Under the pieces are notes generated by a model that saw only the letters and a program-made list of their open reading frames with translations, had not been told where the DNA came from and ran no database searches. From Amphiura filiformis (taxonomy: Eukaryota > Echinodermata > Ophiuroidea > Amphilepidida > Amphiuridae), in the NCBI RefSeq assembly GCF_039555335.1, contig NC_092637.1:124001-188000 (forward strand): a stretch of DNA of 64,000 nucleotides, in the 5' to 3' direction. A program made the position numbers and the translations under genes. Shown piece after piece: positions 1-64,000 of this stretch. Positions within the stretch are counted from its first letter, which is position 1; every line of letters begins with the position of its first letter.

Positions 1-79
1 GCTATTTTTTTCTAAATGGTCCATAGAAGTCTAATCAATCGTCAAACCTTACTAGCCAGAGAGTGGTCACCAAATTGAA

Positions 80-415
80 GTTTTTGACTTAACTAAAATG
101 TTATTAAAACGTTTTGTAAAAAACATTTTAAGAACATTTTTGTGTTTGCTGGGTGCAAATATTTTAACATAATGTTGTTTAAGAGTTGACAAAATATTTG
201 GCCAAAACTGTTTGCAAAAATACTTTACAATGACATTTCGAAAACATTAAAAAAATATTGTTGTAGTGTGTTTTCATACAAAACATTTTAAAACGATTTC
301 TTGACCTTTATATAACCCGACATTTTAATGTTATTAAAACGTTTTTACCTAAACGAAAACCCAAAATATAACTTATTTAAAACGTTTTAAAAACGTTTTT
401 GTGTTTGCTGGGATA
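80..415. repeat. GTGTTTGCTGGG interspersed repeat
   Basis: AT-rich block with many AAAACGTTTT-like words and two GTGTTTGCTGGG termini (near 141 and 401). A related copy lies at 32088-32275. It looks like a dispersed non-coding element; class unknown. Confidence 0.5.
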
Positions 416-2750
416 GCACATTTAAAAAATGCGGTGTTTGGTAAACAACATTGAATAAGGGACAGGGGGGGTCATTGAACCGTGGATGTGTCACAGCAAA
501 TTTGCACTTGATTGTAGCTATATACAAGGTATATAGAACGTCAGGATGACGGTTGAAACTTAAATTTCTTTATTTAAAACAATGTGACAGGTGGTTGACA
601 CGCTTATTAGTAATTCTCATTCATTTGGATGAGAACATTTCAATTCTCATACTTTTGTCCAATTCTCATCGTTTTGAAATAATTCTCATTACAATTTTTC
701 TACTAGTGAATATATTTTGGAAGAATGCAATGAGCCTATAAACCCTATTATTGCCCATGATAACGTAATTTATTAATACGTTTTTGAAAAACAAATCACA
801 CAAATCACTTTTATTGCCCCAAAACAAAAATATACATAGAAACCAGAAACGAATACAGTTATTTGAGGAAGTTGTTCATAAGTATAGAGACATAAAATAC
901 AATTAGGAATTGTTTTTTGGGTGTTTCTTTGTAAATCGCATGTTTTAACAACAAAAAATTACCTATATTTGAGCAAAAATTACACATACAGGTATTATAT
1001 TTGTTTAGAAATAATTAAGTCCCTAGACTCTGCTGTGGGCTAAAATTTCATATTTTTCGAGTTCTTATTGTCACGAACATAGTTTAATGTTGTCAACAGA
1101 AAATCAACGAATTCAGTAAATGTCAATGATCCCTGCAAAGTTCAGGATAAGTCGAATACCATTTAAGAGTACCAGGTATGTTTATGCAGGTTTTACTTTG
1201 TTTTAATTGGAAGTAGGGGGTATTTATCATACACTCTCTGAATTTAACTTCAGAAGAAAATACAGTTTGAACTATCTGCGATGTATATCAAGTATAAGCA
1301 AAAAGTTAAAATGCTTTTAGGGGCTCCATAGGGGTCAAAACCGCAAAAAGCTCAGATTTTAATACAAGTGGTCTGAAATCGTTTGTCTCGTAAAGCAGGT
1401 GATCAATACGTAACTTCAGATACAATGAGCGCTAATGAGGGGCCGAGACAACTTAGATGGTGCAAGCCTGTCTAAATTGTTTTTTGCTATCATATGAAAT
1501 CCCGAGTAATTGTAGATTTTGACCTCTAGGGAGCACAAAAATGTGACAGATAACCTCTTTGTTCATAACTCGAGATACATAGCTGATAGGTTAAACTATA
1601 CTTTTTCCTGAATTTTCCAGATAAATACTTTGATGTGCTTTTACCAAATCTAAGCAATGTGGAAATTTGAACCCTCATTGTTTATTGATCTAGAAACATC
1701 GATTAATTGATTTCTGAGGGTGCAGGGTACCTTCTTCTTCCAATAAACAACATTATACTGACCCGAGTATAATTATTTTTTTGTTTAAAATTTACTTTTA
1801 AAATTAATCACATTCAAATTCATAGCGCCAGGATCTTCAGTGTGATTTTTGATCAGATTTTTTGCACAAATGAAAACTTTTTAGCGAGGCCTCAATATTA
1901 ATAGCTTCTAAACGTTAAAGAACGCTTATAGGAAATATTTCCACTATCAGTTAGTTTATCAATTTTGTATGTGTATTTTTATCACTCTATAAATTTTAAA
2001 TTAGAGAGAATACACTCGAGTCGGTATTTTTGTTCAGCACAGATTATAATCTGCGGTATACTATAATGGATACTGCTTTATACTATTATGTCTTCTTTTA
2101 TATGCCAATTATTAACTGCATGTTATAAGTAGCTATTATTATATGGTTCCAATGTTGTTATTTATTTCACGGACCTGCAGAGCAAAAAAGAAGACAAAAG
2201 ATAGCCAGATAAATAATCATCACCATCATCACCATCATCGCTACAGGGTATTCCTGATAGAACTGTATCTTCAGAAACTGGTTATTTTTTAGCATAAACC
2301 AAACATAACTAAATAACCAATGTAGTTGAGGAATGTATCAGCTATTACATGCTTATTACTATTACATTAGATGAATTTTGACAATTGATCGCTCCGTTTT
2401 TTTAAATACAAGAATTTTACGAAGCTACCTCATTTTCAGCCCGGTTCACTGAGTTAAATAACAGTTCATTATCCTCATCATAACACTAGACACCTCATGC
2501 GTTGATGATGCGCAGTGATTAGCACTCCGAATACAGAGCATCGATTACAATTTGAATCCATGGACAGGTTTTAAAATGAGGGAGTTTCGTTAAATTCTTA
2601 TAGTTCACGATTGTCAAAATTCAGTATGTGATAGCTGATTTATTCCTCAAACACACCAGTCTTTCGTTATGATTAGTTGTGGCGTCAAAATACCCAAACA
2701 ATTAAGTTTCCGACGATTTAGTTCTTTCAGGGACACCCTGTGTCATCCGT
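416..2750. other. Intron or 3' flank, no gene seen
   Basis: AT-rich sequence with no LDLa or linker exon on either strand and no supported reading frame. The stretch 1240-1680 shares words with the foldback at 4021-4910 (for example around GGGGCTCCATAGGGGTCAA), so it may hold an old relative of it. A weak tRNA-like segment (CGCAGTGATTAGCACT) is at 2509-2570. Confidence 0.4.
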
Positions 2751-2771
2751 TATAATAATAATAATTATAAT

Positions 2772-2819
<48 letters not shown>

Positions 2820-2821
2820 TA
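2751..2821. repeat. (TAA)n microsatellite
   Basis: About 65 bases of TAA/ATA repeats on the plus strand. Confidence 0.95.
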
Positions 2822-2942
2822 ATTAGGCCTATATACCTAATTACGATCATCACTTATTGATAAGTAGGCCTGTACTTATTACTGTTGAATATACCATTAA
2901 AGGGAATTGAAATTAAAAACACTGTTTATCTATTTATCTTAC

Positions 2943-3053
2943 AATCTATCTCATCGGACATATCTCTGCAGTCATCTCTTCCATTACACACGTGTTGAGG
3001 AGGAATACACCGCATGTTAACACATCGGAAATGGTCTTTGTTTGGGCATGGAC
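2943..3053 (-). CDS. LDLa exon type A (most 3' exon seen)
   Basis: 111 bases, CAG-type acceptor above and GTAAG donor below. It encodes six Cys ending [16 protein letters not shown], a complete calcium box. It follows another A exon directly, breaking the M-B-A order. It and its flanking intron bases are nearly identical to the exon at 31790-31906. No further module is seen between it and position 1. Confidence 0.85.
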
Positions 3054-6000
3054 CTAAAGGTGTTGGAACAGAAACAACAGGCAATAAAGTTGCATTTATA
3101 TAATGCACTGAAGAATCTGCACAATACGTTAAAGAAACATCATAATCACAAATTATGAAAATTATTAATCAACATCGTCGCTATTATTATGAGTATTAAA
3201 TTTATATATCATGTATATTGTACACCTCTAATTATCTTACAATCGGCCTCGTCGGAATTGTCACGACAATCATCTTCACCGTTGCATTCAAGGTCAGGAT
3301 CAATACACCTTAGATTTGCACAACGGAATTCGCCTTCGTTTGGACATGGACCTATAATAATTTGAGCAAAGTTATAAGCAGTGTGTTACTTCACGATACA
3401 ATTAGGTCCGATTTCTCGAAGCGTGGCTAGTAGTCATGCTTCCTAAACAACCAGAATAGCCCTACCAATGTGGATCCATTTTACCGATTTATCTTTCTAG
3501 GTGATGTACAATGTGAAATTGTAAGCACTGTGTTACATGACAAATTGGGCTTAAGCTTGAAGGCTTAGGAAGCCTGGCCACTATCCATGCTTCGAGAAAA
3601 CGACCCGTAGGGTCCTGAATTTAAGTGTTTCGATCGAAATGGAATGACGCATTAAAATGACAATATCGATATAACTGTTATGCCTAAATGTAAAAAAAAT
3701 TATAATCTGGGCATATCTGTTACACGAAATTAAAGGCCAATATTATATGTTACTATACATGTAGTAACAATTTCATTTGAATGAACAAAGCTACCAAACG
3801 GCATGAGCGTACACAGTCTGATGAACGTCCGCGTTCAATGAATCCAACCATTCCAACTCACTCGTGATTGGTTAGTATTTTCATTAAATTGTATCCGATG
3901 TCGTGCGTGTTTTATTATGAAATACGCGATACGATCGCGGACGAATCGTGTACATGCTGTTGGCAGCTGTATTCATTCAAATGAAATTTTACTCCATTCC
4001 AGAGGATACGCGGGATTTATAGTCAAGTCAATCTAAACAAATTAGTGGTGTCACCCACCACTAATTGCAACAGAATGTCCCCTGAACATCATACCAAAAA
4101 TATACTAAAATATACTTGGTGGAAAGGTAGTTTTTGGCGGGAAAAGGTCAAACAGGGCTCAAATTACAAAATTGCTTTAATCTTTTTAGAAACTATACCA
4201 TAGCATTCCTCTAGTCTTAAGGATTCAGAAAAAGTATAGTTTGTCATCTCTGTGATGTACCATTCTCAAGTTATAAGCAAAAAGGTCAAAGGTCAAATTT
4301 TGGGCTCCACATGGGTCAACTTCGAAAAAATGCTCCGATCTCCTTTAAAATGGTCTCAATGTGTTCGTACTTTAAAAACACTCCAAAATAAGAATAGTTT
4401 GCCATATCTTGGGTGTTTCGTTACCTAGGTAGCAGGATAAAAGAGGTCATTGACCATTGAACTCTATTGACCCCGACCTAGTTTTCGATGTTATGCATGT
4501 AATTAAACAACCTAAACAGTGCAAATATTCTTTAAATGAATTATGTTTGCAAGCCGAACAATTTGAGACCATTTTGGTGAACATCAGACAATTTTTAGAT
4601 TTTTGACCTCTGTTGAACCCAACATTTGACCTTTGACCTTTTCGGTTATAACTCAAGAACCGTACATCACAGATATGGCAAACTATATTTTTTCTGAATC
4701 CTTATGACTAGAGGAATAATTTGGTATAGTTTTTCAAATGATTGGAGCAATTTTGGCCCCTGTATGACCTTTTCCCGCCAAAAACTACCTTTCCACCAAG
4801 TATATTTTAGTATACTTTTTGTATGCTGTTCAGGGGACATCTATGACATTCATAGCAGTGGAAAAAATTCTGTTGCAATTAGTGGTGAGTCAAAACCCAC
4901 TTTGACTGGACTATTAGGGTTTCTCTACTGGACGTCAAATTGTGCCGAAAGTCCTTCCCACAATGCAATAAGCATTTTGCATAACAATAGATACAGTTCA
5001 GATGTTAATCAATATTCTTTGTTATGCAATACGCCTATTGCATTGTGGGAAGGAATTTCGGCACAAATTGACTTCCAGTAGAGAAACCCAAAATCCGCGT
5101 TGGGTTGGGTCACATTTCACAATTGTCTGGAATTAGGCATTTTATTATTTTAACAAAATTTGACTCACAATCTATTTCATCCCTATATGTCTGTTCGCAA
5201 TCCGGGTACACATCACAAACACGATCCACATCAATGCATGGTCCTTCAGCTGAGCAAGGAAACAAACCTGCTTCACATGGATCTGTGATGAAAAACAAAA
5301 CGATGCATGTCTTTCACCCTGGAAGTGAGGAATATTTAAGCAGCCACCAACTGAATACTTGAATGATATAGGGTCCACAACTTCTAAGTTCCCCCTTATG
5401 TTTTTAAAATAAGTCACTCGTACACGAATGCTTATAACATTTTGAAGTGATCAGAGGATACTGAAATAAAGGGATGTCAACCGAATGTGACGGGACAGGG
5501 ACATGAGACATGGTCCATTTTTAGAAGCAGGAGGAAAATCGGAGCACCTGGAGAAAAAAACATGCGATGACGAACATGGATCGGCAACCAAACTCCTATG
5601 AGGCAACGCGCGGAATTGAACAAGGGCCGCAGTTAATTGTGAGAAGTTTTATATCTAGTTCTTTAAGTTAATAATACTACATTTGTTCAGTCTCATTACG
5701 TGAACCATATATACTTTCACACTGTTATTTTGCTTACGCGAAATGACAAACTGCCTGCAATAGGCCCCAGTTTGGGAAAAAATCACCAAAGATCCAATTA
5801 CTTGAGGAGATATGATAAAAAGATTTAAAGAGTCCATTTAAAGTGGAAAGTAAATTAAAATGTATACATAGTAACTTCCCGATTAACCTCCCAAAGTCAT
5901 CGAACCTTTGTTATGTTCTCCAAAGCAAACTGTTTTGTACAGAATATTATCTGTATGTCACTTTCAGGCCACATCAGAAAGTTTTAAATAGTAACTTACT

Positions 6001-9000
6001 TGCTGTCGGACCTGTAGTGAAAAGAAATAATATATGAGTATATTCCGTTATTAGAAAAGGCATGTAAAGAGTCGTCTTTACAGCAAAGAAGAAAAAGAAA
6101 CAGAAGAAGAAGATAGATAAAAAAAGATAGAGAAGAAGAAGAAGAAGAAGATGTAAAGGAGAAGAAGAATCTATTAATGCACGATATCATTTTACTTTAT
6201 CATAATAATGTTAAAGATATATTTCTCCACTGGTTTATTTTTCACTCTCTACAGATTTATTTTTCACTATCTACCACAGCTGTTTCATGTGATCATTCAT
6301 TAGTTTTTCAAACAAAACATCACGTACAACCCAATTTTTAGGCTTAAACAGCTTAAAGCTGTATAATACTAAAAAAAAATAATGTATACAGATGCTTTTG
6401 AGTTCTTTTCAACTTTAATATCCCCTTATTTACAACATTATTCACTTTCACAGCATTTTTAAAGCTTTTTCGGATATAAAATGTATCTATTTATGTGGCG
6501 CTATTTAGATACTGGAAATTACTCTTTCAGGCTTTTAATAAAAATAATTCCTTTTATTTTTTGATGCAATATGCTTAGAAAATGTCTTTGTTGCTTGTTT
6601 CACCTATTCTACCGCTTTAAATGGCAGTATTGATTACCTACACCTTTCAAATTAAGAAATATGATTTATGATAAATAACGCCATCTATACTTTGCATTTT
6701 CTTGATAATGAAGCCAATTCTATAAACATCAAACAACCGTGCTACAAGGCATTATCGCGGATTCAGTCGGGCTTTGTGAAAAATATTTTGATTTCATTAT
6801 CAAAATAAATATTCGTCATAAGTGTCAAGTGATATGTAATAAATAAAGCAATAATGATCCTGCGTCATATACTAGGGTACCCAAAAAGGTGGTGTTGTTT
6901 AATACATTTTGATGTTCAGCTTCAAAACACTGTCGCTTGAGTATTCCTTCACTTAGGATATTCAATTAGGTCTTAAATTGAGGCTAATTTATGCTACATT
7001 ACTCATGTTTTTATCCTGTTTTAAAATAATTGTTAATTATTTTCTTATGGCGTTTGGCATAACATGTGCCAAGGGTGGTTGTGGATGAGGGGGAGGTGGA
7101 TTAGGGGGAGGGATTCATATCGTAAATTTGATCTAAAACCCCCAGTAAAAAAAATGTCTAAATGAACTCCCAGACATCTAAACCAAGTATATAAATACAG
7201 AAGGTCATTTAAAAGACGAATACTTGCTCAGAATGATTGTAAATGTGGCAAAAAATATTGTGGGGTTAAATCCCACCTACTTTGTGATTGTTTTTGCCCG
7301 CACTTTCTCATATTTTTTTTAAATATGTGTCAAAATGTTTGAAACATTTCATTTTTACTATGTACCCCAGTTTGTGACACAGGACCTACTATAAAACCAA
7401 CTTACAATTTGCCTCATCGGAGTTGTCGCCACAATTATCCACACCATCGCATATCAGTACAGGATCAATACACCTTAAGTTATCACATCGAACGTCACTT
7501 TCTCGTAGACATGGACCTAGATTTATAAAAATAAGCATTATTTTACATTACATGTGATGATTTACATGAGTATTACGTGATCTTAGCATCCTCTTTTTAT
7601 GATATTTTTCAGTAGATATCCACTAAAAAGGCTTATTCGCAAAAGTTCAGTTGGTGTACCAGAACGTAATTCAAATGTCACGATATTGTTTTTATTGTTT
7701 ATATATTATTTTTGAGAAAAGTGGGGGATGATGCTGTGGATCACGAAATGCCCTTTTAAAACATAACATAGTGAATTTGACAAAGTACCAAGCATTGATT
7801 GGTCTGTTTGTTACATTCGTATTTCGCATGACTTTTTCTTGATTAGCGAACAATGGATCATATATAACATATCTACCAAAAAAAACGTTGACAACGTTAA
7901 GAAATCAACAAGTTTAAAAAACCCACCTCGGCTCACTTTTGAAACTTGGTCCCACATTTGTAAAAGGTACTGATTTAAACTTTATCATATTGATATAAAT
8001 CCAAAACATTTCCAGAAGTGTTATGTATCTTTAATGTGTAGATTAATTAATTAATTTGAAGGCTTTCTGGCACGACCTGAAAAGTTATTATCTTGTTCTT
8101 GCATGGTAAGCCAATATCCTTCTCCGTCTTTTGGTAGATTTCTTTTTTTTTTATGAATGTAGCCAAGCAGCTCCAAGCTTGGGAAGTCATCAGGTTACGA
8201 AGTGCTCCATAAAACGAATAAAACGAAAAAATAGATGTTTGAAGTTGCTATTCTTGATTCATGACAATAAATAATTAAACAAAACTTTATCAGTCGTTTA
8301 TTTTTAAAACTTGCTCGTCATGCGTGACTGTAATGTTAAGAGGTGTACACAATGATCAATATACATTTTAATATACTTTAATTATTCAAGGCAACGTAAA
8401 TATGTAAAGAAAATGTAAATATGAACAACACACCCAATGTTGACAATGCCAGAGAGACACAGAGAGTAAGTCCGATTTAGGCCTACTTCAAGTCGGAACT
8501 GGTAAATGCGCATAAGCGTCTAAATGCCCCGACAAGGCAAGATAATCGTGTTTTAATGTTTGTGGTTCTTTTAGATTTGCGGGGCAATCCACTTGGCTAT
8601 CCGAATTTCGCGGTTTGTGGTTTTTTATAGCTCTTCGGGGCAACCTAGTTGGATATTCCTATTAAGCGTCGGTTGTCGGCGATCTTTCGTGGTTTGTGGC
8701 TTTCATCAAGCCTTGCCATCTATCGGGAGCTAATTTATAGTTTAAGCTTGTTGGATATCCATATTTCGTGGTGTGTTGGATATCAATATTGAGCGACAGT
8801 TGTTGTTGTTGATCTTTCGCGGTTTGTGGTCTTAATTTGTTGGGTATCCATATTTCGCGGTTTTGTGGTTCTTTTTATTCGATAGGCATGCGGGCAATCT
8901 AGTTAGATATCTACATTTCGCGGTTTGTGGTTCTTTGTAGCCCTGCGGGGCAATTTAGTTGGATGTCCCTATTAAGCGGCGGTTATCGGCGATCTTTCGT

Positions 9001-12000
9001 GGTTTGTGGTTTTAATTTCCCTCATCAAGCCCTGCCTTCTATCGGGAGCTAATTTATAGTTTAAGCTTGTTGGATATCCATATTTCGTGGTTTGTGGTTC
9101 TTTGAAGCACTGTGGGGCAATAGTTTTCGCGGTTTGTGGTTCTAGTTGGAGATCAATATTGAGCGGCAGTTGTTGGCGATCTTTTGCGTTTGAAGTCTTA
9201 ATTTGTTAGATATCCATATTTTGCGGTTTGTGGTTCTTTATAATCGATAGGCCTGCGGGCAATCTGGTTGGATATCCAAATTTCGTGGTTTGTGGTTCTT
9301 TGTATCACTGCGGGGCAATCTAGTTGGATATCCCTATTAAGCGGTGGTTGTCGGCGGTCTTTCGCGGTTTGTGATTTTAATTTCCCTTTAAACCCTGCCC
9401 TCTATCGGGAGCTTAATTTATAGTTTAAGCTTGTTTGGTATCCATATTCCGTGGTGTTATGATTATTTGTAGCCTTACGGGGCAATCTAGTTGGATATCC
9501 AAATTTCGCGGTTTGTGGTTCTATCAATATTCTGCGGCAGTTGTTGGCGATATTTCGCGGTTTGTGATTTTAATTTGTGACAATTTATAATATTTATTCC
9601 AAATATAATTTCAGTCTGAGCTGTGAACAGAGCTACGGAAAATCTGTTTTAAATGACGAAGATGTCATGGTAGTCAGGCATGGTGAAAGCATCTGGATGG
9701 TGAAAGTAGGCCCTAGGCCTAAATGTGAATAACAAATCAAACATGTTTGTTCGATGAAAAAAATACTACTGATATAATATCACAATAGCAATGGATATTC
9801 GAAATGGTGTTATTCTTGATTTATGACAATAAATTGGTTAATAAAACATTTAAAAAAAAGTGGTGGGAAGTTTCGAACTTGAGCAAATATTCATAAATGG
9901 ATTAGAAGTCCATGGTCTTAACTGCTTCGCCACAGGGACCTCCTGATATAACGAGGTGTGAAAGTGGAGTATTTATTAATATGAATGTATGCTGTGGTCC
10001 GGAAAGAATAAAATAATTGTGAAAAACTTGATTTGTTGGCGAATGGGATCCAGAATTTGTATGTAGGGTATCCAGGAAAATGCTAGCGTATAATTTGAAA
10101 GTGAATCTGAAAAAGTAGTGCAACAGTGACAGCCATGTATGGCTGTAGCAGTGTCGAAAGATTGTAGATATCAGTATGATTAGCTATGATTGATTTGCCA
10201 CTAATTTTGGCTATGAAATACCGCGTGAAATAAAGCAAGAATGTTTGTTTATTATGAAAAAATCGGATTGACTGTAAGATTGGTGAAATCTTTTTGAAAT
10301 AATGAGTTATTAAAATATGACACTTTGGACAGTAAATAAGATTTAGCATGGTTTTAGATATATTTTGTACCCCACGAAAAATATCATAGAACAATATCGT
10401 TTTGTTCCGTGTAAATATAGTCTCGCGGTGCATCTGTTTATTCTTCTTTATCAGTCGGGTTTTTAAAACTTGCTGGTCATGCTACCGCGTGACACTAATT
10501 ATAATTTTTGACGTATTGATAATATATAGTTGCTTTTTTTTATAATGGCTTCAATAACGCGTTGCGTTATATACTTGAAAGGGCAATCGATTATCAATAC
10601 CATTGGTATAAGTAAAGCTAGCTGCACTCTGAGAGTGGTAGTTAACAAGTCACCGAAGTGACAGCGTTTTTAATTGATGATATTTTTTTCTCAAATTTTC
10701 GAACTAAAATATCATTGCAGCAATTAATTGTCCATTGTTTTATTATATCTGATGCACTCAAACGGTTTATGCAGGATAATTACTTCGCATTCTGGCGAGA
10801 ATTGGTCGATTGAGGACTTGGTGATCAAAGTATGGTCAAATTTCGAAATATTTGATGATCTCAAATGATAACTTCGCGTAAAATTGTCTTCTGATATCCT
10901 GATCATTTTTAATCATTTCCCCAACGCAATTGAGGATTGATTGCGGTTTCCTCGATACATTGGGGTTTTGATTAGACGCCTCGCCTCGCCTAAACCCCTT
11001 GAGAACTACCTGCCGATTGGCCAAAAAGAAGTTTCATTATCAATCGGACCAAGCAGCATCATTGTTAGAAAAATTTCACCACGCAAAAAATTGGGGTGAA
11101 TTATTTGCAAAGCTCCATTCTGATTGGTGTTTAAAGTGAAAACATCATGAAATTGACCAATCAGAAGCAATGTTAGATCGGCAGGTAATATAAGCGCTAT
11201 TTTAGAACCTGAAATTAAACTCACAATCCATTTCATCTTTCAACGTTTCCATGCAATCTATTAATGAATCACAAACAAGGTATTTGTCAATACATTCTCC
11301 AAATGAACAGGCAAATTCATCTGCATCACATCCATCTGAAAGAAAAGAAACACAAATGAAATGTCGGGGTGTCTGAAAAAATATATTTAAATACACAGGA
11401 TATATAAACTCGCCCAGCCCCACTTCTCTAAAGTGAAAAAAAAGGAAATTGAGTTTGAACTCATGACGCAGACCCGGCCGCAGGTAGCCGCTATTATGGA
11501 TACGGAATTCTAGCGCCTTAGACCATTCGCCCACCTAAGCCATCTTGACAATTGAACATTCAAATACCGCGTGACAAGCAAAGACATAAAACGTACCATA
11601 TTTTGGAATTTTATCTGCTTAATGTGTATCACAACGCTAAATTGTTGATAATTGCGTGTTTCTACATCGATCATGTCGATTTTAATTCGACGGGCAGCAC
11701 GTTGATAGGTCTATAGAGCCTACCATTTTTCTTTCTATTCTAGACATTCTGGGGTTCCATTTATATAAAAAGTCAACGTTAGACCCATAAATTTAAGATT
11801 AGATTACCATAGAACATAACAGTAATCTTTGACGGGGTCTTATGTAATTTTTACATAGATCATTCACCATTTTTTCGATCTTCATTTTCACTAAATTGAA
11901 AAAAAATATTCTGGCGGATATAAAATTAAAATAAAATACTCTGTCTCCAAAATGACATCAACTGTACCACGAATGCGTATCAAGAATCGTTATATATGAT

Positions 12001-15000
12001 ATGCAGTTAATATTCATATATTCTTTTATGCATTGGATGCTTTAGATTTTACACAAAAATATTTCACTGGAACCCCTCCCACCCGGCTATTTCAAAAAGG
12101 CAATCAGGCTTCCGTAGCATGTGCAATAAATAAGCATTAAAATATTTCTTATTCTAAACTCGTTCTAGGTAGAAACACTTGGAATTTGGCGAACGCATCT
12201 CTGATTTAAATAATAAAACAATGAGGTGGTAGCTGTCAAGTTAGCTTAATCGATAAGGCGTTCGACTATGGTGCTAGAGGTTGCGGGTTCGAACCCTTGC
12301 GGTGCATAGTACGCTCTCGTGGTAAAATTGAGTTAGCTTGAAATTCCCCTGGACAAGAAACTTTCTGCTAAATGTCTCGTTGTTACCCGTACGAAACCTC
12401 GGGAGCTGATCCTGGTTGCGAAGGTTATTTGTGGAATGTATAGCGTGTGCTCTTGCAAAGTCCCTGAATTGTTGTTGTTAATTGGTTTATGGATTGATGT
12501 GGGGCAGTAGTGGTCAGCGACAACCTGTAAAATGTGCTGAGGCCTGTGGATCAACGTCTATGCGTTGTACCTTTGCGTAGCGCACTATAAATCACCGCGC
12601 TTTAGATATCACATGATTAGAATACGATCAAAGTACCTGATTCAGTTGTTGATTCTACTGTGCTAGATGATTCTGTTGTCATGGGCTCAGTTGTGAATGA
12701 TTCTGTTGTAGTTTCTATTATCATTGTGGTCGGACCTTAGAAATAAAAAACAAGAAACAAACAAAAATAAACCAATAATAGTTTAAGATGATTACACAGG
12801 TTAAAAACATTATACAATTGATTTCTCCGCTGATTTGTTTTTGATTTAGAGACTCGACCGATTTTCATATTCCAGAGTAGTCCATATCCAATGATATCAT
12901 AAAATGCGATGAAAATCAAACACCTGAGCGCAAGAAGACCATAAGTCCACTTGGCCCCTCAACATGTATACACTTAAGTTGCGTATAGTTTCGTATAGTT
13001 TGGTAATGCTTTATACATGTTCAGGGGCCAAAACAAATCTTTCACAACCTTTCATGATGTTCTCACCCTGGAACATGTATTAAACATGTTATAAAACCCT
13101 AAGAAACTATACATAACTTTAGTGTATACATGTTGAGGGGCCACGTGGACTTACGGCCTTCTTGCTCTCAGGTCTTCATTTTAAACATAAAAAGATAGTA
13201 ATCTTACAGTTTGTCTCATCTGAGTTGTCCATGCAATCATCTTTCCCATCACATATCTTCTCAGGATGAATACAACGTGCGTTAGGACACCGCATATCGG
13301 TCTCTCGTGGACACGGACCTGTATATGATATAAGTTATAGTAAGTTTGGACACATTACAAGATTATCTGGAATGAACATGAACATGATGAAGTAGTATTT
13401 TGCAACTGACAGTATACAATATTTTAGATACATTTGTCATATCGAGGGGTCATTGACACAAAGACGTAACTCCATTTTGGTCATTCTCAGAAAAATGAGT
13501 TTAGAGATAATGGTACATTGACATTATACACTAGGCACAAAAAGAAACTCGTCATTTATAGTCATCCTTGCTGTTCAAAAACCTGATAATTTTGGATTAT
13601 TTTGAAATATACATTTTGTTAGTTGGACTTCGCGTTCTCATGTGACATTCTGTTTGTGAAACTCGAGCAAGAATTGACCAAGATATGCGCCTCCAAATCC
13701 TCAAGCCCCAAAATGAAAAGTTGCGATTTTAATGATTGTGCCTGTTACATTGTGTGTTTTACTGATTGGCCCTAGGTGCTTGTATGCAATACAACGAAGC
13801 GTTCCCATTGAAAATCGTTGAAATTGCAACTTTTGATTTGGGGCTTGAAGCTTTGGGGACGCAGGCGCATATCTTGGTCAATTCTTGTTTGATTTAAACG
13901 AACAGAATGTCAAATGAGAAACCAATGTCCAATTAACAAAGTTTATATTTCAGAACAATCCAAAATCAGGTTGTTGTACAGCAAGGATGACTATAAATGA
14001 CGAGTTTCTTTTTGTGCCTGGTGTATGTCGTTAAGTCTATGTTTCACTGGCCATTGATTTCAATCGGGTGCTAAATAGAGTTATTTATATGTGTTTATTG
14101 GAATGTTAGATATCAAAGTCTAATTTCGCAAAAAAAAATGAGACTTTATGACACTGACACATATATCGATATATACACCCCATATAGATTGATTTCAGAA
14201 ACTTGAACAATTCTTGCTTTTTGACTCACATTCAATTTCGTCCATCTTTGTTTCTTTGCAATCCACAAATGCATCGCAAAAATATTCCTCTAGAATGCAT
14301 GGTCCCTCCGCTGAACACGGAAGGTAACCTTGACTGCAAAGACCTGAATCTAAAAGAGGCAAAAACAAAAGTGATAAAAAAATGCTGGCAGGGAAACTGT
14401 ATCTCATTTTTTTGGGAGGAAGAAATTACAAAATTTGATCCGTGTCCTAAATGAGTTCGCTCATATGCAAAAACTGGAGTCCACTTTTAGTACCCGGCTC
14501 TTCTTTTCACCTTGCTACGCCCGGCCCGATTACGAACCGCATTACCACCCCTATAATACCCAAATAATATCTTTGATCGGCGATAATATGCCGAGATCGC
14601 TAACACAAATGCAAAAACCGCTAATTTAATAATTTTCTGTTATGTTGTAACAGAGGCTTTGAAAATGCATGAATTCTTTCTCAAATTATTAATGTTACCT
14701 TACACTATCAAGGGCCTGCGGTACGCGGGATCCCGACAAAATTATAGGGGTTGCCGAGCCCGCAGGCTGTTTAATAATTATATTAGTAGTGTAATGGACT
14801 GAAATTACACCAAATATCAGGAAAGTGTCTTTAGTTTTACCTTGCGTGGTAGACGGTTCTGTCGTGACCATTGGTACGGTTGGACCTAAATAATTAAAAA
14901 CAGATATAACTTAACGTACCTAAATATAGTATACAAAGTGTAAAATCCTTAATTTAATTTCTCAGTTGTGATATGCAAAAAGAAAAAATATGTATATATA

Positions 15001-15080
15001 TATTCATCTGTACAACTTTGACGCAAGTGTTATGAACTAAAGTTTCTTGCTCAACTTTTAGTGTTAAGGAGCGATAAATA

Positions 15081-15168
<88 letters not shown>

Positions 15169-18100
15169 AGGAAAGAAAGAAAGAAAGAAAGAAAAAAGAA
15201 ATAAAGAAATAAAGAAATAAAGAAATAGATAATTGTAGTTATTATTTTTATATTTAGCATTACTATTACTTCTTCAGTATAGCCTTAACGCACCGTCTGT
15301 GCACTTAAAAGGGCATTTCGTGATCCACAGTCTCATCCCCCACTTTTCTTCAAAAATGTTGAGATTTTTATACCACTGGAAACCTCTGGCTACATAATGT
15401 TTATGTACGAAATATTTCTTGCAGATTAATTCGTTTATCAAAAATATCGTCAAATTTGAATTTCGTTCTGGTATACCAGAACGAAAATACAACAGTGGCC
15501 TATGGAGCAGTATAATACACATAATCGTGCATAACTCTCTAACGCAAAATCAGAATCAACTGATATTTTGGGAATAAGCTTTTTTTCGTGGATATCTATT
15601 GATAAATGTCATAAAAGGAGGATGCTAGGATCACGAAATCCTCCTTAAAGATAGATCGGACGGGGTTCAGACCGTACAACAACTAAGGTCTCTTAAATAT
15701 ACGTCACTAGAAATTAAAATGCGGAACAAAGTATACAATCATCTTACAGTTTGTCTCATCTGAGTTATCTCCACAGTCGTCCTCTCCGTTACACACCTGG
15801 TCAAGGGCGACACATCGTATGTTATCACACCGGAGATCGTCGACTTCTGGACATGGACCTACACGATTGCGAGTAAAGTATACACTTATATTAAAATGAT
15901 GTCTTTTGGGAGTCCACTCAGCAAAAGCTAACATATCAAACTAAACAAATATGCCAAGACTCAAAAACCCTAAAAAACAACTATGCCAAGACACAGTGTT
16001 AACAGCTCATACCTCAACAACCTAACACAAATGGATTACCATAAACAGTAGTGACAATTATAAATCACAGCTTTCGACTAAGTCTAAGAACGACCAGTAA
16101 GTACTACTACTCATTTCCGAAAAATACAGCACTAATATTTGGGGATTAACTCCTAATCATTCATTTAGTACTAACTGGAGATAAAAGAAAAAGTTTACTT
16201 ACAAATTTCTTGAAAAAAGAGCCAAAAGCATATATTTTCGGCATGTTTTCTGACAATCGAGTCCCAAAATTGAAGACTTGGAACAAGACTAAGCATTGAT
16301 TATATGTTGAAATTTTTATCTAATTTTCACTTTTTAATGTTACTCTAATTACATTATTGGTTATAAGAACAAAACATGTCTTTTCCAAAAATTAGAATAC
16401 ATAAATTGAAATTAGACTTCGTACAAGTCTTTATACTTGATTGTCACATGTGAAAAACACCCTAAAAATTCATGTTTCTGGCCCTTATTTCATAAATTTG
16501 GCCAAATAGTGAAATTTACTTCTGTTACAAGTTAGAACTAACTTAATGATTAGGATTGAGCTATGTTTCATTTGGCAAAAGTTTTTTCTAATCTCCCAAA
16601 ATTAGTGCTGTATTTTCCTGGAATGAGGAGTAGAACTAGAAATAATCATTTAACCCCATGAGAACTACCTGCCGATTGGCCAAAAAGAAGTTTTTATTAT
16701 CAATTGGACCAATCAGCAACATTGTTAGAATAATTTCACCACACAAAAAATTGGGATGAATTATTTGCAAAGTTCCATTCTGATTGGTAATTAAAGTGAA
16801 GATATCACGTAATTGACCAATCAGAGGTAATGTTAGATCGGCGGGTAGTACTCAGGGGGTTAAGTAACAAGTATAGAGTGGAGATGACGGGTAAGAACAT
16901 TTGACTCACATTCAAGTTCATCCATTCTTGTTATCATGCAATCTACGAACTCATCACACATGAATTTGTTTTCAATACATGGTCCATCAGGTGAACAGGC
17001 AAAGTGACCTGCTTCGCAAATATCTGCAATGAAGACAGAGGTTGTTCACGGTTGTTTGATGGCATGTAAAACTGTGTCATTTTTAAGAAAAGTTGAACAA
17101 TGATGGCGCTATTTATCTAAAATCTTGTATGCTTCTTTACAAGGGGTAGTTGTAAAATAGTATAAGAACATCAGCAAACAGACTAACAAATGGCAAGGGA
17201 ATTTTCAAAAAAAAAACTTCTTATCATGAAATGTAAGGAATAAGTCCTATTATTGGCTAATTTGAATTAAAAATATATGTAAATAGCGCCCTCATTTTGC
17301 ACAAAAATATCCAGTTTATAGAATTAAAATTACCAGAAAAAGGCAGAAAAAGATGTATTATTTGATATAGAAACAAAAACCTATGTTAAAAAATTGCTAC
17401 AAAATATATGTGTAGGTACAGTTTATTACTGGGTTAGCTGTTGGTATCATTCAGGTCAAGAATTTAACATTTTGTTAGAAAAATTAATAAATGATCACAT
17501 GAGTTTTTGATACCATATAATAGATCATATTTGTCTCATTACTTTCCTGACATTTGACGCTCTAAATCGATGTATTTACGATGATATCGTGGAAAAAATA
17601 CTTTTGTTGTTACCACAATTAGTTGTGCGTACGCCATGGAACGGAAGTTCGGCTCGGATATGTTAAGATATATACTTAACATTTCCTCATTGAATACCAG
17701 GCGGCATAGGAAGCGCAACAAGTGACGTACGAGGCTGGCGAAGATACAGGGCCGACAGCCCCATTCAAAATACACGGTTTTGCAATTACAAATGGAAAAT
17801 TAACATACTTGCAGTGTGGTACACGGTCGTACCCCGACGGTTTTAGAGTAAGATAATTTTGCTTTGACACCACATAACAAATTTAGAATTGTTTATGAAG
17901 ATTTCATGATTATGTGTTAATCCAATGGCGACCTCAAAATTGGCGATATCGCTTCCATCACCGCCTGTTGAATACGGTGGAGTTGATAGCACAATCGATA
18001 CGACATTATCCTATCACGCATGAATACCGGGTTCAATTCCCGGTGTGGCGGGTTTAGTTTGTTTCTTGCCAGACCAGAATGTATCTCATGCAAACCAACG

Positions 18101-21100
18101 TATTGGCTTGCTTATTGTGCTAAATTATTCACATTTCGCTGAAAATGTTCTCATTGTCTCACATACATGTACATGCATACAGTGGACAATATTTGACATT
18201 ATATGTTAGTTTGAAGACAATCCATATGCTAAACCAATAGGGTCACCCCTTTAACCGTGGTATTTTGTCCAGTGATAATTAAACATGATAGACATCGTAC
18301 GGTCCTTATACAGGCTGTAAAATGATTGGTTCCCATCAGTTTCCAGTGATTATAGACATCACAAGACTGGCACATCAAAATACATTAAAGGAGCTCGCCT
18401 TTATTAGATGCATGTAAAAGGGCATAAATCCTTAGCATTTTAAGAGGATCCAATTTTGCATATTGAATAAGCATGATTGTCAATAAACACCAAAAAGGTA
18501 TCAATCATTTTGATAACGTCTGTAACATTATGTACCTTGCGCTGTTGTCGTGGGTGATTCTGTTGTAACCTCCGGGATCATTGTGGTTGGACCTAATTGA
18601 AAGTACAATGTAAAACGAATATTATGTAGATACTGTGTGTAGGCAACATAAAACTTAAAAAATCTCTTTTATGTATGATATAGATGCCATCATATTACGC
18701 TTATACTTGCTTTCAAATCGGAGTAATCATGTTACTATATGACATCCCTAGAAATAACCCTTCTCGGTGTCATCGACAAATGAGACAATTACGAAAGTTA
18801 AATAATACTGCGTAGCCAAGAAATATCTTATTGCGAAATATTACTATTCTTGATTAAGTTTATCAGGACTGTTGTATTCTATTAATCAAACATTTCTTCT
18901 ATGCAAGTTCGACTGAAACACATGTATGAGACGTTTCAAGAGCTAAGGTCTGCTCCTCTTTTCATCAGGCAGATGATGCACTGATCTGCTTGAGTTGTTG
19001 ATAGTTAACACTAGTTTCCTGTTTGTATTCGTTGAAGTACCATACTCATCCCCAGAGATCAATACATCATACAGGTGGCTTAATTTGAATGTGCCATCAA
19101 CTCTGTTCATAGTTTGAGTGCCCCGCCTCCGGATCTAGATGGAGTGATCTCTGGATATGAGTGTGGTACTTCAATTAATACCAACAGGACGTTAGTGTCA
19201 ACTAACAACAACTCAAGCAGATCAGTGCATCATCTGGCTGATGAAAAGAGGAGACCTTAGCTCTTGAAACGTTCCATACAGTAAGTGTCAATTGGGCGTG
19301 TAAAGAAAAATGTTTGATTAACGAAATATACTACTAGTTATTTTGAATACCTTTTTGTAACTATTAAGTTCAACCCAGAATGTTTTTAAATTAAGTGTTT
19401 TTCAGTTGACTTTTTCTTTCTCTCCACTCTAACTTTTTTCTTTCAGTTGTACATATTAATTTCCCGTTACTGATACATATTTATATCCTCTATTTTCTCT
19501 CTACAACTTAAATAAAGTGGCAGTCTTACAATTGGTCTCATCAGAGTTATCACCGCAATCATCGATGTCATCACATATCAGGTCAGGATCAATACATCGT
19601 ATATTAGCACATCGGAATTCGCCTACCTTTGGGCATGGACCTGTGGTAAGTTTAGATAAAGGTTTTGTGAATTGTAGATAATTCACCGCCAAGATTATCT
19701 ACAGATTATCTATTAAAAACTATTCTATATTGTGAATGAACAATGAATGAAGTCCACCCAGGAGTCCAAGTAAATTTGGTGCAGGTTTTAAACTGCACTC
19801 ACGAGGTTATTTTTCCCAGATAGTTTCCGAACATGCTAAGTGTTTAGTGGTGTGTAAGTTACTGAAATCAGTACTTCTTGTAGATGTTTCTCTTATCTCC
19901 GCAAACATATAATACTGCGGGAGATAGTTCTTATCTTTACGATGTGTGGATACAATCATGTTACTCTTCATACCAATTACTGCTTTCTAGTAATATTTTG
20001 GCAACCGAAAACCTTACTCACAGTCTCTCTCATCCTCCACTGTCTCTGTGCAATCTATGAGTTCATCACACCTGAATCTGTTTTTAAGGCATGGTCCAAT
20101 ATCTGAACAGGCAAAATAACCGTCCTCACATTGTCCTAGAAAATAAAAGATATTCATACACTAATAGATAATGAGAACCAATCAGAGCAATCGTTAGTAA
20201 ATTACTAGCCGTGCATAAATGTTATATAACTGCACGGGGCGCACTCCGCGATTCGGACGCGTTTATTTTTTTGCGGGTGGTGGCATTTATAATTGCTTAC
20301 ATTTTCCAACATTTTTTGTGGCAATTTTGTTATAAAAATAGCAAAAATCATGGGATTTTTTTCTCGTGTATGAAATATGTTAATAAATGCGTATCACTTA
20401 TTGCTATAGAAACTGTACAAAATAATGTACTTGTACTCAGATGTTGATGCGTCTAATGTACCCCCTTTGGGGCTCGTGCATTAGACACATTAGCATCTCA
20501 GTACGCATGCAATATCTTGTACAATTTCACTCCCAACAAGTGATACGCATGTATTAACCTATAAATACTAGTAGGCTATATCATGATATATTAGGAACAG
20601 TGTTCTTTTAAAGGTCAGATGACTATTATATACAATGCACTATATAGCATCATAAGGCACGACATCTTATTAGGACCTATAGCGCTATCGGTGGCACAAT
20701 AGGTACCGATGACTCTTTCTATCGTACCCTGAACATTTGCATAGTGCTTTCCATTTTTATTTGAATAAAAAACGATAACACTATGCAAATGTTAATTATT
20801 ATGCTTGATGCAATTTATTACATCGCCATGGTATGACTAAAAGAGTCATCTGTACATAACCGGACATCGCTACAGGACTAACCACATAAGACGTTGTGCC
20901 TAACGTAAATCAGTACAAGTATTTGTAATTTACCTGAGTCAGTGGTCATCGGCAATTCTGTTGTGACCATCGTTGTTGGACCTTAGAAATAAAAATGTAT
21001 CAAAAGGCTTCATATTATTACAATAATAAACATGGCAAACAATTTGTGTTTACACTATTTACTATATAATAGAGGAATTGCATCATAATGTGTATCATTT

Positions 21101-24100
21101 CTTTTTAATATATATAAATAAATCACCAAAATATAGCCTACTCAATCAGCGTATTGTGGAACATTTACAACTATCGAATATACGTAGTTTTCACAATAAA
21201 TATGATAAATAAATCGATACTCATGAAATAGATGCATTTGTAGGATTGTAGAAATTAAACTTGATTAGATTTTTGATTGACAAATCCAAAAGTACTCACT
21301 CGTTTTAGACTTTCGCCATCTTGGCTGATGGCTTCTTCAGAATGACCATTGGGATCCACTTTTCCCGCCGGATTGACCGCTGTTTCCGGCGATTTTCTCA
21401 TCCCTCGGCGGCCCAGTTCGTATTAGTGGATCGTATACATGGTCTAGAGAGTAACTCCCGATGTCCCTGTTGACTGTTCTGTCCCCCCGCCTTCTAATCC
21501 AAATAGCTTCTCTGATCAGTCGAGTTTGTTGGTTGCCGTCTTTCTCAAGTAATTTAGGCTCATCCCAATTTATAACATGGTTCTCGATTGCGATGTGGTC
21601 GGTTATCGCGGATTTGTTTTGTTCCGAGGTTGACATTGTTCTGTTTTTTCTGGTGTATTTCCTGTTTGCAACTTTCTCCGCATCTTTCTGGTGTTCCTTA
21701 AGCCTTACTCCAAAAGGACGGCCCGTCTCGCCGATGTATGACTTGTCGCACCCTTTACAACCAATCTCGTAAACGACCCCACTGGTCTTGATGGTGTCGA
21801 CCTTGTCCTTTGGGTGGACTAATAGTCTTTTGAGTGTATTATGCGGCTTCATTGCGACGGATATTTTGTGTTTGCGAAATATTCGTTGGAGTTTTTCAGA
21901 CAAACCTTCCACGTATGGAATTACCACCATGCCCTTAGTTTCCGTCTCCTGAGTGGCGTTCTTTTGCTCTTTGTTCTTCTTCACTTCCGCTTTACCTTCG
22001 ACCTGTTGTTTCGCCTTATCAAACGCCCACTTTGGATAACCGCAATTGGTGATTGCCTTTCTGATTCTACTCTCTTCTTCCTCCTTATCCTTATCTTCTG
22101 ACACGATGGAATGCATTCTGTCGAGCAATGTCCTTATGACGCCGATTTTTTGATGAAGTGGGTGTTGCGAATCAAAATTTAAGTATTGATCCGTATGAGT
22201 TTTCTTTCTGTAGACCAAGAGCTTTACTGTTCCATCTTCCTTTCTCACAATCAGCGTGTCTAAAAAGGGGATCTTGCCCTCGCACTCTTCCTCAAAGGTA
22301 AACTTTATGTTACCTGTGGTGTCAATGGTGTTCACCAGAAAGATGCGGAGAAAGTTGCAAACAGGAAATACACCAGAAAAAACAGAACAATGTCAACCTC
22401 GGAACAAAACAAATCCGCGATAACCGACCACATCGCAATCGAGAACCATGTTATAAATTGGGATGAGCCTAAATTACTTGAGAAAGACGGCAACCAACAA
22501 ACTCGACTGATCAGAGAAGCTATTTGGATTAGAAGGCGGGGGGACAGAACAGTCAACAGGGACATCGGGAGTTACTCTCTAGACCATGTATACGATCCAC
22601 TAATACGAACTAAGCCACCGAGGGATGAGAAAATCGCCGGAAACAGCGGTCAATCCCGCGGGAAAAGTGGATCCCAATGGTCATTCTGAAGAAGCCATCA
22701 GCCAAGATGGCGAAAGTCTAAAACGAGTGAGTACTTTTGGATTTGTCAATCAAAAATCTAATCAAGTTTAAATCGATACTATTTCTCAACTTTCAAAGTA
22801 CATTGTAATATCGTAAGCAAAGCAATACACACCATGGCATGGAAATTTAAAGGACTCTTCTTTTCACATGTACCAATGGAAATGAACACCCTTTTTGTCT
22901 CACTCTTATTCATAACCATGCATTGTCAAATACTTTTATTTACTTTTGCAACTAAATTTGTGCAGTTATTGAACAAAATGTACAACAATCTTACAATTGG
23001 TTTCATCCGAGTTGTCGCCACAATCATTTTCTCCGTCACATATGAGATCAGGAGCAATACAACGTATGTTTTCACACCGCATATAGCCTTCTGTTGGACA
23101 CGGACCTGTATGGGTTGAAGTATAGTTCAGTTGTACATAACATCATTACGAATTTTATTTGTTTATTGCCCGGGGTTTATTGTTAATAATAATACTAGAG
23201 TTTCACCCGTTTCGGAATTGCTCCTAATACGTGTTTCCTAATCACAATCATGGTTAATTACAGTTTAATTTAGAACTTAAAATTATAATCAATGTATCCC
23301 GGCAATGTATCCGCAACTGTTAATTTGACTCACAGTCAATTTCATCTTTCTTTGTCAAAGGGCAATCTGGAACTCCATCACATTCAAACCTCTTTTCAAT
23401 ACATGGACCCTCATATGAACAGGCAAAAAATTCGTCTAAACAGGGATCTGAAATGAAATTAAAAACAAAGAAAAAGTATCAAATCTAAAGAATTTAAGAG
23501 TAAATAAGCAACCAGTAAACCATTACATTATTAAAGCAAACATACATCAGAAAGCGCCATATATTATTTAATTGTGTACCTACCTGTCTTAGTTGTCATC
23601 AATTCTATTGTCGTAGATGAATCAGTGGTGAATAGTTCCTCTGGTGTTGTGAGTGCTTCTGTTGTTGGACCTAAATCAGGGAACAATCACAACAAGTCAA
23701 CGAATCATAAAACCAGAGAAGTATGTCAATGATATACGTGTATTAAGCGCTACGTTGTTTTAGTTCTCTGCTCTAAATTAATTAAGCATATCAATTATTT
23801 TAAAGTCAGGGCCAAAACCCCAACTTCTATTGACGACACCTTAGCACATGGAATCAGTGATCAATTCATGGCAAAATGTCTAGAACATATTCAATAGCCA
23901 ACCTCAAAGTACATAATCAGTATTGCATAACAACTGATATACGCCTTTCGGAGAACGAGAATGACGAGTAATTTCTGGAAACGACGCTCGTTTTGCTAGC
24001 GTAAACGCACAAATGTCTATAATTATTACTAATAACAAAAATGTTACGAGCTGTAGCGTATGTAAGAGACTATTCTTATTAATCGTAAATCGGACGATTT

Positions 24101-27100
24101 CACACCACTCTCGAAGATGATCCTAAAACAATTCCAAGGAAGTACGTCTTTCACGGAGAGTTCACTATCTATCTATTGGTAGCCTACCCATCTAGCCTAT
24201 GTACCAATTGGTATTAACCTACCTACCGTACATATTTTGTCTACCACCATCATGGTTTCATAAATCGCTGCTCCCCTCTAATTCATGTGCACTAGCACTA
24301 TAATATCTAATGGTATAGAAATTAAATATAACAAAATCTTACAATTTTCTTCGTCAGAGTTGTCTTTACAGTTATCTTCTCCATTACATATATGAAGTCA
24401 GGAGGAATACATCGAGTGTTAGCACACCGCCAGTCACCTTCCCTTGGACATGTACCTTTGTGGATAAGATAAGATATATTAAATAATAATATGCCCGAGC
24501 AACATGCCCCTGTAAATGCCATTTATATGCCTGACTTACTTGACTTAACTGCGCAAGACGTTGTGTCCCTTTGCCCCCTGCCGAGAATGCCTCCTCAATT
24601 CAGTTCTTTCTGTTGCTTGTGCCTTTGCTTCATGTGGGGACATTCCCAAGTCCCTCTGAATTTGGTCCTTCAATTTGGTGGACGACCAAATACCGCATCT
24701 GTGGTACCTCAGGAACTTCTGAACCCACACTGTTCCTCTCTCGGATCTACAGTCTGTTGTATTTGGTTAAGAACCATCCTACAGAATACTTTTCCGGGAT
24801 TGACAGGAGGGTAATAGTTCTGTAGTTGTCTGGGTCAAGTTTGTTGCCCTTTTTGTACACAGGGGTTATCAGACCTTACTTCAGCCCAGGGGGTGTTGAT
24901 GCTCTTCAACAACATTTGTTTCATTTCCATTTTATTTATACACGGAAAAGCCCAGATCAGCCCTTGAGCCAAATATGGCCGACCAAATCCTGGCCATGAC
25001 TTGGCTCGTTGGATTCGTCTATACTCCCGCTGAGGTTTCTGCACAGTGTCGGAAGATGATGATGAATACAAGTACAACTGAAAGAGAATTCAAATACTCA
25101 CAATTCAATTCATCCGTCATCGTATCTTTACAATCTATTGCAGCATCACATCGTTGTCTTTCTTCAATGCATGGTCCTCGGGTGAACAGGCAAAGTCACC
25201 TGGATCACATGGATTTGTTGAAGCCGTTGGTGTGGTTGGACCTAAAATGTAAATATAGCGAGTGAAGTGAAATAATACCATTAATTTTTTTTGTATAAAT
25301 GTGTATCTTTTGTTGGGAGTGAAATTGTACAGAATAATGCACGCGTACTGAGACCCGCAGGGGGAGTGGATTAATATGCAATCAACATGTCAGTTCAAGT
25401 TTACATTTCATACACGACAATTTTTTTTTGGTTATTACAAAATTGGGTACAATTTCCGAATAGGGTACAACTTGCTGGAAACGAAATATAGAAAAACATA
25501 AAAATTTATAATGTGTTCATATTTATCATGAGTGGCGATTGAAGCATATTTAATAATAATCTTACAGTTTGCTTCATCGGAGTTATCCCCGCGACGGCAA
25601 TCATCATTCCCGTCACATACTTGGTCACGTGTAATACATCGCGTGTTAGCACATCGGAAATCGTCTTCGTTTGGACATGGACCTGCATTAGTTTTTGAAT
25701 AATATATGAAATAGATGGTTATATCAACATAGAATAGAAATCGACTACTCCTGATTGCTTAAAAATACAATAATTTTTTTCATAGTTTGCGAAATGAAAC
25801 ATAGCCCAATCCTTCAGTTGGAACAAATTCCCGGAACTAAATGGCAATAGATATTAAATACTAATATTTAGTCAATTTATGGAAATAAGGGCCAAATATT
25901 ATGTGCAGTCACGCAATACAAAGACTTATGACACAATTATAAGCATTGAGAATCTTAAGTGACGCTATAAAGGTTTTAGTTGTGTTACTTTTTAATTAAT
26001 AAATTAGAACAGAAAATGTGTTTACATTTTGATAATCAACGACCTTTTCTGATTAGCATCCCATATCAACATTTCGAATAAAAACCGCCAATTGGAGTGA
26101 TGAAGGCATTATTATGCAATTTTTGTTATAAAGTTGTAAAGTTGTTATTGTTTTCTTGGACAACCAGCAATCATAATATCATAAGACAACTATATATATT
26201 TAAATACGGGTATACGTGGAATCCTTAACAGTCACCTACCTGGACAACCGATTCTTTAGAAATGCTTAGTCGCGCTAAAAGTCGATCGATACATGTTAAA
26301 ATCAGCACAATTCAGAGATACACCTTTTTGCTATGAAATTAATTTTCTCGGTCAAATATAAAGCAATATTTTTTTTTCTTCAGTAATGTCAGTTAAAAAC
26401 TTGGTGCTTGGATATACATTTTTTTAAAAATCCTGGTGTTAAAATTAAGCATCAAATTGTATCTTTTAGTGTCATATTTTTGATTTGTATAGGCCTTGAG
26501 TTCGCCTGCGAGCTTTTTACGGAATTGATTTTTTAGCGTCTCAAACCAATATAGTTTGCTAAAGAAAGATATTTCCCACCTCTGTAAAGCACATCGTGTG
26601 GGTCTATATATTATAGTTTTGTCAGAATTTCCTTTTTTATTTTACCCTTTTTCCCTTCATGCTCTGAAAATGTCAAACTCGGTGCTTTTATCTCGTGCGC
26701 AACCAGCAGAAATAGTCGATATTTTCATTGTTGTCATCCAGGGCAATTTTCCATTGAAAAGCAAAGATCATGAAGATTGCCCGACTAGCGATTTGGTAGC
26801 CCAAATCCCCAATTGGTAAATGAGGTGAATTTCAAAAATTTGCTCCCGTGATAACCTGCAATTTCAATTTATATGCATTATTATGAAAACCATTTTGTCT
26901 GTCTGTGTGTTTGTTTACCTAGGTTAGTCCGTATTAAGAGACGCACGCTTGAGGTTCATGAAAATCCACGGTCCAAACCTAGAAAAATTAGCGTGTTATT
27001 ATAGGGGATTTTAATCTTCTGTCCCTCCTATCTCCATGTGAATTTTGTATGACCTACCCCTGCCCCCCCCCCCATCGCGGGTTGCCATTTTCATTACACC

Positions 27101-30100
27101 CTTCAGACTTGTGTTCGGGTTTCTGTAGAGATTCATCAGTGTTCGGGTTTGTTTTTAATTTGACATGTAGGCCTATATATAGGCCTAACCATATTTGTCA
27201 TAATTAAGCGCTATACCTAAATGTATAGCTATGCTATATATTATTATGTAATATCATGTACATGTAGGCCTATAGGGTGGGGTTGGTGCAGAGGTGTGTA
27301 AGGTGGGTAGTGGGGTGTATGTAGGGGAACGTGGGTGTGGTAAGCAACACACTTTAACCATGACTTTCAATGCAAGGCTTATTGTTGCCACAAATGTTTT
27401 TTTTTTCCTTACGGTTATTTAATAAGTTTTATAAACTTCCATGTTTAACCTGGTATTGTTTTGGCTGCTTCATTAGGGCCTATGACTTTCGGTGGGTTTC
27501 CAAAAGCAGTTTCAAACAAACACAAACAAAAGGCACCATACCCAGTCACCTTCATGACAATTGAAACACTACGTCAAGTATTAACATCCAAGTTATTCTG
27601 TTTTTAGGCAAGCAATTTTAAATAATTGCTTGAACAGGTTTTTGTTTAAAACAAAAACCTGTTTAAGTTAACAATGAAAATGAATGGTTCTTATAAGGCA
27701 CAATCTCTGATGAGGAACTCAAAGCGCGTAAAGCACGAAATTTACAAACAAACATAAAAACAATCAATTTATAAAGATGTTTAAAAACAAAAACCTGTTT
27801 AAGTTAACAATGATAATGAACGGTTCTTATAAGCCACAATCTCTGATGGTTCTTATAAGGACAATCTATTTCTGGCGTTTAAATAACGAAAGTCTGGGGC
27901 GTTACGCCGGGGCGTTACGAAGGTTATTTCTTTGGAAGTGTGTTCCAAACAGTTTGCTTGATCATAAAACATACAGCGTAATATAATGTTTTGTAAAAGA
28001 AAGTTTTGTTTAAAATATTGCCCAATTGCATGTAAGCCTTCGGGCAAAGTTGTTTTGAGGAGAAGCAAATTTCAACACATTGGTCCGAATCACTCACGTG
28101 ATGATGAAATATCCTCATCGTGCTATAAACATGATCAGTATAGGAGCGCTATTAGGCCTGCGAATTTCGTTGCTATATTGAAGTTCTGGCAACACTGTAT
28201 CATGCCGGTATTCCTATTAAACCCAGGGATATCGATCCACAATGCTAGTATTATTAGCCTTATATTTCACTCGTTGATTTTGAAAAAATTTCAGCCGGTG
28301 AAAAAATGGTGAAATCAAAACGTAAATTCTGACAAAACTATGATATATCGCTCACGGTGATGTGCGTTAGAAAGTTGGGAAAAATCCTTCATTAGCGTAC
28401 TATATTACTTTGAAAAGCTAAAAGGTTGATCCAAGAAAAGGCTCGCGGGCAGAGTTTAAGCCTATCAAAATCGAAAATCTTACACGAAATGACTGAATTT
28501 CACGCCTAAGTTTAACACTAGGATTTGAAAAAAAAATAAGTATCAAGCACTACAATTTGACCTGACATTTACTGAAAAAAATGAAAATGATTGCATTTCA
28601 TTTGGCCGAGAAAATTAATTTTACATTGAAAAGGTGTAACTCAAAATTTAGCTCGTTTCAACACCAAATTCGATCGTTTGTATTGCCACATTAAATGACT
28701 GAGTGAGCCTTGCTAAACAAAAGAATCGGTTGTCCAGGCTGCTAACTGTTAAGTCTCTTTTACCATTTGCAACCATCATATCCCTCACACAATATGATCA
28801 AAAGCGAAATCCAAATATAAATTTGAAAAGAACACGCTTGTACCAAACTAATATGATTTTTTCTTCATTGGAAGCATTAGCACTATCTTAAAACCATCCA
28901 AATATTGGGTATTTCATTGAGTTCTTTAGTAGCTCAAGTGCATTTTTAAGCAAGGGTATGCATGTCTGCATATTCAAGTCAGGGATGTCTTGTGGTGATG
29001 TTTGCCAACTTTAAATATTTGATATATAAATATCTAATAATCCATCAGAGGAAATACCTTTATTTTATTCAACACATACTATGTTGCTCCCTTTAAGAAC
29101 TCATTTTTGATGCAGTGAAAGGATTCCTCCCAATATCCTGTGTCAATTTATGCAATTTTGCACTCCGACAGCTGTAGTTTGTTTTATGAATGGTTTTCTA
29201 ATATGTGATGAAATGGGGCTATATTATATTTTACATCTAAATTGACAAGCAAACTGACCAAGTTAGGTATCAAAACAATTATGCACGTTTCTACTTTCCT
29301 AAAACATTCAATGTGTTCATCATAATATAATTTCTGCAAGTAATGCAGCATTTCAAAATGGTAAAGGAACTTTTGGGACACCCTGTATTTGACTCACAAT
29401 CCATTTCATCTTTCTTTGTTCCAGGACAATCTATAAATGAATCGCAGACAAAGCTCATCTCAAGACATGGACCTTCACGTGAACATGCAAAGTAATCTGT
29501 CTCACAGGGACCTGAAAAGAAATACAGAAAGGGAGAGAGCTACAAATTATGCTAAAAGTTAAAACAGAATTCACTCATTGCACGGATCCGCCATCTTGCT
29601 ACCAAAACTAGGTCCTCCCTGCAAACACATGCGCATTTTTTTTTCAACTTTTCTAGCAATGGGAAAGCGTGCGCGTACGCACACGCAACACGCACTTTGC
29701 GGACAGAATCTCGTTTTGAGATGACCGTGCGATCGGCGAATAGTATAGGTATATAAAGGGTTCACAAAAAATAACTCCCCCCATAAAATTACAAAACATT
29801 TCTTTACATAACTTGACATACATTTCGTTGATTTGAAAAATTTAAAAAGCTGTGAATAAAGACATCATTTTACTACCCTCTCAAAGTTCTTTCTTTAAAA
29901 AATCTTTTTGTTTTGACCAAAAATAATCACATTTTCCAAAAATGATGCTTTCAGAAAAAGTGGCACTTTTCAATATCCTCATTTATGACCAAATTTGCTT
30001 CAACGAATCGTTATTTTGCACTACATGATGTTTGAAATGGTTACTGAGAGATCAGCGACAGAAAGGTGTAGGAAAACAAAACAAATAAATCAATCATAAC

Positions 30101-31308
30101 ATTGATATCGAGAAAGTTTTGCACATTACATGTATAGGATGTTGAAAAGTGCAACTTTTTTTAAAGCATCAATTTTGTAAAATGTGATTATTTTTGACCA
30201 ATACGAAATGATTTTGAGAAGGGATAACTTTGCTAGGGTAGCAAAACGATGCCTCTATTCACAGGTTTTTTTTAATTTTTCAAATCAACCAAGTTATTGA
30301 AAGAAAGGTTTTGTAACTCCTAAATTGATTTTACCATTTTTGAAACACCGACTCAATAAAACCTAGAAAAACCCCGTACATTTCAATGAATCATTGTTTT
30401 CTACTGCAAGATGATTGCATGGGTAATTGTATACATAAAAAATTAAAGACAACAAAAACATTGATATCGAGAATGTTTTTGTACATTAAATGTATAGGAT
30501 GTGGAAAGGTGCAACTTTTCAGAAAGCACTATTTTGGAAAATGTTATAATTTTGGCCAAAACAAAATGATTTTTAAAATAATGAACTTTGGGAGGGTAGG
30601 AAAATGATTCCTTTATTCACAGGTTTTTAAATTCTTCAAATCAACGAAATCTATGTCAAGTTATGCAAAGTTATGTTTTGTAATTTTAAGGGGGAGTTAT
30701 TTTTTGTGAACACTTTAGTACATATTAGGATGGTACTATAAATTTGTGACTATTTTTGCATTAAAAAAATAATAACACACTGGTAACAAAAGTTATGTGT
30801 ATTATAGGGGCAAGGCTTTTCAGTGACACCAGACAAGCGGTATGTATATATGTTAAGAAAAGAGGTACCACTAGAATGTACCTCATTTCTTAACATATAA
30901 TGAACCACTTGTCTTGAATCACTGAAATTTCAGTGTGGTAACTGCATTCCTTGCTCCTATAATATACATAACTTTTGTTACCAGTGTGTAGTTATATATT
31001 GGGAAAAATGCGAAATTAGTCACAAAATTTATTAGGGGGTGTAGTACCACCTTAATAAGACATATTATTAATAAGACATTGGTCCTTTCAAAAGTAATGC
31101 GTACCTGCTGTTGTCATTTGACGTGTGGTAGGTGATATGGTAGAAGGTGATGCAGTGGTCGGAGCCACTGTGGTAGTTGGACCTAAATTGAAAACAGAAA
31201 GGTGAAACTAGCACAAGATACATGTTATTGTGGCTATGCAATCTTTAAACATGTGAAAAGTTGATTCCATTGGCAATTTTTATTATTATTATAATTATTA
31301 TTATTATT

Positions 31309-31386
<78 letters not shown>

Positions 31387-34300
31387 TATGATTATTATTA
31401 TAACAATAATAATATCTATATAGCTAAAAGCGTTTCTCACTTAGTCATTACTTTACTACTTTTGTTGAAATACCGTAGAATTCCGTCTAGAAGCATATAT
31501 GCCTCTAAACGAGGATTTTTTTAACGAAAGATATGAAAGGCCAATACCCTTCTCAAAAACATTGCAATAGATTGGTCTTACAAATATACATGTTTGTACA
31601 GCCGCCTTTATCAGTAATATAGTTGTTCAAACTCCAAATAACGTTTTTGTTGAGAGTGTCTGCCTCTTGTCTCTTGTGTCAAAAAAACCTCGTTTAGAGG
31701 CATATATATGCTTGTAGACGGAATTTTACGGTACTCCATTTAAGGGCAAATGAAATAAAATTACATAACTGTTTATCTATTTATCTTACAATCTATCTCA
31801 TCGGACATATCAATATCTCTGCAGTCATCTCTTCCATTACACACGTGTTGAGGAGGAATACACCGCATGTTAGCACATCGGAAATGGTCTTCATTTGGGC
31901 ATGGACCTAAAGGGGTTGGAACAGAAACAACAGGCAATAATGTTAGTGTTACTACATCATTGAATCAACTGCAAATGACAAAAGTTTTAAACGTATTCTA
32001 GTTTTTCAGAAAAGCGCAGTGATTTATAGTGCGCTGCGCACAGGCACAATGCCTAGACGTTGACCCCACAAACCTCAGCACACTTTAAATGTTTCATATG
32101 AACAACACTACAACAATATTTTTAAAATGTTTTCAAATTATATTTTAAACATTTGTTGGTAAACATTTTCCAACATTTTTAATTGCTCTGCTTCAAACGG
32201 TTTTGAATGTTATTAAAACATTATATACCTTTTATATGCCCTTGCAAAACGCTTTGTGTTTGCTGCTGAACGTATAGGTAAAAGCAGAAAGTATTTTTAT
32301 TCCGTTGTTCAGCAGCGCCTTAAATATGTATTGTACGCTCAGATACCCTTTATAACGAATGGTTTTATGTAGCGCAATCGCAATTATGCAATGTATCACA
32401 AATTATTAAAGCATTACCTAACTCCACAATGATTGATTACCAGCCTAAATATCCTAAGAAAAGAAACATAAAGTAGAAATGTTCCTGTGCATCTTCCCTT
32501 TTAAAAAGCCACTGTTTTGAGTAAATAAAAAACACAATTTTACGCATTTCGCATGCACTGACCCGTCTCGTATACCAAAATTTGGAGTCTACAATAATCT
32601 GAAATTGAAAATTTATCTCCCGTCAATATATGAATGGAGCATAGTAGATATTTAATACGAATAGAACAGATAAAACAATGACATTAGGCAAAAAAAAAAA
32701 AAAAAAAAAAAAAAAAGGTTCGTCTCAAAGCTTGCGCGCGCGTTTGTAAAATCCCACGATTTGACCAAAAACAAATGCGGAAATGTTTTTATTTCAAATT
32801 TTTTTTTATATATTTTTTTCCTGAAAAAATCGGCGACAATCAGACTTTTTTCTCAAAATACCATGAAAAAAGTCGGAATAAAAAAAAATCACATTTCGCA
32901 TTTGTTTTAAAATTTCTCGTGAGCTTTGAGACAAACCTTTTTTTTTGGCCTTACACAACTGACATGGCTTCTGTACACACATGTGACATGGTATTTGTTC
33001 AGATATACCTCATCATGTCTTAGAAGAAATTCATGCTGTTCTAAGGATTTGTTGCATTTATCACTTTAAATATTACTAATATTATTAGTAATTATTCTGG
33101 AAACAAAAAATTGGACTCACAATTTGTTTCATCTGCATTTGTTTCTATGCAATCTACAAAATCGTCACAAACGAATCCTCCTGGAATGCATGGTCCGTAT
33201 TCTGAACAGGAAAACTCGCCTGCATCGCATGAACCTAGAAACAAGAATGGGTTATATTGAATTTGTTTATATTCTTCTTTTAAATATTGTAACAGTTCGG
33301 AGATTAGAGAAACACGTAACCATGGTAACACACACTATAGCAAAACATACATGTTAAGAACGAATCAGCATTTATCATGCTCTTCTTTAGAGGTAATAAT
33401 AATGCCATCGTACATTTACACTTTGGTAATTTTATTATTTTGTCGGTCACCCACCTTTGCACAGTATTTTTGTGGGGCCTGAGAGCACATCAGACATATC
33501 GAATTGCATTCTGAATACCTTCTGATATCAAATAATTTTGACTTTTTGAAATTCGCGATATAATACAAATTTTATGGATGCATGAAAAAACTTTCCAAAA
33601 ACTTGACAACCATCTTACAATTTCTCTCATCTGAGTTATCGCCACAATCGTCTATATCGTTGCATATCAGGTCAGGAGCAATACATCGGAGGTTATCACA
33701 CCGGAAGTACCCTTCTTGTTTGCATTCACCTATAAAAATTGAACAACATTAATATTTATGTTTAATAGAATCAACAGTATAAATCTTAAAAATAATGGAA
33801 CCTGATATAGTCACAATTTGTATTGTCAATGTTGATTAGCATTGACCATTTTGACTCACACTCAACTTTTACACTCATTTCGGATACACTTTGTACCCGT
33901 CGCACCACCACGGCGGTAAATGTAACCCGTCCCCTACATCCAGACTTTTTACCCTAAAATACATACTACGAAGGATATTCCAAAGAGATATAAATACAGC
34001 TCTATTGCTTGACAAGCTAAGTGACAACTTACCATATTTTAAATACATACATACATCAAATATGTTTCAAACAATAAAACTAGTATGCTTTTCTAGCCTA
34101 GTGGATATTGTAACTTAATTTAATTATAATTTGACTCACAATATCTCTCATCTTCATATGTTTCGTTGCAATCTACAAACTCGTCACAAATATATATATT
34201 TTCCATGCATTCTCCACCAGGTGAGCACGTAAAGTGACCGTCATCGCAAAGACCTGAAAAAATGAACGATTTATATAAATAAACAGCATATCAGAATCAT

Positions 34301-37300
34301 GTAAACACACATATTCGCCGTAGAAGTGACATAATAATCGGATTAACTACCATAGCCATAGATGAATACAATTGTTGAATATATCGCCCTGCACAATATG
34401 CAGGTTGCACTCATCACCTGTGTCTGTCTGCAATCATAGAATGAACACAATACCACTCTTTTTGAAGATACACTAATCTTACAGGTGCGAAGGATCATCA
34501 TGATATGAATATTCTATAGAATTACGATCCAGGTCGTTATCCTTGTTTTTTGACATCTATGGTTCAATCCATAGGTACCGCATGAACGTTGTAGTGCAGT
34601 GCGATATATTCAAAATTGTATTCATCTATTGCTATGGTAGTTAATCCGATTAATTACGTCACTTCTACGGCACATTGGCAAAACAAGTTTGAAATTACAG
34701 CTTACCTGAATTAGTTGTCATGAAAACCTCTGCGGTACTTGGTAGGAACGATGTAGTGGGTGATGCTGTAGTAGGACCTAAATTGAAGAAATCGAATAAT
34801 ACTCTACTTCACAATCTATTTAATTAAATTTAACAGATACACACATTTGGACATATAATTGGCATATAAATGGTTAACCAATATTTTGCTTCAAAACATG
34901 ACATTTGTTGAATAAAGTCAATAACACAATAGAAAGACCAATGTGTAGTTGTAAGCGAGATCATTAATATTATCATTAAGCATTTTGAAATTGCATTGCA
35001 TGAATTTTATGTCCAAAATATTAGAAATAAATAAACAAAAAACAAAATAAAATCGACCAACGGAGCAGATATACTGAACTAGGCCACAAAGAATATGACC
35101 TAAACTTTTAATAAAAAATCGACATAACAGTAATAACTGGTGTGACAATTGGCTTCAATTAGTTGTTACGAGCGCAAAAATACAATAAGCTTACAATTTG
35201 CCTCATCTGAGTTGTCGCCACATTCATCCATCCCATTACAGAACAGTTCAGGAGCAATACATCGTGCGTTAGGACAACGGAGATCGCCTTCTTTTGGACA
35301 TGCACCTGTAGTTCGAAAAAAACACGATGATTTACGCTGTGTCTTATATTGTTAAAAAGCTGTAATTGGTTTATGCTTATGCCCCTGTCACACATCGCCG
35401 GATCAGTTTAATTTAGTAATTATGTTGTTGTTTGTTTTGTGTTCATATGTCCTTGCATCATCCGCCAAATGTGGTTCGTGTTAGGTGATGTAGTAAGTCT
35501 GTCGACATTGAACATGTTCGGTGTCCGATGTATGTAAGTATTCTCTTGTACATTTCCTGGGTTTGTTCCTTATTCTTTCGTTTATATGCTGCAGGTCTTC
35601 GGGAGGCTTCGCTTGTGCTGGCAACAGATGCATTACTGGCGAATGTAGGACGGAATTCAAGCTATAATTCTGACAATATTTGACTTACAATCGATTTCAT
35701 CTGCATATGATTCCTTGCAGTCTATAATAGCATCACACATATATATGTCTTCTATGCACGATCCGTTAAGTGCACAGGGAAAGAAATCGCTATCGCATAC
35801 ACCTGTGAACAAAAGATACAAAATGTGGTTTTAATGTAGATTAAGTTGGTGAGTATGAAGCAATCGTAATTTCAAATTACCCATTACAGGAGGATAAACA
35901 GGAGGTTATTTTTTATTGTAACATACCTGCAGTGGTTGGTTCTACTGTTGGCGTGGTCGGGCCTAAATAGAAAATAAAACAGTTAAGAATATACCCGTTT
36001 ACAATGTCGTATTCACAATGTATAATAACAACTATTTTTAGCATTACACTTTGAGTTTTGTATATATACGCGCCTGCATTAACGACGCTTTTTCTTCTCG
36101 CTATCCTTTGCCAACCAAATCAACGTTCCAATACGATGACACCAAAAGGCTCATACTTTTGAAGGCTATTAGGCACATATAACATTTAAGATTGAGGTCA
36201 CATCCCTGTCTGATGATTAAAAAAAATTGTTGTACAAAGGAGTATTAAGTGATGACTCCCATTTAAAGGTTGATTTCAAAAGAGTTGATTGACAACGAAG
36301 AACAAGAATTATATAAACTCATCTTACAATTTGTCTCATCGAAGTTGTCGCCACAATCATCTTCCCCGTCACATATCAGGTCAGGAGCAATACATCGTAT
36401 GTTAGGACAACGGACATGGGTATCCACTGGACATGGACCTAAATCATGTATCATGTTTGAGGTAATTAGAAAGTATTATACAAAATAGTAAAACAATATT
36501 AACTTTGGTTTAACACGTGAATTTTATTGGAAAAGGACATTTTGTGAAATGTTAAAATTTAGTAATAATGGATGTTCCACTTTGGTGGACGCTTGACAAC
36601 GCTCATCTCATCAGCTCATTGGACAGGAAAACATACCAGGTCTCGGACGCGCGGATGGGCGATATTTCACACACTGCCCATATGAACTAACGTTTACACA
36701 TCGTGGGCTGACAAATATATGGTTCCAACTAACATGAGAGAGATATCCATTTTAAGTTCACAAAAATATTATAGAAAACAAAATAAATGTAATCGAAAGT
36801 GAGTACGTTTAAAACTACTCCCCATTCCAGATAAATACAGCACTAATTTTTGGGATTAAAAAAATATGATCAAGTTCTGCAAAATAAATTATAGCTAAAT
36901 CCTAATCCTTTAGTTAGTCATAACTGGCAATAAAAATAAAATTTTAATATTTGGCCAATTTCTTGAAAAAAGAGCCAAAAAAAAATGCATTTTTGTCATG
37001 TTTTCTGACAATCGAGTCACAAAAATCAAGGACTTGGAACAAGTCTAACTTCATTCAAAATCTTGAGTAGATGCTGCAATTTTGTTCTAATTCCCACTTT
37101 TTTGTGTTACTATAATTAAATAATGGGTTACAAAAATGAAACATGTCTTTTCCAAAAACTAGAATGCACCAACTGAATCTTAGTACAAGTCTTTGAGCTT
37201 GATTGTCACAGCATACAAAAAACGCCCTAAAAACGCATGTTTTTGGCCCTTATTTCCAAAAATTGGCCAAATATTAAAATTATCCTTTTATTGCCAGTTA

Positions 37301-40300
37301 GGACTAACTAAAGGATTAGGATTTAGCTATGTTTCATTTGGCAAAACAGGATAATATTTTTTTTTATCCCAAAAAATTAGTGCTGTATTTTTCTGGAATA
37401 GGGAGTAGTATTATACTAACCTAGGCCAAAGCTGGTCATTCAATTTAAGGAAGTGCCGTGTTACAGCACGAAACGTCATTGAGGTATGTCAACATCACCT
37501 ATTTTATATTGGATTTGTTTTAGAACATTGTAAATAACAATCTTTTTTTTTTTTTTTGATATTTGAAATGATTTGAGTTGGATAAGTTCAAAGCGACTTA
37601 CAGCCCATTTCATCTGCCCTGGTTTCAATGCAATCTATAAGTGAATCACACTGTAATCCTTCATCAATACATGGTCCATCTCTCGAACAGGCAAAGTTTC
37701 CAATATCGCATGGATCTAAAACGAAAAAAGTAAAAAGTAAATCCCACAAAATTGCGTCGTCTCAGCCTTCACCTATCTTTGCATTTTTATTTCGGAACTT
37801 GGGAGATGGGGATGGTGGTGGTGGTAAGTCGCCGCTATAAAGGGTGCGTGAGGCAACTCAAATTACCTGTAAAGCTCGAGCGTACACAAAAGAGACTTCG
37901 TGCCTAAGATGAGTGATGTCGCTAGGTCTGAACGTTGTACCAGCGTTAGCTGAATTCAAGTATGCTTGGAGAGTACAGACATGGAATATTCTAATATATG
38001 TGTAATTAATCTATGGGGTTTTTTTATCTATCGCTGAGATTACTCCACAAAAGGGTTGCCTATGTGTGCGGCAGTGCATGAAAGTGTCATAGGGGCACGG
38101 CTTGTGCCCCCACTCAGACCCTGTGTCCCCCAATCATGGTCGGTGACCTCCCCATGTGATGACACACGCTACGCCACTGGTTCATGACCCAGACATTGCA
38201 CACGTTATGCCGTCATTCAATCCCTAGGAGTGACCTTCGCACTGTTTTAGTTAATTAGGAGCCAGTAAAAAGGACACAATTGTTTAAGGCATGGTAATGT
38301 AATGATGAATTGGCGCAGAAGGAAATACATTGGTAGGCGTAAAGGAACAACATACCTGACTCAGTTGTCATTGCGAATTCGGTGGTAGTTTGTGGTTCTG
38401 TGGTAGCCAACAATGTCGTCAATGGTTCCGTCGTAGTCTCTAGTGTTGGACCTGAATTGAAAACAAATAGTAGAATGACTGAAAACTGATCCAAATACAA
38501 TCGGTAATATTGAGGAGTTCAGAACCAGAAAGCCGTGACTCACTAAGACCAGCTCTCACAAAATGTGTATAAAGTTAGCTCCTTGCTTTGGTCATCAAAA
38601 ATCAATATTTCCTCCCCAATGTCATTGTTTTCTATTGAATTACAATTGAATATATGAATACAAAAGCCACCCAAGTCCATACTTTGGCCAAATTGAGTTA
38701 AGCATGGGAAAGTGTTGCTATACATAGGCCTGGCATATGTGTGAAAGAACAACTCAAATTCATCCTCTGTGTCTATTGAGCATGTGAAAATAGCATGTAT
38801 GAAAGAATCAACCCAAGTCCATGATTTGAGTCTTGTAACACATTGATTGAAATCCAGTATGTATAAAAGTCCACTTGTAACACATTCATTGCTGGAGAGT
38901 GACTTTTGGAAAAAATGGGTTTAATCAAGGAAAGTGTGTGGTTTATATTACATGGCAGAATGCTTATCAACATTATACATAACTCGTCGTCCATATTCCA
39001 TAGTGGCGTATAGTGGGGCGCCGCGAATTAACAACATTTCGAGAAAATCGGGTTTGAAGAAATGCCAATTTAAAATCGAGTTGTGTAAATCAGACATTCA
39101 TTATATTTTGTAAATGATGTGAAATTTCTGTAGTAAACTAAATAGATTTTATTGTTATATATTTTTCAAAAGAAATAAATACATACTATTGCTGGCAAAC
39201 TGAAAATAAAACTATACGTCACTATGGAAAACGAACAAAACGCAATACCCTAACCTAACGTTAACCGTACGCCACCTCGGTCGCCGTGTAATCTATATGG
39301 CGTTACTTTTCGTCGTTCGTATTCCATAGTGGCGTATAGGTCCGATACGTGTACGCCACTATGACATACGATGTTTTTCATTTTGCCGATATTTCATAAT
39401 TATAAAATGTGTATAAAAAGTGGCGTATGGTCGATACGCCACTATGGAATACGAAAAATGTCACTTTGTAACTATACGCCACATTTAATTAATTAATTAC
39501 TAATTAATTAGCTAATTATGACTGATGAGACTTAGAAAAAAATGAAAGAGGACATAATTAAAAACATATGTGCCAATTTTCAAAAAAATTACCAAAAATC
39601 ACTATACGCCACTATGGAATACAGCCGACGAACTGTGTGCTTTATTTTGTATTATCTTACAAGTGGTAATCTCATTCCAACATTATTGTCTTAGTATATG
39701 ATTCAAAAAACCAAGTCCATTAAAAATTTAAAATGAACCCCACGAAGTCCCTGAAATGCTAATCGTCATACCTAATACAGTTTAACCCACCCATTTGCAC
39801 GTATAACTTACCATATTGACCAGGTAAATCTAACTAAAGGAATTAAAATGATACACAGGTTTTTTTTTTCTCAAAATCGCTTCCCATGGACTTGGGTGGG
39901 TTTTGGATTCATGTATTCAATTGATCTTACAATCCATTTCATCGTAGTTGTCGCCGTATTCATCTTCACCATTACATATCAGGTCAGTGAACGGCTCTTT
40001 TCAGAGCCACCAAAACCTTTAAAATTACAGATAGGAGAGATCTGCTTGTTCTCTGTTGACAAGGGGCATCAGTAGGCATGAGGCGGCGTACATGTCTCAT
40101 TCTTAGGTACTTTGTCCTGAAGAAGTCAGAGTTACTCCTGACGAAAGCTTGACAGGTCTAAACTTGTGCGACGGCGAATCCGCTAAAACCGACTAATCAA
40201 CCTGATATTAATAATTATTCATATTTCTTAATTGAAATAGAAATGAGTACAATTGATCTTACAATCCATTTCATCAGAGTTGTCGCCGCATTCATCTGCA

Positions 40301-43300
40301 CCATTACACATTAGGTCAGGAGCAATACACCGTAAATTAGAACATCGGAAATCGCCTTCCTGTGGACATGGACCTATAACACGTGTAATGGCTTGAGTTA
40401 ACATAGTTAATAGTATGAACATGAATTATATGTAGTAGGGTAACCGTAGGTGACATAATATTATCAGAGAGCTAGGGATATTAAAAATGAGAATTTTGTG
40501 GTAGATAAGAAAACTCAATTTTGTATACATCTCAAGTCAAAAATCAAAAGTTCTCGAAAAGTTCTTTAAGAAAACTTACTGAGAATAAGAAAAACATTGT
40601 GAAAATATAATAATATTTATTGGTTAACCCTAACCCTCCTGAATACTACAAAATACTACTTGATATATGCGCTGTTCGTGCATGCATCCCACGTGGTGTG
40701 ATGACGCAATCGCCGTAAGTGATATATAGGCACGGTTTCGCTGGCCAGCGAAGCTCAAGACCCGTGGCAAAGTGTCGCCGACCGAGTGCTTGGCATGCGA
40801 GGGGTCTTAGGTTCGAATCCCACCCAGAGCAAATATCTTCTTTCCTTCTTTTCTCTCTTTATTCTTTCCTTCTTTCCCTTCCCGTCGCCAAAAAGCCTTT
40901 AGTTTGATTTTGCACTTTTTTGGCAACTGAACTCACAGCCGATCTCGTCTGTTTTTGTTTCTTCGCAATCAAGATATTCGTCGCATACAAAATGGTCTGG
41001 AATGCATGGCCCCATAGCAGAACAAGCAAACAAGCCTAAATCGCATGGATCTGGAAAAGACAGTTTGGAATCATGACATGAAAAAACATGTATAGTATCG
41101 AACTAGTCATAACGAAATAGTCGGATAGAACTTGCTTGTGAATGTAAAGTTGGGTATTACTAAAAGTTTTGGGTTTTTTAGATGTACTGAATAAAAATAT
41201 AACAGGTGAACAATGGACGCAGTTAAAACTTATTTCAAAATATTCCTTAAGACAGCAATTTAAATTGACCTATCTACTACTAATCAGTCTGAATTTCTTG
41301 GCGAAAACGCCAACGGTTGTTATTGGCTCCGAATCCTTGTGACTTGAGGAATATTTTAATATAGCTTTTAACCAAATCAGAACAATATGGTGTTACGAGT
41401 CGTACTTGACTCAAGGCCAAAATCACCTTTTACCCGAACTCACACGAATGCACAACACAAATACACTGTTTATTTAAGCTAACAAAATCTAAGTCTTTAA
41501 TTGAAAATAGAGTATGATTGGTACATATAATAACAATATCGCATATACAATAAAATCACACAATGACAGTTTTACTCTATGACTACTTAACCAGCTGTCT
41601 TCTTGTTGGTGATCCTAGAGTTCTTGCAATGTTCTGGACGACTGATGTAATATATCCTTATTCGCTTGTCCTGCGAAAATCAGCGAAGTCCATAGTACAC
41701 TTGCATTTATAATCCTTGCGTATAAAATCCTCATACGAAAATGATGATGCTTCCTCCAATCTCCTTTGCGCTGCTATCTCCACAAATATATCTCCTTGCG
41801 CTGCTTTCTCCAAAAATGGTGTTTCTTTCACCATTCTCTCTTTCTCCAGGGAACAGGTTTCTTTAACACAGCTCCGCTGTTTTTTGACAGATGCGTGGCC
41901 TCACAAACCCAGCAAACTCCAGCAATTTGACAGAAGAACTTTTAATCCTTTGATGAGGAAGAGCACTTTTGTGTGCTCGCTGTCTTCTTCGTTGCTGTAT
42001 TAAAATTAGCTCAATTATTGGCTATATAAACTGGTTAAAATGCACTTCTTTTTTGAAGCACGAAGACCATCACACACATGTGGAGTTTCTCAATCTCCCA
42101 CGGCATTCTGTAAAGTCCCAACAAAAACCTCCAGCTTTTTATATCAGTACTCATGCAAAAAACTCATCATCTATTAATAAACCATTACTTCAATCACATT
42201 TTCACAACATTGCTGCAATCTTGGGATTTCCCAAGATTAATTATACACATTCACATTACATCACTTCCTGGGGGTTTTTCCTGATGGTGCAATAATGAAC
42301 TGGGGCTTTCCAAGTTCCAAACATAGCTCTGACTTTGTTTACAATAATTTGGGGAATTCCAAAATACAAGGGGTTTCCCATCTCATGAAATACTTTCAGC
42401 TTGTAAACAAAGTTAAATAATTAAATTAAATTAAATTACTCAGGGCACATCACACCCTCCCCCTTAAAAGAAGAAAGTTCGAATGTAATGAAAACTTTCT
42501 TAAATGTTTTCTTCTTTTACATCAACTTCAACATATTATCAACTTTGAGTATTTAACTCATCATACACAGTGACTACTTGTCACATACAACTTCCCTTTT
42601 AAAGGAAATTTTTATTTGTCAGGTTTTCTTATGCAATTCTGGACAGGGCATCAGCCATTACATTGTCTTTTCCCTTAATATGTTTGATGTCCAGATTGTA
42701 CTCTTGCAAGGTCAAACTCCACCTCACCAGTCTTTGGTTTTTGTTCTTCATCCTGTTGATGAAGGTGAGGGGATTGTGATCTGTGAAAACAAGCACAGGG
42801 TATACTGTGGTACCCAAATACACATCAAAATGTAGCAATGCTAATAGCAATGCTAAACACTCCTTCTCAATTGTGGAGTAATTTCTCTGGTGCTTGTTGA
42901 ATTTCCTTGAAAAGTAACAAATGGGGTGATCTATTTGGTCTTCATCCTCTTGCATCAACACCTCCACAGCCTATGTCACTGGCATCAACAGTCAACTTGA
43001 ACTGCTTCTGAAAATTAGGTGCAGTAAGCACTGGTGAACTCATGAGTATCGATTTGACTTTGTGAAAAGCATTTTCACACTGTTCTGACCAAATGAATTT
43101 TGCATCTTTCTTCAACAAATCAGTCAAAGGACTTGCTATCTCTGAAAAGTTTGGACAGAACTTTCTATAATAGCCAACCATTCCTAGAAATCTCATGAGT
43201 GCCTTCTTGTTTACAGGTGTGGGGTATTGCTCAATTGCTTCAACTTTGGCTTTGATAGGTTTCACCTGACCTTGACCTACAACATATCCTAAGTATGTGA

Positions 43301-46300
43301 CTGTGGCATGGCAAAACTCACTTTTTACCAGATTGACTGTCAACTGTACTTCAGACAGCTTCTCAAACAATTGATGGAGTTGTTCCATGTGTTGTTCCCA
43401 AGTTTGACTGTAAACAATCAAATCATCTACATACGCTTCACATCCCTCTATGTCTGCCACAATTTGGTTCACCATTCTCTGAAATGTTGCTGGGGCGTTT
43501 TTCAAACCGAATGGCATAACTTTGTATTGGTAAAGACCAAATGGTGTACAAAAAGCAGAAATCTCTTTGGCACGGTCTGTGAGTGGAACCTGCCAGTACC
43601 CTTTCAAAAGATCAAATTTGCTAACAAATTTTGCATTCCCAATTTTGTCTATGCAATCATCAATTCTTGGAATTGGGTACGAGTCTGTCTTTGAATGAAC
43701 ATTTGCAGCTCTCATGTCTGCGACCAATCGGTATGAACCATCAGGCTTGGGAACAAGTATACACGGTGAACTCCATTCACTACTACTTGGTTCTATGATA
43801 TCATTGTCTAGCATGTAATTGATCTCATTTTTGAGATGTTCCATTTTCAATGGATTGACTCTATAAGGATGCTGCTTGATTGGTTTTGTATCACCAACAT
43901 CTACATCATGAAATGCAGCATTTGTTCTACTTGGCGTATCAGGAAATATATTGTCAAATTTGTGAATCAAATTTGCAATTTGACTTTGTTGATCTTGAGA
44001 AAGATGACCTAACTTTGAGTCCAAATTAGTGAGCACATCAGAATTGTTCAATTTTACATTATACTCTTTGTGCTCCAGCTCTTTATCCTGGTCAAATGTG
44101 ACATCAGAATTATTATCTTTACTCTTGTCTACATTGGCGATTTTGTCTACATCGGCATGTTTGTCTACATTATCAGCATGTTTTACTGTACACACAGGTT
44201 TTGGAATGCCACTGTCACTTCTTTCAACATACTCTTTGAGCATATTTATGTGGCATAACTGCCTGCTCTTGCGTCTACCAGGAGTCTTGATAATATAATC
44301 TACTTCACCCACTTTTGACTCTACCTCACATGGGCCATGATATCTGGCTTGTAATGGGTGTCCTGGAATTGGAAACAGTACTAGAACTTTGTCACCTGGT
44401 TTGAACACTCTCTCTTTGGCATGTTTATCATACCATTGTTTCATTTTGGCCTGACCCTGTTTCAAGTTTTCTTTGGCAATATCAGTTACTCTGTTAAGCC
44501 TATGCTTAAAATTGGAGACATAATCCAACAAATTGATATCTGATTTCTCATTGAGCCACTTTTCTTTCAACAACTTTAAGGGCCCGCGCACTGTGTGTCC
44601 AAACACTAACTCAAAAGGACTAAATCCCAAAGTTTCCTGAACAGCTTCCCTAGCAGCAAACAACAACAAGTGTACTCCCGCATCCCAGTCCCTCTGAAAT
44701 TCCAAACAGTATGTCCTGATCATGTTTTTCAATGTTTGGTGGAACCTTTCTAGTGCACCTTGTGATTCTGGATGGTAAGCACTTGAGGTATACTGTTCTA
44801 TACCTAATTGATACATGACCTGCTGAAATACTCCAGAAGTAAAGTTTGATCCTTGGTCTGACTGTATGGACTTGGGGAGCCCCACAAATGTGAAGAACTT
44901 GGTTAAAGCTTTCACTATAGTCACTGCTTTAATATTTCTCAAGGGTATGGCTTCAGGAAAGCGTGTTGACGCGCACATAATTGTCAGAAGGTATTGATTA
45001 CCTGACTTAGTCTTTGGTAGGGGCCTACACAATCAATAATAACCCTACTAAATGGTTCATCAAAGGCTGGAATTGGCTTTAATGGAGCAGGAGGTATTTT
45101 CTGATTTGGCTTCCCTACTACTTGGCATATGTGACATGTTTTGCAATATTCAGAAACATCTTTTCTGAGAGTGGGCCACCAGAAATGTCTCAGAATTCTT
45201 TCATGAGTTTTCTTAACACCCAAATGCCCTGCCATGGGACTATCATGTGCTATGTTAATAACTTCAGTGTGGTAGACTCTTGGTACCACAATTTGGTGCA
45301 CTACCTTCCACTCTTCATCGGCAGGTGCATCAAGGGGGCGCCATTTTCTCATTAGCACACCATCTTGTTTGTAAAACAGACAGAATTTTGTTCTGCTTCT
45401 TCTAGGGTCAATGCCCTTTGATTGATCTCTTTGAGTTCTGGGTCATTTTGTTGCTCCAGAATCAGCTTGTCATGACTTAATGGGTCTCTCATGGTTTCCC
45501 CAATTTGTTCATGCTCAGAGGCTGTGTCATTTTGAGGGTCTTCTTATCCCTGGAGAAGGAAGTTTATCTTCTTTCTCATTCAACTGTGACACAAATGTGT
45601 CTTCCAAATTGTAGCCTAAGTCATCAATTTGGTTGTCCTCAATTGTTTCTAATGAGGCTCTCTTACTCATTGCCCGTGTCACTGCACATGCAGGAAATAT
45701 CTCCTCTTCCTCACTATTATCATCCTGTAAACAGGGCTTATCTGTAACTATTGGGTCAGGAAACACCTTCCCCCTGCCAAATCATTTCCTAGCAACATGG
45801 ACACTCCTTTGACTGGCAATTCATGTCTAACTCCTATGGTTACCGGACCAGAAACCAAGTCAGATGTCAAGTTAACTTTGTGGAGAGGTACACTAATTAT
45901 TTCCATCCCAATACCCTGGATCAAAGCATTACCTGCTGAACTATCCTCATTAAAGAGCAAAGTTCCTTCCAGAATCATAGACCGTGCACAACACGTATCT
46001 CGCACAATCTTAATGGGCTTTGGACTACCATTCTCACCAAGTGATACTACTCCCTCTAACACAAATGGTTCAAATTCTTCACACACCTTGTCTGTCTCAC
46101 CTCCCTTTGTGGGAATTCTTGTTTCTTGATTTGACTGACTTTTTTCTTTGACTCAAGTGACACTGCACATCCCACAGTATTACTAGCAGTTTGCTGCTGT
46201 TTTTGTGCGTCTTGTCTGCCTTTCAAGAAATAACACTGGGTCATCGTATGCCCTGGTCTCTTACAATGAGTACAAGTTACTTTGGCTTTAAATTCAGTCC

Positions 46301-49300
46301 CAAATTTTGCTTTGTTACCTGAACTCCCTGGGGTCCCTCTACCACCAGCACTATGCTGTGAATTAGACTGAGTTCTCCCTCCTTGTGTACCACCCTGATT
46401 TATTCTAGGTTGGTTATGGCTGAACCTGTTTGAATAACTTCTGTTATGACCAAATCTACTCCCATTCAATTTGTGAGTTAAGCCATAGTCGTCCGCCATT
46501 GTCGCCGCCTCATTTAGCGTCTTAATGTTGCTAGCGCTTTCATCCAAATGGGTTTTAATGTCAACGTGGACACATTTCTTGAACTCTTCTATAAGAACCA
46601 ATTGCTTAAGTTGGCCGAAATCATCTTTGACTTCTTTTGAACCAAGCCACCTGTCAAACATTTGTTCTTTTACTCTAGCAAATTCTACATGGGTTTGATC
46701 TGATTGCTTTCTTGAATCTCTGAACTTTTGTCTGTATGCTTCAGGCACCAGCTCATAGGCCTTGAGAACTGCCGGTTTGACTTCTTCATAATCATTACAC
46801 TTCTCTATTGGTAGAGCTGAGTAAGTTTCCTGGCCTTCCCCACAAAACTACTTTGTAACAGTAGGGTCCAATGCTCTGGAGGCCATTTCAAATTTGTAGC
46901 TACCTTTTCAAAATGTTGAAAGTACTCGTCAACTTCTTTCTCTTTGAATTTAGGCACAAGCTTTACATACTTTGTAACATCAAAGCCTGACTTTGACTTT
47001 GAGGAGAAACTTGATGAGTATTTGTCACCTAGCTTAGCCAACTTCTCTTGTTCAAACTCAATTTCTTTTTCTTTCAAATGTGCTTCCATTTGAATTTTTG
47101 CTAGTTTTTCCTTTTCTTCCATTTCTAATTTGTGGTGCTCAAGCGCCATCTTTTCTTGGCGTGCTTTTTCTTCCATTGCTAGTTTTTGTTTTTCAATGTC
47201 TAGCCGTTCTTGTTTTTCTTTATTTTCATTCTCTAACTTGATCATTTCCAGTTTTTCTTTTTGGTCCATTTCTATTTTCTTTTGGTCCATTTCCATTTTC
47301 CTCAGTTCTCCCCATGTGATGACACACGCTACGCCACTGGTTCATGACCCAGACATTGCACACGTTATGCCGTCATTCAATCCCTAGGAGTGACCTTCGC
47401 ACTGTTTTAGTTAATTAGGAGCCAGTAAAAAGGACACAATTGTTTAAGGCATGGTAATGTAATGATGAATTGGCGCAGAAGGAAATACATTGGTAGGCGT
47501 AAAGGAACAACATACCTGACTCAGTTGTCATTGCGAATTCGGTGGTAGTTTGTGGTTCTGTGGTAGCCAACAATGTCGTCAATGGTTCCGTCGTAGTCTC
47601 TAGTGTTGGACCTGAATTGAAAACAAATAGTAGAATGACTGAAAACTGATCCAAATACAATCGGTAATATTGAGGAGTTCAGAACCAGAAAGCCGTGACT
47701 CACTAAGACCAGCTCTCACAAAATGTGTATAAAGTTAGCTCCTTGCTTTGGTCATCAAAATCAATATTTCCTCCCCAATGTCATTGTTTTCTATTGAATT
47801 ACAATTGAATATATGAATACAAAAGCCACCCAAGTCCATACTTTGGCCAAATTGAGTTAAGCATGGGAAAGTGTTGCTATACATAGGCCTGGCATATGTG
47901 TGAAAGAACAACTCAAATTCATCCTCTGTGTCTATTGAGCATGTGAAAAATAGCATGTATGAAAGAATCAACCCAAGTCCATGATTTGAGTCTTGTAATA
48001 CATTGATTGAAATCCAGTATGTATAACAGTCCACTTGTAACACATTCATTGCTGGAGAGTGACTTTTGGAAAAAAATGGGTTTAATCAAGGAAAGTGTGT
48101 GGTTTATATTACATGGCAGAATGCTTATCAACATTATACATAACTCGTCGTCCATATTCCATAGTGGCGTATAGTGGGGCGCCGCGAATTAACAACATTT
48201 CGAGAAAATCGGGTTTGAAGAAATGCCAATTTAAAATCGAGTTGTGTAAATCAGACATTCATTATATTTTGTAAATGATGTGAAATTTCTGTAGTAAACT
48301 AAATAGATTTTATTGTTATATATTTTTCAAAAGAAATAAATACATACTATTGCTGGCAAACTGAAAATAAAACTATACGTCACTATGGAAAACGAACAAA
48401 ACGCAATACCCTAACCTAACGTTAACCGTACGCCACCTCGGTCGCCGTGTAATCTATATGGCGTTACTTTTCGTCGTTCGTATTCCATAGTGGCGTATAG
48501 GTCCGATACGTGTACGCCACTATGACATACGATGTTTTTCATTTTGCCGATATTTCATAATTATAAAATGTGTATAAAAAGTGGCGTATGGTCGATACGC
48601 CACTATGGAATACGAAAATGTCACTTTGTAACTATACGCCACATTTAATTAATTAATTACTAATTAATTAGCTAATTATGACTGATGAGACTTAGAAAAA
48701 ATGAAAGAGGACATAATTAAAAACATATGTGCCAATTTTCAAAAAAATTACCAAAAATCACTATACGCCACTATGGAATACAGCCGACGAACTGTGTGCT
48801 TTATTTTGTATTATCTTACAAGTGGTAATCTCATTCCAACATTATTGTCTTAGTATATGATTCAAAAAACCAAGTCCATTAAAAATTTAAAATGAACCCC
48901 ACGAAGTCCCTGAAATGCTAATCGTCATACCTAATACAGTTTAACCCACCCATTTGCACGTATAACTTACCATATTGACCAGGTAAATCTAACTAAAGGA
49001 ATTAAAATGATACACAGGTTTTTTTTTTCTCAAAATCGCTTCCCATGGACTTGGGTGGGTTTTGGATTCATGTATTCAATTGATCTTACAATCCATTTCA
49101 TCGTAGTTGTCGCCGTATTCATCTTCACCATTACATATCAGGTCAGTGAACGGCTCTTTTCAGAGCCACCAAAACCTTTAAAATTACAGATAGGAGAGAT
49201 CTGCTTGTTCTCTGTTGACAAGGGGCATCAGTAGGCATGAGGCGGCGTACATGTCTCATTCTTAGGTACTTTGTCCTGAAGAAGTCAGAGTTACTCCTGA

Positions 49301-52300
49301 CGAAAGCTTGACAGGTCTAAACTTGTGCGACGGCGAATCCGCTAAAAACCGACTAATCAACCTGATATTAATAATTATTCATATTTCTTAATTGAAATAG
49401 AAATGAGTACAATTGATCTTACAATCCATTTCATCAGAGTTGTCGCCGCATTCATCTGCACCATTACACATTAGGTCAGGAGCAATACACCGTAAATTAG
49501 AACATCGGAAATCGCCTTCCTGTGGACATGGACCTATAACACGTGTAATGGCTTGAGTTAACATAGTTAATAGTATGAACATGAATTATATGTAGTAGGG
49601 TAACCGTAGGTGACATAATATTATCAGAGAGCTAGGGATATTAAAATGAGAATTTTGTGGTAGATAAGAAAACTCAATTTTGTATAAATAACAAGACAAA
49701 AATCAAAAGTTCTCGAAAAGTTCTTTAAGAAAACTTACTGAGAATAAGAAAAACATTGTGAAAATATAATAATATTTATTGGTTAACCCTAACCCTCCTG
49801 AATACTACAAAATACTACTTGATATATGCGCTGTTCGTGCATGCATCCCACGTGGTGTGATGACGCAATCGCCGTAAGTGATATATAGGCACGGTTTCGC
49901 TGGCCAGCGAAGCTCAAGACCCGTGGCAAAGTGTCGCCGACCGAGTGCTTGGCATGCGAGGGGTCTTAGGTTCGAATCCCACCCAGAGCAAATATCTTCT
50001 TTCCTTCTTTTCTCTCTTTATTCTTTCCTTCTTTCCTTCCGTCGCCAAAAAGCCTTTAGTTTGATTTTGCACTTTTTGGCAACTGAACTCACAGCCGATC
50101 TCGTCTGTTTTTGTTTCTTCGCAATCAAGATATTCGTCGCATACAAAATGGTCTGGAATGCATGGCCCCATAGCAGAACAAGCAAACAAGCCTAAATCGC
50201 ATGGATCTGGAAAAGACAGTTTGGAATCATGACATGAAAAAACATGTATAGTATCGAACTAGTCATAACGAAATAGTCGGATAGAACTTGCTTGTGAATG
50301 TAAAGTTGGGTATTACTAAAAGTTTTGGGTTTTTTAGATGTACTGAATAAAAATATAACAGGTGAACAATGGACGCAGTTAAAACTTATTTCAAAATATT
50401 CCTTAAGACAGCAATTTAAATTGACCTATCTACTACTAATCAGTCTGAATTTCTTGGCGAAAACGCCAACGGTTGTTATTGGCTCCGAATCCTTGTGACT
50501 TGAGGAATATTTTAATATAGCTTTTAACCAAATCAGAACAATATGGTGTTACGAGTCGTACTTGACTCAAGGCCAAAATCACCTTTTACCCGAACTCACA
50601 CGAATGCACAACACAAATACACTGTTTATTTAAGCTAACAAAATCTAAGTCTTTAATTGAAAATAGAGTATGATTGGTACATATAATAACAATATCGCAT
50701 ATACAATAAAATCACACAATGACAGTTTTACTCTATGACTACTTAACCAGCTGTCTTCTTGTTGGTGATCCTAGAGTTCTTGCAATGTTCTGGACGACTG
50801 ATGTAATATATCCTTATTCGCTTGTCCTGCGAAAATCAGCGAAGTCCATAGTACACTTGCATTTATAATCCTTGCGTATAAAATCCTCATACGAAAATGA
50901 TGATGCTTCCTCCAATCTCCTTTGCGCTGCTATCTCCACAAATATATCTCCTTGCGCTGCATTCTCCAAAAATGGTGTTTCTTTCACCATTCTCTCTTTC
51001 TCCAGTGAACGGGTTGCTGTGACACAGCTCCGCTGTTTTTTGACAGATGCGTGGCCTTCACAAACCCAGCAAACTCCAGCAATTTGACAGAAGAACTTTT
51101 AATCCTTTGATGAGGAAGAGCACTTTTGTGTGCTCGCTGTCTTCTTCGTTGCTGTATTAAAATTAGCTCAATTATTGGCTATATAAACTGGTTAAAATGC
51201 ACTTCTTTTTTGAAGCACGAAGACCATCACACACATGTGGAGTTTCTCAATCTCCCACGGCATTCTGTAAAGTCCCAACAAAAACCTCCAGCTTTTTATA
51301 TCAGTACTCATGCAAAAACTCATCATCTATTAATAAACCATTACTTCAATCACATTTTCACAACATTGCTGCAATCTTGGGATTTCCCAAGATTAATTAT
51401 ACACATTCACATTACATCACTTCCTGGGGGTTTTTCCTGATGGTGCAATAATGAACTGGGGCTTTCAAGTTCCAAACATAGCTCTGACTTTGTTTACAAT
51501 AATTTGGGGAATTCAAAATACAAGGGGTTTCCCATCTCATGAAATACTTTCAGCTTGTAAACAAAGTTAAATAATTAAATTAAATTAAATTACTCAGGCA
51601 CATCACACCCTCCCCTTAAAAGAAGAAAGTTCGAATGTAATGAAAACTTTCTTAAATGTTTTCTTCTTTTACATCAACTTCAACATATTATCAACTTTGA
51701 GTATTTAACTCATCATACACAGTGACTACTTGTCACATACAACTTCCCTTTTAAAGGAAATTTTTATTTGTCAGGTTTTCTTATGCAATTCTGGACAGGG
51801 CATCAGCCATTACATTGTCTTTTCCCTTAATATGTTTGATGTCCAGATTGTACTCTTGCAAGGTCAAACTCCACCTCACCAGTCTTTGGTTTTTGTTCTT
51901 CATCCTGTTGATGAAGGTGAGGGATTGTGATCTGTGAAAACAAGCACAGGGTATACTGTGGTACCCAAATACACATCAAAATGTAGCAATGCTAATAGCA
52001 ATGCTAAACACTCCTTCTCAATTGTGGAGTAATTTCTCTGGTGCTTGTTGAATTTCCTTGAAAAGTAACAAATGGGGTGATCTATTTGGTCTTCATCCTC
52101 TTGCATCACAACACCTCCACAGCCTATGTCACTGGCATCAACAGTCAACTTGAACTGCTTCTGAAAATTAGGTGCAGTAAGCACTGGTGAACTCATGAGT
52201 ATCGATTTGACTTTGTGAAAAGCATTTTCACACTGTTCTGACCAAATGAATTTTGCATCTTTCTTCAACAAATCAGTCAAAGGACTTGCTATCTCTGAAA

Positions 52301-55300
52301 AGTTTGGACAGAACTTTCTATAATAGCCAACCATTCCTAGAAATCTCATGAGTGCCTTCTTGTTTACAGGTGTGGGGTATTGCTCAATTGCTTCAACTTT
52401 GGCTTTGATAGGTTTCACCTGACCTTGACCTACAACATATCCTAAGTATGTGACTGTGGCATGGCAAAACTCACTTTTTACCAGATTGACTGTCAACTGT
52501 ACTTCAGACAGCTTCTCAAACAATTGATGGAGTTGTTCCATGTGTTGTTCCCAAGTTTGACTGTAAACAATCAAATCATCTACATACGCTTCACATCCCT
52601 CTATGTCTGCCACAATTTGGTTCACCATTCTCTGAAATGTTGCTGGGGCGTTTTTCAAACCGAATGGCATAACTTTGTATTGGTAAAGACCAAATGGTGT
52701 ACAAAAAGCAGAAATCTCTTTGGCACGGTCTGTGAGTGGAACCTGCCAGTACCCTTTCAAAAGATCAAATTTGCTAACAAATTTTGCATTCCCAATTTTG
52801 TCTATGCAATCATCAATTCTTGGAATTGGGTACGAGTCTGTCTTTGAATGAACATTTGCAGCTCTCATGTCTGCGACCAATCGGTATGAACCATCAGGCT
52901 TGGGAACAAGTATACACGGTGAACTCCATTCACTACTACTTGGTTCTATGATATCATTGTCTAGCATGTAATTGATCTCATTTTTGAGATGTTCCATTTT
53001 CAATGGATTGACTCTATAAGGATGCTGCTTGATTGGTTTTGTATCACCAACATCTACATCATGAAATGCAGCATTTGTTCTACTTGGCGTATCAGGAAAT
53101 ATATTGTCAAATTTGTGAATCAAATTTGCAATTTGACTTTGTTGATCTTGAGAAAGATGACCTAACTTTGAGTCCAAATTAGTGAGCACATCAGAATTGT
53201 TCAATTTTACATTATACTCTTTGTGCTCCAGCTCTTTATCCTGGTCAAATGTGACATCAGAATTATTATCTTTACTCTTGTCTACATTGGCGATTTTGTC
53301 TACATCGGCATGTTTGTCTACATTATCAGCATGTTTTACTGTACACACAGGTTTTGGAATGCCACTGTCACTTCTTTCAACATACTCTTTGAGCATATTT
53401 ATGTGGCATAACTGCCTGCTCTTGCGTCTACCAGGAGTCTTGATAATATAATCTACTTCACCCACTTTTGACTCTACCTCACATGGGCCATGATATCTGG
53501 CTTGTAATGGGTGTCCTGGAATTGGAAACAGTACTAGAACTTTGTCACCTGGTTTGAACACTCTCTCTTTGGCATGTTTATCATACCATTGTTTCATTTT
53601 GGCCTGACCCTGTTTCAAGTTTTCTTTGGCAATATCAGTTACTCTGTTAAGCCTATGCTTAAAATTGGAGACATAATCCAACAAATTGATATCTGATTTC
53701 TCATTGAGCCACTTTTCTTTCAACAACTTTAAGGGCCCGCGCACTGTGTGTCCAAACACTAACTCAAAAGGACTAAATCCCAAAGTTTCCTGAACAGCTT
53801 CCCTAGCAGCAAACAACAACAAGTGTACTCCCGCATCCCAGTCCCTCTGAAATTCCAAACAGTATGTCCTGATCATGTTTTTCAATGTTTGGTGGAACCT
53901 TTCTAGTGCACCTTGTGATTCTGGATGGTAAGCACTTGAGGTATACTGTTCTATACCTAATTGATACATGACCTGCTGAAATACTCCAGAAGTAAAGTTT
54001 GATCCTTGGTCTGACTGTATGGACTTGGGGAGCCCCACAAATGTGAAGAACTTGGTTAAAGCTTTCACTATAGTCACTGCTTTAATATTTCTCAAGGGTA
54101 TGGCTTCAGGAAAGCGTGTTGACGCGCACATAATTGTCAGAAGGTATTGATTACCTGACTTAGTCTTTGGTAGGGGGCCTACACAATCAATAATAACCCT
54201 ACTAAATGGTTCATCAAAGGCTGGAATTGGCTTTAATGGAGCAGGAGGTATTTTCTGATTTGGCTTCCCTACTACTTGGCATATGTGACATGTTTTGCAA
54301 TATTCAGAAACATCTTTTCTGAGAGTGGGCCACCAGAAATGTCTCAGAATTCTTTCATGAGTTTTCTTAACACCCAAATGCCCTGCCATGGGACTATCAT
54401 GTGCTATGTTAATAACTTCAGTGTGGTAGACTCTTGGTACCACAATTTGGTGCACTACCTTCCACTCTTCATCGGCAGGTGCATCAAGGGGGCGCCATTT
54501 TCTCATTAGCACACCATCTTGTTTGTAAAAACAGACAGAATTTTGTTCTGCTTCTTCTAGGGTCAATGCCCTTTGATTGATCTCTTTGAGTTCTGGGTCA
54601 TTTTGTTGCTCCAGAATCAGCTTGTCATGACTTAATGGGTCTCTCATGGTTTCCCCAATTTGTTCATGCTCAGAGGCTGTGTCATTTTGAGGGGTCTTCT
54701 TATCCCCTGGAGAAGGAAGTTTATCTTCTTTCTCATTCAACTGTGACACAAATGTGTCTTCCAAATTGTAGCCTAAGTCATCAATTTGGTTGTCCTCAAT
54801 TGTTTCTAATGAGGCTCTCTTACTCATTGCCCGTGTCACTGCACATGCAGGAAATATCTCCTCTTCCTCACTATTATCATCCTGTAAACAGGGCTTATCT
54901 GTAACTATTGGGTCAGGAAACACCTTCCCCCCTGCCAAATCATTTCCTAGCAACATGGACACTCCTTTGACTGGCAATTCATGTCTAACTCCTATGGTTA
55001 CCGGACCAGAAACCAAGTCAGATGTCAAGTTAACTTTGTGGAGAGGTACACTAATTATTTCCATCCCAATACCCTGGATCAAAGCATTACCTGCTGAACT
55101 ATCCTCATTAAAGAGCAAAGTTCCTTCCAGAATCATAGACCGTGCACAACACGTATCTCGCACAATCTTAATGGGCTTTGGACTACCATTCTCACCAAGT
55201 GATACTACTCCCTCTAACACAAATGGTTCAAATTCTTCACACACCTTGTCTGTCTCACCTCCCTTTGTGGGAATTCTTGTTTCTTGATTTGACTGACTTT

Positions 55301-58300
55301 TTTCTTTGACTCAAGTGACACTGCACATCCCACAGTATTACTAGCAGTTTGCTGCTGTTTTTGTGCGTCTTGTCTGCCTTTCAAGAAATAACACTGGGTC
55401 ATCGTATGCCCTGGTCTCTTACAATGAGTACAAGTTACTTTGGCTTTAACTTCAGTCCCAAATTTTGCTTTGTTACCTGAACTCCCTGGGGTCCCTCTAC
55501 CACCAGCACTATGCTGTGAATTAGACTGAGTTCTCCTTCTTGTGTACCACCCTGATTTATTCTAGGTTGGTTATGGCTGAACCTGTTTGAATAACTTCTG
55601 TTATGACCAAATCTACTCCCATTCAATTTGTGAGTTAAGCCATAGTCGTCCGCCATTGTCGCCGCCTCATTTAGCGTCTTAATGTTGCTAGCGCTTTCAT
55701 CCAAATGGGTTTTAATGTCAACGTGGACACATTTCTTGAACTCTTCTATAAGAACCAATTGCTTAAGTTGGCCGAAATCATCTTTGACTTCTTTTGAACC
55801 AAGCCACCTGTCAAACATTTGTTCTTTTACTCTAGCAAATTCTACATGGGTTTGATCTGATTGCTTTCTTGAATCTCTGAACTTTTGTCTGTATGCTTCA
55901 GGCACCAGCTCATAGGCCTTGAGAACTGCCGGTTTGACTTCTTCATAATCATTACACTTCTCTATTGGTAGAGCTGAGTAAGTTTCCCCGGCCTTCCCCA
56001 CAAAACTACTTTGTAACAGTAGGGTCCAATGCTCTGGAGGCCATTTCAAATTTGTAGCTACCTTTTCAAAATGTTGAAAGTACTCGTCAACTTCTTTCTC
56101 TTTGAATTTAGGCACAAGCTTTACATACTTTGTAACATCAAAGCCTGACTTTGACTTTGAGGAGAAACTTGATGAGTATTTGTCACCTAGCTTAGCCAAC
56201 TTCTCTTGTTCAAACTCAATTTCTTTTTCTTTCAAATGTGCTTCCATTTGAATTTTGCTAGTTTTTCCTTTTCTTCCATTTCTAATTTGTGGTGCTCAAG
56301 CGCCATCTTTTCTTGGCGTGCTTTTTTCTTCCATTGCTAGTTTTTTGTTTTTCAATGTCTAGCCGTTCTTGTTTTTCTTTATTTTCATTCTCTAACTTGA
56401 TCATTTCCAGTTTTTCTTTTTGGTCCATTTCTATTTTCTTTTGGTCCATTTCCATTTTTTCCTCAGTTCTCCCCATGTGATGACACACGCTACGCCACTG
56501 GTTCATGACCCAGACATTGCACACGTTATGCCGTCATTCAATCCCTAGGAGTGACCTTCGCACTGTTTTAGTTAATTAGGAGCCAGTAAAAAGGACACAA
56601 TTGTTTAAGGCATGGTAATGTAATGATGAATTGGCGCAGAAGGAAATACATTGGTAGGCGTAAAGGAACAACATACCTGACTCAGTTGTCATTGCGAATT
56701 CGGTGGTAGTTTGTGGTTCTGTGGTAGCCAACAATGTCGTCAATGGTTCCGTCGTAGTCTCTAGTGTTGGACCTGAATTGAAAACAAATAGTAGAATGAC
56801 TGAAAACTGATCCAAATACAATCGGTAATATTGAGGAGTTCAGAACCAGAAAGCCGTGACTCACTAAGACCAGCTCTCACAAAATGTGTATAAAGTTAGC
56901 TCCTTGCTTTGGTCATCAAAAATCAATATTTCCTCCCCAATGTCATTGTTTTCTATTGATTACAATTGAATATATGAATACAAAAGCCACCCAAGTCCAT
57001 ACTTTGGCCAAATTGAGTTAAGCATGGGAAAGTGTTGCTATACATAGGCCTGGCATATGTGTGAAAGAACAACTCAAATTCATCCTCTGTGTCTATTGAG
57101 CATGTGAAAAATAGCATGTATGAAAGAATCAACCCAAGTCCATGATTTGAGTCTTGTAATACATTGATTGAAATCCAGTATGTATAACAGTCCACTTGTA
57201 ACACATTCATTGCTGGAGAGTGAAAAAAAAAAAAAATGGGTTTAATCAAGGAAAGTGTGTGGTTTATATTACATGGCAGAATGCTTATCAACATTATACA
57301 TAACTCGTCGTCCATATTCCATAGTGGCGTATAGTGGGGCGCCGCGAATTAACAACATTTCGAGAAAATCGGGTTTGAAGAAATGCCAATTTAAAATCGA
57401 GTTGTGTAAATCAGACATTCATTATATTTTGTAAATGATGTGAAATTTCTGTAGTAAACTAAATAGATTTTATTGTTATATATTTTTCAAAAGAAATAAA
57501 TACATACTATTGCTGGCAAACTGAAAATAAAACTATACGTCACTATGGAAAACGAACAAAACGCAATACCCTAACCTAACGTTAACCGTACGCCACCTCG
57601 GTCGCCGTGTAATCTATATGGCGTTACTTTTCGTCGTTCGTATTCCATAGTGGCGTATAGGTCCGATACGTGTACGCCACTATGACATACGATGTTTTTC
57701 ATTTTGCCGATATTTCATAATTATAAAATGTGTATAAAAAGTGGCGTATGGTCGATACGCCACTATGGAATACGAAAATGTCACTTTGTAACTATACGCC
57801 ACATTTAATTAATTAATTACTAATTAATTAGCTAATTATGACTGATGAGACTTAGAAAAAATGAAAGAGGACATAATTAAAAACATATGTGCCAATTTTC
57901 AAAAAATTACCAAAAATCACTATACGCCACTATGGAATACAGCCGACGAACTGTGTGCTTTATTTTGTATTATCTTACAAGTGGTAATCTCATTCCAACA
58001 TTATTGTCTTAGTATATGATTCAAAAAACCAAGTCCATTAAAAATTTAAAATGAACCCCACGAAGTCCCTGAAATGCTAATCGTCATACCTAATACAGTT
58101 TAACCCACCCATTTGCACGTATAACTTACCATATTGACCAGGTAAATCTAACTAAAGGAATTAAAATGATACACAGGTTTTTTTTTCTCAAAATCGCTTC
58201 CCATGGACTTGGGTGGGTTTTGGATTCATGTATTCAATTGATCTTACAATCCATTTCATCGTAGTTGTCGCCGTATTCATCTTCACCATTACATATCAGG

Positions 58301-59368
58301 TCAGTGAACGGCTCTTTTCAGAGCCACCAAAACCTTTAAAATTACAGATAGGAGAGATCTGCTTGTTCTCTGTTGACAAGGGGCATCAGTAGGCATGAGG
58401 CGGCGTACATGTCTCATTCTTAGGTACTTTGTCCTGAAGAAGTCAGAGTTACTCCTGACGAAAGCTTGACAGGTCTAAACTTGTGCGACGGCGAATCCGC
58501 TAAAACCGACTAATCAACCTGATATTAATAATTATTCATATTTCTTAATTGAAATAGAAATGAGTACAATTGATCTTACAATCCATTTCATCAGAGTTGT
58601 CGCCGCATTCATCTGCACCATTACACATTAGGTCAGGAGCAATACACCGTAAATTAGAACATCGGAAATCGCCTTCCTGTGGACATGGACCTATAACACG
58701 TGTAATGGCTTGAGTTAACATAGTTAATAGTATGAACATGAATTATATGTAGTAGGGTAACCGTAGGTGACATAATATTATCAGAGAGCTAGGGATATTA
58801 AAAATGAGAATTTTGTGGTAGATAAGAAAACTCAATTTTGTATACATCTCAAGTCAAAATCAAAAGTTCTCGAAAAGTTCTTTAAGAAAACTTACTGAGA
58901 ATAAGAAACACATTGTGAAAATATAATAATATTTATTGGTTAACCCTAACCCTCCTGAATACTACACAAAATACTACTTGATATATGCGCTGTTCGTGCA
59001 TGCATCCCACGTGGTGTGATGACGCAATCGCCGTAAGTGATATATAGGCACGGTTTCGCTGGCCAGCGAAGCTCAAGACCCGTGGCAAAGTGTCGCCGAC
59101 CGAGTGCTTGGCATGCGAGGGGTCTTAGGTTCGAATCCCACCCAGAGCAAATATCTTCTTTCCTTCTTTTCTCTCTTTATTCTTTCCTTCTTTCCTTCCG
59201 TCGCCAAAAAGCCTTTAGTTTGATTTTGCACTTTTTGGCAACTGAACTCACAGCCGATCTCGTCTCACTTTTTTGTTTCTTCGCAATCAAGATATTCGTC
59301 GCATACAAAATGGTCTGGAATGCATGGCCCCATAGCAGAACAAGCAAACAAGCCTAAATCGCATGGAT
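2943..59368 (-). CDS. Giant LDLa/mucin-linker modular gene, partial (exons listed separately)
   Basis: At least 43 small exons on the minus strand share consensus splice sites and phase 1-1 boundaries, so any module can be added or skipped in frame. Type A exons (usually 111 bases) encode a classic LDLa repeat with six Cys and a D-x-S-D-E calcium box. Type B exons (usually 114 bases) encode a divergent LDLa repeat with FxCS and GPCI signatures and a DC-x-x-T-x-x-DE box. M exons (12 to 99 bases) encode Thr/Glu/Pro runs. In transcription order the repeated block is M-B-A. The final Cys codon of every LDLa module is split across the intron (T, then GT or AT). LDLa modules bind calcium and protein or lipid ligands in extracellular proteins, so a secreted or membrane-anchored mucin-like protein is inferred. 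No signal peptide, membrane segment, start or stop codon is in the window. I do not recognise an orthologue. Confidence 0.85.
3241..3351 (-). CDS. LDLa exon type A
   Basis: 111 bases with GTAAG donor. It begins [19 protein letters not shown] and ends [10 protein letters not shown], so all six Cys and the calcium box are present. It lies 187 bases upstream (in transcription) of the exon at 2943 with no linker exon between them. Confidence 0.87.
4021..4910. mobile_element. Foldback DNA element, about 0.9 kb
   Basis: Two arms of about 350-400 bases are inverted copies: ACTTGGTGGAAAGGTAGTTT near 4118 against AAACTACCTTTCCACCAAGT near 4783, and CACCACTAATTGCAACAGAA against TTCTGTTGCAATTAGTGGTG. 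No transposase. It lies in the intron between the A exon at 3241 and the B exon at 5169. Confidence 0.75.
4917..5089. mobile_element. MITE, 173 bases
   Basis: Perfect terminal GGGTTTCTCTACTGGA with inverted partner TCCAGTAGAGAAACCC; the inverted repeats extend for about 50 bases (through CTTCCCACAATGCAAT). Confidence 0.8.
5169..5282 (-). CDS. LDLa exon type B
   Basis: 114 bases, donor GTGAGT, acceptor CAG. It encodes [17 protein letters not shown] and later [12 protein letters not shown]: six Cys, with the usual Ser of the calcium box replaced as in other B modules. Last B exon in transcription order. Confidence 0.85.
5290..7400. other. Intron sequence
   Basis: Intron between the A exon at 7406 and the B exon at 5169, apart from the candidate microexon at 6000. 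It holds a GAA/AGA-rich low-complexity stretch at 6085-6165; otherwise I see nothing. Confidence 0.6.
6000..6011 (-). CDS. Candidate 12-base linker microexon (type M)
   Basis: Twelve bases encoding Pro-Thr-Ala with split outer codons lie between a pyrimidine-rich CAG acceptor and a perfect GTAAGTT donor on the minus strand. The phase is 1-1, and the GT-CCG-ACA start matches other M exons. It sits where the M-B-A order calls for a linker, between the A exon at 7406 and the B exon at 5169. Position and splice sites are the only support. Confidence 0.5.
7406..7516 (-). CDS. LDLa exon type A
   Basis: 111 bases, GTAAG donor. Encodes [18 protein letters not shown] then [16 protein letters not shown]; all six Cys and the calcium box are intact. 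The second residue after PC is Leu instead of the usual Pro. Confidence 0.87.
7571..7762 (-). mobile_element. MITE fragment, TTTCGTGATC family
   Basis: Inverted relative of 15308-15651: it shares GTGGATCACGAAATGCCCTT at one end and a GATCTTAGCATCCTC segment at the other. Confidence 0.6.
7770..8555. other. Intron sequence
   Basis: AT-rich intron; no exon, no recognised repeat. Confidence 0.5.
8556..9590. repeat. Degenerate tandem repeat array, about 1 kb
   Basis: Recurrent blocks TTTCGCGGTTTGTGGTTCTT, GGGGCAATCTAGTTGGATAT and GGCGATCTTTCGCGGTTTGT alternate in an irregular higher-order pattern, locally richer in GC than the surroundings. No protein frame persists. Confidence 0.85.
9858..9946 (-). 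mobile_element. tRNA-like sequence (SINE head or pseudo-tRNA)
   Basis: On the minus strand: D-arm-like GTGGCGAAGCAGTTAAGACC, an anticodon arm TGGACTTCTAATCCA (loop would read TCT), a B-box-like CAAGTTCGAAAC, then a T-run terminator. The acceptor stem does not pair well, so a working tRNA is doubtful. Confidence 0.45.
9950..10990. other. Intron sequence
   Basis: Part of the 3.7 kb intron between the B exon at 11225 and the A exon at 7406. No exon or protein homology seen. Confidence 0.5.
10995..11191. mobile_element. MITE, ACTACCTGCCGATTGGCCAA family, copy 1
   Basis: About 200 bases with inverted ends (GAGAACTACCTGCCGAT and ATCGGCAGGTA). A second copy is at 16652-16862. Confidence 0.75.
11225..11335 (-). 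CDS. LDLa exon type B (short form)
   Basis: 111 bases, one codon shorter than other B exons, because the GPCI block is GECI after a shorter FACS segment. It ends [12 protein letters not shown]. Donor GTGAGT. It begins [11 protein letters not shown], with Gly in place of Pro before the first Cys. Confidence 0.85.
11450..11549 (-). mobile_element. tRNA-derived SINE
   Basis: Minus strand reads GGCTTAGGTGGGCGAATGGT, CTAAGGCGCT, and later GAGTTCAAACTC (B box): a tRNA-like head, next to the B exon at 11225. Confidence 0.6.
11550..12232. other. Intron sequence
   Basis: No exon, no recognised repeat. Confidence 0.5.
12233..12605 (+). mobile_element. tRNA-derived SINE, near full length
   Basis: Head with GTTAGCTTAATCGATAAGGC (A box) and GCGGGTTCGAACCCTTGC (B box and T arm), then a unique body ending GCGCACTATAAATCACCGCG. 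A reversed fragment of the same body is at 32019-32085. Confidence 0.75.
12637..12735 (-). CDS. Mucin-like linker exon (M), longest
   Basis: 99 bases in phase 1-1 with AG acceptor and GTACTT donor. Translation is Thr, Ser and Glu rich: [18 protein letters not shown] followed by [14 protein letters not shown]. It contains no Cys. The many Thr/Ser suggest O-glycosylation, which is inference from composition. Confidence 0.8.
12922..13173. mobile_element. MITE, about 252 bases
   Basis: Long inverted ends: ACCTGAGCGCAAGAAG with CTTCTTGCTCTCAGGT, continuing through GGCCCCTCAACATGTATACA and its complement; over 55 bases pair. Confidence 0.85.
13208..13318 (-). CDS. LDLa exon type A
   Basis: 111 bases. 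Encodes [20 protein letters not shown] and [16 protein letters not shown], with all six Cys and a complete calcium box. Flanked by a MITE (12922-13173) just downstream and by the foldback at 13529 upstream. Confidence 0.88.
13529..14023. mobile_element. Foldback MITE, 495 bases, TA target site
   Basis: Ends CACTAGGCACAAAAAGAAAC and GTTTCTTTTTGTGCCTGGTG, flanked by TA on both sides. The arms continue through CGTCATTTATAGTCATCCTT, then through GACCAAGATATGCGCCT and its complement nearer the centre. Tc1/mariner-type non-autonomous element by its TA site. Confidence 0.85.
14230..14343 (-). CDS. LDLa exon type B
   Basis: 114 bases, donor GTGAGT. Encodes [19 protein letters not shown] and ends [12 protein letters not shown]. 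Its acceptor leads into GT rather than the AT used by many B exons, so the split codon at its start differs. Confidence 0.84.
14390..14835. other. Intron sequence
   Basis: Between the linker at 14841 and the B exon at 14230. A GC-richer patch at 14705-14775 has an imperfect inverted repeat (GGCCTGCGG against CCGCAGGC). Confidence 0.4.
14841..14885 (-). CDS. Mucin-like linker exon (M)
   Basis: 45 bases encoding [14 protein letters not shown], bounded by an AG acceptor and a GTAAAA donor. Short Thr/Pro linker between the A exon at 15748 and the B exon at 14230. Confidence 0.75.
15076..15233. repeat. (GAAA)n microsatellite
   Basis: More than 25 GAAA units, then GAAATAAA variants. Confidence 0.95.
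15308..15651. mobile_element. MITE, TTTCGTGATC family
   Basis: Ends GGCATTTCGTGATCCACAG and CTAGGATCACGAAATCC are inverted; an inner hairpin CGTTCTGGTATACCAGAACG sits at 15465-15484. Related fragment at 7571. Confidence 0.7.
15748..15858 (-). CDS. LDLa exon type A
   Basis: 111 bases. Encodes [20 protein letters not shown] and [16 protein letters not shown]; six Cys and calcium box complete. GTAAGATGATT donor. Confidence 0.88.
16105..16633. mobile_element. Foldback MITE, AATACAGCACTAAT family, copy 1
   Basis: Left end ACTACTCATTTCCGAAAAAT and right end GTATTTTCCTGGAATGAGGA are inverted; the inner arms share TTTTCTGACAATCGAGTC and AGGACTTGG-type words. Full relative at 36813-37409, fragment at 25753-25890. 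Confidence 0.8.
16652..16862. mobile_element. MITE, ACTACCTGCCGATTGGCCAA family, copy 2
   Basis: Inverted ends AACCCCATGAGAACTACC and GTAGTACTCAGGGGGTT. It sits right at the donor side of the B exon at 16911. Confidence 0.78.
16911..17023 (-). CDS. LDLa exon type B
   Basis: Type B module with [20 protein letters not shown], then [14 protein letters not shown] and a GTGAGT donor. Boundaries are good to about one base. My count gives 113 rather than 114, so the last codons before the donor should be re-read before a frame is asserted. Confidence 0.75.
17030..17965. other. Intron sequence
   Basis: AT-rich intron between the linker at 18536 and the B exon at 16911; no exon seen. Confidence 0.5.
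17968..18052 (+). mobile_element. tRNA-derived SINE head
   Basis: GGTGGAGTTGATAGCACAAT (A box region) and ACCGGGTTCAATTCCCGGT (T arm with perfect stem and B box). Followed by unrelated body sequence. Confidence 0.65.
18060..18530. other. Intron sequence, possible SINE body
   Basis: Sequence following the tRNA-like head; no coding features. Confidence 0.4.
18536..18592 (-). CDS. Mucin-like linker exon (M)
   Basis: 57 bases encoding [18 protein letters not shown], phase 1-1, GTACAT donor. The PTTM start matches the linkers at 12637 and 20934, suggesting a shared origin. Confidence 0.78.
18930..18968 (-). ncRNA. Hammerhead ribozyme core, left arm
   Basis: Minus strand: CTGATGA, a hairpin stem AAGAG/CTCTT, then GAAACGTC, all core boxes in order. 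Stem III is only AC/GT, as in the short-stem hammerheads reported in Penelope-like elements. The base beside CTGATGA does not pair with the base after the cleavage site, so activity is uncertain. Confidence 0.55.
19238..19273 (+). ncRNA. Hammerhead ribozyme core, right arm
   Basis: Plus strand: CTGATGA, hairpin AAGAG/CTCTT, GAAACGTT. Stem I can start with TGG against CCA. Cleavage would follow the T after GT. Confidence 0.55.
19530..19640 (-). CDS. LDLa exon type A
   Basis: 111 bases. Encodes [20 protein letters not shown] and [16 protein letters not shown]. All six Cys are present; Asp replaces the usual Gly in the CDG position. Confidence 0.88.
20022..20135 (-). CDS. LDLa exon type B
   Basis: 114 bases, donor GTGAGT, acceptor CTAG leading into GA. 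Encodes [20 protein letters not shown] and ends [12 protein letters not shown]. Six Cys conserved. Confidence 0.85.
20380..20556. mobile_element. Small foldback element
   Basis: AATGCGTATCACTTATTG opposes AACAAGTGATACGCAT; the inner arms pair through TGTACAAAATA-like and GATGCGTCTAATG/CATTAGACACATT words. Confidence 0.6.
20653..20903. mobile_element. MITE, about 250 bases
   Basis: Inverted ends TAAGGCACGACATCTTAT and ATAAGACGTTGTGCCTAA; the inner arms pair through GATGACTCTTT/AAAGAGTCATC and TTTGCATAGTG/CACTATGCAAA. Confidence 0.78.
20934..20981 (-). CDS. Mucin-like linker exon (M)
   Basis: 48 bases encoding [15 protein letters not shown] in phase 1-1, GTAAATT donor. It lies between the A exon at 22995 (with a Penelope-like element in the intervening intron) and the B exon at 20022. 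Confidence 0.75.
21255..22771 (-). mobile_element. Penelope-like element, 5'-truncated, with 439-base inverted terminal copy
   Basis: Two 439-base arms (21255-21693 and 22333-22771) are nearly perfect inverted copies around a 639-base middle. The middle plus left arm carry a minus-strand frame for the end of a Penelope-type reverse transcriptase and a GIY-YIG nuclease. 5' truncation with an inverted terminal copy is typical of how Penelope-like elements integrate. Arm identity is near complete, so the insertion is young. Confidence 0.88.
21337..22335 (-). CDS. Penelope-like RT C-terminus and GIY-YIG endonuclease (partial)
   Basis: Open frame of 332 codons. Residues about 15-75 match the region after the RT palm ([34 protein letters not shown]). 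Residues about 185-275 form the GIY-YIG endonuclease ([20 protein letters not shown], then [11 protein letters not shown]) with the CxxC and later His residues typical of Penelope nucleases. The RT palm and anything before it are missing, so this is not a full element protein; the ATG is simply the first in the remnant. It lies in an LDLa-gene intron on the same strand as the gene. Confidence 0.88.
   Translation of the reverse strand: MNTIDTTGNIKFTFEEECEGKIPFLDTLIVRKEDGTVKLLVYRKKTHTDQYLNFDSQHPLHQKIGVIRTLLDRMHSIVSEDKDKEEEESRIRKAITNCGYPKWAFDKAKQQVEGKAEVKKNKEQKNATQETETKGMVVIPYVEGLSEKLQRIFRKHKISVAMKPHNTLKRLLVHPKDKVDTIKTSGVVYEIGCKGCDKSYIGETGRPFGVRLKEHQKDAEKVANRKYTRKNRTMSTSEQNKSAITDHIAIENHVINWDEPKLLEKDGNQQTRLIREAIWIRRRGDRTVNRDIGSYSLDHVYDPLIRTGPPRDEKIAGNSGQSGGKSGSQWSF
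22995..23105 (-). CDS. LDLa exon type A
   Basis: 111 bases. Encodes [20 protein letters not shown] and [16 protein letters not shown]; six Cys and calcium box complete. Close to the A exons at 33619 and 36328 in its CIAPDLIC core. Confidence 0.88.
23334..23447 (-). CDS. LDLa exon type B
   Basis: 114 bases, donor GTGAGT. Encodes [20 protein letters not shown] and ends [12 protein letters not shown]. Only 136 bases separate it from its linker exon, one of the tightest M-B pairs in the gene. Confidence 0.86.
23584..23670 (-). CDS. Mucin-like linker exon (M)
   Basis: 87 bases encoding [18 protein letters not shown] and then [10 protein letters not shown], phase 1-1, GTAGGT donor. Thr makes up well over a third of residues; no Cys. 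Confidence 0.8.
23760..24335. other. Intron sequence
   Basis: Between the A exon at 24343 and the linker at 23584; nothing recognised. Confidence 0.5.
24343..24455 (-). pseudogene. LDLa exon type A, frameshifted
   Basis: 113 bases where intact A exons have 111. The first half reads [21 protein letters not shown] 2-base excess near the fourth Cys codon then shifts the frame; in the expected frame the second half still reads [16 protein letters not shown], so the damage is recent or a sequence error. Splice sites look intact. The start is also unusual, with Thr in place of Pro before the first Cys. Confidence 0.75.
24500..25080 (-). mobile_element. LINE reverse-transcriptase fragment, frameshifted
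   Basis: Minus-strand pieces in more than one frame read like a non-LTR RT finger region: [19 protein letters not shown]-like text around 24850-24790 and a GFRSSRGTTDAVF-like segment around 24720-24670. Both ends are missing. Family (CR1/Jockey-like or related) not settled. Confidence 0.6.
25102..25241 (-). pseudogene. Fused linker + LDLa type B exon, frameshifted
   Basis: A linker (PTTPTASTN) runs straight into a B module ([10 protein letters not shown]) with no intron, uniquely in this gene; elsewhere M and B are separate exons. The length is 140 bases where 141 would keep phase, and one base is lost just before the GPCI block. The later bases, read in the other frame, still fit a B module ending [12 protein letters not shown]. 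It keeps the GTGAGT donor and the AG acceptor of an M exon. Confidence 0.72.
25566..25682 (-). CDS. LDLa exon type A with 2-residue insertion
   Basis: 117 bases, six more than usual but in frame. Encodes [20 protein letters not shown] and [18 protein letters not shown]; two extra residues sit just after the fifth Cys, next to the calcium box. The A exon at 31790 has an insertion of the same length in the same place. Confidence 0.86.
25753..25890. mobile_element. Fragment of AATACAGCACTAAT foldback family
   Basis: Shares CGAAATGAAACATAGC and TTATGGAAATAAGGGCCA-like words with 36813-37409 and 16105-16633. Confidence 0.5.
26239..28740. mobile_element. 2.5 kb foldback DNA transposon with terminal arms over 400 bases
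   Basis: Ends CCTGGACAACCGATTCTTT and AAAGAATCGGTTGTCCAGG (last base shared with flank). The arms (about 26239-26670 and 28300-28740) pair over their length with scattered differences, including GAAATTAATTTTCTCGG/CCGAGAAAATTAATTT and TATAGTTTTGTCAGAATTT/AAATTCTGACAAAACTAT. The interior (26680-28290) has a C-run near 27062, a local tandem duplication (27648-27720 and 27784-27850) and no transposase frame. Confidence 0.75.
28745..29390. other. Intron sequence
   Basis: No exon or clear repeat between the foldback transposon and the B exon at 29398. Confidence 0.45.
29398..29511 (-). CDS. LDLa exon type B
   Basis: 114 bases, donor GTGAGT. Encodes [20 protein letters not shown] and ends [12 protein letters not shown]. 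It is separated from its A partner at 25566 by the longest intron in the window (3.7 kb), which holds the 2.5 kb foldback transposon. Confidence 0.86.
29760..30711. mobile_element. Foldback element, 952 bases
   Basis: Ends GTTCACAAAAAATAACTCCC and GGGAGTTATTTTTTGTGAAC. The arms pair through CATAACTTGACATA and ATTCACAG/CTGTGAAT. A direct duplication inside (30110-30260 and 30460-30620) makes the structure more complex. Confidence 0.8.
30728..31051. mobile_element. MITE with TTA target duplication
   Basis: TTA at 30725-30727 and 31052-31054 flank inverted ends GGATGGTACTA and TAGTACCACC; the inner arms pair through CACTGGTAACAAAAGTTATG. A 3-base TTA target is typical of PIF/Harbinger elements. 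Confidence 0.78.
31105..31182 (-). CDS. Mucin-like linker exon (M)
   Basis: 78 bases encoding [18 protein letters not shown] and TRQMTTA, phase 1-1, GTACGC donor. Richer in Pro and Ser than the other linkers. Confidence 0.8.
31272..31410. repeat. (TAA)n / (ATT)n microsatellite
   Basis: ATT units switching to about 80 bases of AAT units. Confidence 0.95.
31471..31733. mobile_element. MITE, 263 bases
   Basis: Ends TACCGTAGAATTCCGTCT and ACGGAATTTTACGGTA; inverted repeat of about 50 bases through GCATATATGCCTCTAAACGA. Confidence 0.82.
31790..31906 (-). CDS. LDLa exon type A with 2-residue insertion
   Basis: 117 bases. Encodes [20 protein letters not shown] and [12 protein letters not shown]. 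Apart from a 6-base in-frame insertion and a few substitutions it matches the exon at 2943-3053, and the match extends into both introns. Confidence 0.87.
32019..32085 (-). mobile_element. SINE body fragment
   Basis: Reverse complement of the last part of the SINE at 12233-12605 (GTGATTTATAGTGCGCT and GTTGACCCCACAAACCTCAG). Confidence 0.65.
32088..32275. repeat. GTGTTTGCTG interspersed repeat
   Basis: Related to 80-415; ends CTTTGTGTTTGCTG. Confidence 0.5.
32687..32950. mobile_element. Foldback element with poly(A)/poly(T) ends
   Basis: GGC plus a 27-base A-run and GGTTCGTCTCAAAGCTT at the left oppose GAGCTTTGAGACAAACC plus a T-run and GGCC at the right; the inner arms pair through CAAATGCGGAAATG/CATTTCGCATTTG. 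Confidence 0.72.
33121..33234 (-). CDS. LDLa exon type B
   Basis: 114 bases, donor GTGAGT. Encodes [20 protein letters not shown] and ends [12 protein letters not shown]. It follows the A exon at 33619 by 384 bases with no convincing linker exon between. Confidence 0.87.
33619..33729 (-). CDS. LDLa exon type A
   Basis: 111 bases. Encodes [20 protein letters not shown] and [16 protein letters not shown]. The opening PCP is replaced by ECK, the most divergent start among the A exons; six Cys remain. Confidence 0.86.
34140..34253 (-). CDS. LDLa exon type B
   Basis: 114 bases, donor GTGAGT. Encodes [20 protein letters not shown] and ends [16 protein letters not shown] is replaced by GECM. Confidence 0.85.
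34318..34670. mobile_element. MITE, 353 bases
   Basis: Ends CCGTAGAAGTGACATAAT and ATTACGTCACTTCTACGG; arms of about 70 bases through CGGATTAACTACCATAGC. Confidence 0.85.
34706..34777 (-). CDS. Mucin-like linker exon (M)
   Basis: 72 bases encoding [18 protein letters not shown] then MTTNS, GTAAGC donor, phase 1-1. A foldback element (34318-34670) fills the intron on its 3' side. Confidence 0.8.
35195..35305 (-). CDS. LDLa exon type A
   Basis: 111 bases. Encodes [20 protein letters not shown] and [16 protein letters not shown]; all six Cys and calcium box present, Ala before the first Cys. Confidence 0.88.
35306..35688. other. Intron sequence
   Basis: Nothing recognised between the A exon at 35195 and the B exon at 35689. 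Confidence 0.5.
35689..35802 (-). CDS. LDLa exon type B
   Basis: 114 bases, donor GTAAGT rather than GTGAGT. Encodes [20 protein letters not shown] and ends [16 protein letters not shown] is GSCI here. Its linker lies only 124 bases upstream. Confidence 0.85.
35927..35962 (-). CDS. Mucin-like linker exon (M), short
   Basis: 36 bases encoding [13 protein letters not shown] acceptor followed by GC, GTATGT donor. Shortest linker apart from the 12-base candidate at 6000. Confidence 0.75.
36328..36438 (-). CDS. LDLa exon type A, altered calcium box
   Basis: 111 bases. Encodes [20 protein letters not shown] and [16 protein letters not shown]. The Ser of the SDE box is Phe, a change that may weaken the fold or calcium site; six Cys intact. 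Confidence 0.87.
36813..37409. mobile_element. Foldback MITE, AATACAGCACTAAT family, copy 2
   Basis: Ends AACTACTCCCCATTCCAG and CTGGAATAGGGAGTAGT; the arms pair through AATACAGCACTAATTTTT and CTAAATCCTAATCCTTTAGT. About 600 bases, same family as 16105-16633. Confidence 0.85.
37602..37715 (-). CDS. LDLa exon type B
   Basis: 114 bases, donor GTAAGT. Encodes [20 protein letters not shown] and ends [12 protein letters not shown]. It is the first B exon downstream of the tandem triplication and about 60% alike by eye to the triplicated B exon. Confidence 0.86.
37716..38147. other. Intron left of the tandem array
   Basis: Unique sequence between the B exon at 37602 and the start of the tandem duplication; no exon seen. 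Confidence 0.5.
38356..38451 (-). CDS. Mucin-like linker exon (M), tandem copy 1
   Basis: 96 bases encoding [18 protein letters not shown] and [13 protein letters not shown], phase 1-1, GTATGT donor. Repeated without coding change at 47516 and 56677. Confidence 0.83.
38994..39621. mobile_element. Palindromic MITE, tandem copy 1
   Basis: The ends are TATTCCATAGTGGCGTATAG and its reverse complement. The same core, CCATAGTGGCGTATAG, recurs inside in both orientations (near 39330, 39420, 39440). Flanking TA is compatible with a Tc1/mariner-type target site. No coding capacity. It lies in the intron between the A exon at 40263 and the linker at 38356. Confidence 0.75.
39931..39988 (-). pseudogene. 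Truncated LDLa type A exon relic, copy 1
   Basis: The 3' half of an A exon with its GTAAG donor, reading [19 protein letters not shown]. The fifth Cys is Tyr and the calcium-box Ser is Tyr. Homology stops after AGGTCAG, where a histone-type stem-loop begins. It looks like a partial duplicate of the exon at 40263. Confidence 0.75.
39991..40015 (+). promoter_or_regulatory. Histone-type 3' mRNA stem-loop, copy 1
   Basis: GGCTCTTTTCAGAGCC (39993-40008) is the canonical metazoan replication-dependent histone stem-loop: 6-bp stem, TTTC loop. It is preceded by AAC and followed by ACCAAAA. A purine-rich stretch near 40030 (ATAGGAGAGA) is in the position of a histone downstream element. No histone reading frame lies upstream; an A-exon relic abuts it. 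Confidence 0.75.
40263..40373 (-). CDS. LDLa exon type A, tandem copy 1
   Basis: 111 bases, GTAAGATC donor. Encodes [20 protein letters not shown] and [16 protein letters not shown], intact. Repeated with the same protein sequence at 49423 and 58580. Confidence 0.9.
40765..40830 (+). mobile_element. tRNA-derived SINE head, copy 1
   Basis: A-box-like CCGACCGAGTGCTTGG and B-box GGTTCGAATCCC, closer together than in a full tRNA, followed by a pyrimidine-rich TTCC/TTCT tail. This fits a decayed tRNA-like SINE about 105 bases from the B exon at 40937 rather than a working tRNA gene. Confidence 0.6.
40937..41050 (-). CDS. LDLa exon type B, tandem copy 1
   Basis: 114 bases, donor GTGAGT, acceptor CAG. 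Encodes [20 protein letters not shown] and ends [12 protein letters not shown]. Open and complete. Confidence 0.88.
41391..42454 (-). repeat. 3' LTR of Gmr1-like element, copy 1
   Basis: On the minus strand it starts TGTGATGTGCCC just after a purine-rich tract (AAGGGGGAGGG, the polypurine tract) and ends CGACTCGTAACA: TG...CA, about 1,064 bases. The 5' partner is not in the window, so no age from LTR divergence is possible. Confidence 0.8.
41391..47307 (-). mobile_element. Gmr1-like Ty3/gypsy retrotransposon fossil, tandem copy 1 (3' part)
   Basis: Minus-strand LTR element with its 3' LTR at 41391-42454, pol at about 42630-46090 and gag at about 46060-47307. The order in pol is protease-like region, integrase, reverse transcriptase, RNase H: integrase precedes RT, the mark of the Gmr1-like group of deuterostome gypsy elements. 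The 5' end is cut by the tandem-duplication junction, so the 5' LTR and gag start are missing. The copy is broken, with about four or five interruptions across gag and pol. Integrase shows a zinc-binding HHCC region and D-D-E core; RT shows YVDDLIVYS; gag shows a long charged coiled coil, a SCAN-like capsid segment and one CCHC knuckle. Confidence 0.9.
47516..47611 (-). CDS. Mucin-like linker exon (M), tandem copy 2
   Basis: 96 bases identical in translation to the copy-1 linker, with the same splice sites. It would follow the copy-2 A exon and precede the copy-1 B exon in the transcript. Confidence 0.83.
48155..48780. mobile_element. Palindromic MITE, tandem copy 2
   Basis: Same element and insertion point as at 38994, so it was in place before the segment was duplicated. 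It differs by small length changes in A-runs. Confidence 0.75.
49091..49147 (-). pseudogene. Truncated LDLa type A exon relic, copy 2
   Basis: Second copy of the half exon with Tyr in place of the fifth Cys. Same break after AGGTCAG as in copy 1. Confidence 0.72.
49150..49174 (+). promoter_or_regulatory. Histone-type 3' mRNA stem-loop, copy 2
   Basis: Canonical stem-loop at 49152-49167 with AC before and ACCAAAA after, unchanged from copy 1. Confidence 0.75.
49423..49533 (-). CDS. LDLa exon type A, tandem copy 2
   Basis: 111 bases, same protein as the copy-1 exon at 40263; six Cys and SDE box intact, GTAAG donor. Confidence 0.9.
49924..49989 (+). mobile_element. tRNA-derived SINE head, copy 2
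   Basis: Same A-box/B-box pair and pyrimidine tail as at 40765, present before the duplication. Confidence 0.6.
50093..50206 (-). CDS. LDLa exon type B, tandem copy 2
   Basis: 114 bases encoding the same module as 40937 ([26 protein letters not shown]), open and complete with GTGAGT donor. Confidence 0.88.
50547..51607 (-). repeat. 3' LTR of Gmr1-like element, copy 2
   Basis: TG...CA-bounded, about 1,061 bases, preceded on the minus strand by the purine tract. It has a small cluster of substitutions near 51010 not shared with copies 1 and 3. Confidence 0.8.
50547..56468 (-). mobile_element. Gmr1-like Ty3/gypsy retrotransposon fossil, tandem copy 2 (3' part)
   Basis: Best-preserved copy. 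3' LTR 50547-51607; pol about 51780-55260, largely one long open frame; gag about 55210-56468. Approximate minus-strand order: protease-like 55210-54910, integrase zinc region 54440-54250, integrase core 54180-53800 with D, D and E in IIDCVGP, SDQGSNF and [13 protein letters not shown] 53010-52450 with YVDDLIVYS, RNase H 52215-51910 with VDASD. The 5' LTR and gag start are missing at the tandem junction. About three breaks remain, so it is a fossil. Confidence 0.92.
56677..56772 (-). CDS. Mucin-like linker exon (M), tandem copy 3
   Basis: 96 bases, same translation and GTATGT donor as 38356 and 47516. Confidence 0.83.
57315..57939. mobile_element. Palindromic MITE, tandem copy 3
   Basis: Third copy of the CCATAGTGGCGTATAG palindromic element at the same intron position. 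Confidence 0.75.
58249..58306 (-). pseudogene. Truncated LDLa type A exon relic, copy 3
   Basis: Same half exon and same junction to the stem-loop as in copies 1 and 2. Confidence 0.72.
58308..58332 (+). promoter_or_regulatory. Histone-type 3' mRNA stem-loop, copy 3
   Basis: Canonical stem-loop at 58310-58325, flanks as in copies 1 and 2. Confidence 0.75.
58580..58690 (-). CDS. LDLa exon type A, tandem copy 3
   Basis: 111 bases, same protein as 40263 and 49423, intact. Confidence 0.9.
59083..59148 (+). mobile_element. tRNA-derived SINE head, copy 3
   Basis: Third copy of the A-box/B-box pair with TTCC/TTCT tail. Confidence 0.6.
59252..59368 (-). pseudogene. LDLa exon type B, tandem copy 3, in-frame stop
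   Basis: 117 bases: a three-base gain keeps phase, but with a local change it places a TGA codon just before DEIGC, where copies 1 and 2 read EETKTDE. If real, any transcript including this exon would end here, or the exon is skipped (its phase allows that). A sequencing error is possible. Confidence 0.75.
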
Positions 59369-59707
59369 CTGGAAAAGACAGTTTGGAATCATGACATGAA
59401 AAACATGTATAGTATCGAACTAGTCATAACGAAATAGTCGGATAGAACTTGCTTGTGAATGTAAAGTTGGGTATTACTAAAAGTTTTGGGTTTTTTAGAT
59501 GTACTGAATAAAAATATAACAGGTGAACAATGGACGCAGTTAAAACTTATTTCAAAATATTCCTTAAGACAGCAATTTAAATTGACCTATCTACTACTAA
59601 TCAGTCTGAATTTCTTGGCGAAAACGCCAACGGTTGTTATTGGCTCCGAATCCTTGTGACTTGAGGAATATTTTAATATAGCTTTTAACCAAATCAGAAC
59701 AATATGG

Positions 59708-60772
59708 TGTTACGAGTCGTACTTGACTCAAGGCCAAAATCACCTTTTACCCGAACTCACACGAATGCACAACACAAATACACTGTTTATTTAAGCTAAC
59801 AAAATCTAAGTCTTTAATTGAAAATAGAGTATGATTGGTACATATAATAACAATATCGCATATACAATAAAATCACACAATGACAGTTTTACTCTATGAC
59901 TACTTAACCAGCTGTCTTCTTGTTGGTGATCCTAGAGTTCTTGCAATGTTCTGGACGACTGATGTAATATATCCTTATTCGCTTGTCCTGCGAAAATCAG
60001 CGAAGTCCATAGTACACTTGCATTTATAATCCTTGCGTATAAAATCCTCATACGAAAATGATGATGCTTCCTCCAATCTCCTTTGCGCTGCTATCTCGAC
60101 AAATATATCTCCTTGCGCTGCATTCTCCAAAAATGGTGTTTCTTTCACCATTCTCTCTTTCTCCAGGGAACAGGTTTCTTTAACACAGCTCCGCTGTTTT
60201 TTGACAGATGCGTGGCCTTCACAAACCCAGCAAACTCCAGCAATTTGACAGAAGAACTTTTAATCCTTTGATGAGGAAGAGCATTTTTGTGTGCTCGCTG
60301 TCTTCTTCGTTGCTGTATTAAAATTAGCTCAATTATTGGCTATTTAAACTGGTTAAAATGCACTTCTTTTTTTGAAGCACGAAGACCATCACACACATGT
60401 GGAGTTTCTCAATCTCCCACGGCATTCTGTAAAGTCCCAACAAAAACCTCCAGCTTTTTATATCAGTACTCATGCAAAAACTCATCATCTATTAATAAAC
60501 CATTACTTCAATCACATTTTCACAACATTGCTGCAATCTTGGGATTTCCCAAGATTAATTATACACATTCACATTACATCACTTCCTGGGGTTTTTTCCT
60601 GATGGTGCAATAATGAACTGGGGCTTTCCAAGTTCCAAACATAGCTCTGACTTTGTTTACAATAATTTGGGGAATTCCAAAATACAAGGGGTTTCCCATC
60701 TCATGAAATACTTTCAGCTTGTAAACAAAGTTAAATAATTAAATTAAATTAAATTACTCAGGGCACATCACA
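59708..60772 (-). repeat. 3' LTR of Gmr1-like element, copy 3
   Basis: About 1,065 bases, TG...CA. Near 60170 it shares the copy-1 variant and not the copy-2 variant. Confidence 0.8.
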
Positions 60773-61995
60773 CCTCCCCTTAAAAGAAGAAAGTTCGAAT
60801 GTAATGAAAACTTTCTTAAATGTTTTCTTCTTTTACATCAACTTCAACATATTATCAACTTTGAGTATTTAACTCATCATACACAGTGACTACTTGTCAC
60901 ATACAACTTCCCTTTTAAAGGAAATTTTTATTTGTCAGGTTTTCTTATGCAATTCTGGACAGGGCATCAGCCATTACATTGTCTTTTCCTTAATATGTTT
61001 GATGTCCAGATTGTACTCTTGCAAGGTCAAACTCCACCTCACCAGTCTTTGGTTTTTGTTCTTCATCCTGTTGATGAAGGTGAGGGATTGTGATCTGTGA
61101 AAACAAGCACAGGGTATACTGTGGTACCCAAATACACATCAAAATGTAGCAATGCTAATAGCAATGCTAAACACTCCTTCTCAATTGTGGAGTAATTTCT
61201 CTGGTGCTTGTTGAATTTCCTTGAAAAGTAACAAATGGGGTGATCTATTTGGTCTTCATCCTCTTGCATCACAACACCTCCACAGCCTATGTCACTGGCA
61301 TCAACAGTCAACTTGAACTGCTTCTGAAAATTAGGTGCAGTAAGCACTGGTGAACTCATGAGTATCGATTTGACTTTGTGAAAAGCATTTTCACACTGTT
61401 CTGACCAAATGAATTTTGCATCTTTCTTCAACAAATCAGTCAAAGGACTTGCTATCTCTGAAAAGTTTGGACAGAACTTTCTATAATAGCCAACCATTCC
61501 TAGAAATCTCATGAGTGCCTTCTTGTTTACAGGTGTGGGGTATTGCTCAATTGCTTCAACTTTGGCTTTGATAGGTTTCACCTGACCTTGACCTACAACA
61601 TATCCTAAGTATGTGACTGTGGCATGGCAAAACTCACTTTTTACCAGATTGACTGTCAACTGTACTTCAGACAGCTTCTCAAACAATTGATGGAGTTGTT
61701 CCATGTGTTGTTCCCAAGTTTGACTGTAAACAATCAAATCATCTACATACGCTTCACATCCCTCTATGTCTGCCACAATTTGGTTCACCATTCTCTGAAA
61801 TGTTGCTGGGGCGTTTTTCAAACCGAATGGCATAACTTTGTATTGGTAAAGACCAAATGGTGTACAAAAGCAGAAATCTCTTTGGCACGGTCTGTGAGTG
61901 GAACCTGCCAGTACCCTTTCAAAAGATCAAATTTGCTAACAAATTTTGCATTCCCAATTTTGTCTATGCAATCATCAATTCTTGGAATTGGGTAC

Positions 61996-62607
61996 GGGGA
62001 TTTGCCATTTGGTCTAATACCATTTGGTCTAATATCCATTTCGTCTACATCCATTTCATCTAAACCCATTAGGTCTATATCCACTACGTCCAATAATCAT
62101 TTGGTCCTTTAACCATTTGGTCCGATAACCATTTGGTCCGATAACCATTTAGTCTAATAACCAATATGTCTAAAACCATTTAGTCTAACAACCATTTAGT
62201 CTAATACCTATTTGGTCTATAATCAATAGGTCTAATAGTTATTTGGTCTAATACTCATTTGGTCTACAAACCATTTAGTCTAATACAAGCATTTAGTTTA
62301 TTAATAAATAGACGAAATGGTATTAGACTAACTGGTTATTAGACCATACGAGTATTAGACCTAACGGTTATTAGACCAAATGGGTATTAGACCAAATGGT
62401 TATTAAAGAAATATTAGACCAAATGGTCATTAGACTATATGGTTAGTAGACATATCGGTTATTAGACCAAACAATATTAGACTAAATGGACATTAGACTA
62501 AATGATTATTAGACTAAGTGGCAATTAGCCTTTCTGGTAATAGACCAATTGAATATGGACTAAACGGGAATTAGACGAAATGGTATTAGACCAAACGGCA
62601 ATAGACC
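61996..62607. mobile_element. 612-base non-autonomous foldback insertion with 8-base TSD
   Basis: Flanked by TTGGGTAC at 61988-61995 and 62608-62615, which occurs once at this place in copies 1 and 2. Terminal inverted repeats of about 32 bases (starts GGGGATTTGCC, ends GGCAATAGACC) bound two half-regions made of degenerate repeats: ATTTGGTCTAATAACC in the left half and its reverse complement in the right. No coding potential. An 8-base duplication fits hAT, P or Merlin-type transposases supplied elsewhere. Confidence 0.85.
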
Positions 62608-64000
62608 TTGGGTACGAGTCTGTCTTTGAATGAACATTTGCAGCTCTCATGTCTGCGACCAATCGGTATGAACCATCAGGCTTGGGAACAAGTATACACG
62701 GTGAACTCCATTCACTACTACTTGGTTCTATGATATCATTGTCTAGCATGTAATTGATCTCATTTTTGAGATGTTCCATTTTCAATGGATTGACTCTATA
62801 AGGATGCTGCTTGATTGGTTTTGTATCACCAACATCTACATCATGAAATGCAGCATTTGTTCTACTTGGCGTATCAGGAAATATATTGTCAAATTTGTGA
62901 ATCAAATTTGCAATTTGACTTTGTTGATCTTGAGAAAGATGACCTAACTTTGAGTCCAAATTAGTGAGCACATCAGAATTGTTCAATTTTACATTATACT
63001 CTTTGTGCTCCAGCTCTTTATCCTGGTCAAATGTGACATCAGAATTATTATCTTTACTCTTGTCTACATTGGCGATTTTGTCTACATCGGCATGTTTGTC
63101 TACATTATCAGCATGTTTTACTGTACACACAGGTTTTGGAATGCCACTGTCACTTCTTTCAACATACTCTTTGAGCATATTTATGTGGCATAACTGCCTG
63201 CTCTTGCGTCTACCAGGAGTCTTGATAATATAATCTACTTCACCCACTTTTGACTCTACCTCACATGGGCCATGATATCTGGCTTGTAATGGGTGTCCTG
63301 GAATTGGAAACAGTACTAGAACTTTGTCACCTGGTTTGAACACTCTCTCTTTGGCATGTTTATCATACCATTGTTTCATTTTGGCCTGACCCTGTTTCAA
63401 GTTTTCTTTGGCAATATCAGTTACTCTGTTAAGCCTATGCTTAAAATTGGAGACATAATCCAACAAATTGATATCTGATTTCTCATTGAGCCACTTTTCT
63501 TTCAACAACTTTAAGGGCCCGCGCACTGTGTGTCCAAACACTAACTCAAAAGGACTAAATCCCAAAGTTTCCTGAACAGCTTCCCTAGCAGCAAACAACA
63601 ACAAGTGTACTCCCGCATCCCAGTCCCTCTGAAATTCCAAACAGTATGTCCTGATCATGTTTTTCAATGTTTGGTGGAACCTTTCTAGTGCACCTTGTGA
63701 TTCTGGATGGTAAGCACTTGAGGTATACTGTTCTATACCTAATTGATACATGACCTGCTGAAATACTCCAGAAGTAAAGTTTGATCCTTGGTCTGACTGT
63801 ATGGACTTGGGGAGCCCCACAAATGTGAAGAACTTGGTTAAAGCTTTCACTATAGTCACTGCTTTAATATTTCTCAAGGGTATGGCTTCAGGAAAGCGTG
63901 TTGACGCGCACATAATTGTCAGAAGGTATTGATTACCTGACTTAGTCTTTGGTAGGGGCCTACACAATCAATAATAACCCTACTAAATGGTTCATCAAAG

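Follow-up and report, generated by a model that had tools for sequence, protein, structure and literature searches.

How does a gene built of repeated domains gain another set of exons? Repeat-domain genes are thought to grow via in-frame duplication of symmetric exons. In the window (the whole stretch of 64,000 nucleotides that was analysed), one gene holds old cassettes, whose introns are no longer alike, beside new ones, whose introns are almost identical. We propose, with a probability of about 0.78, that the new cassettes result from a recent tandem segmental duplication within a long minus-strand animal gene of LDL-receptor class A (LDLa) domains, and that the copies grew by the steps set out below. 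At this locus one can read the new unit's left edge, its joint, the phases by which the exons stay in frame and, from two mobile elements, the order of events.

Units, edges and joints of the array

The array consists of head-to-tail units that are about 99.2-99.4% alike overall (Table 1). Self-BLAST aligned 38148-52834 with 47308-61996 at 99.40% over 14,714 columns, a row that spans unit 1 against unit 2 and also the beginning of unit 2 against unit 3. Further rows paired 38148-43681 with 56469-61996 (99.24%) and 43673-45065 with 62608-64000 (100%). Together with the alignment, these matches bear out the copy starts at 38148, 47308 and 56469 that were given in a preliminary description of this DNA. 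That description spoke of a 9.16-kb triplication. Three units with the same joint twice are indeed seen, but of the third only 6912 of about 9160 unit bases are visible, and 'three' is the number of copies seen in the window, not the array total. The parts of the unit recur at the same relative places, as had also been claimed, namely the exons, a decayed exon, an inverted-repeat element, a SINE-like stretch and a retroelement, but copy 3 adds a foldback insertion of its own.

The left edge at 38148 is sharp, as the 60 bases to the left of unit 1 are unrelated to those to the left of unit 2 (23% identity). The joints between units 1 and 2 and between units 2 and 3 are identical except for one homopolymer length difference. 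The flanks of the two edges show no homology to each other (23% over 60 bp; no shared word longer than 7 within about 250 bp), and for the visible part recombination between longer edge repeats was rejected on these values. The right end of the array lies outside the window, so that neither the right breakpoint of the original event nor the exon preceding it is visible.

Table 1. Features of the array, of the host gene and of the elements carried by the units (positions in the window).
Feature	Position	Strand	Remarks
Unit 1	38148..47307		9160 bp; self-BLAST and alignment
Unit 2	47308..56468		9161 bp; self-BLAST and alignment, joints compared
Unit 3	56469..64000		7532 bp, including 611-bp private insert and 9-bp duplication; cut by window end
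Older part of the same gene	2943..36438	-	10 exons each of types A and B, with splice sites; near-regular B-A(-L) order
Older type-B exon, just left of array	37602..37715	-	follows linker 38356-38451 as the next exon
Linker exon L, unit 1	38356..38451	-	Thr-rich; 96 nt, phase 1-1; no Pfam match
LDLa type-A exon, unit 1	40263..40373	-	111 nt, phase 1-1; Pfam Ldl_recept_a 3e-09
LDLa type-B exon, unit 1	40937..41050	-	114 nt, phase 1-1; Pfam Ldl_recept_a 3.6e-05, 24.3 bits (cut-off 24.1)
Linker exon L, unit 2	47516..47611	-	
LDLa type-A exon, unit 2	49423..49533	-	
LDLa type-B exon, unit 2	50093..50206	-	
Linker exon L, unit 3	56677..56772	-	
LDLa type-A exon, unit 3	58580..58690	-	
LDLa type-B exon, unit 3	59252..59368	-	in-frame TGA as assembled; ends determined by hand
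Decayed, truncated type-A exon (relic)	39911..39987 (unit 1), about 49077-49146 (unit 2), about 58235-58304 (unit 3)	-	
Inverted-repeat (MITE-like) element	38643..39923		38-nt ends 92% complementary
Nested inverted-repeat element inside the MITE-like element	38977-39638		
Possible tRNA-derived SINE	40660..40900	+	B-box-like motif (presumed), CTTT-rich tail (TRF 40837-40877); ends by eye
Presumed 3' LTR of retroelement, unit 1	41391..42454	-	1064 bp; ends presumed from TG...CA and the purine tract, there being no second LTR for comparison
Presumed 3' LTR, other copies	50547-51607 (unit 2), 59708-60772 (unit 3)		
Retroelement internal part, unit 1	42455..47307	-	SCAN gag, protease region (by eye), integrase, then reverse transcriptase and RNase H
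Retroelement internal part, unit 2	51608..56468	-	
Retroelement internal part, unit 3	60773..64000	-	interrupted by foldback insert; cut by window end
Foldback element, unit 3 only	61997..62607		611 bp; arms of about 16-bp tandem units
Target duplications of foldback element	61988-61996 and 62608-62616		perfect 9 bp

The host gene and its three-exon cassette

On the minus strand, the host gene is a series of three-exon cassettes: an LDLa exon of type B, one of type A and then often a Thr-rich linker. A motif search found 26 LDLa domains. Exon ends could be assigned to all 26, each with the donor GTRAG, which the search did not impose, unlike the in-phase AG. Nine linkers fit phase 1-1, and all nine have a final G before the donor, a base that was left free in the linker search while the GT start was imposed. 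In addition to the exons with splice sites, the older part of the gene contains two further open type-A matches, one frame-broken type-A match and six linkers. In a protein tree of the 26 LDLa exons, types A and B were separate and the remainder was poorly resolved, with 2 of 20 inner branches starred. A solved-structure search with a B exon as the query returned LDL-receptor class A only (35 distinct sequences up to E 0.1).

Between the older cassettes, median exon identity is 73% (A) and 66% (B), compared to 50-51% in shuffles, and the introns beside these exons are no more alike than shuffles (0.50-0.51 against 0.50-0.52). Between the array units, type-A and linker exons are identical in all three and type-B exons in two of the three. 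Each unit holds one B-A-linker cassette whose exons fit phase 1-1, so unit duplication preserves the frame. This upholds the earlier claim that the triplication adds gene cassettes. The unit edges fall outside exons and every unit carries whole exons. An in-silico splice of 19 exons, from the A exon of unit 3 to the exon at 29511, was stop-free, and the joint codons encoded Cys, Asp or Gly; as the exons were chosen as open, only the joint codons test anything, and the B exon of unit 3 was excluded. We infer that all exons are part of one transcript.

The copy-3 B exon contains an in-frame TGA as assembled, which would shorten the protein unless this symmetric exon is skipped or the stretch was misread. 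This TGA, and the roughly 5.9 kb of retroelement that sits in every new intron in units 1 and 2, would be in keeping with a real duplication whose extra cassettes do not code in practice. We consider such a dead expansion unlikely. The type-A and linker exons are intact in all three units and the B exon in two, the changed stretch in the copy-3 B exon lies at a homopolymer, a kind of place where misreading is common, and the symmetric B exon could be skipped in frame.

Mobile elements and relics carried by the units

Pfam searches on separate minus-strand pieces of the retroelement gave, in this order, SCAN-gag, Integrase_H2C2, rve, Integrase_p58_C, RVT_1 and RT_RNaseH. The SCAN-type gag matched PF02023 at 2e-10 (40.8 bits, cut-off 27), and Pfam returned no match for the piece that adjoins the unit edge or for the protease piece. 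Gmr1-like elements are described as defined by an integrase before the reverse transcriptase (PMC3587641), and a SCAN domain is reported for over half of frog Gmr elements and as derived from Gmr1-like gag (PMC4131045, PMC3424704). The retroelement shares with Gmr1-like Ty3/gypsy elements both the SCAN gag and an integrase upstream of the reverse transcriptase, with Ty3-type domains. It differs from them in that copies 1 and 2 are cut at the 5' side by the duplication edge, while copy 3 is interrupted and exits the window. Where two LTRs would belong, each unit has a single LTR-like end, and the presumed LTR has no further match elsewhere in the window. The lack of a second LTR speaks to completeness and not to clade, copies 1 and 2 being truncated. 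The site at which the right edge of the unit cuts the retroelement is probably inside gag, as the open frame runs on to the edge. A comparison of the reverse transcriptase piece with viral_contigs gave five pattern matches, none of which was confirmed as a relative.

The preliminary description saw here three retroelement copies produced without transposition. Their same position, the one LTR-like end per unit and the edge inside the element all point to passive copying; the wording needs to be narrowed in that copies 1 and 2 have no 5' end and copy 3 is broken by the foldback insert. Copies of a mobile element can increase without moving, in truncated form.

The units also carry a relic of a type-A exon, with 88% identity to 40243-40319, and the MITE-like element. 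The stretch that had been called a SINE is found at the same place in the units. What hints at this label is a motif that we take to be B-box-like and a CTTT-rich tail, but ARAGORN called no tRNA. Apart from its CTTT part, the stretch was not found again in the 38 kb left of the array. Rfam gave no match at gathering scores.

The foldback element in copy 3 is flanked by a target sequence that occurs once in units 1 and 2. Its arms (TRF 62005-62285 and 62309-62595) are 72% alike, compared to 53% (s.d. 1.3) in 200 shuffles. Foldback transposons such as Drosophila FB and Tetris are described as having long inverted arms of short tandem repeats, with a duplication of 8-10 bp for Tetris, and a sea urchin foldback element is also named (PMC4079207). 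The insert has arms of this kind and a 9-bp target duplication, but its repeat unit of about 16 bp is its own, and the 38 kb left of the array contain only matches of 23 bp or less, with no second copy to define a family. Neither the foldback insert nor the copy-3 TGA appears in the preliminary description.

Divergence between the copies

Over 9145 bp, 16 substitutions and 28 indel events separate unit 1 from unit 2; units 1 and 3 differ by 18 substitutions and 20 indels, and units 2 and 3 by 23 and 19 (about 6900 bp for the pairs with unit 3). One-base indels fell in homopolymers in 22 of 25, 13 of 15 and 13 of 17 cases, respectively. Between units 1 and 2, the 22 lie in runs of 3 or more, which hold 22% of the bases (binomial p 4e-12). 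The statement that most differences are homopolymer changes is not supported by the counts (22/44, 13/38 and 13/42) and is true of one-base indels only. The substitutions are partly clustered. The homopolymer indels and clustered substitutions look like sequencing noise, less markedly so in the pairs with unit 3. Because of both features the copies cannot be dated by their divergence, and we dropped this approach. The pairwise comparison proposed earlier thus yielded the degree of likeness but no date. Likewise, the earlier view of cassette growth at an early stage agrees with one frame-fitting three-exon cassette per unit, but an age is not established. The differences are also unevenly spread: 2 of 69 events fall in 43148-45147 (nominal p 0.0015, for a stretch chosen after the counts were seen), which could come from conversion or from an assembly mosaic.

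The units are near-identical and may exceed the length of many reads, and an assembler could have passed through the repeat too many or too few times, the real locus being a two-unit duplication or a longer array. The homopolymer-type one-base indels would fit such an error in copy number, as would the 1393-bp stretch that units 1 and 3 share at 100% identity. It nevertheless seems distinctly unlikely to us, as the foldback insert, flanked by a target duplication that the other two copies lack, distinguishes copy 3 from them, and substitutions and indels also separate unit 1 from unit 2.

Origin of the array

Under the tandem duplication that we favour, the first event would have linked an intron site beyond the linker (38148) with a site within the Gmr1-like retroelement, which lies upstream of the type-B exon. 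Since the joint shows no long homology, it was probably produced by end joining or template switching. LTR-LTR recombination was rejected as the cause: the right edge falls in the internal part of the retroelement, on the upstream side of the gag piece that bears SCAN, rather than in an LTR. As both joints are the same, the third copy probably arose by unequal crossing-over or a similar homology-based event between near-identical units. Since no exon is cut by a unit edge and all the exons are symmetric, each extra unit can add 107 residues (38 + 37 + 32) in frame. Passive copying would account for the retroelement, the MITE-like element and the decayed exon in every unit, and the foldback element would have been inserted into copy 3 after the duplication.

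Same-joint head-to-tail copies with little divergence would also fit an extrachromosomal circle that was re-inserted, or rolling replication, in place of end joining and unequal crossing-over. We consider this route improbable, as it left no specific sign and the array carries on the cassette order of the gene to its left. Somewhat less probable still is that the whole array is an artefact in which haplotypes or chimeric reads were put in a row, with one copy per real haplotype: heterozygous haplotypes of wild invertebrates can show 99.2-99.4% identity, the foldback insert could be a polymorphism and the right flank is not in the window, but two same-place joints that fuse the retroelement frame to the intron at 38148 would be unexpected from haplotypes placed end to end.

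A tentative extension of the tandem duplication, possible although we would not call it probable, is that the array is live and variable in copy number, with a long LDLa/Thr-rich (mucin-like) receptor gene that still gains one cassette at a time by unequal crossing-over and with allele lengths differing in the population. If this is true, the passage from a single cassette to several can be followed, the retroelement being a time mark before it and the foldback element one after it.

Comparison with known repeat-domain genes

The locus has no name to search by, and nothing on it was found among the literature matches listed. The array looks like a very recent case of a known growth mode of repeat-domain genes: near-identical head-to-tail units lie in one gene, their edges fall outside exons, the exons are whole and the frame is kept, with phases that were partly imposed by the exon search and donors that were not. 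The triplicate region of nebulin (NEB) is described as three similar blocks of about 10 kb in a giant repeat-domain gene, with varying copy number (PMC9109913). The likeness lies in three similar blocks of this size with whole exons inside one repeat-domain gene; the NEB region is human and has eight exons per block, whereas each unit here has three (LDLa and Thr-rich linker) and a retroelement inside. The kringle IV type 2 repeat of LPA (KIV-2) is described as a unit of about 5.5 kb with two exons and two introns, in tandem in one gene (PMC4378929). Its variation is reported as 'amazingly little'. Both are multi-exon units in tandem inside one gene, but KIV-2 encodes a different domain and is present in 1 to more than 40 copies in people, compared to the three seen here.

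Tandem units and their joints

Self-comparison of the window, a sharp left edge and matching joints confirmed the head-to-tail units that the preliminary description had proposed as a 9.16 kb triplication. The region 38148-52834 is 99.40% identical to 47308-61996, an alignment that pairs unit 1 with unit 2 and goes on to pair the beginning of unit 2 with unit 3. Likewise, 38148-43681 matches 56469-61996 at 99.24%, and the remainder of unit 3 (62608-64000) is 100% identical to 43673-45065. Units 1 and 2 are bordered on the left by dissimilar sequence (23% identity over 60 bases), which makes the left edge sharp. This edge lies within an intron of a minus-strand host gene, between a threonine-rich linker exon and an older exon at 37715 that is of type B, one of two kinds (A and B) of LDL-receptor class A exon. 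The right edge lies upstream of a type-B exon, within a retroelement; the exon that originally preceded it falls outside the window, and the array may extend further right. Joint 1/2 equals joint 2/3 except for the length of one homopolymer.

Features of the array and of the rest of the window
Feature	Position	Length	Remarks
Unit 1	from 38148	9160 bases
Unit 2	from 47308	9161 bases
Unit 3	56469-64000	7532 bases up to window end	620 bases are private insertion plus target duplication
Content of a unit			One linker, one type-A, one type-B and one decayed type-A exon; inverted-repeat element with a second nested inside; possible SINE; 3' part of retroelement
Presumed LTR	41391-42454	1064 bp	3' end of retroelement, unit 1; ends inferred from TG...CA and purine tract
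Private insertion	61997-62607	611 bp	Unit 3 only
Frame-broken type-A exon	24295-24480		Near 24.4 kb
Distant type-A exon pair	2894-3091; 31736-31944	~209 columns	29 kb apart; 90% identical, some flanking intron included
Intronic pair	10993-11187; 16652-16847	196 bp	90% identical
Element fragment	21255-22771		GIY-YIG domain in ORF 21340-22392, minus strand
Inverted copy of fragment's end	21255-21693; 22333-22771	439 bp	99.1% identical, gap-free
Inverted-repeat element	36810-37413	arms ~187 bp	Arms 86% alike
Imperfect tandem repeats	8558-9457	~310 and 365 bp

Differences between the units

Between units 1 and 2, 9145 aligned bases contain 16 substitutions and 28 indel events. Seven of the substitutions are isolated and the others form clusters of four and five, while 22 of the 25 one-base indels lie within homopolymer runs of at least three bases, which hold 22% of the bases (p = 4e-12). 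Over ~6900 bases, unit 3 differs from unit 1 by 18 substitutions and 20 indels (13 of 15 one-base indels in such runs) and from unit 2 by 23 substitutions and 19 indels (13 of 17). The high frequency of indels relative to substitutions, their place in homopolymers and the clustering of substitutions resemble what residual sequencing error would leave on copies that are almost identical. This means that the figures, with pairwise substitution differences of 0.17-0.33%, give only an upper bound on age. The stretch 43148-45147 holds 2 of 69 difference events despite its homopolymer runs (nominal p = 0.0015, for a stretch chosen after the counts were seen and in whose coordinates unit 3 stops at ~45065). 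Such unevenness could come from recent conversion or from a mosaic assembly. Pairwise divergence, put forward in the preliminary description as a check, was thus obtained and cannot settle the matter; the two equal joints and the private insertion favour a genuine tandem array, without proving the number three.

Mobile elements in the array

A 9-bp stretch that units 1 and 2 have once at the corresponding position stands on both sides of the private insertion. The insertion consists of two oppositely oriented halves, each a tandem array of ~16-bp repeats, with inverted arms 72% alike (53% in shuffles), and it is built like a foldback element; one account of the foldback element Tetris gives target duplications of 8-10 bp (PMC4079207). 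No relatives were found in the left 38 kb of the window. The insertion identifies unit 3 as a distinct stretch of DNA and, provided that units 1 and 2 are true sisters of unit 3, is later than the duplication.

The retroelement shows the minus-strand order SCAN in gag (PF02023, 2e-10), a CCHC knuckle (seen by eye), integrase H2C2 and rve, integrase C-terminal domain, reverse transcriptase and RNase H. Searched as separate stop-free pieces, it gave no Pfam match for the piece closest to the unit edge or for the presumed protease piece. An integrase ahead of the reverse transcriptase is described as characteristic of Gmr1-like elements (PMC3587641); SCAN domains have been reported in Gmr elements and as derived from Gmr gag (PMC4131045, PMC3424704). 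The presumed LTR occurs once per unit, the other copies being 99.0 and 99.3% alike, and was found nowhere else in the window. Ahead of the SCAN piece the open frame continues to the unit edge, so that this edge is probably inside gag. The retroelement was therefore already there when the duplication took place, and copies 1 and 2 were carried along with their 5' end missing. The earlier suggestion of three copies made without transposition holds for the retroelement pieces seen.

Other repeats lie outside the array. A fragment with a GIY-YIG domain (Pfam 2.1e-05), which we take to be a Penelope-like element, carries a nearly identical inverted copy of its end and is for this reason probably a young insertion. 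An inverted-repeat element, of which 36896-37408 is 78% like 16147-16633, stands directly left of the array, and imperfect tandem repeats occur further left.

Cassettes of the host gene

A motif search covering both strands yielded 26 LDL-receptor class A domains, every one on the minus strand; in unit 1, Pfam Ldl_recept_a matched both exon types, type B only just over the cut-off. Exon ends could be assigned for all 26, giving 13 type-A (111 or 117 nt) and 13 type-B exons (111 or 114 nt). The search required an in-phase AG in front, so that the start phase is partly imposed; a donor was not required, and GTRAG stands at the phase-1 position in 26 of 26 exons. Open type-A copies also lie near 13.3 kb and near 23.1 kb, and a further type-A exon is disrupted by a frame change, as a decaying cassette or through sequencing error. 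Nine linkers, six in the left part and one per unit, were found by requiring a start with the remainder of the Cys codon that closes the type-A domain; their final G, not a search condition, is present in 9/9. In the 5' to 3' direction of the minus strand, B, A and linker follow one another repeatedly; an additional type-A exon interrupts this pattern near 3.0 kb and another near 24.4 kb. Linkers are absent or not found at some places, and a type-B exon beginning with GT can directly follow type A with the Cys codon still closed.

Across cassettes, type-A exons are a median 73% alike (55 pairs) and type-B exons 66% (66 pairs), against 50-51% in shuffles, whereas the adjoining introns are at shuffle level (0.50-0.51 vs 0.50-0.52). 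This reveals that the gene grew by cassettes earlier and that the exons were kept. The distant type-A pair is a middle-aged copy, which means that exons were also gained by other, non-adjacent events. The intronic pair, each member right after a type-B exon, is either a short mobile element or sequence that both places share from the copying of an older cassette.

With the array, the order becomes ...[B A L][B A L][B A L] B A..., where L is the linker, and each unit's linker meets the next B exon through the same Asp codon as the last linker to 37715. Nineteen spliced exons, from the unit 3 A exon to the exon at 29511 and excluding the unit 3 B exon, contained no stop, a test that bears on the joint codons alone, as the exons were pre-picked as open and of phase 1-1. 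The frame is kept because the exons are symmetric, and selection is not needed. Each unit would lengthen the protein by 107 residues. The unit 3 B exon contains an in-frame TGA, produced by three additional bases together with one altered base next to a homopolymer. As the gene runs leftwards, a stop here would remove everything after it, units 2 and 1 included. There are three readings: a misread TGA, skipping of the exon, which preserves the frame, or a broken allele.

Origin and comparison with known arrays

The first duplication may have occurred by end joining or template switching, as no long homology is visible at the joint, with the original right side outside the window. Further copies could have arisen by unequal crossing-over, and the array is presumably recent. 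The nebulin triplicate region is described as three ~10 kb blocks of eight exons each (PMC9109913), and LPA KIV-2 as a 5.5-kb unit with two exons in 1 to more than 40 copies (PMC4378929). The present array is the same kind of event as both. However, unlike these two systems, it involves a different domain, holds old and new cassettes together in one window, and carries mobile elements that order the events.
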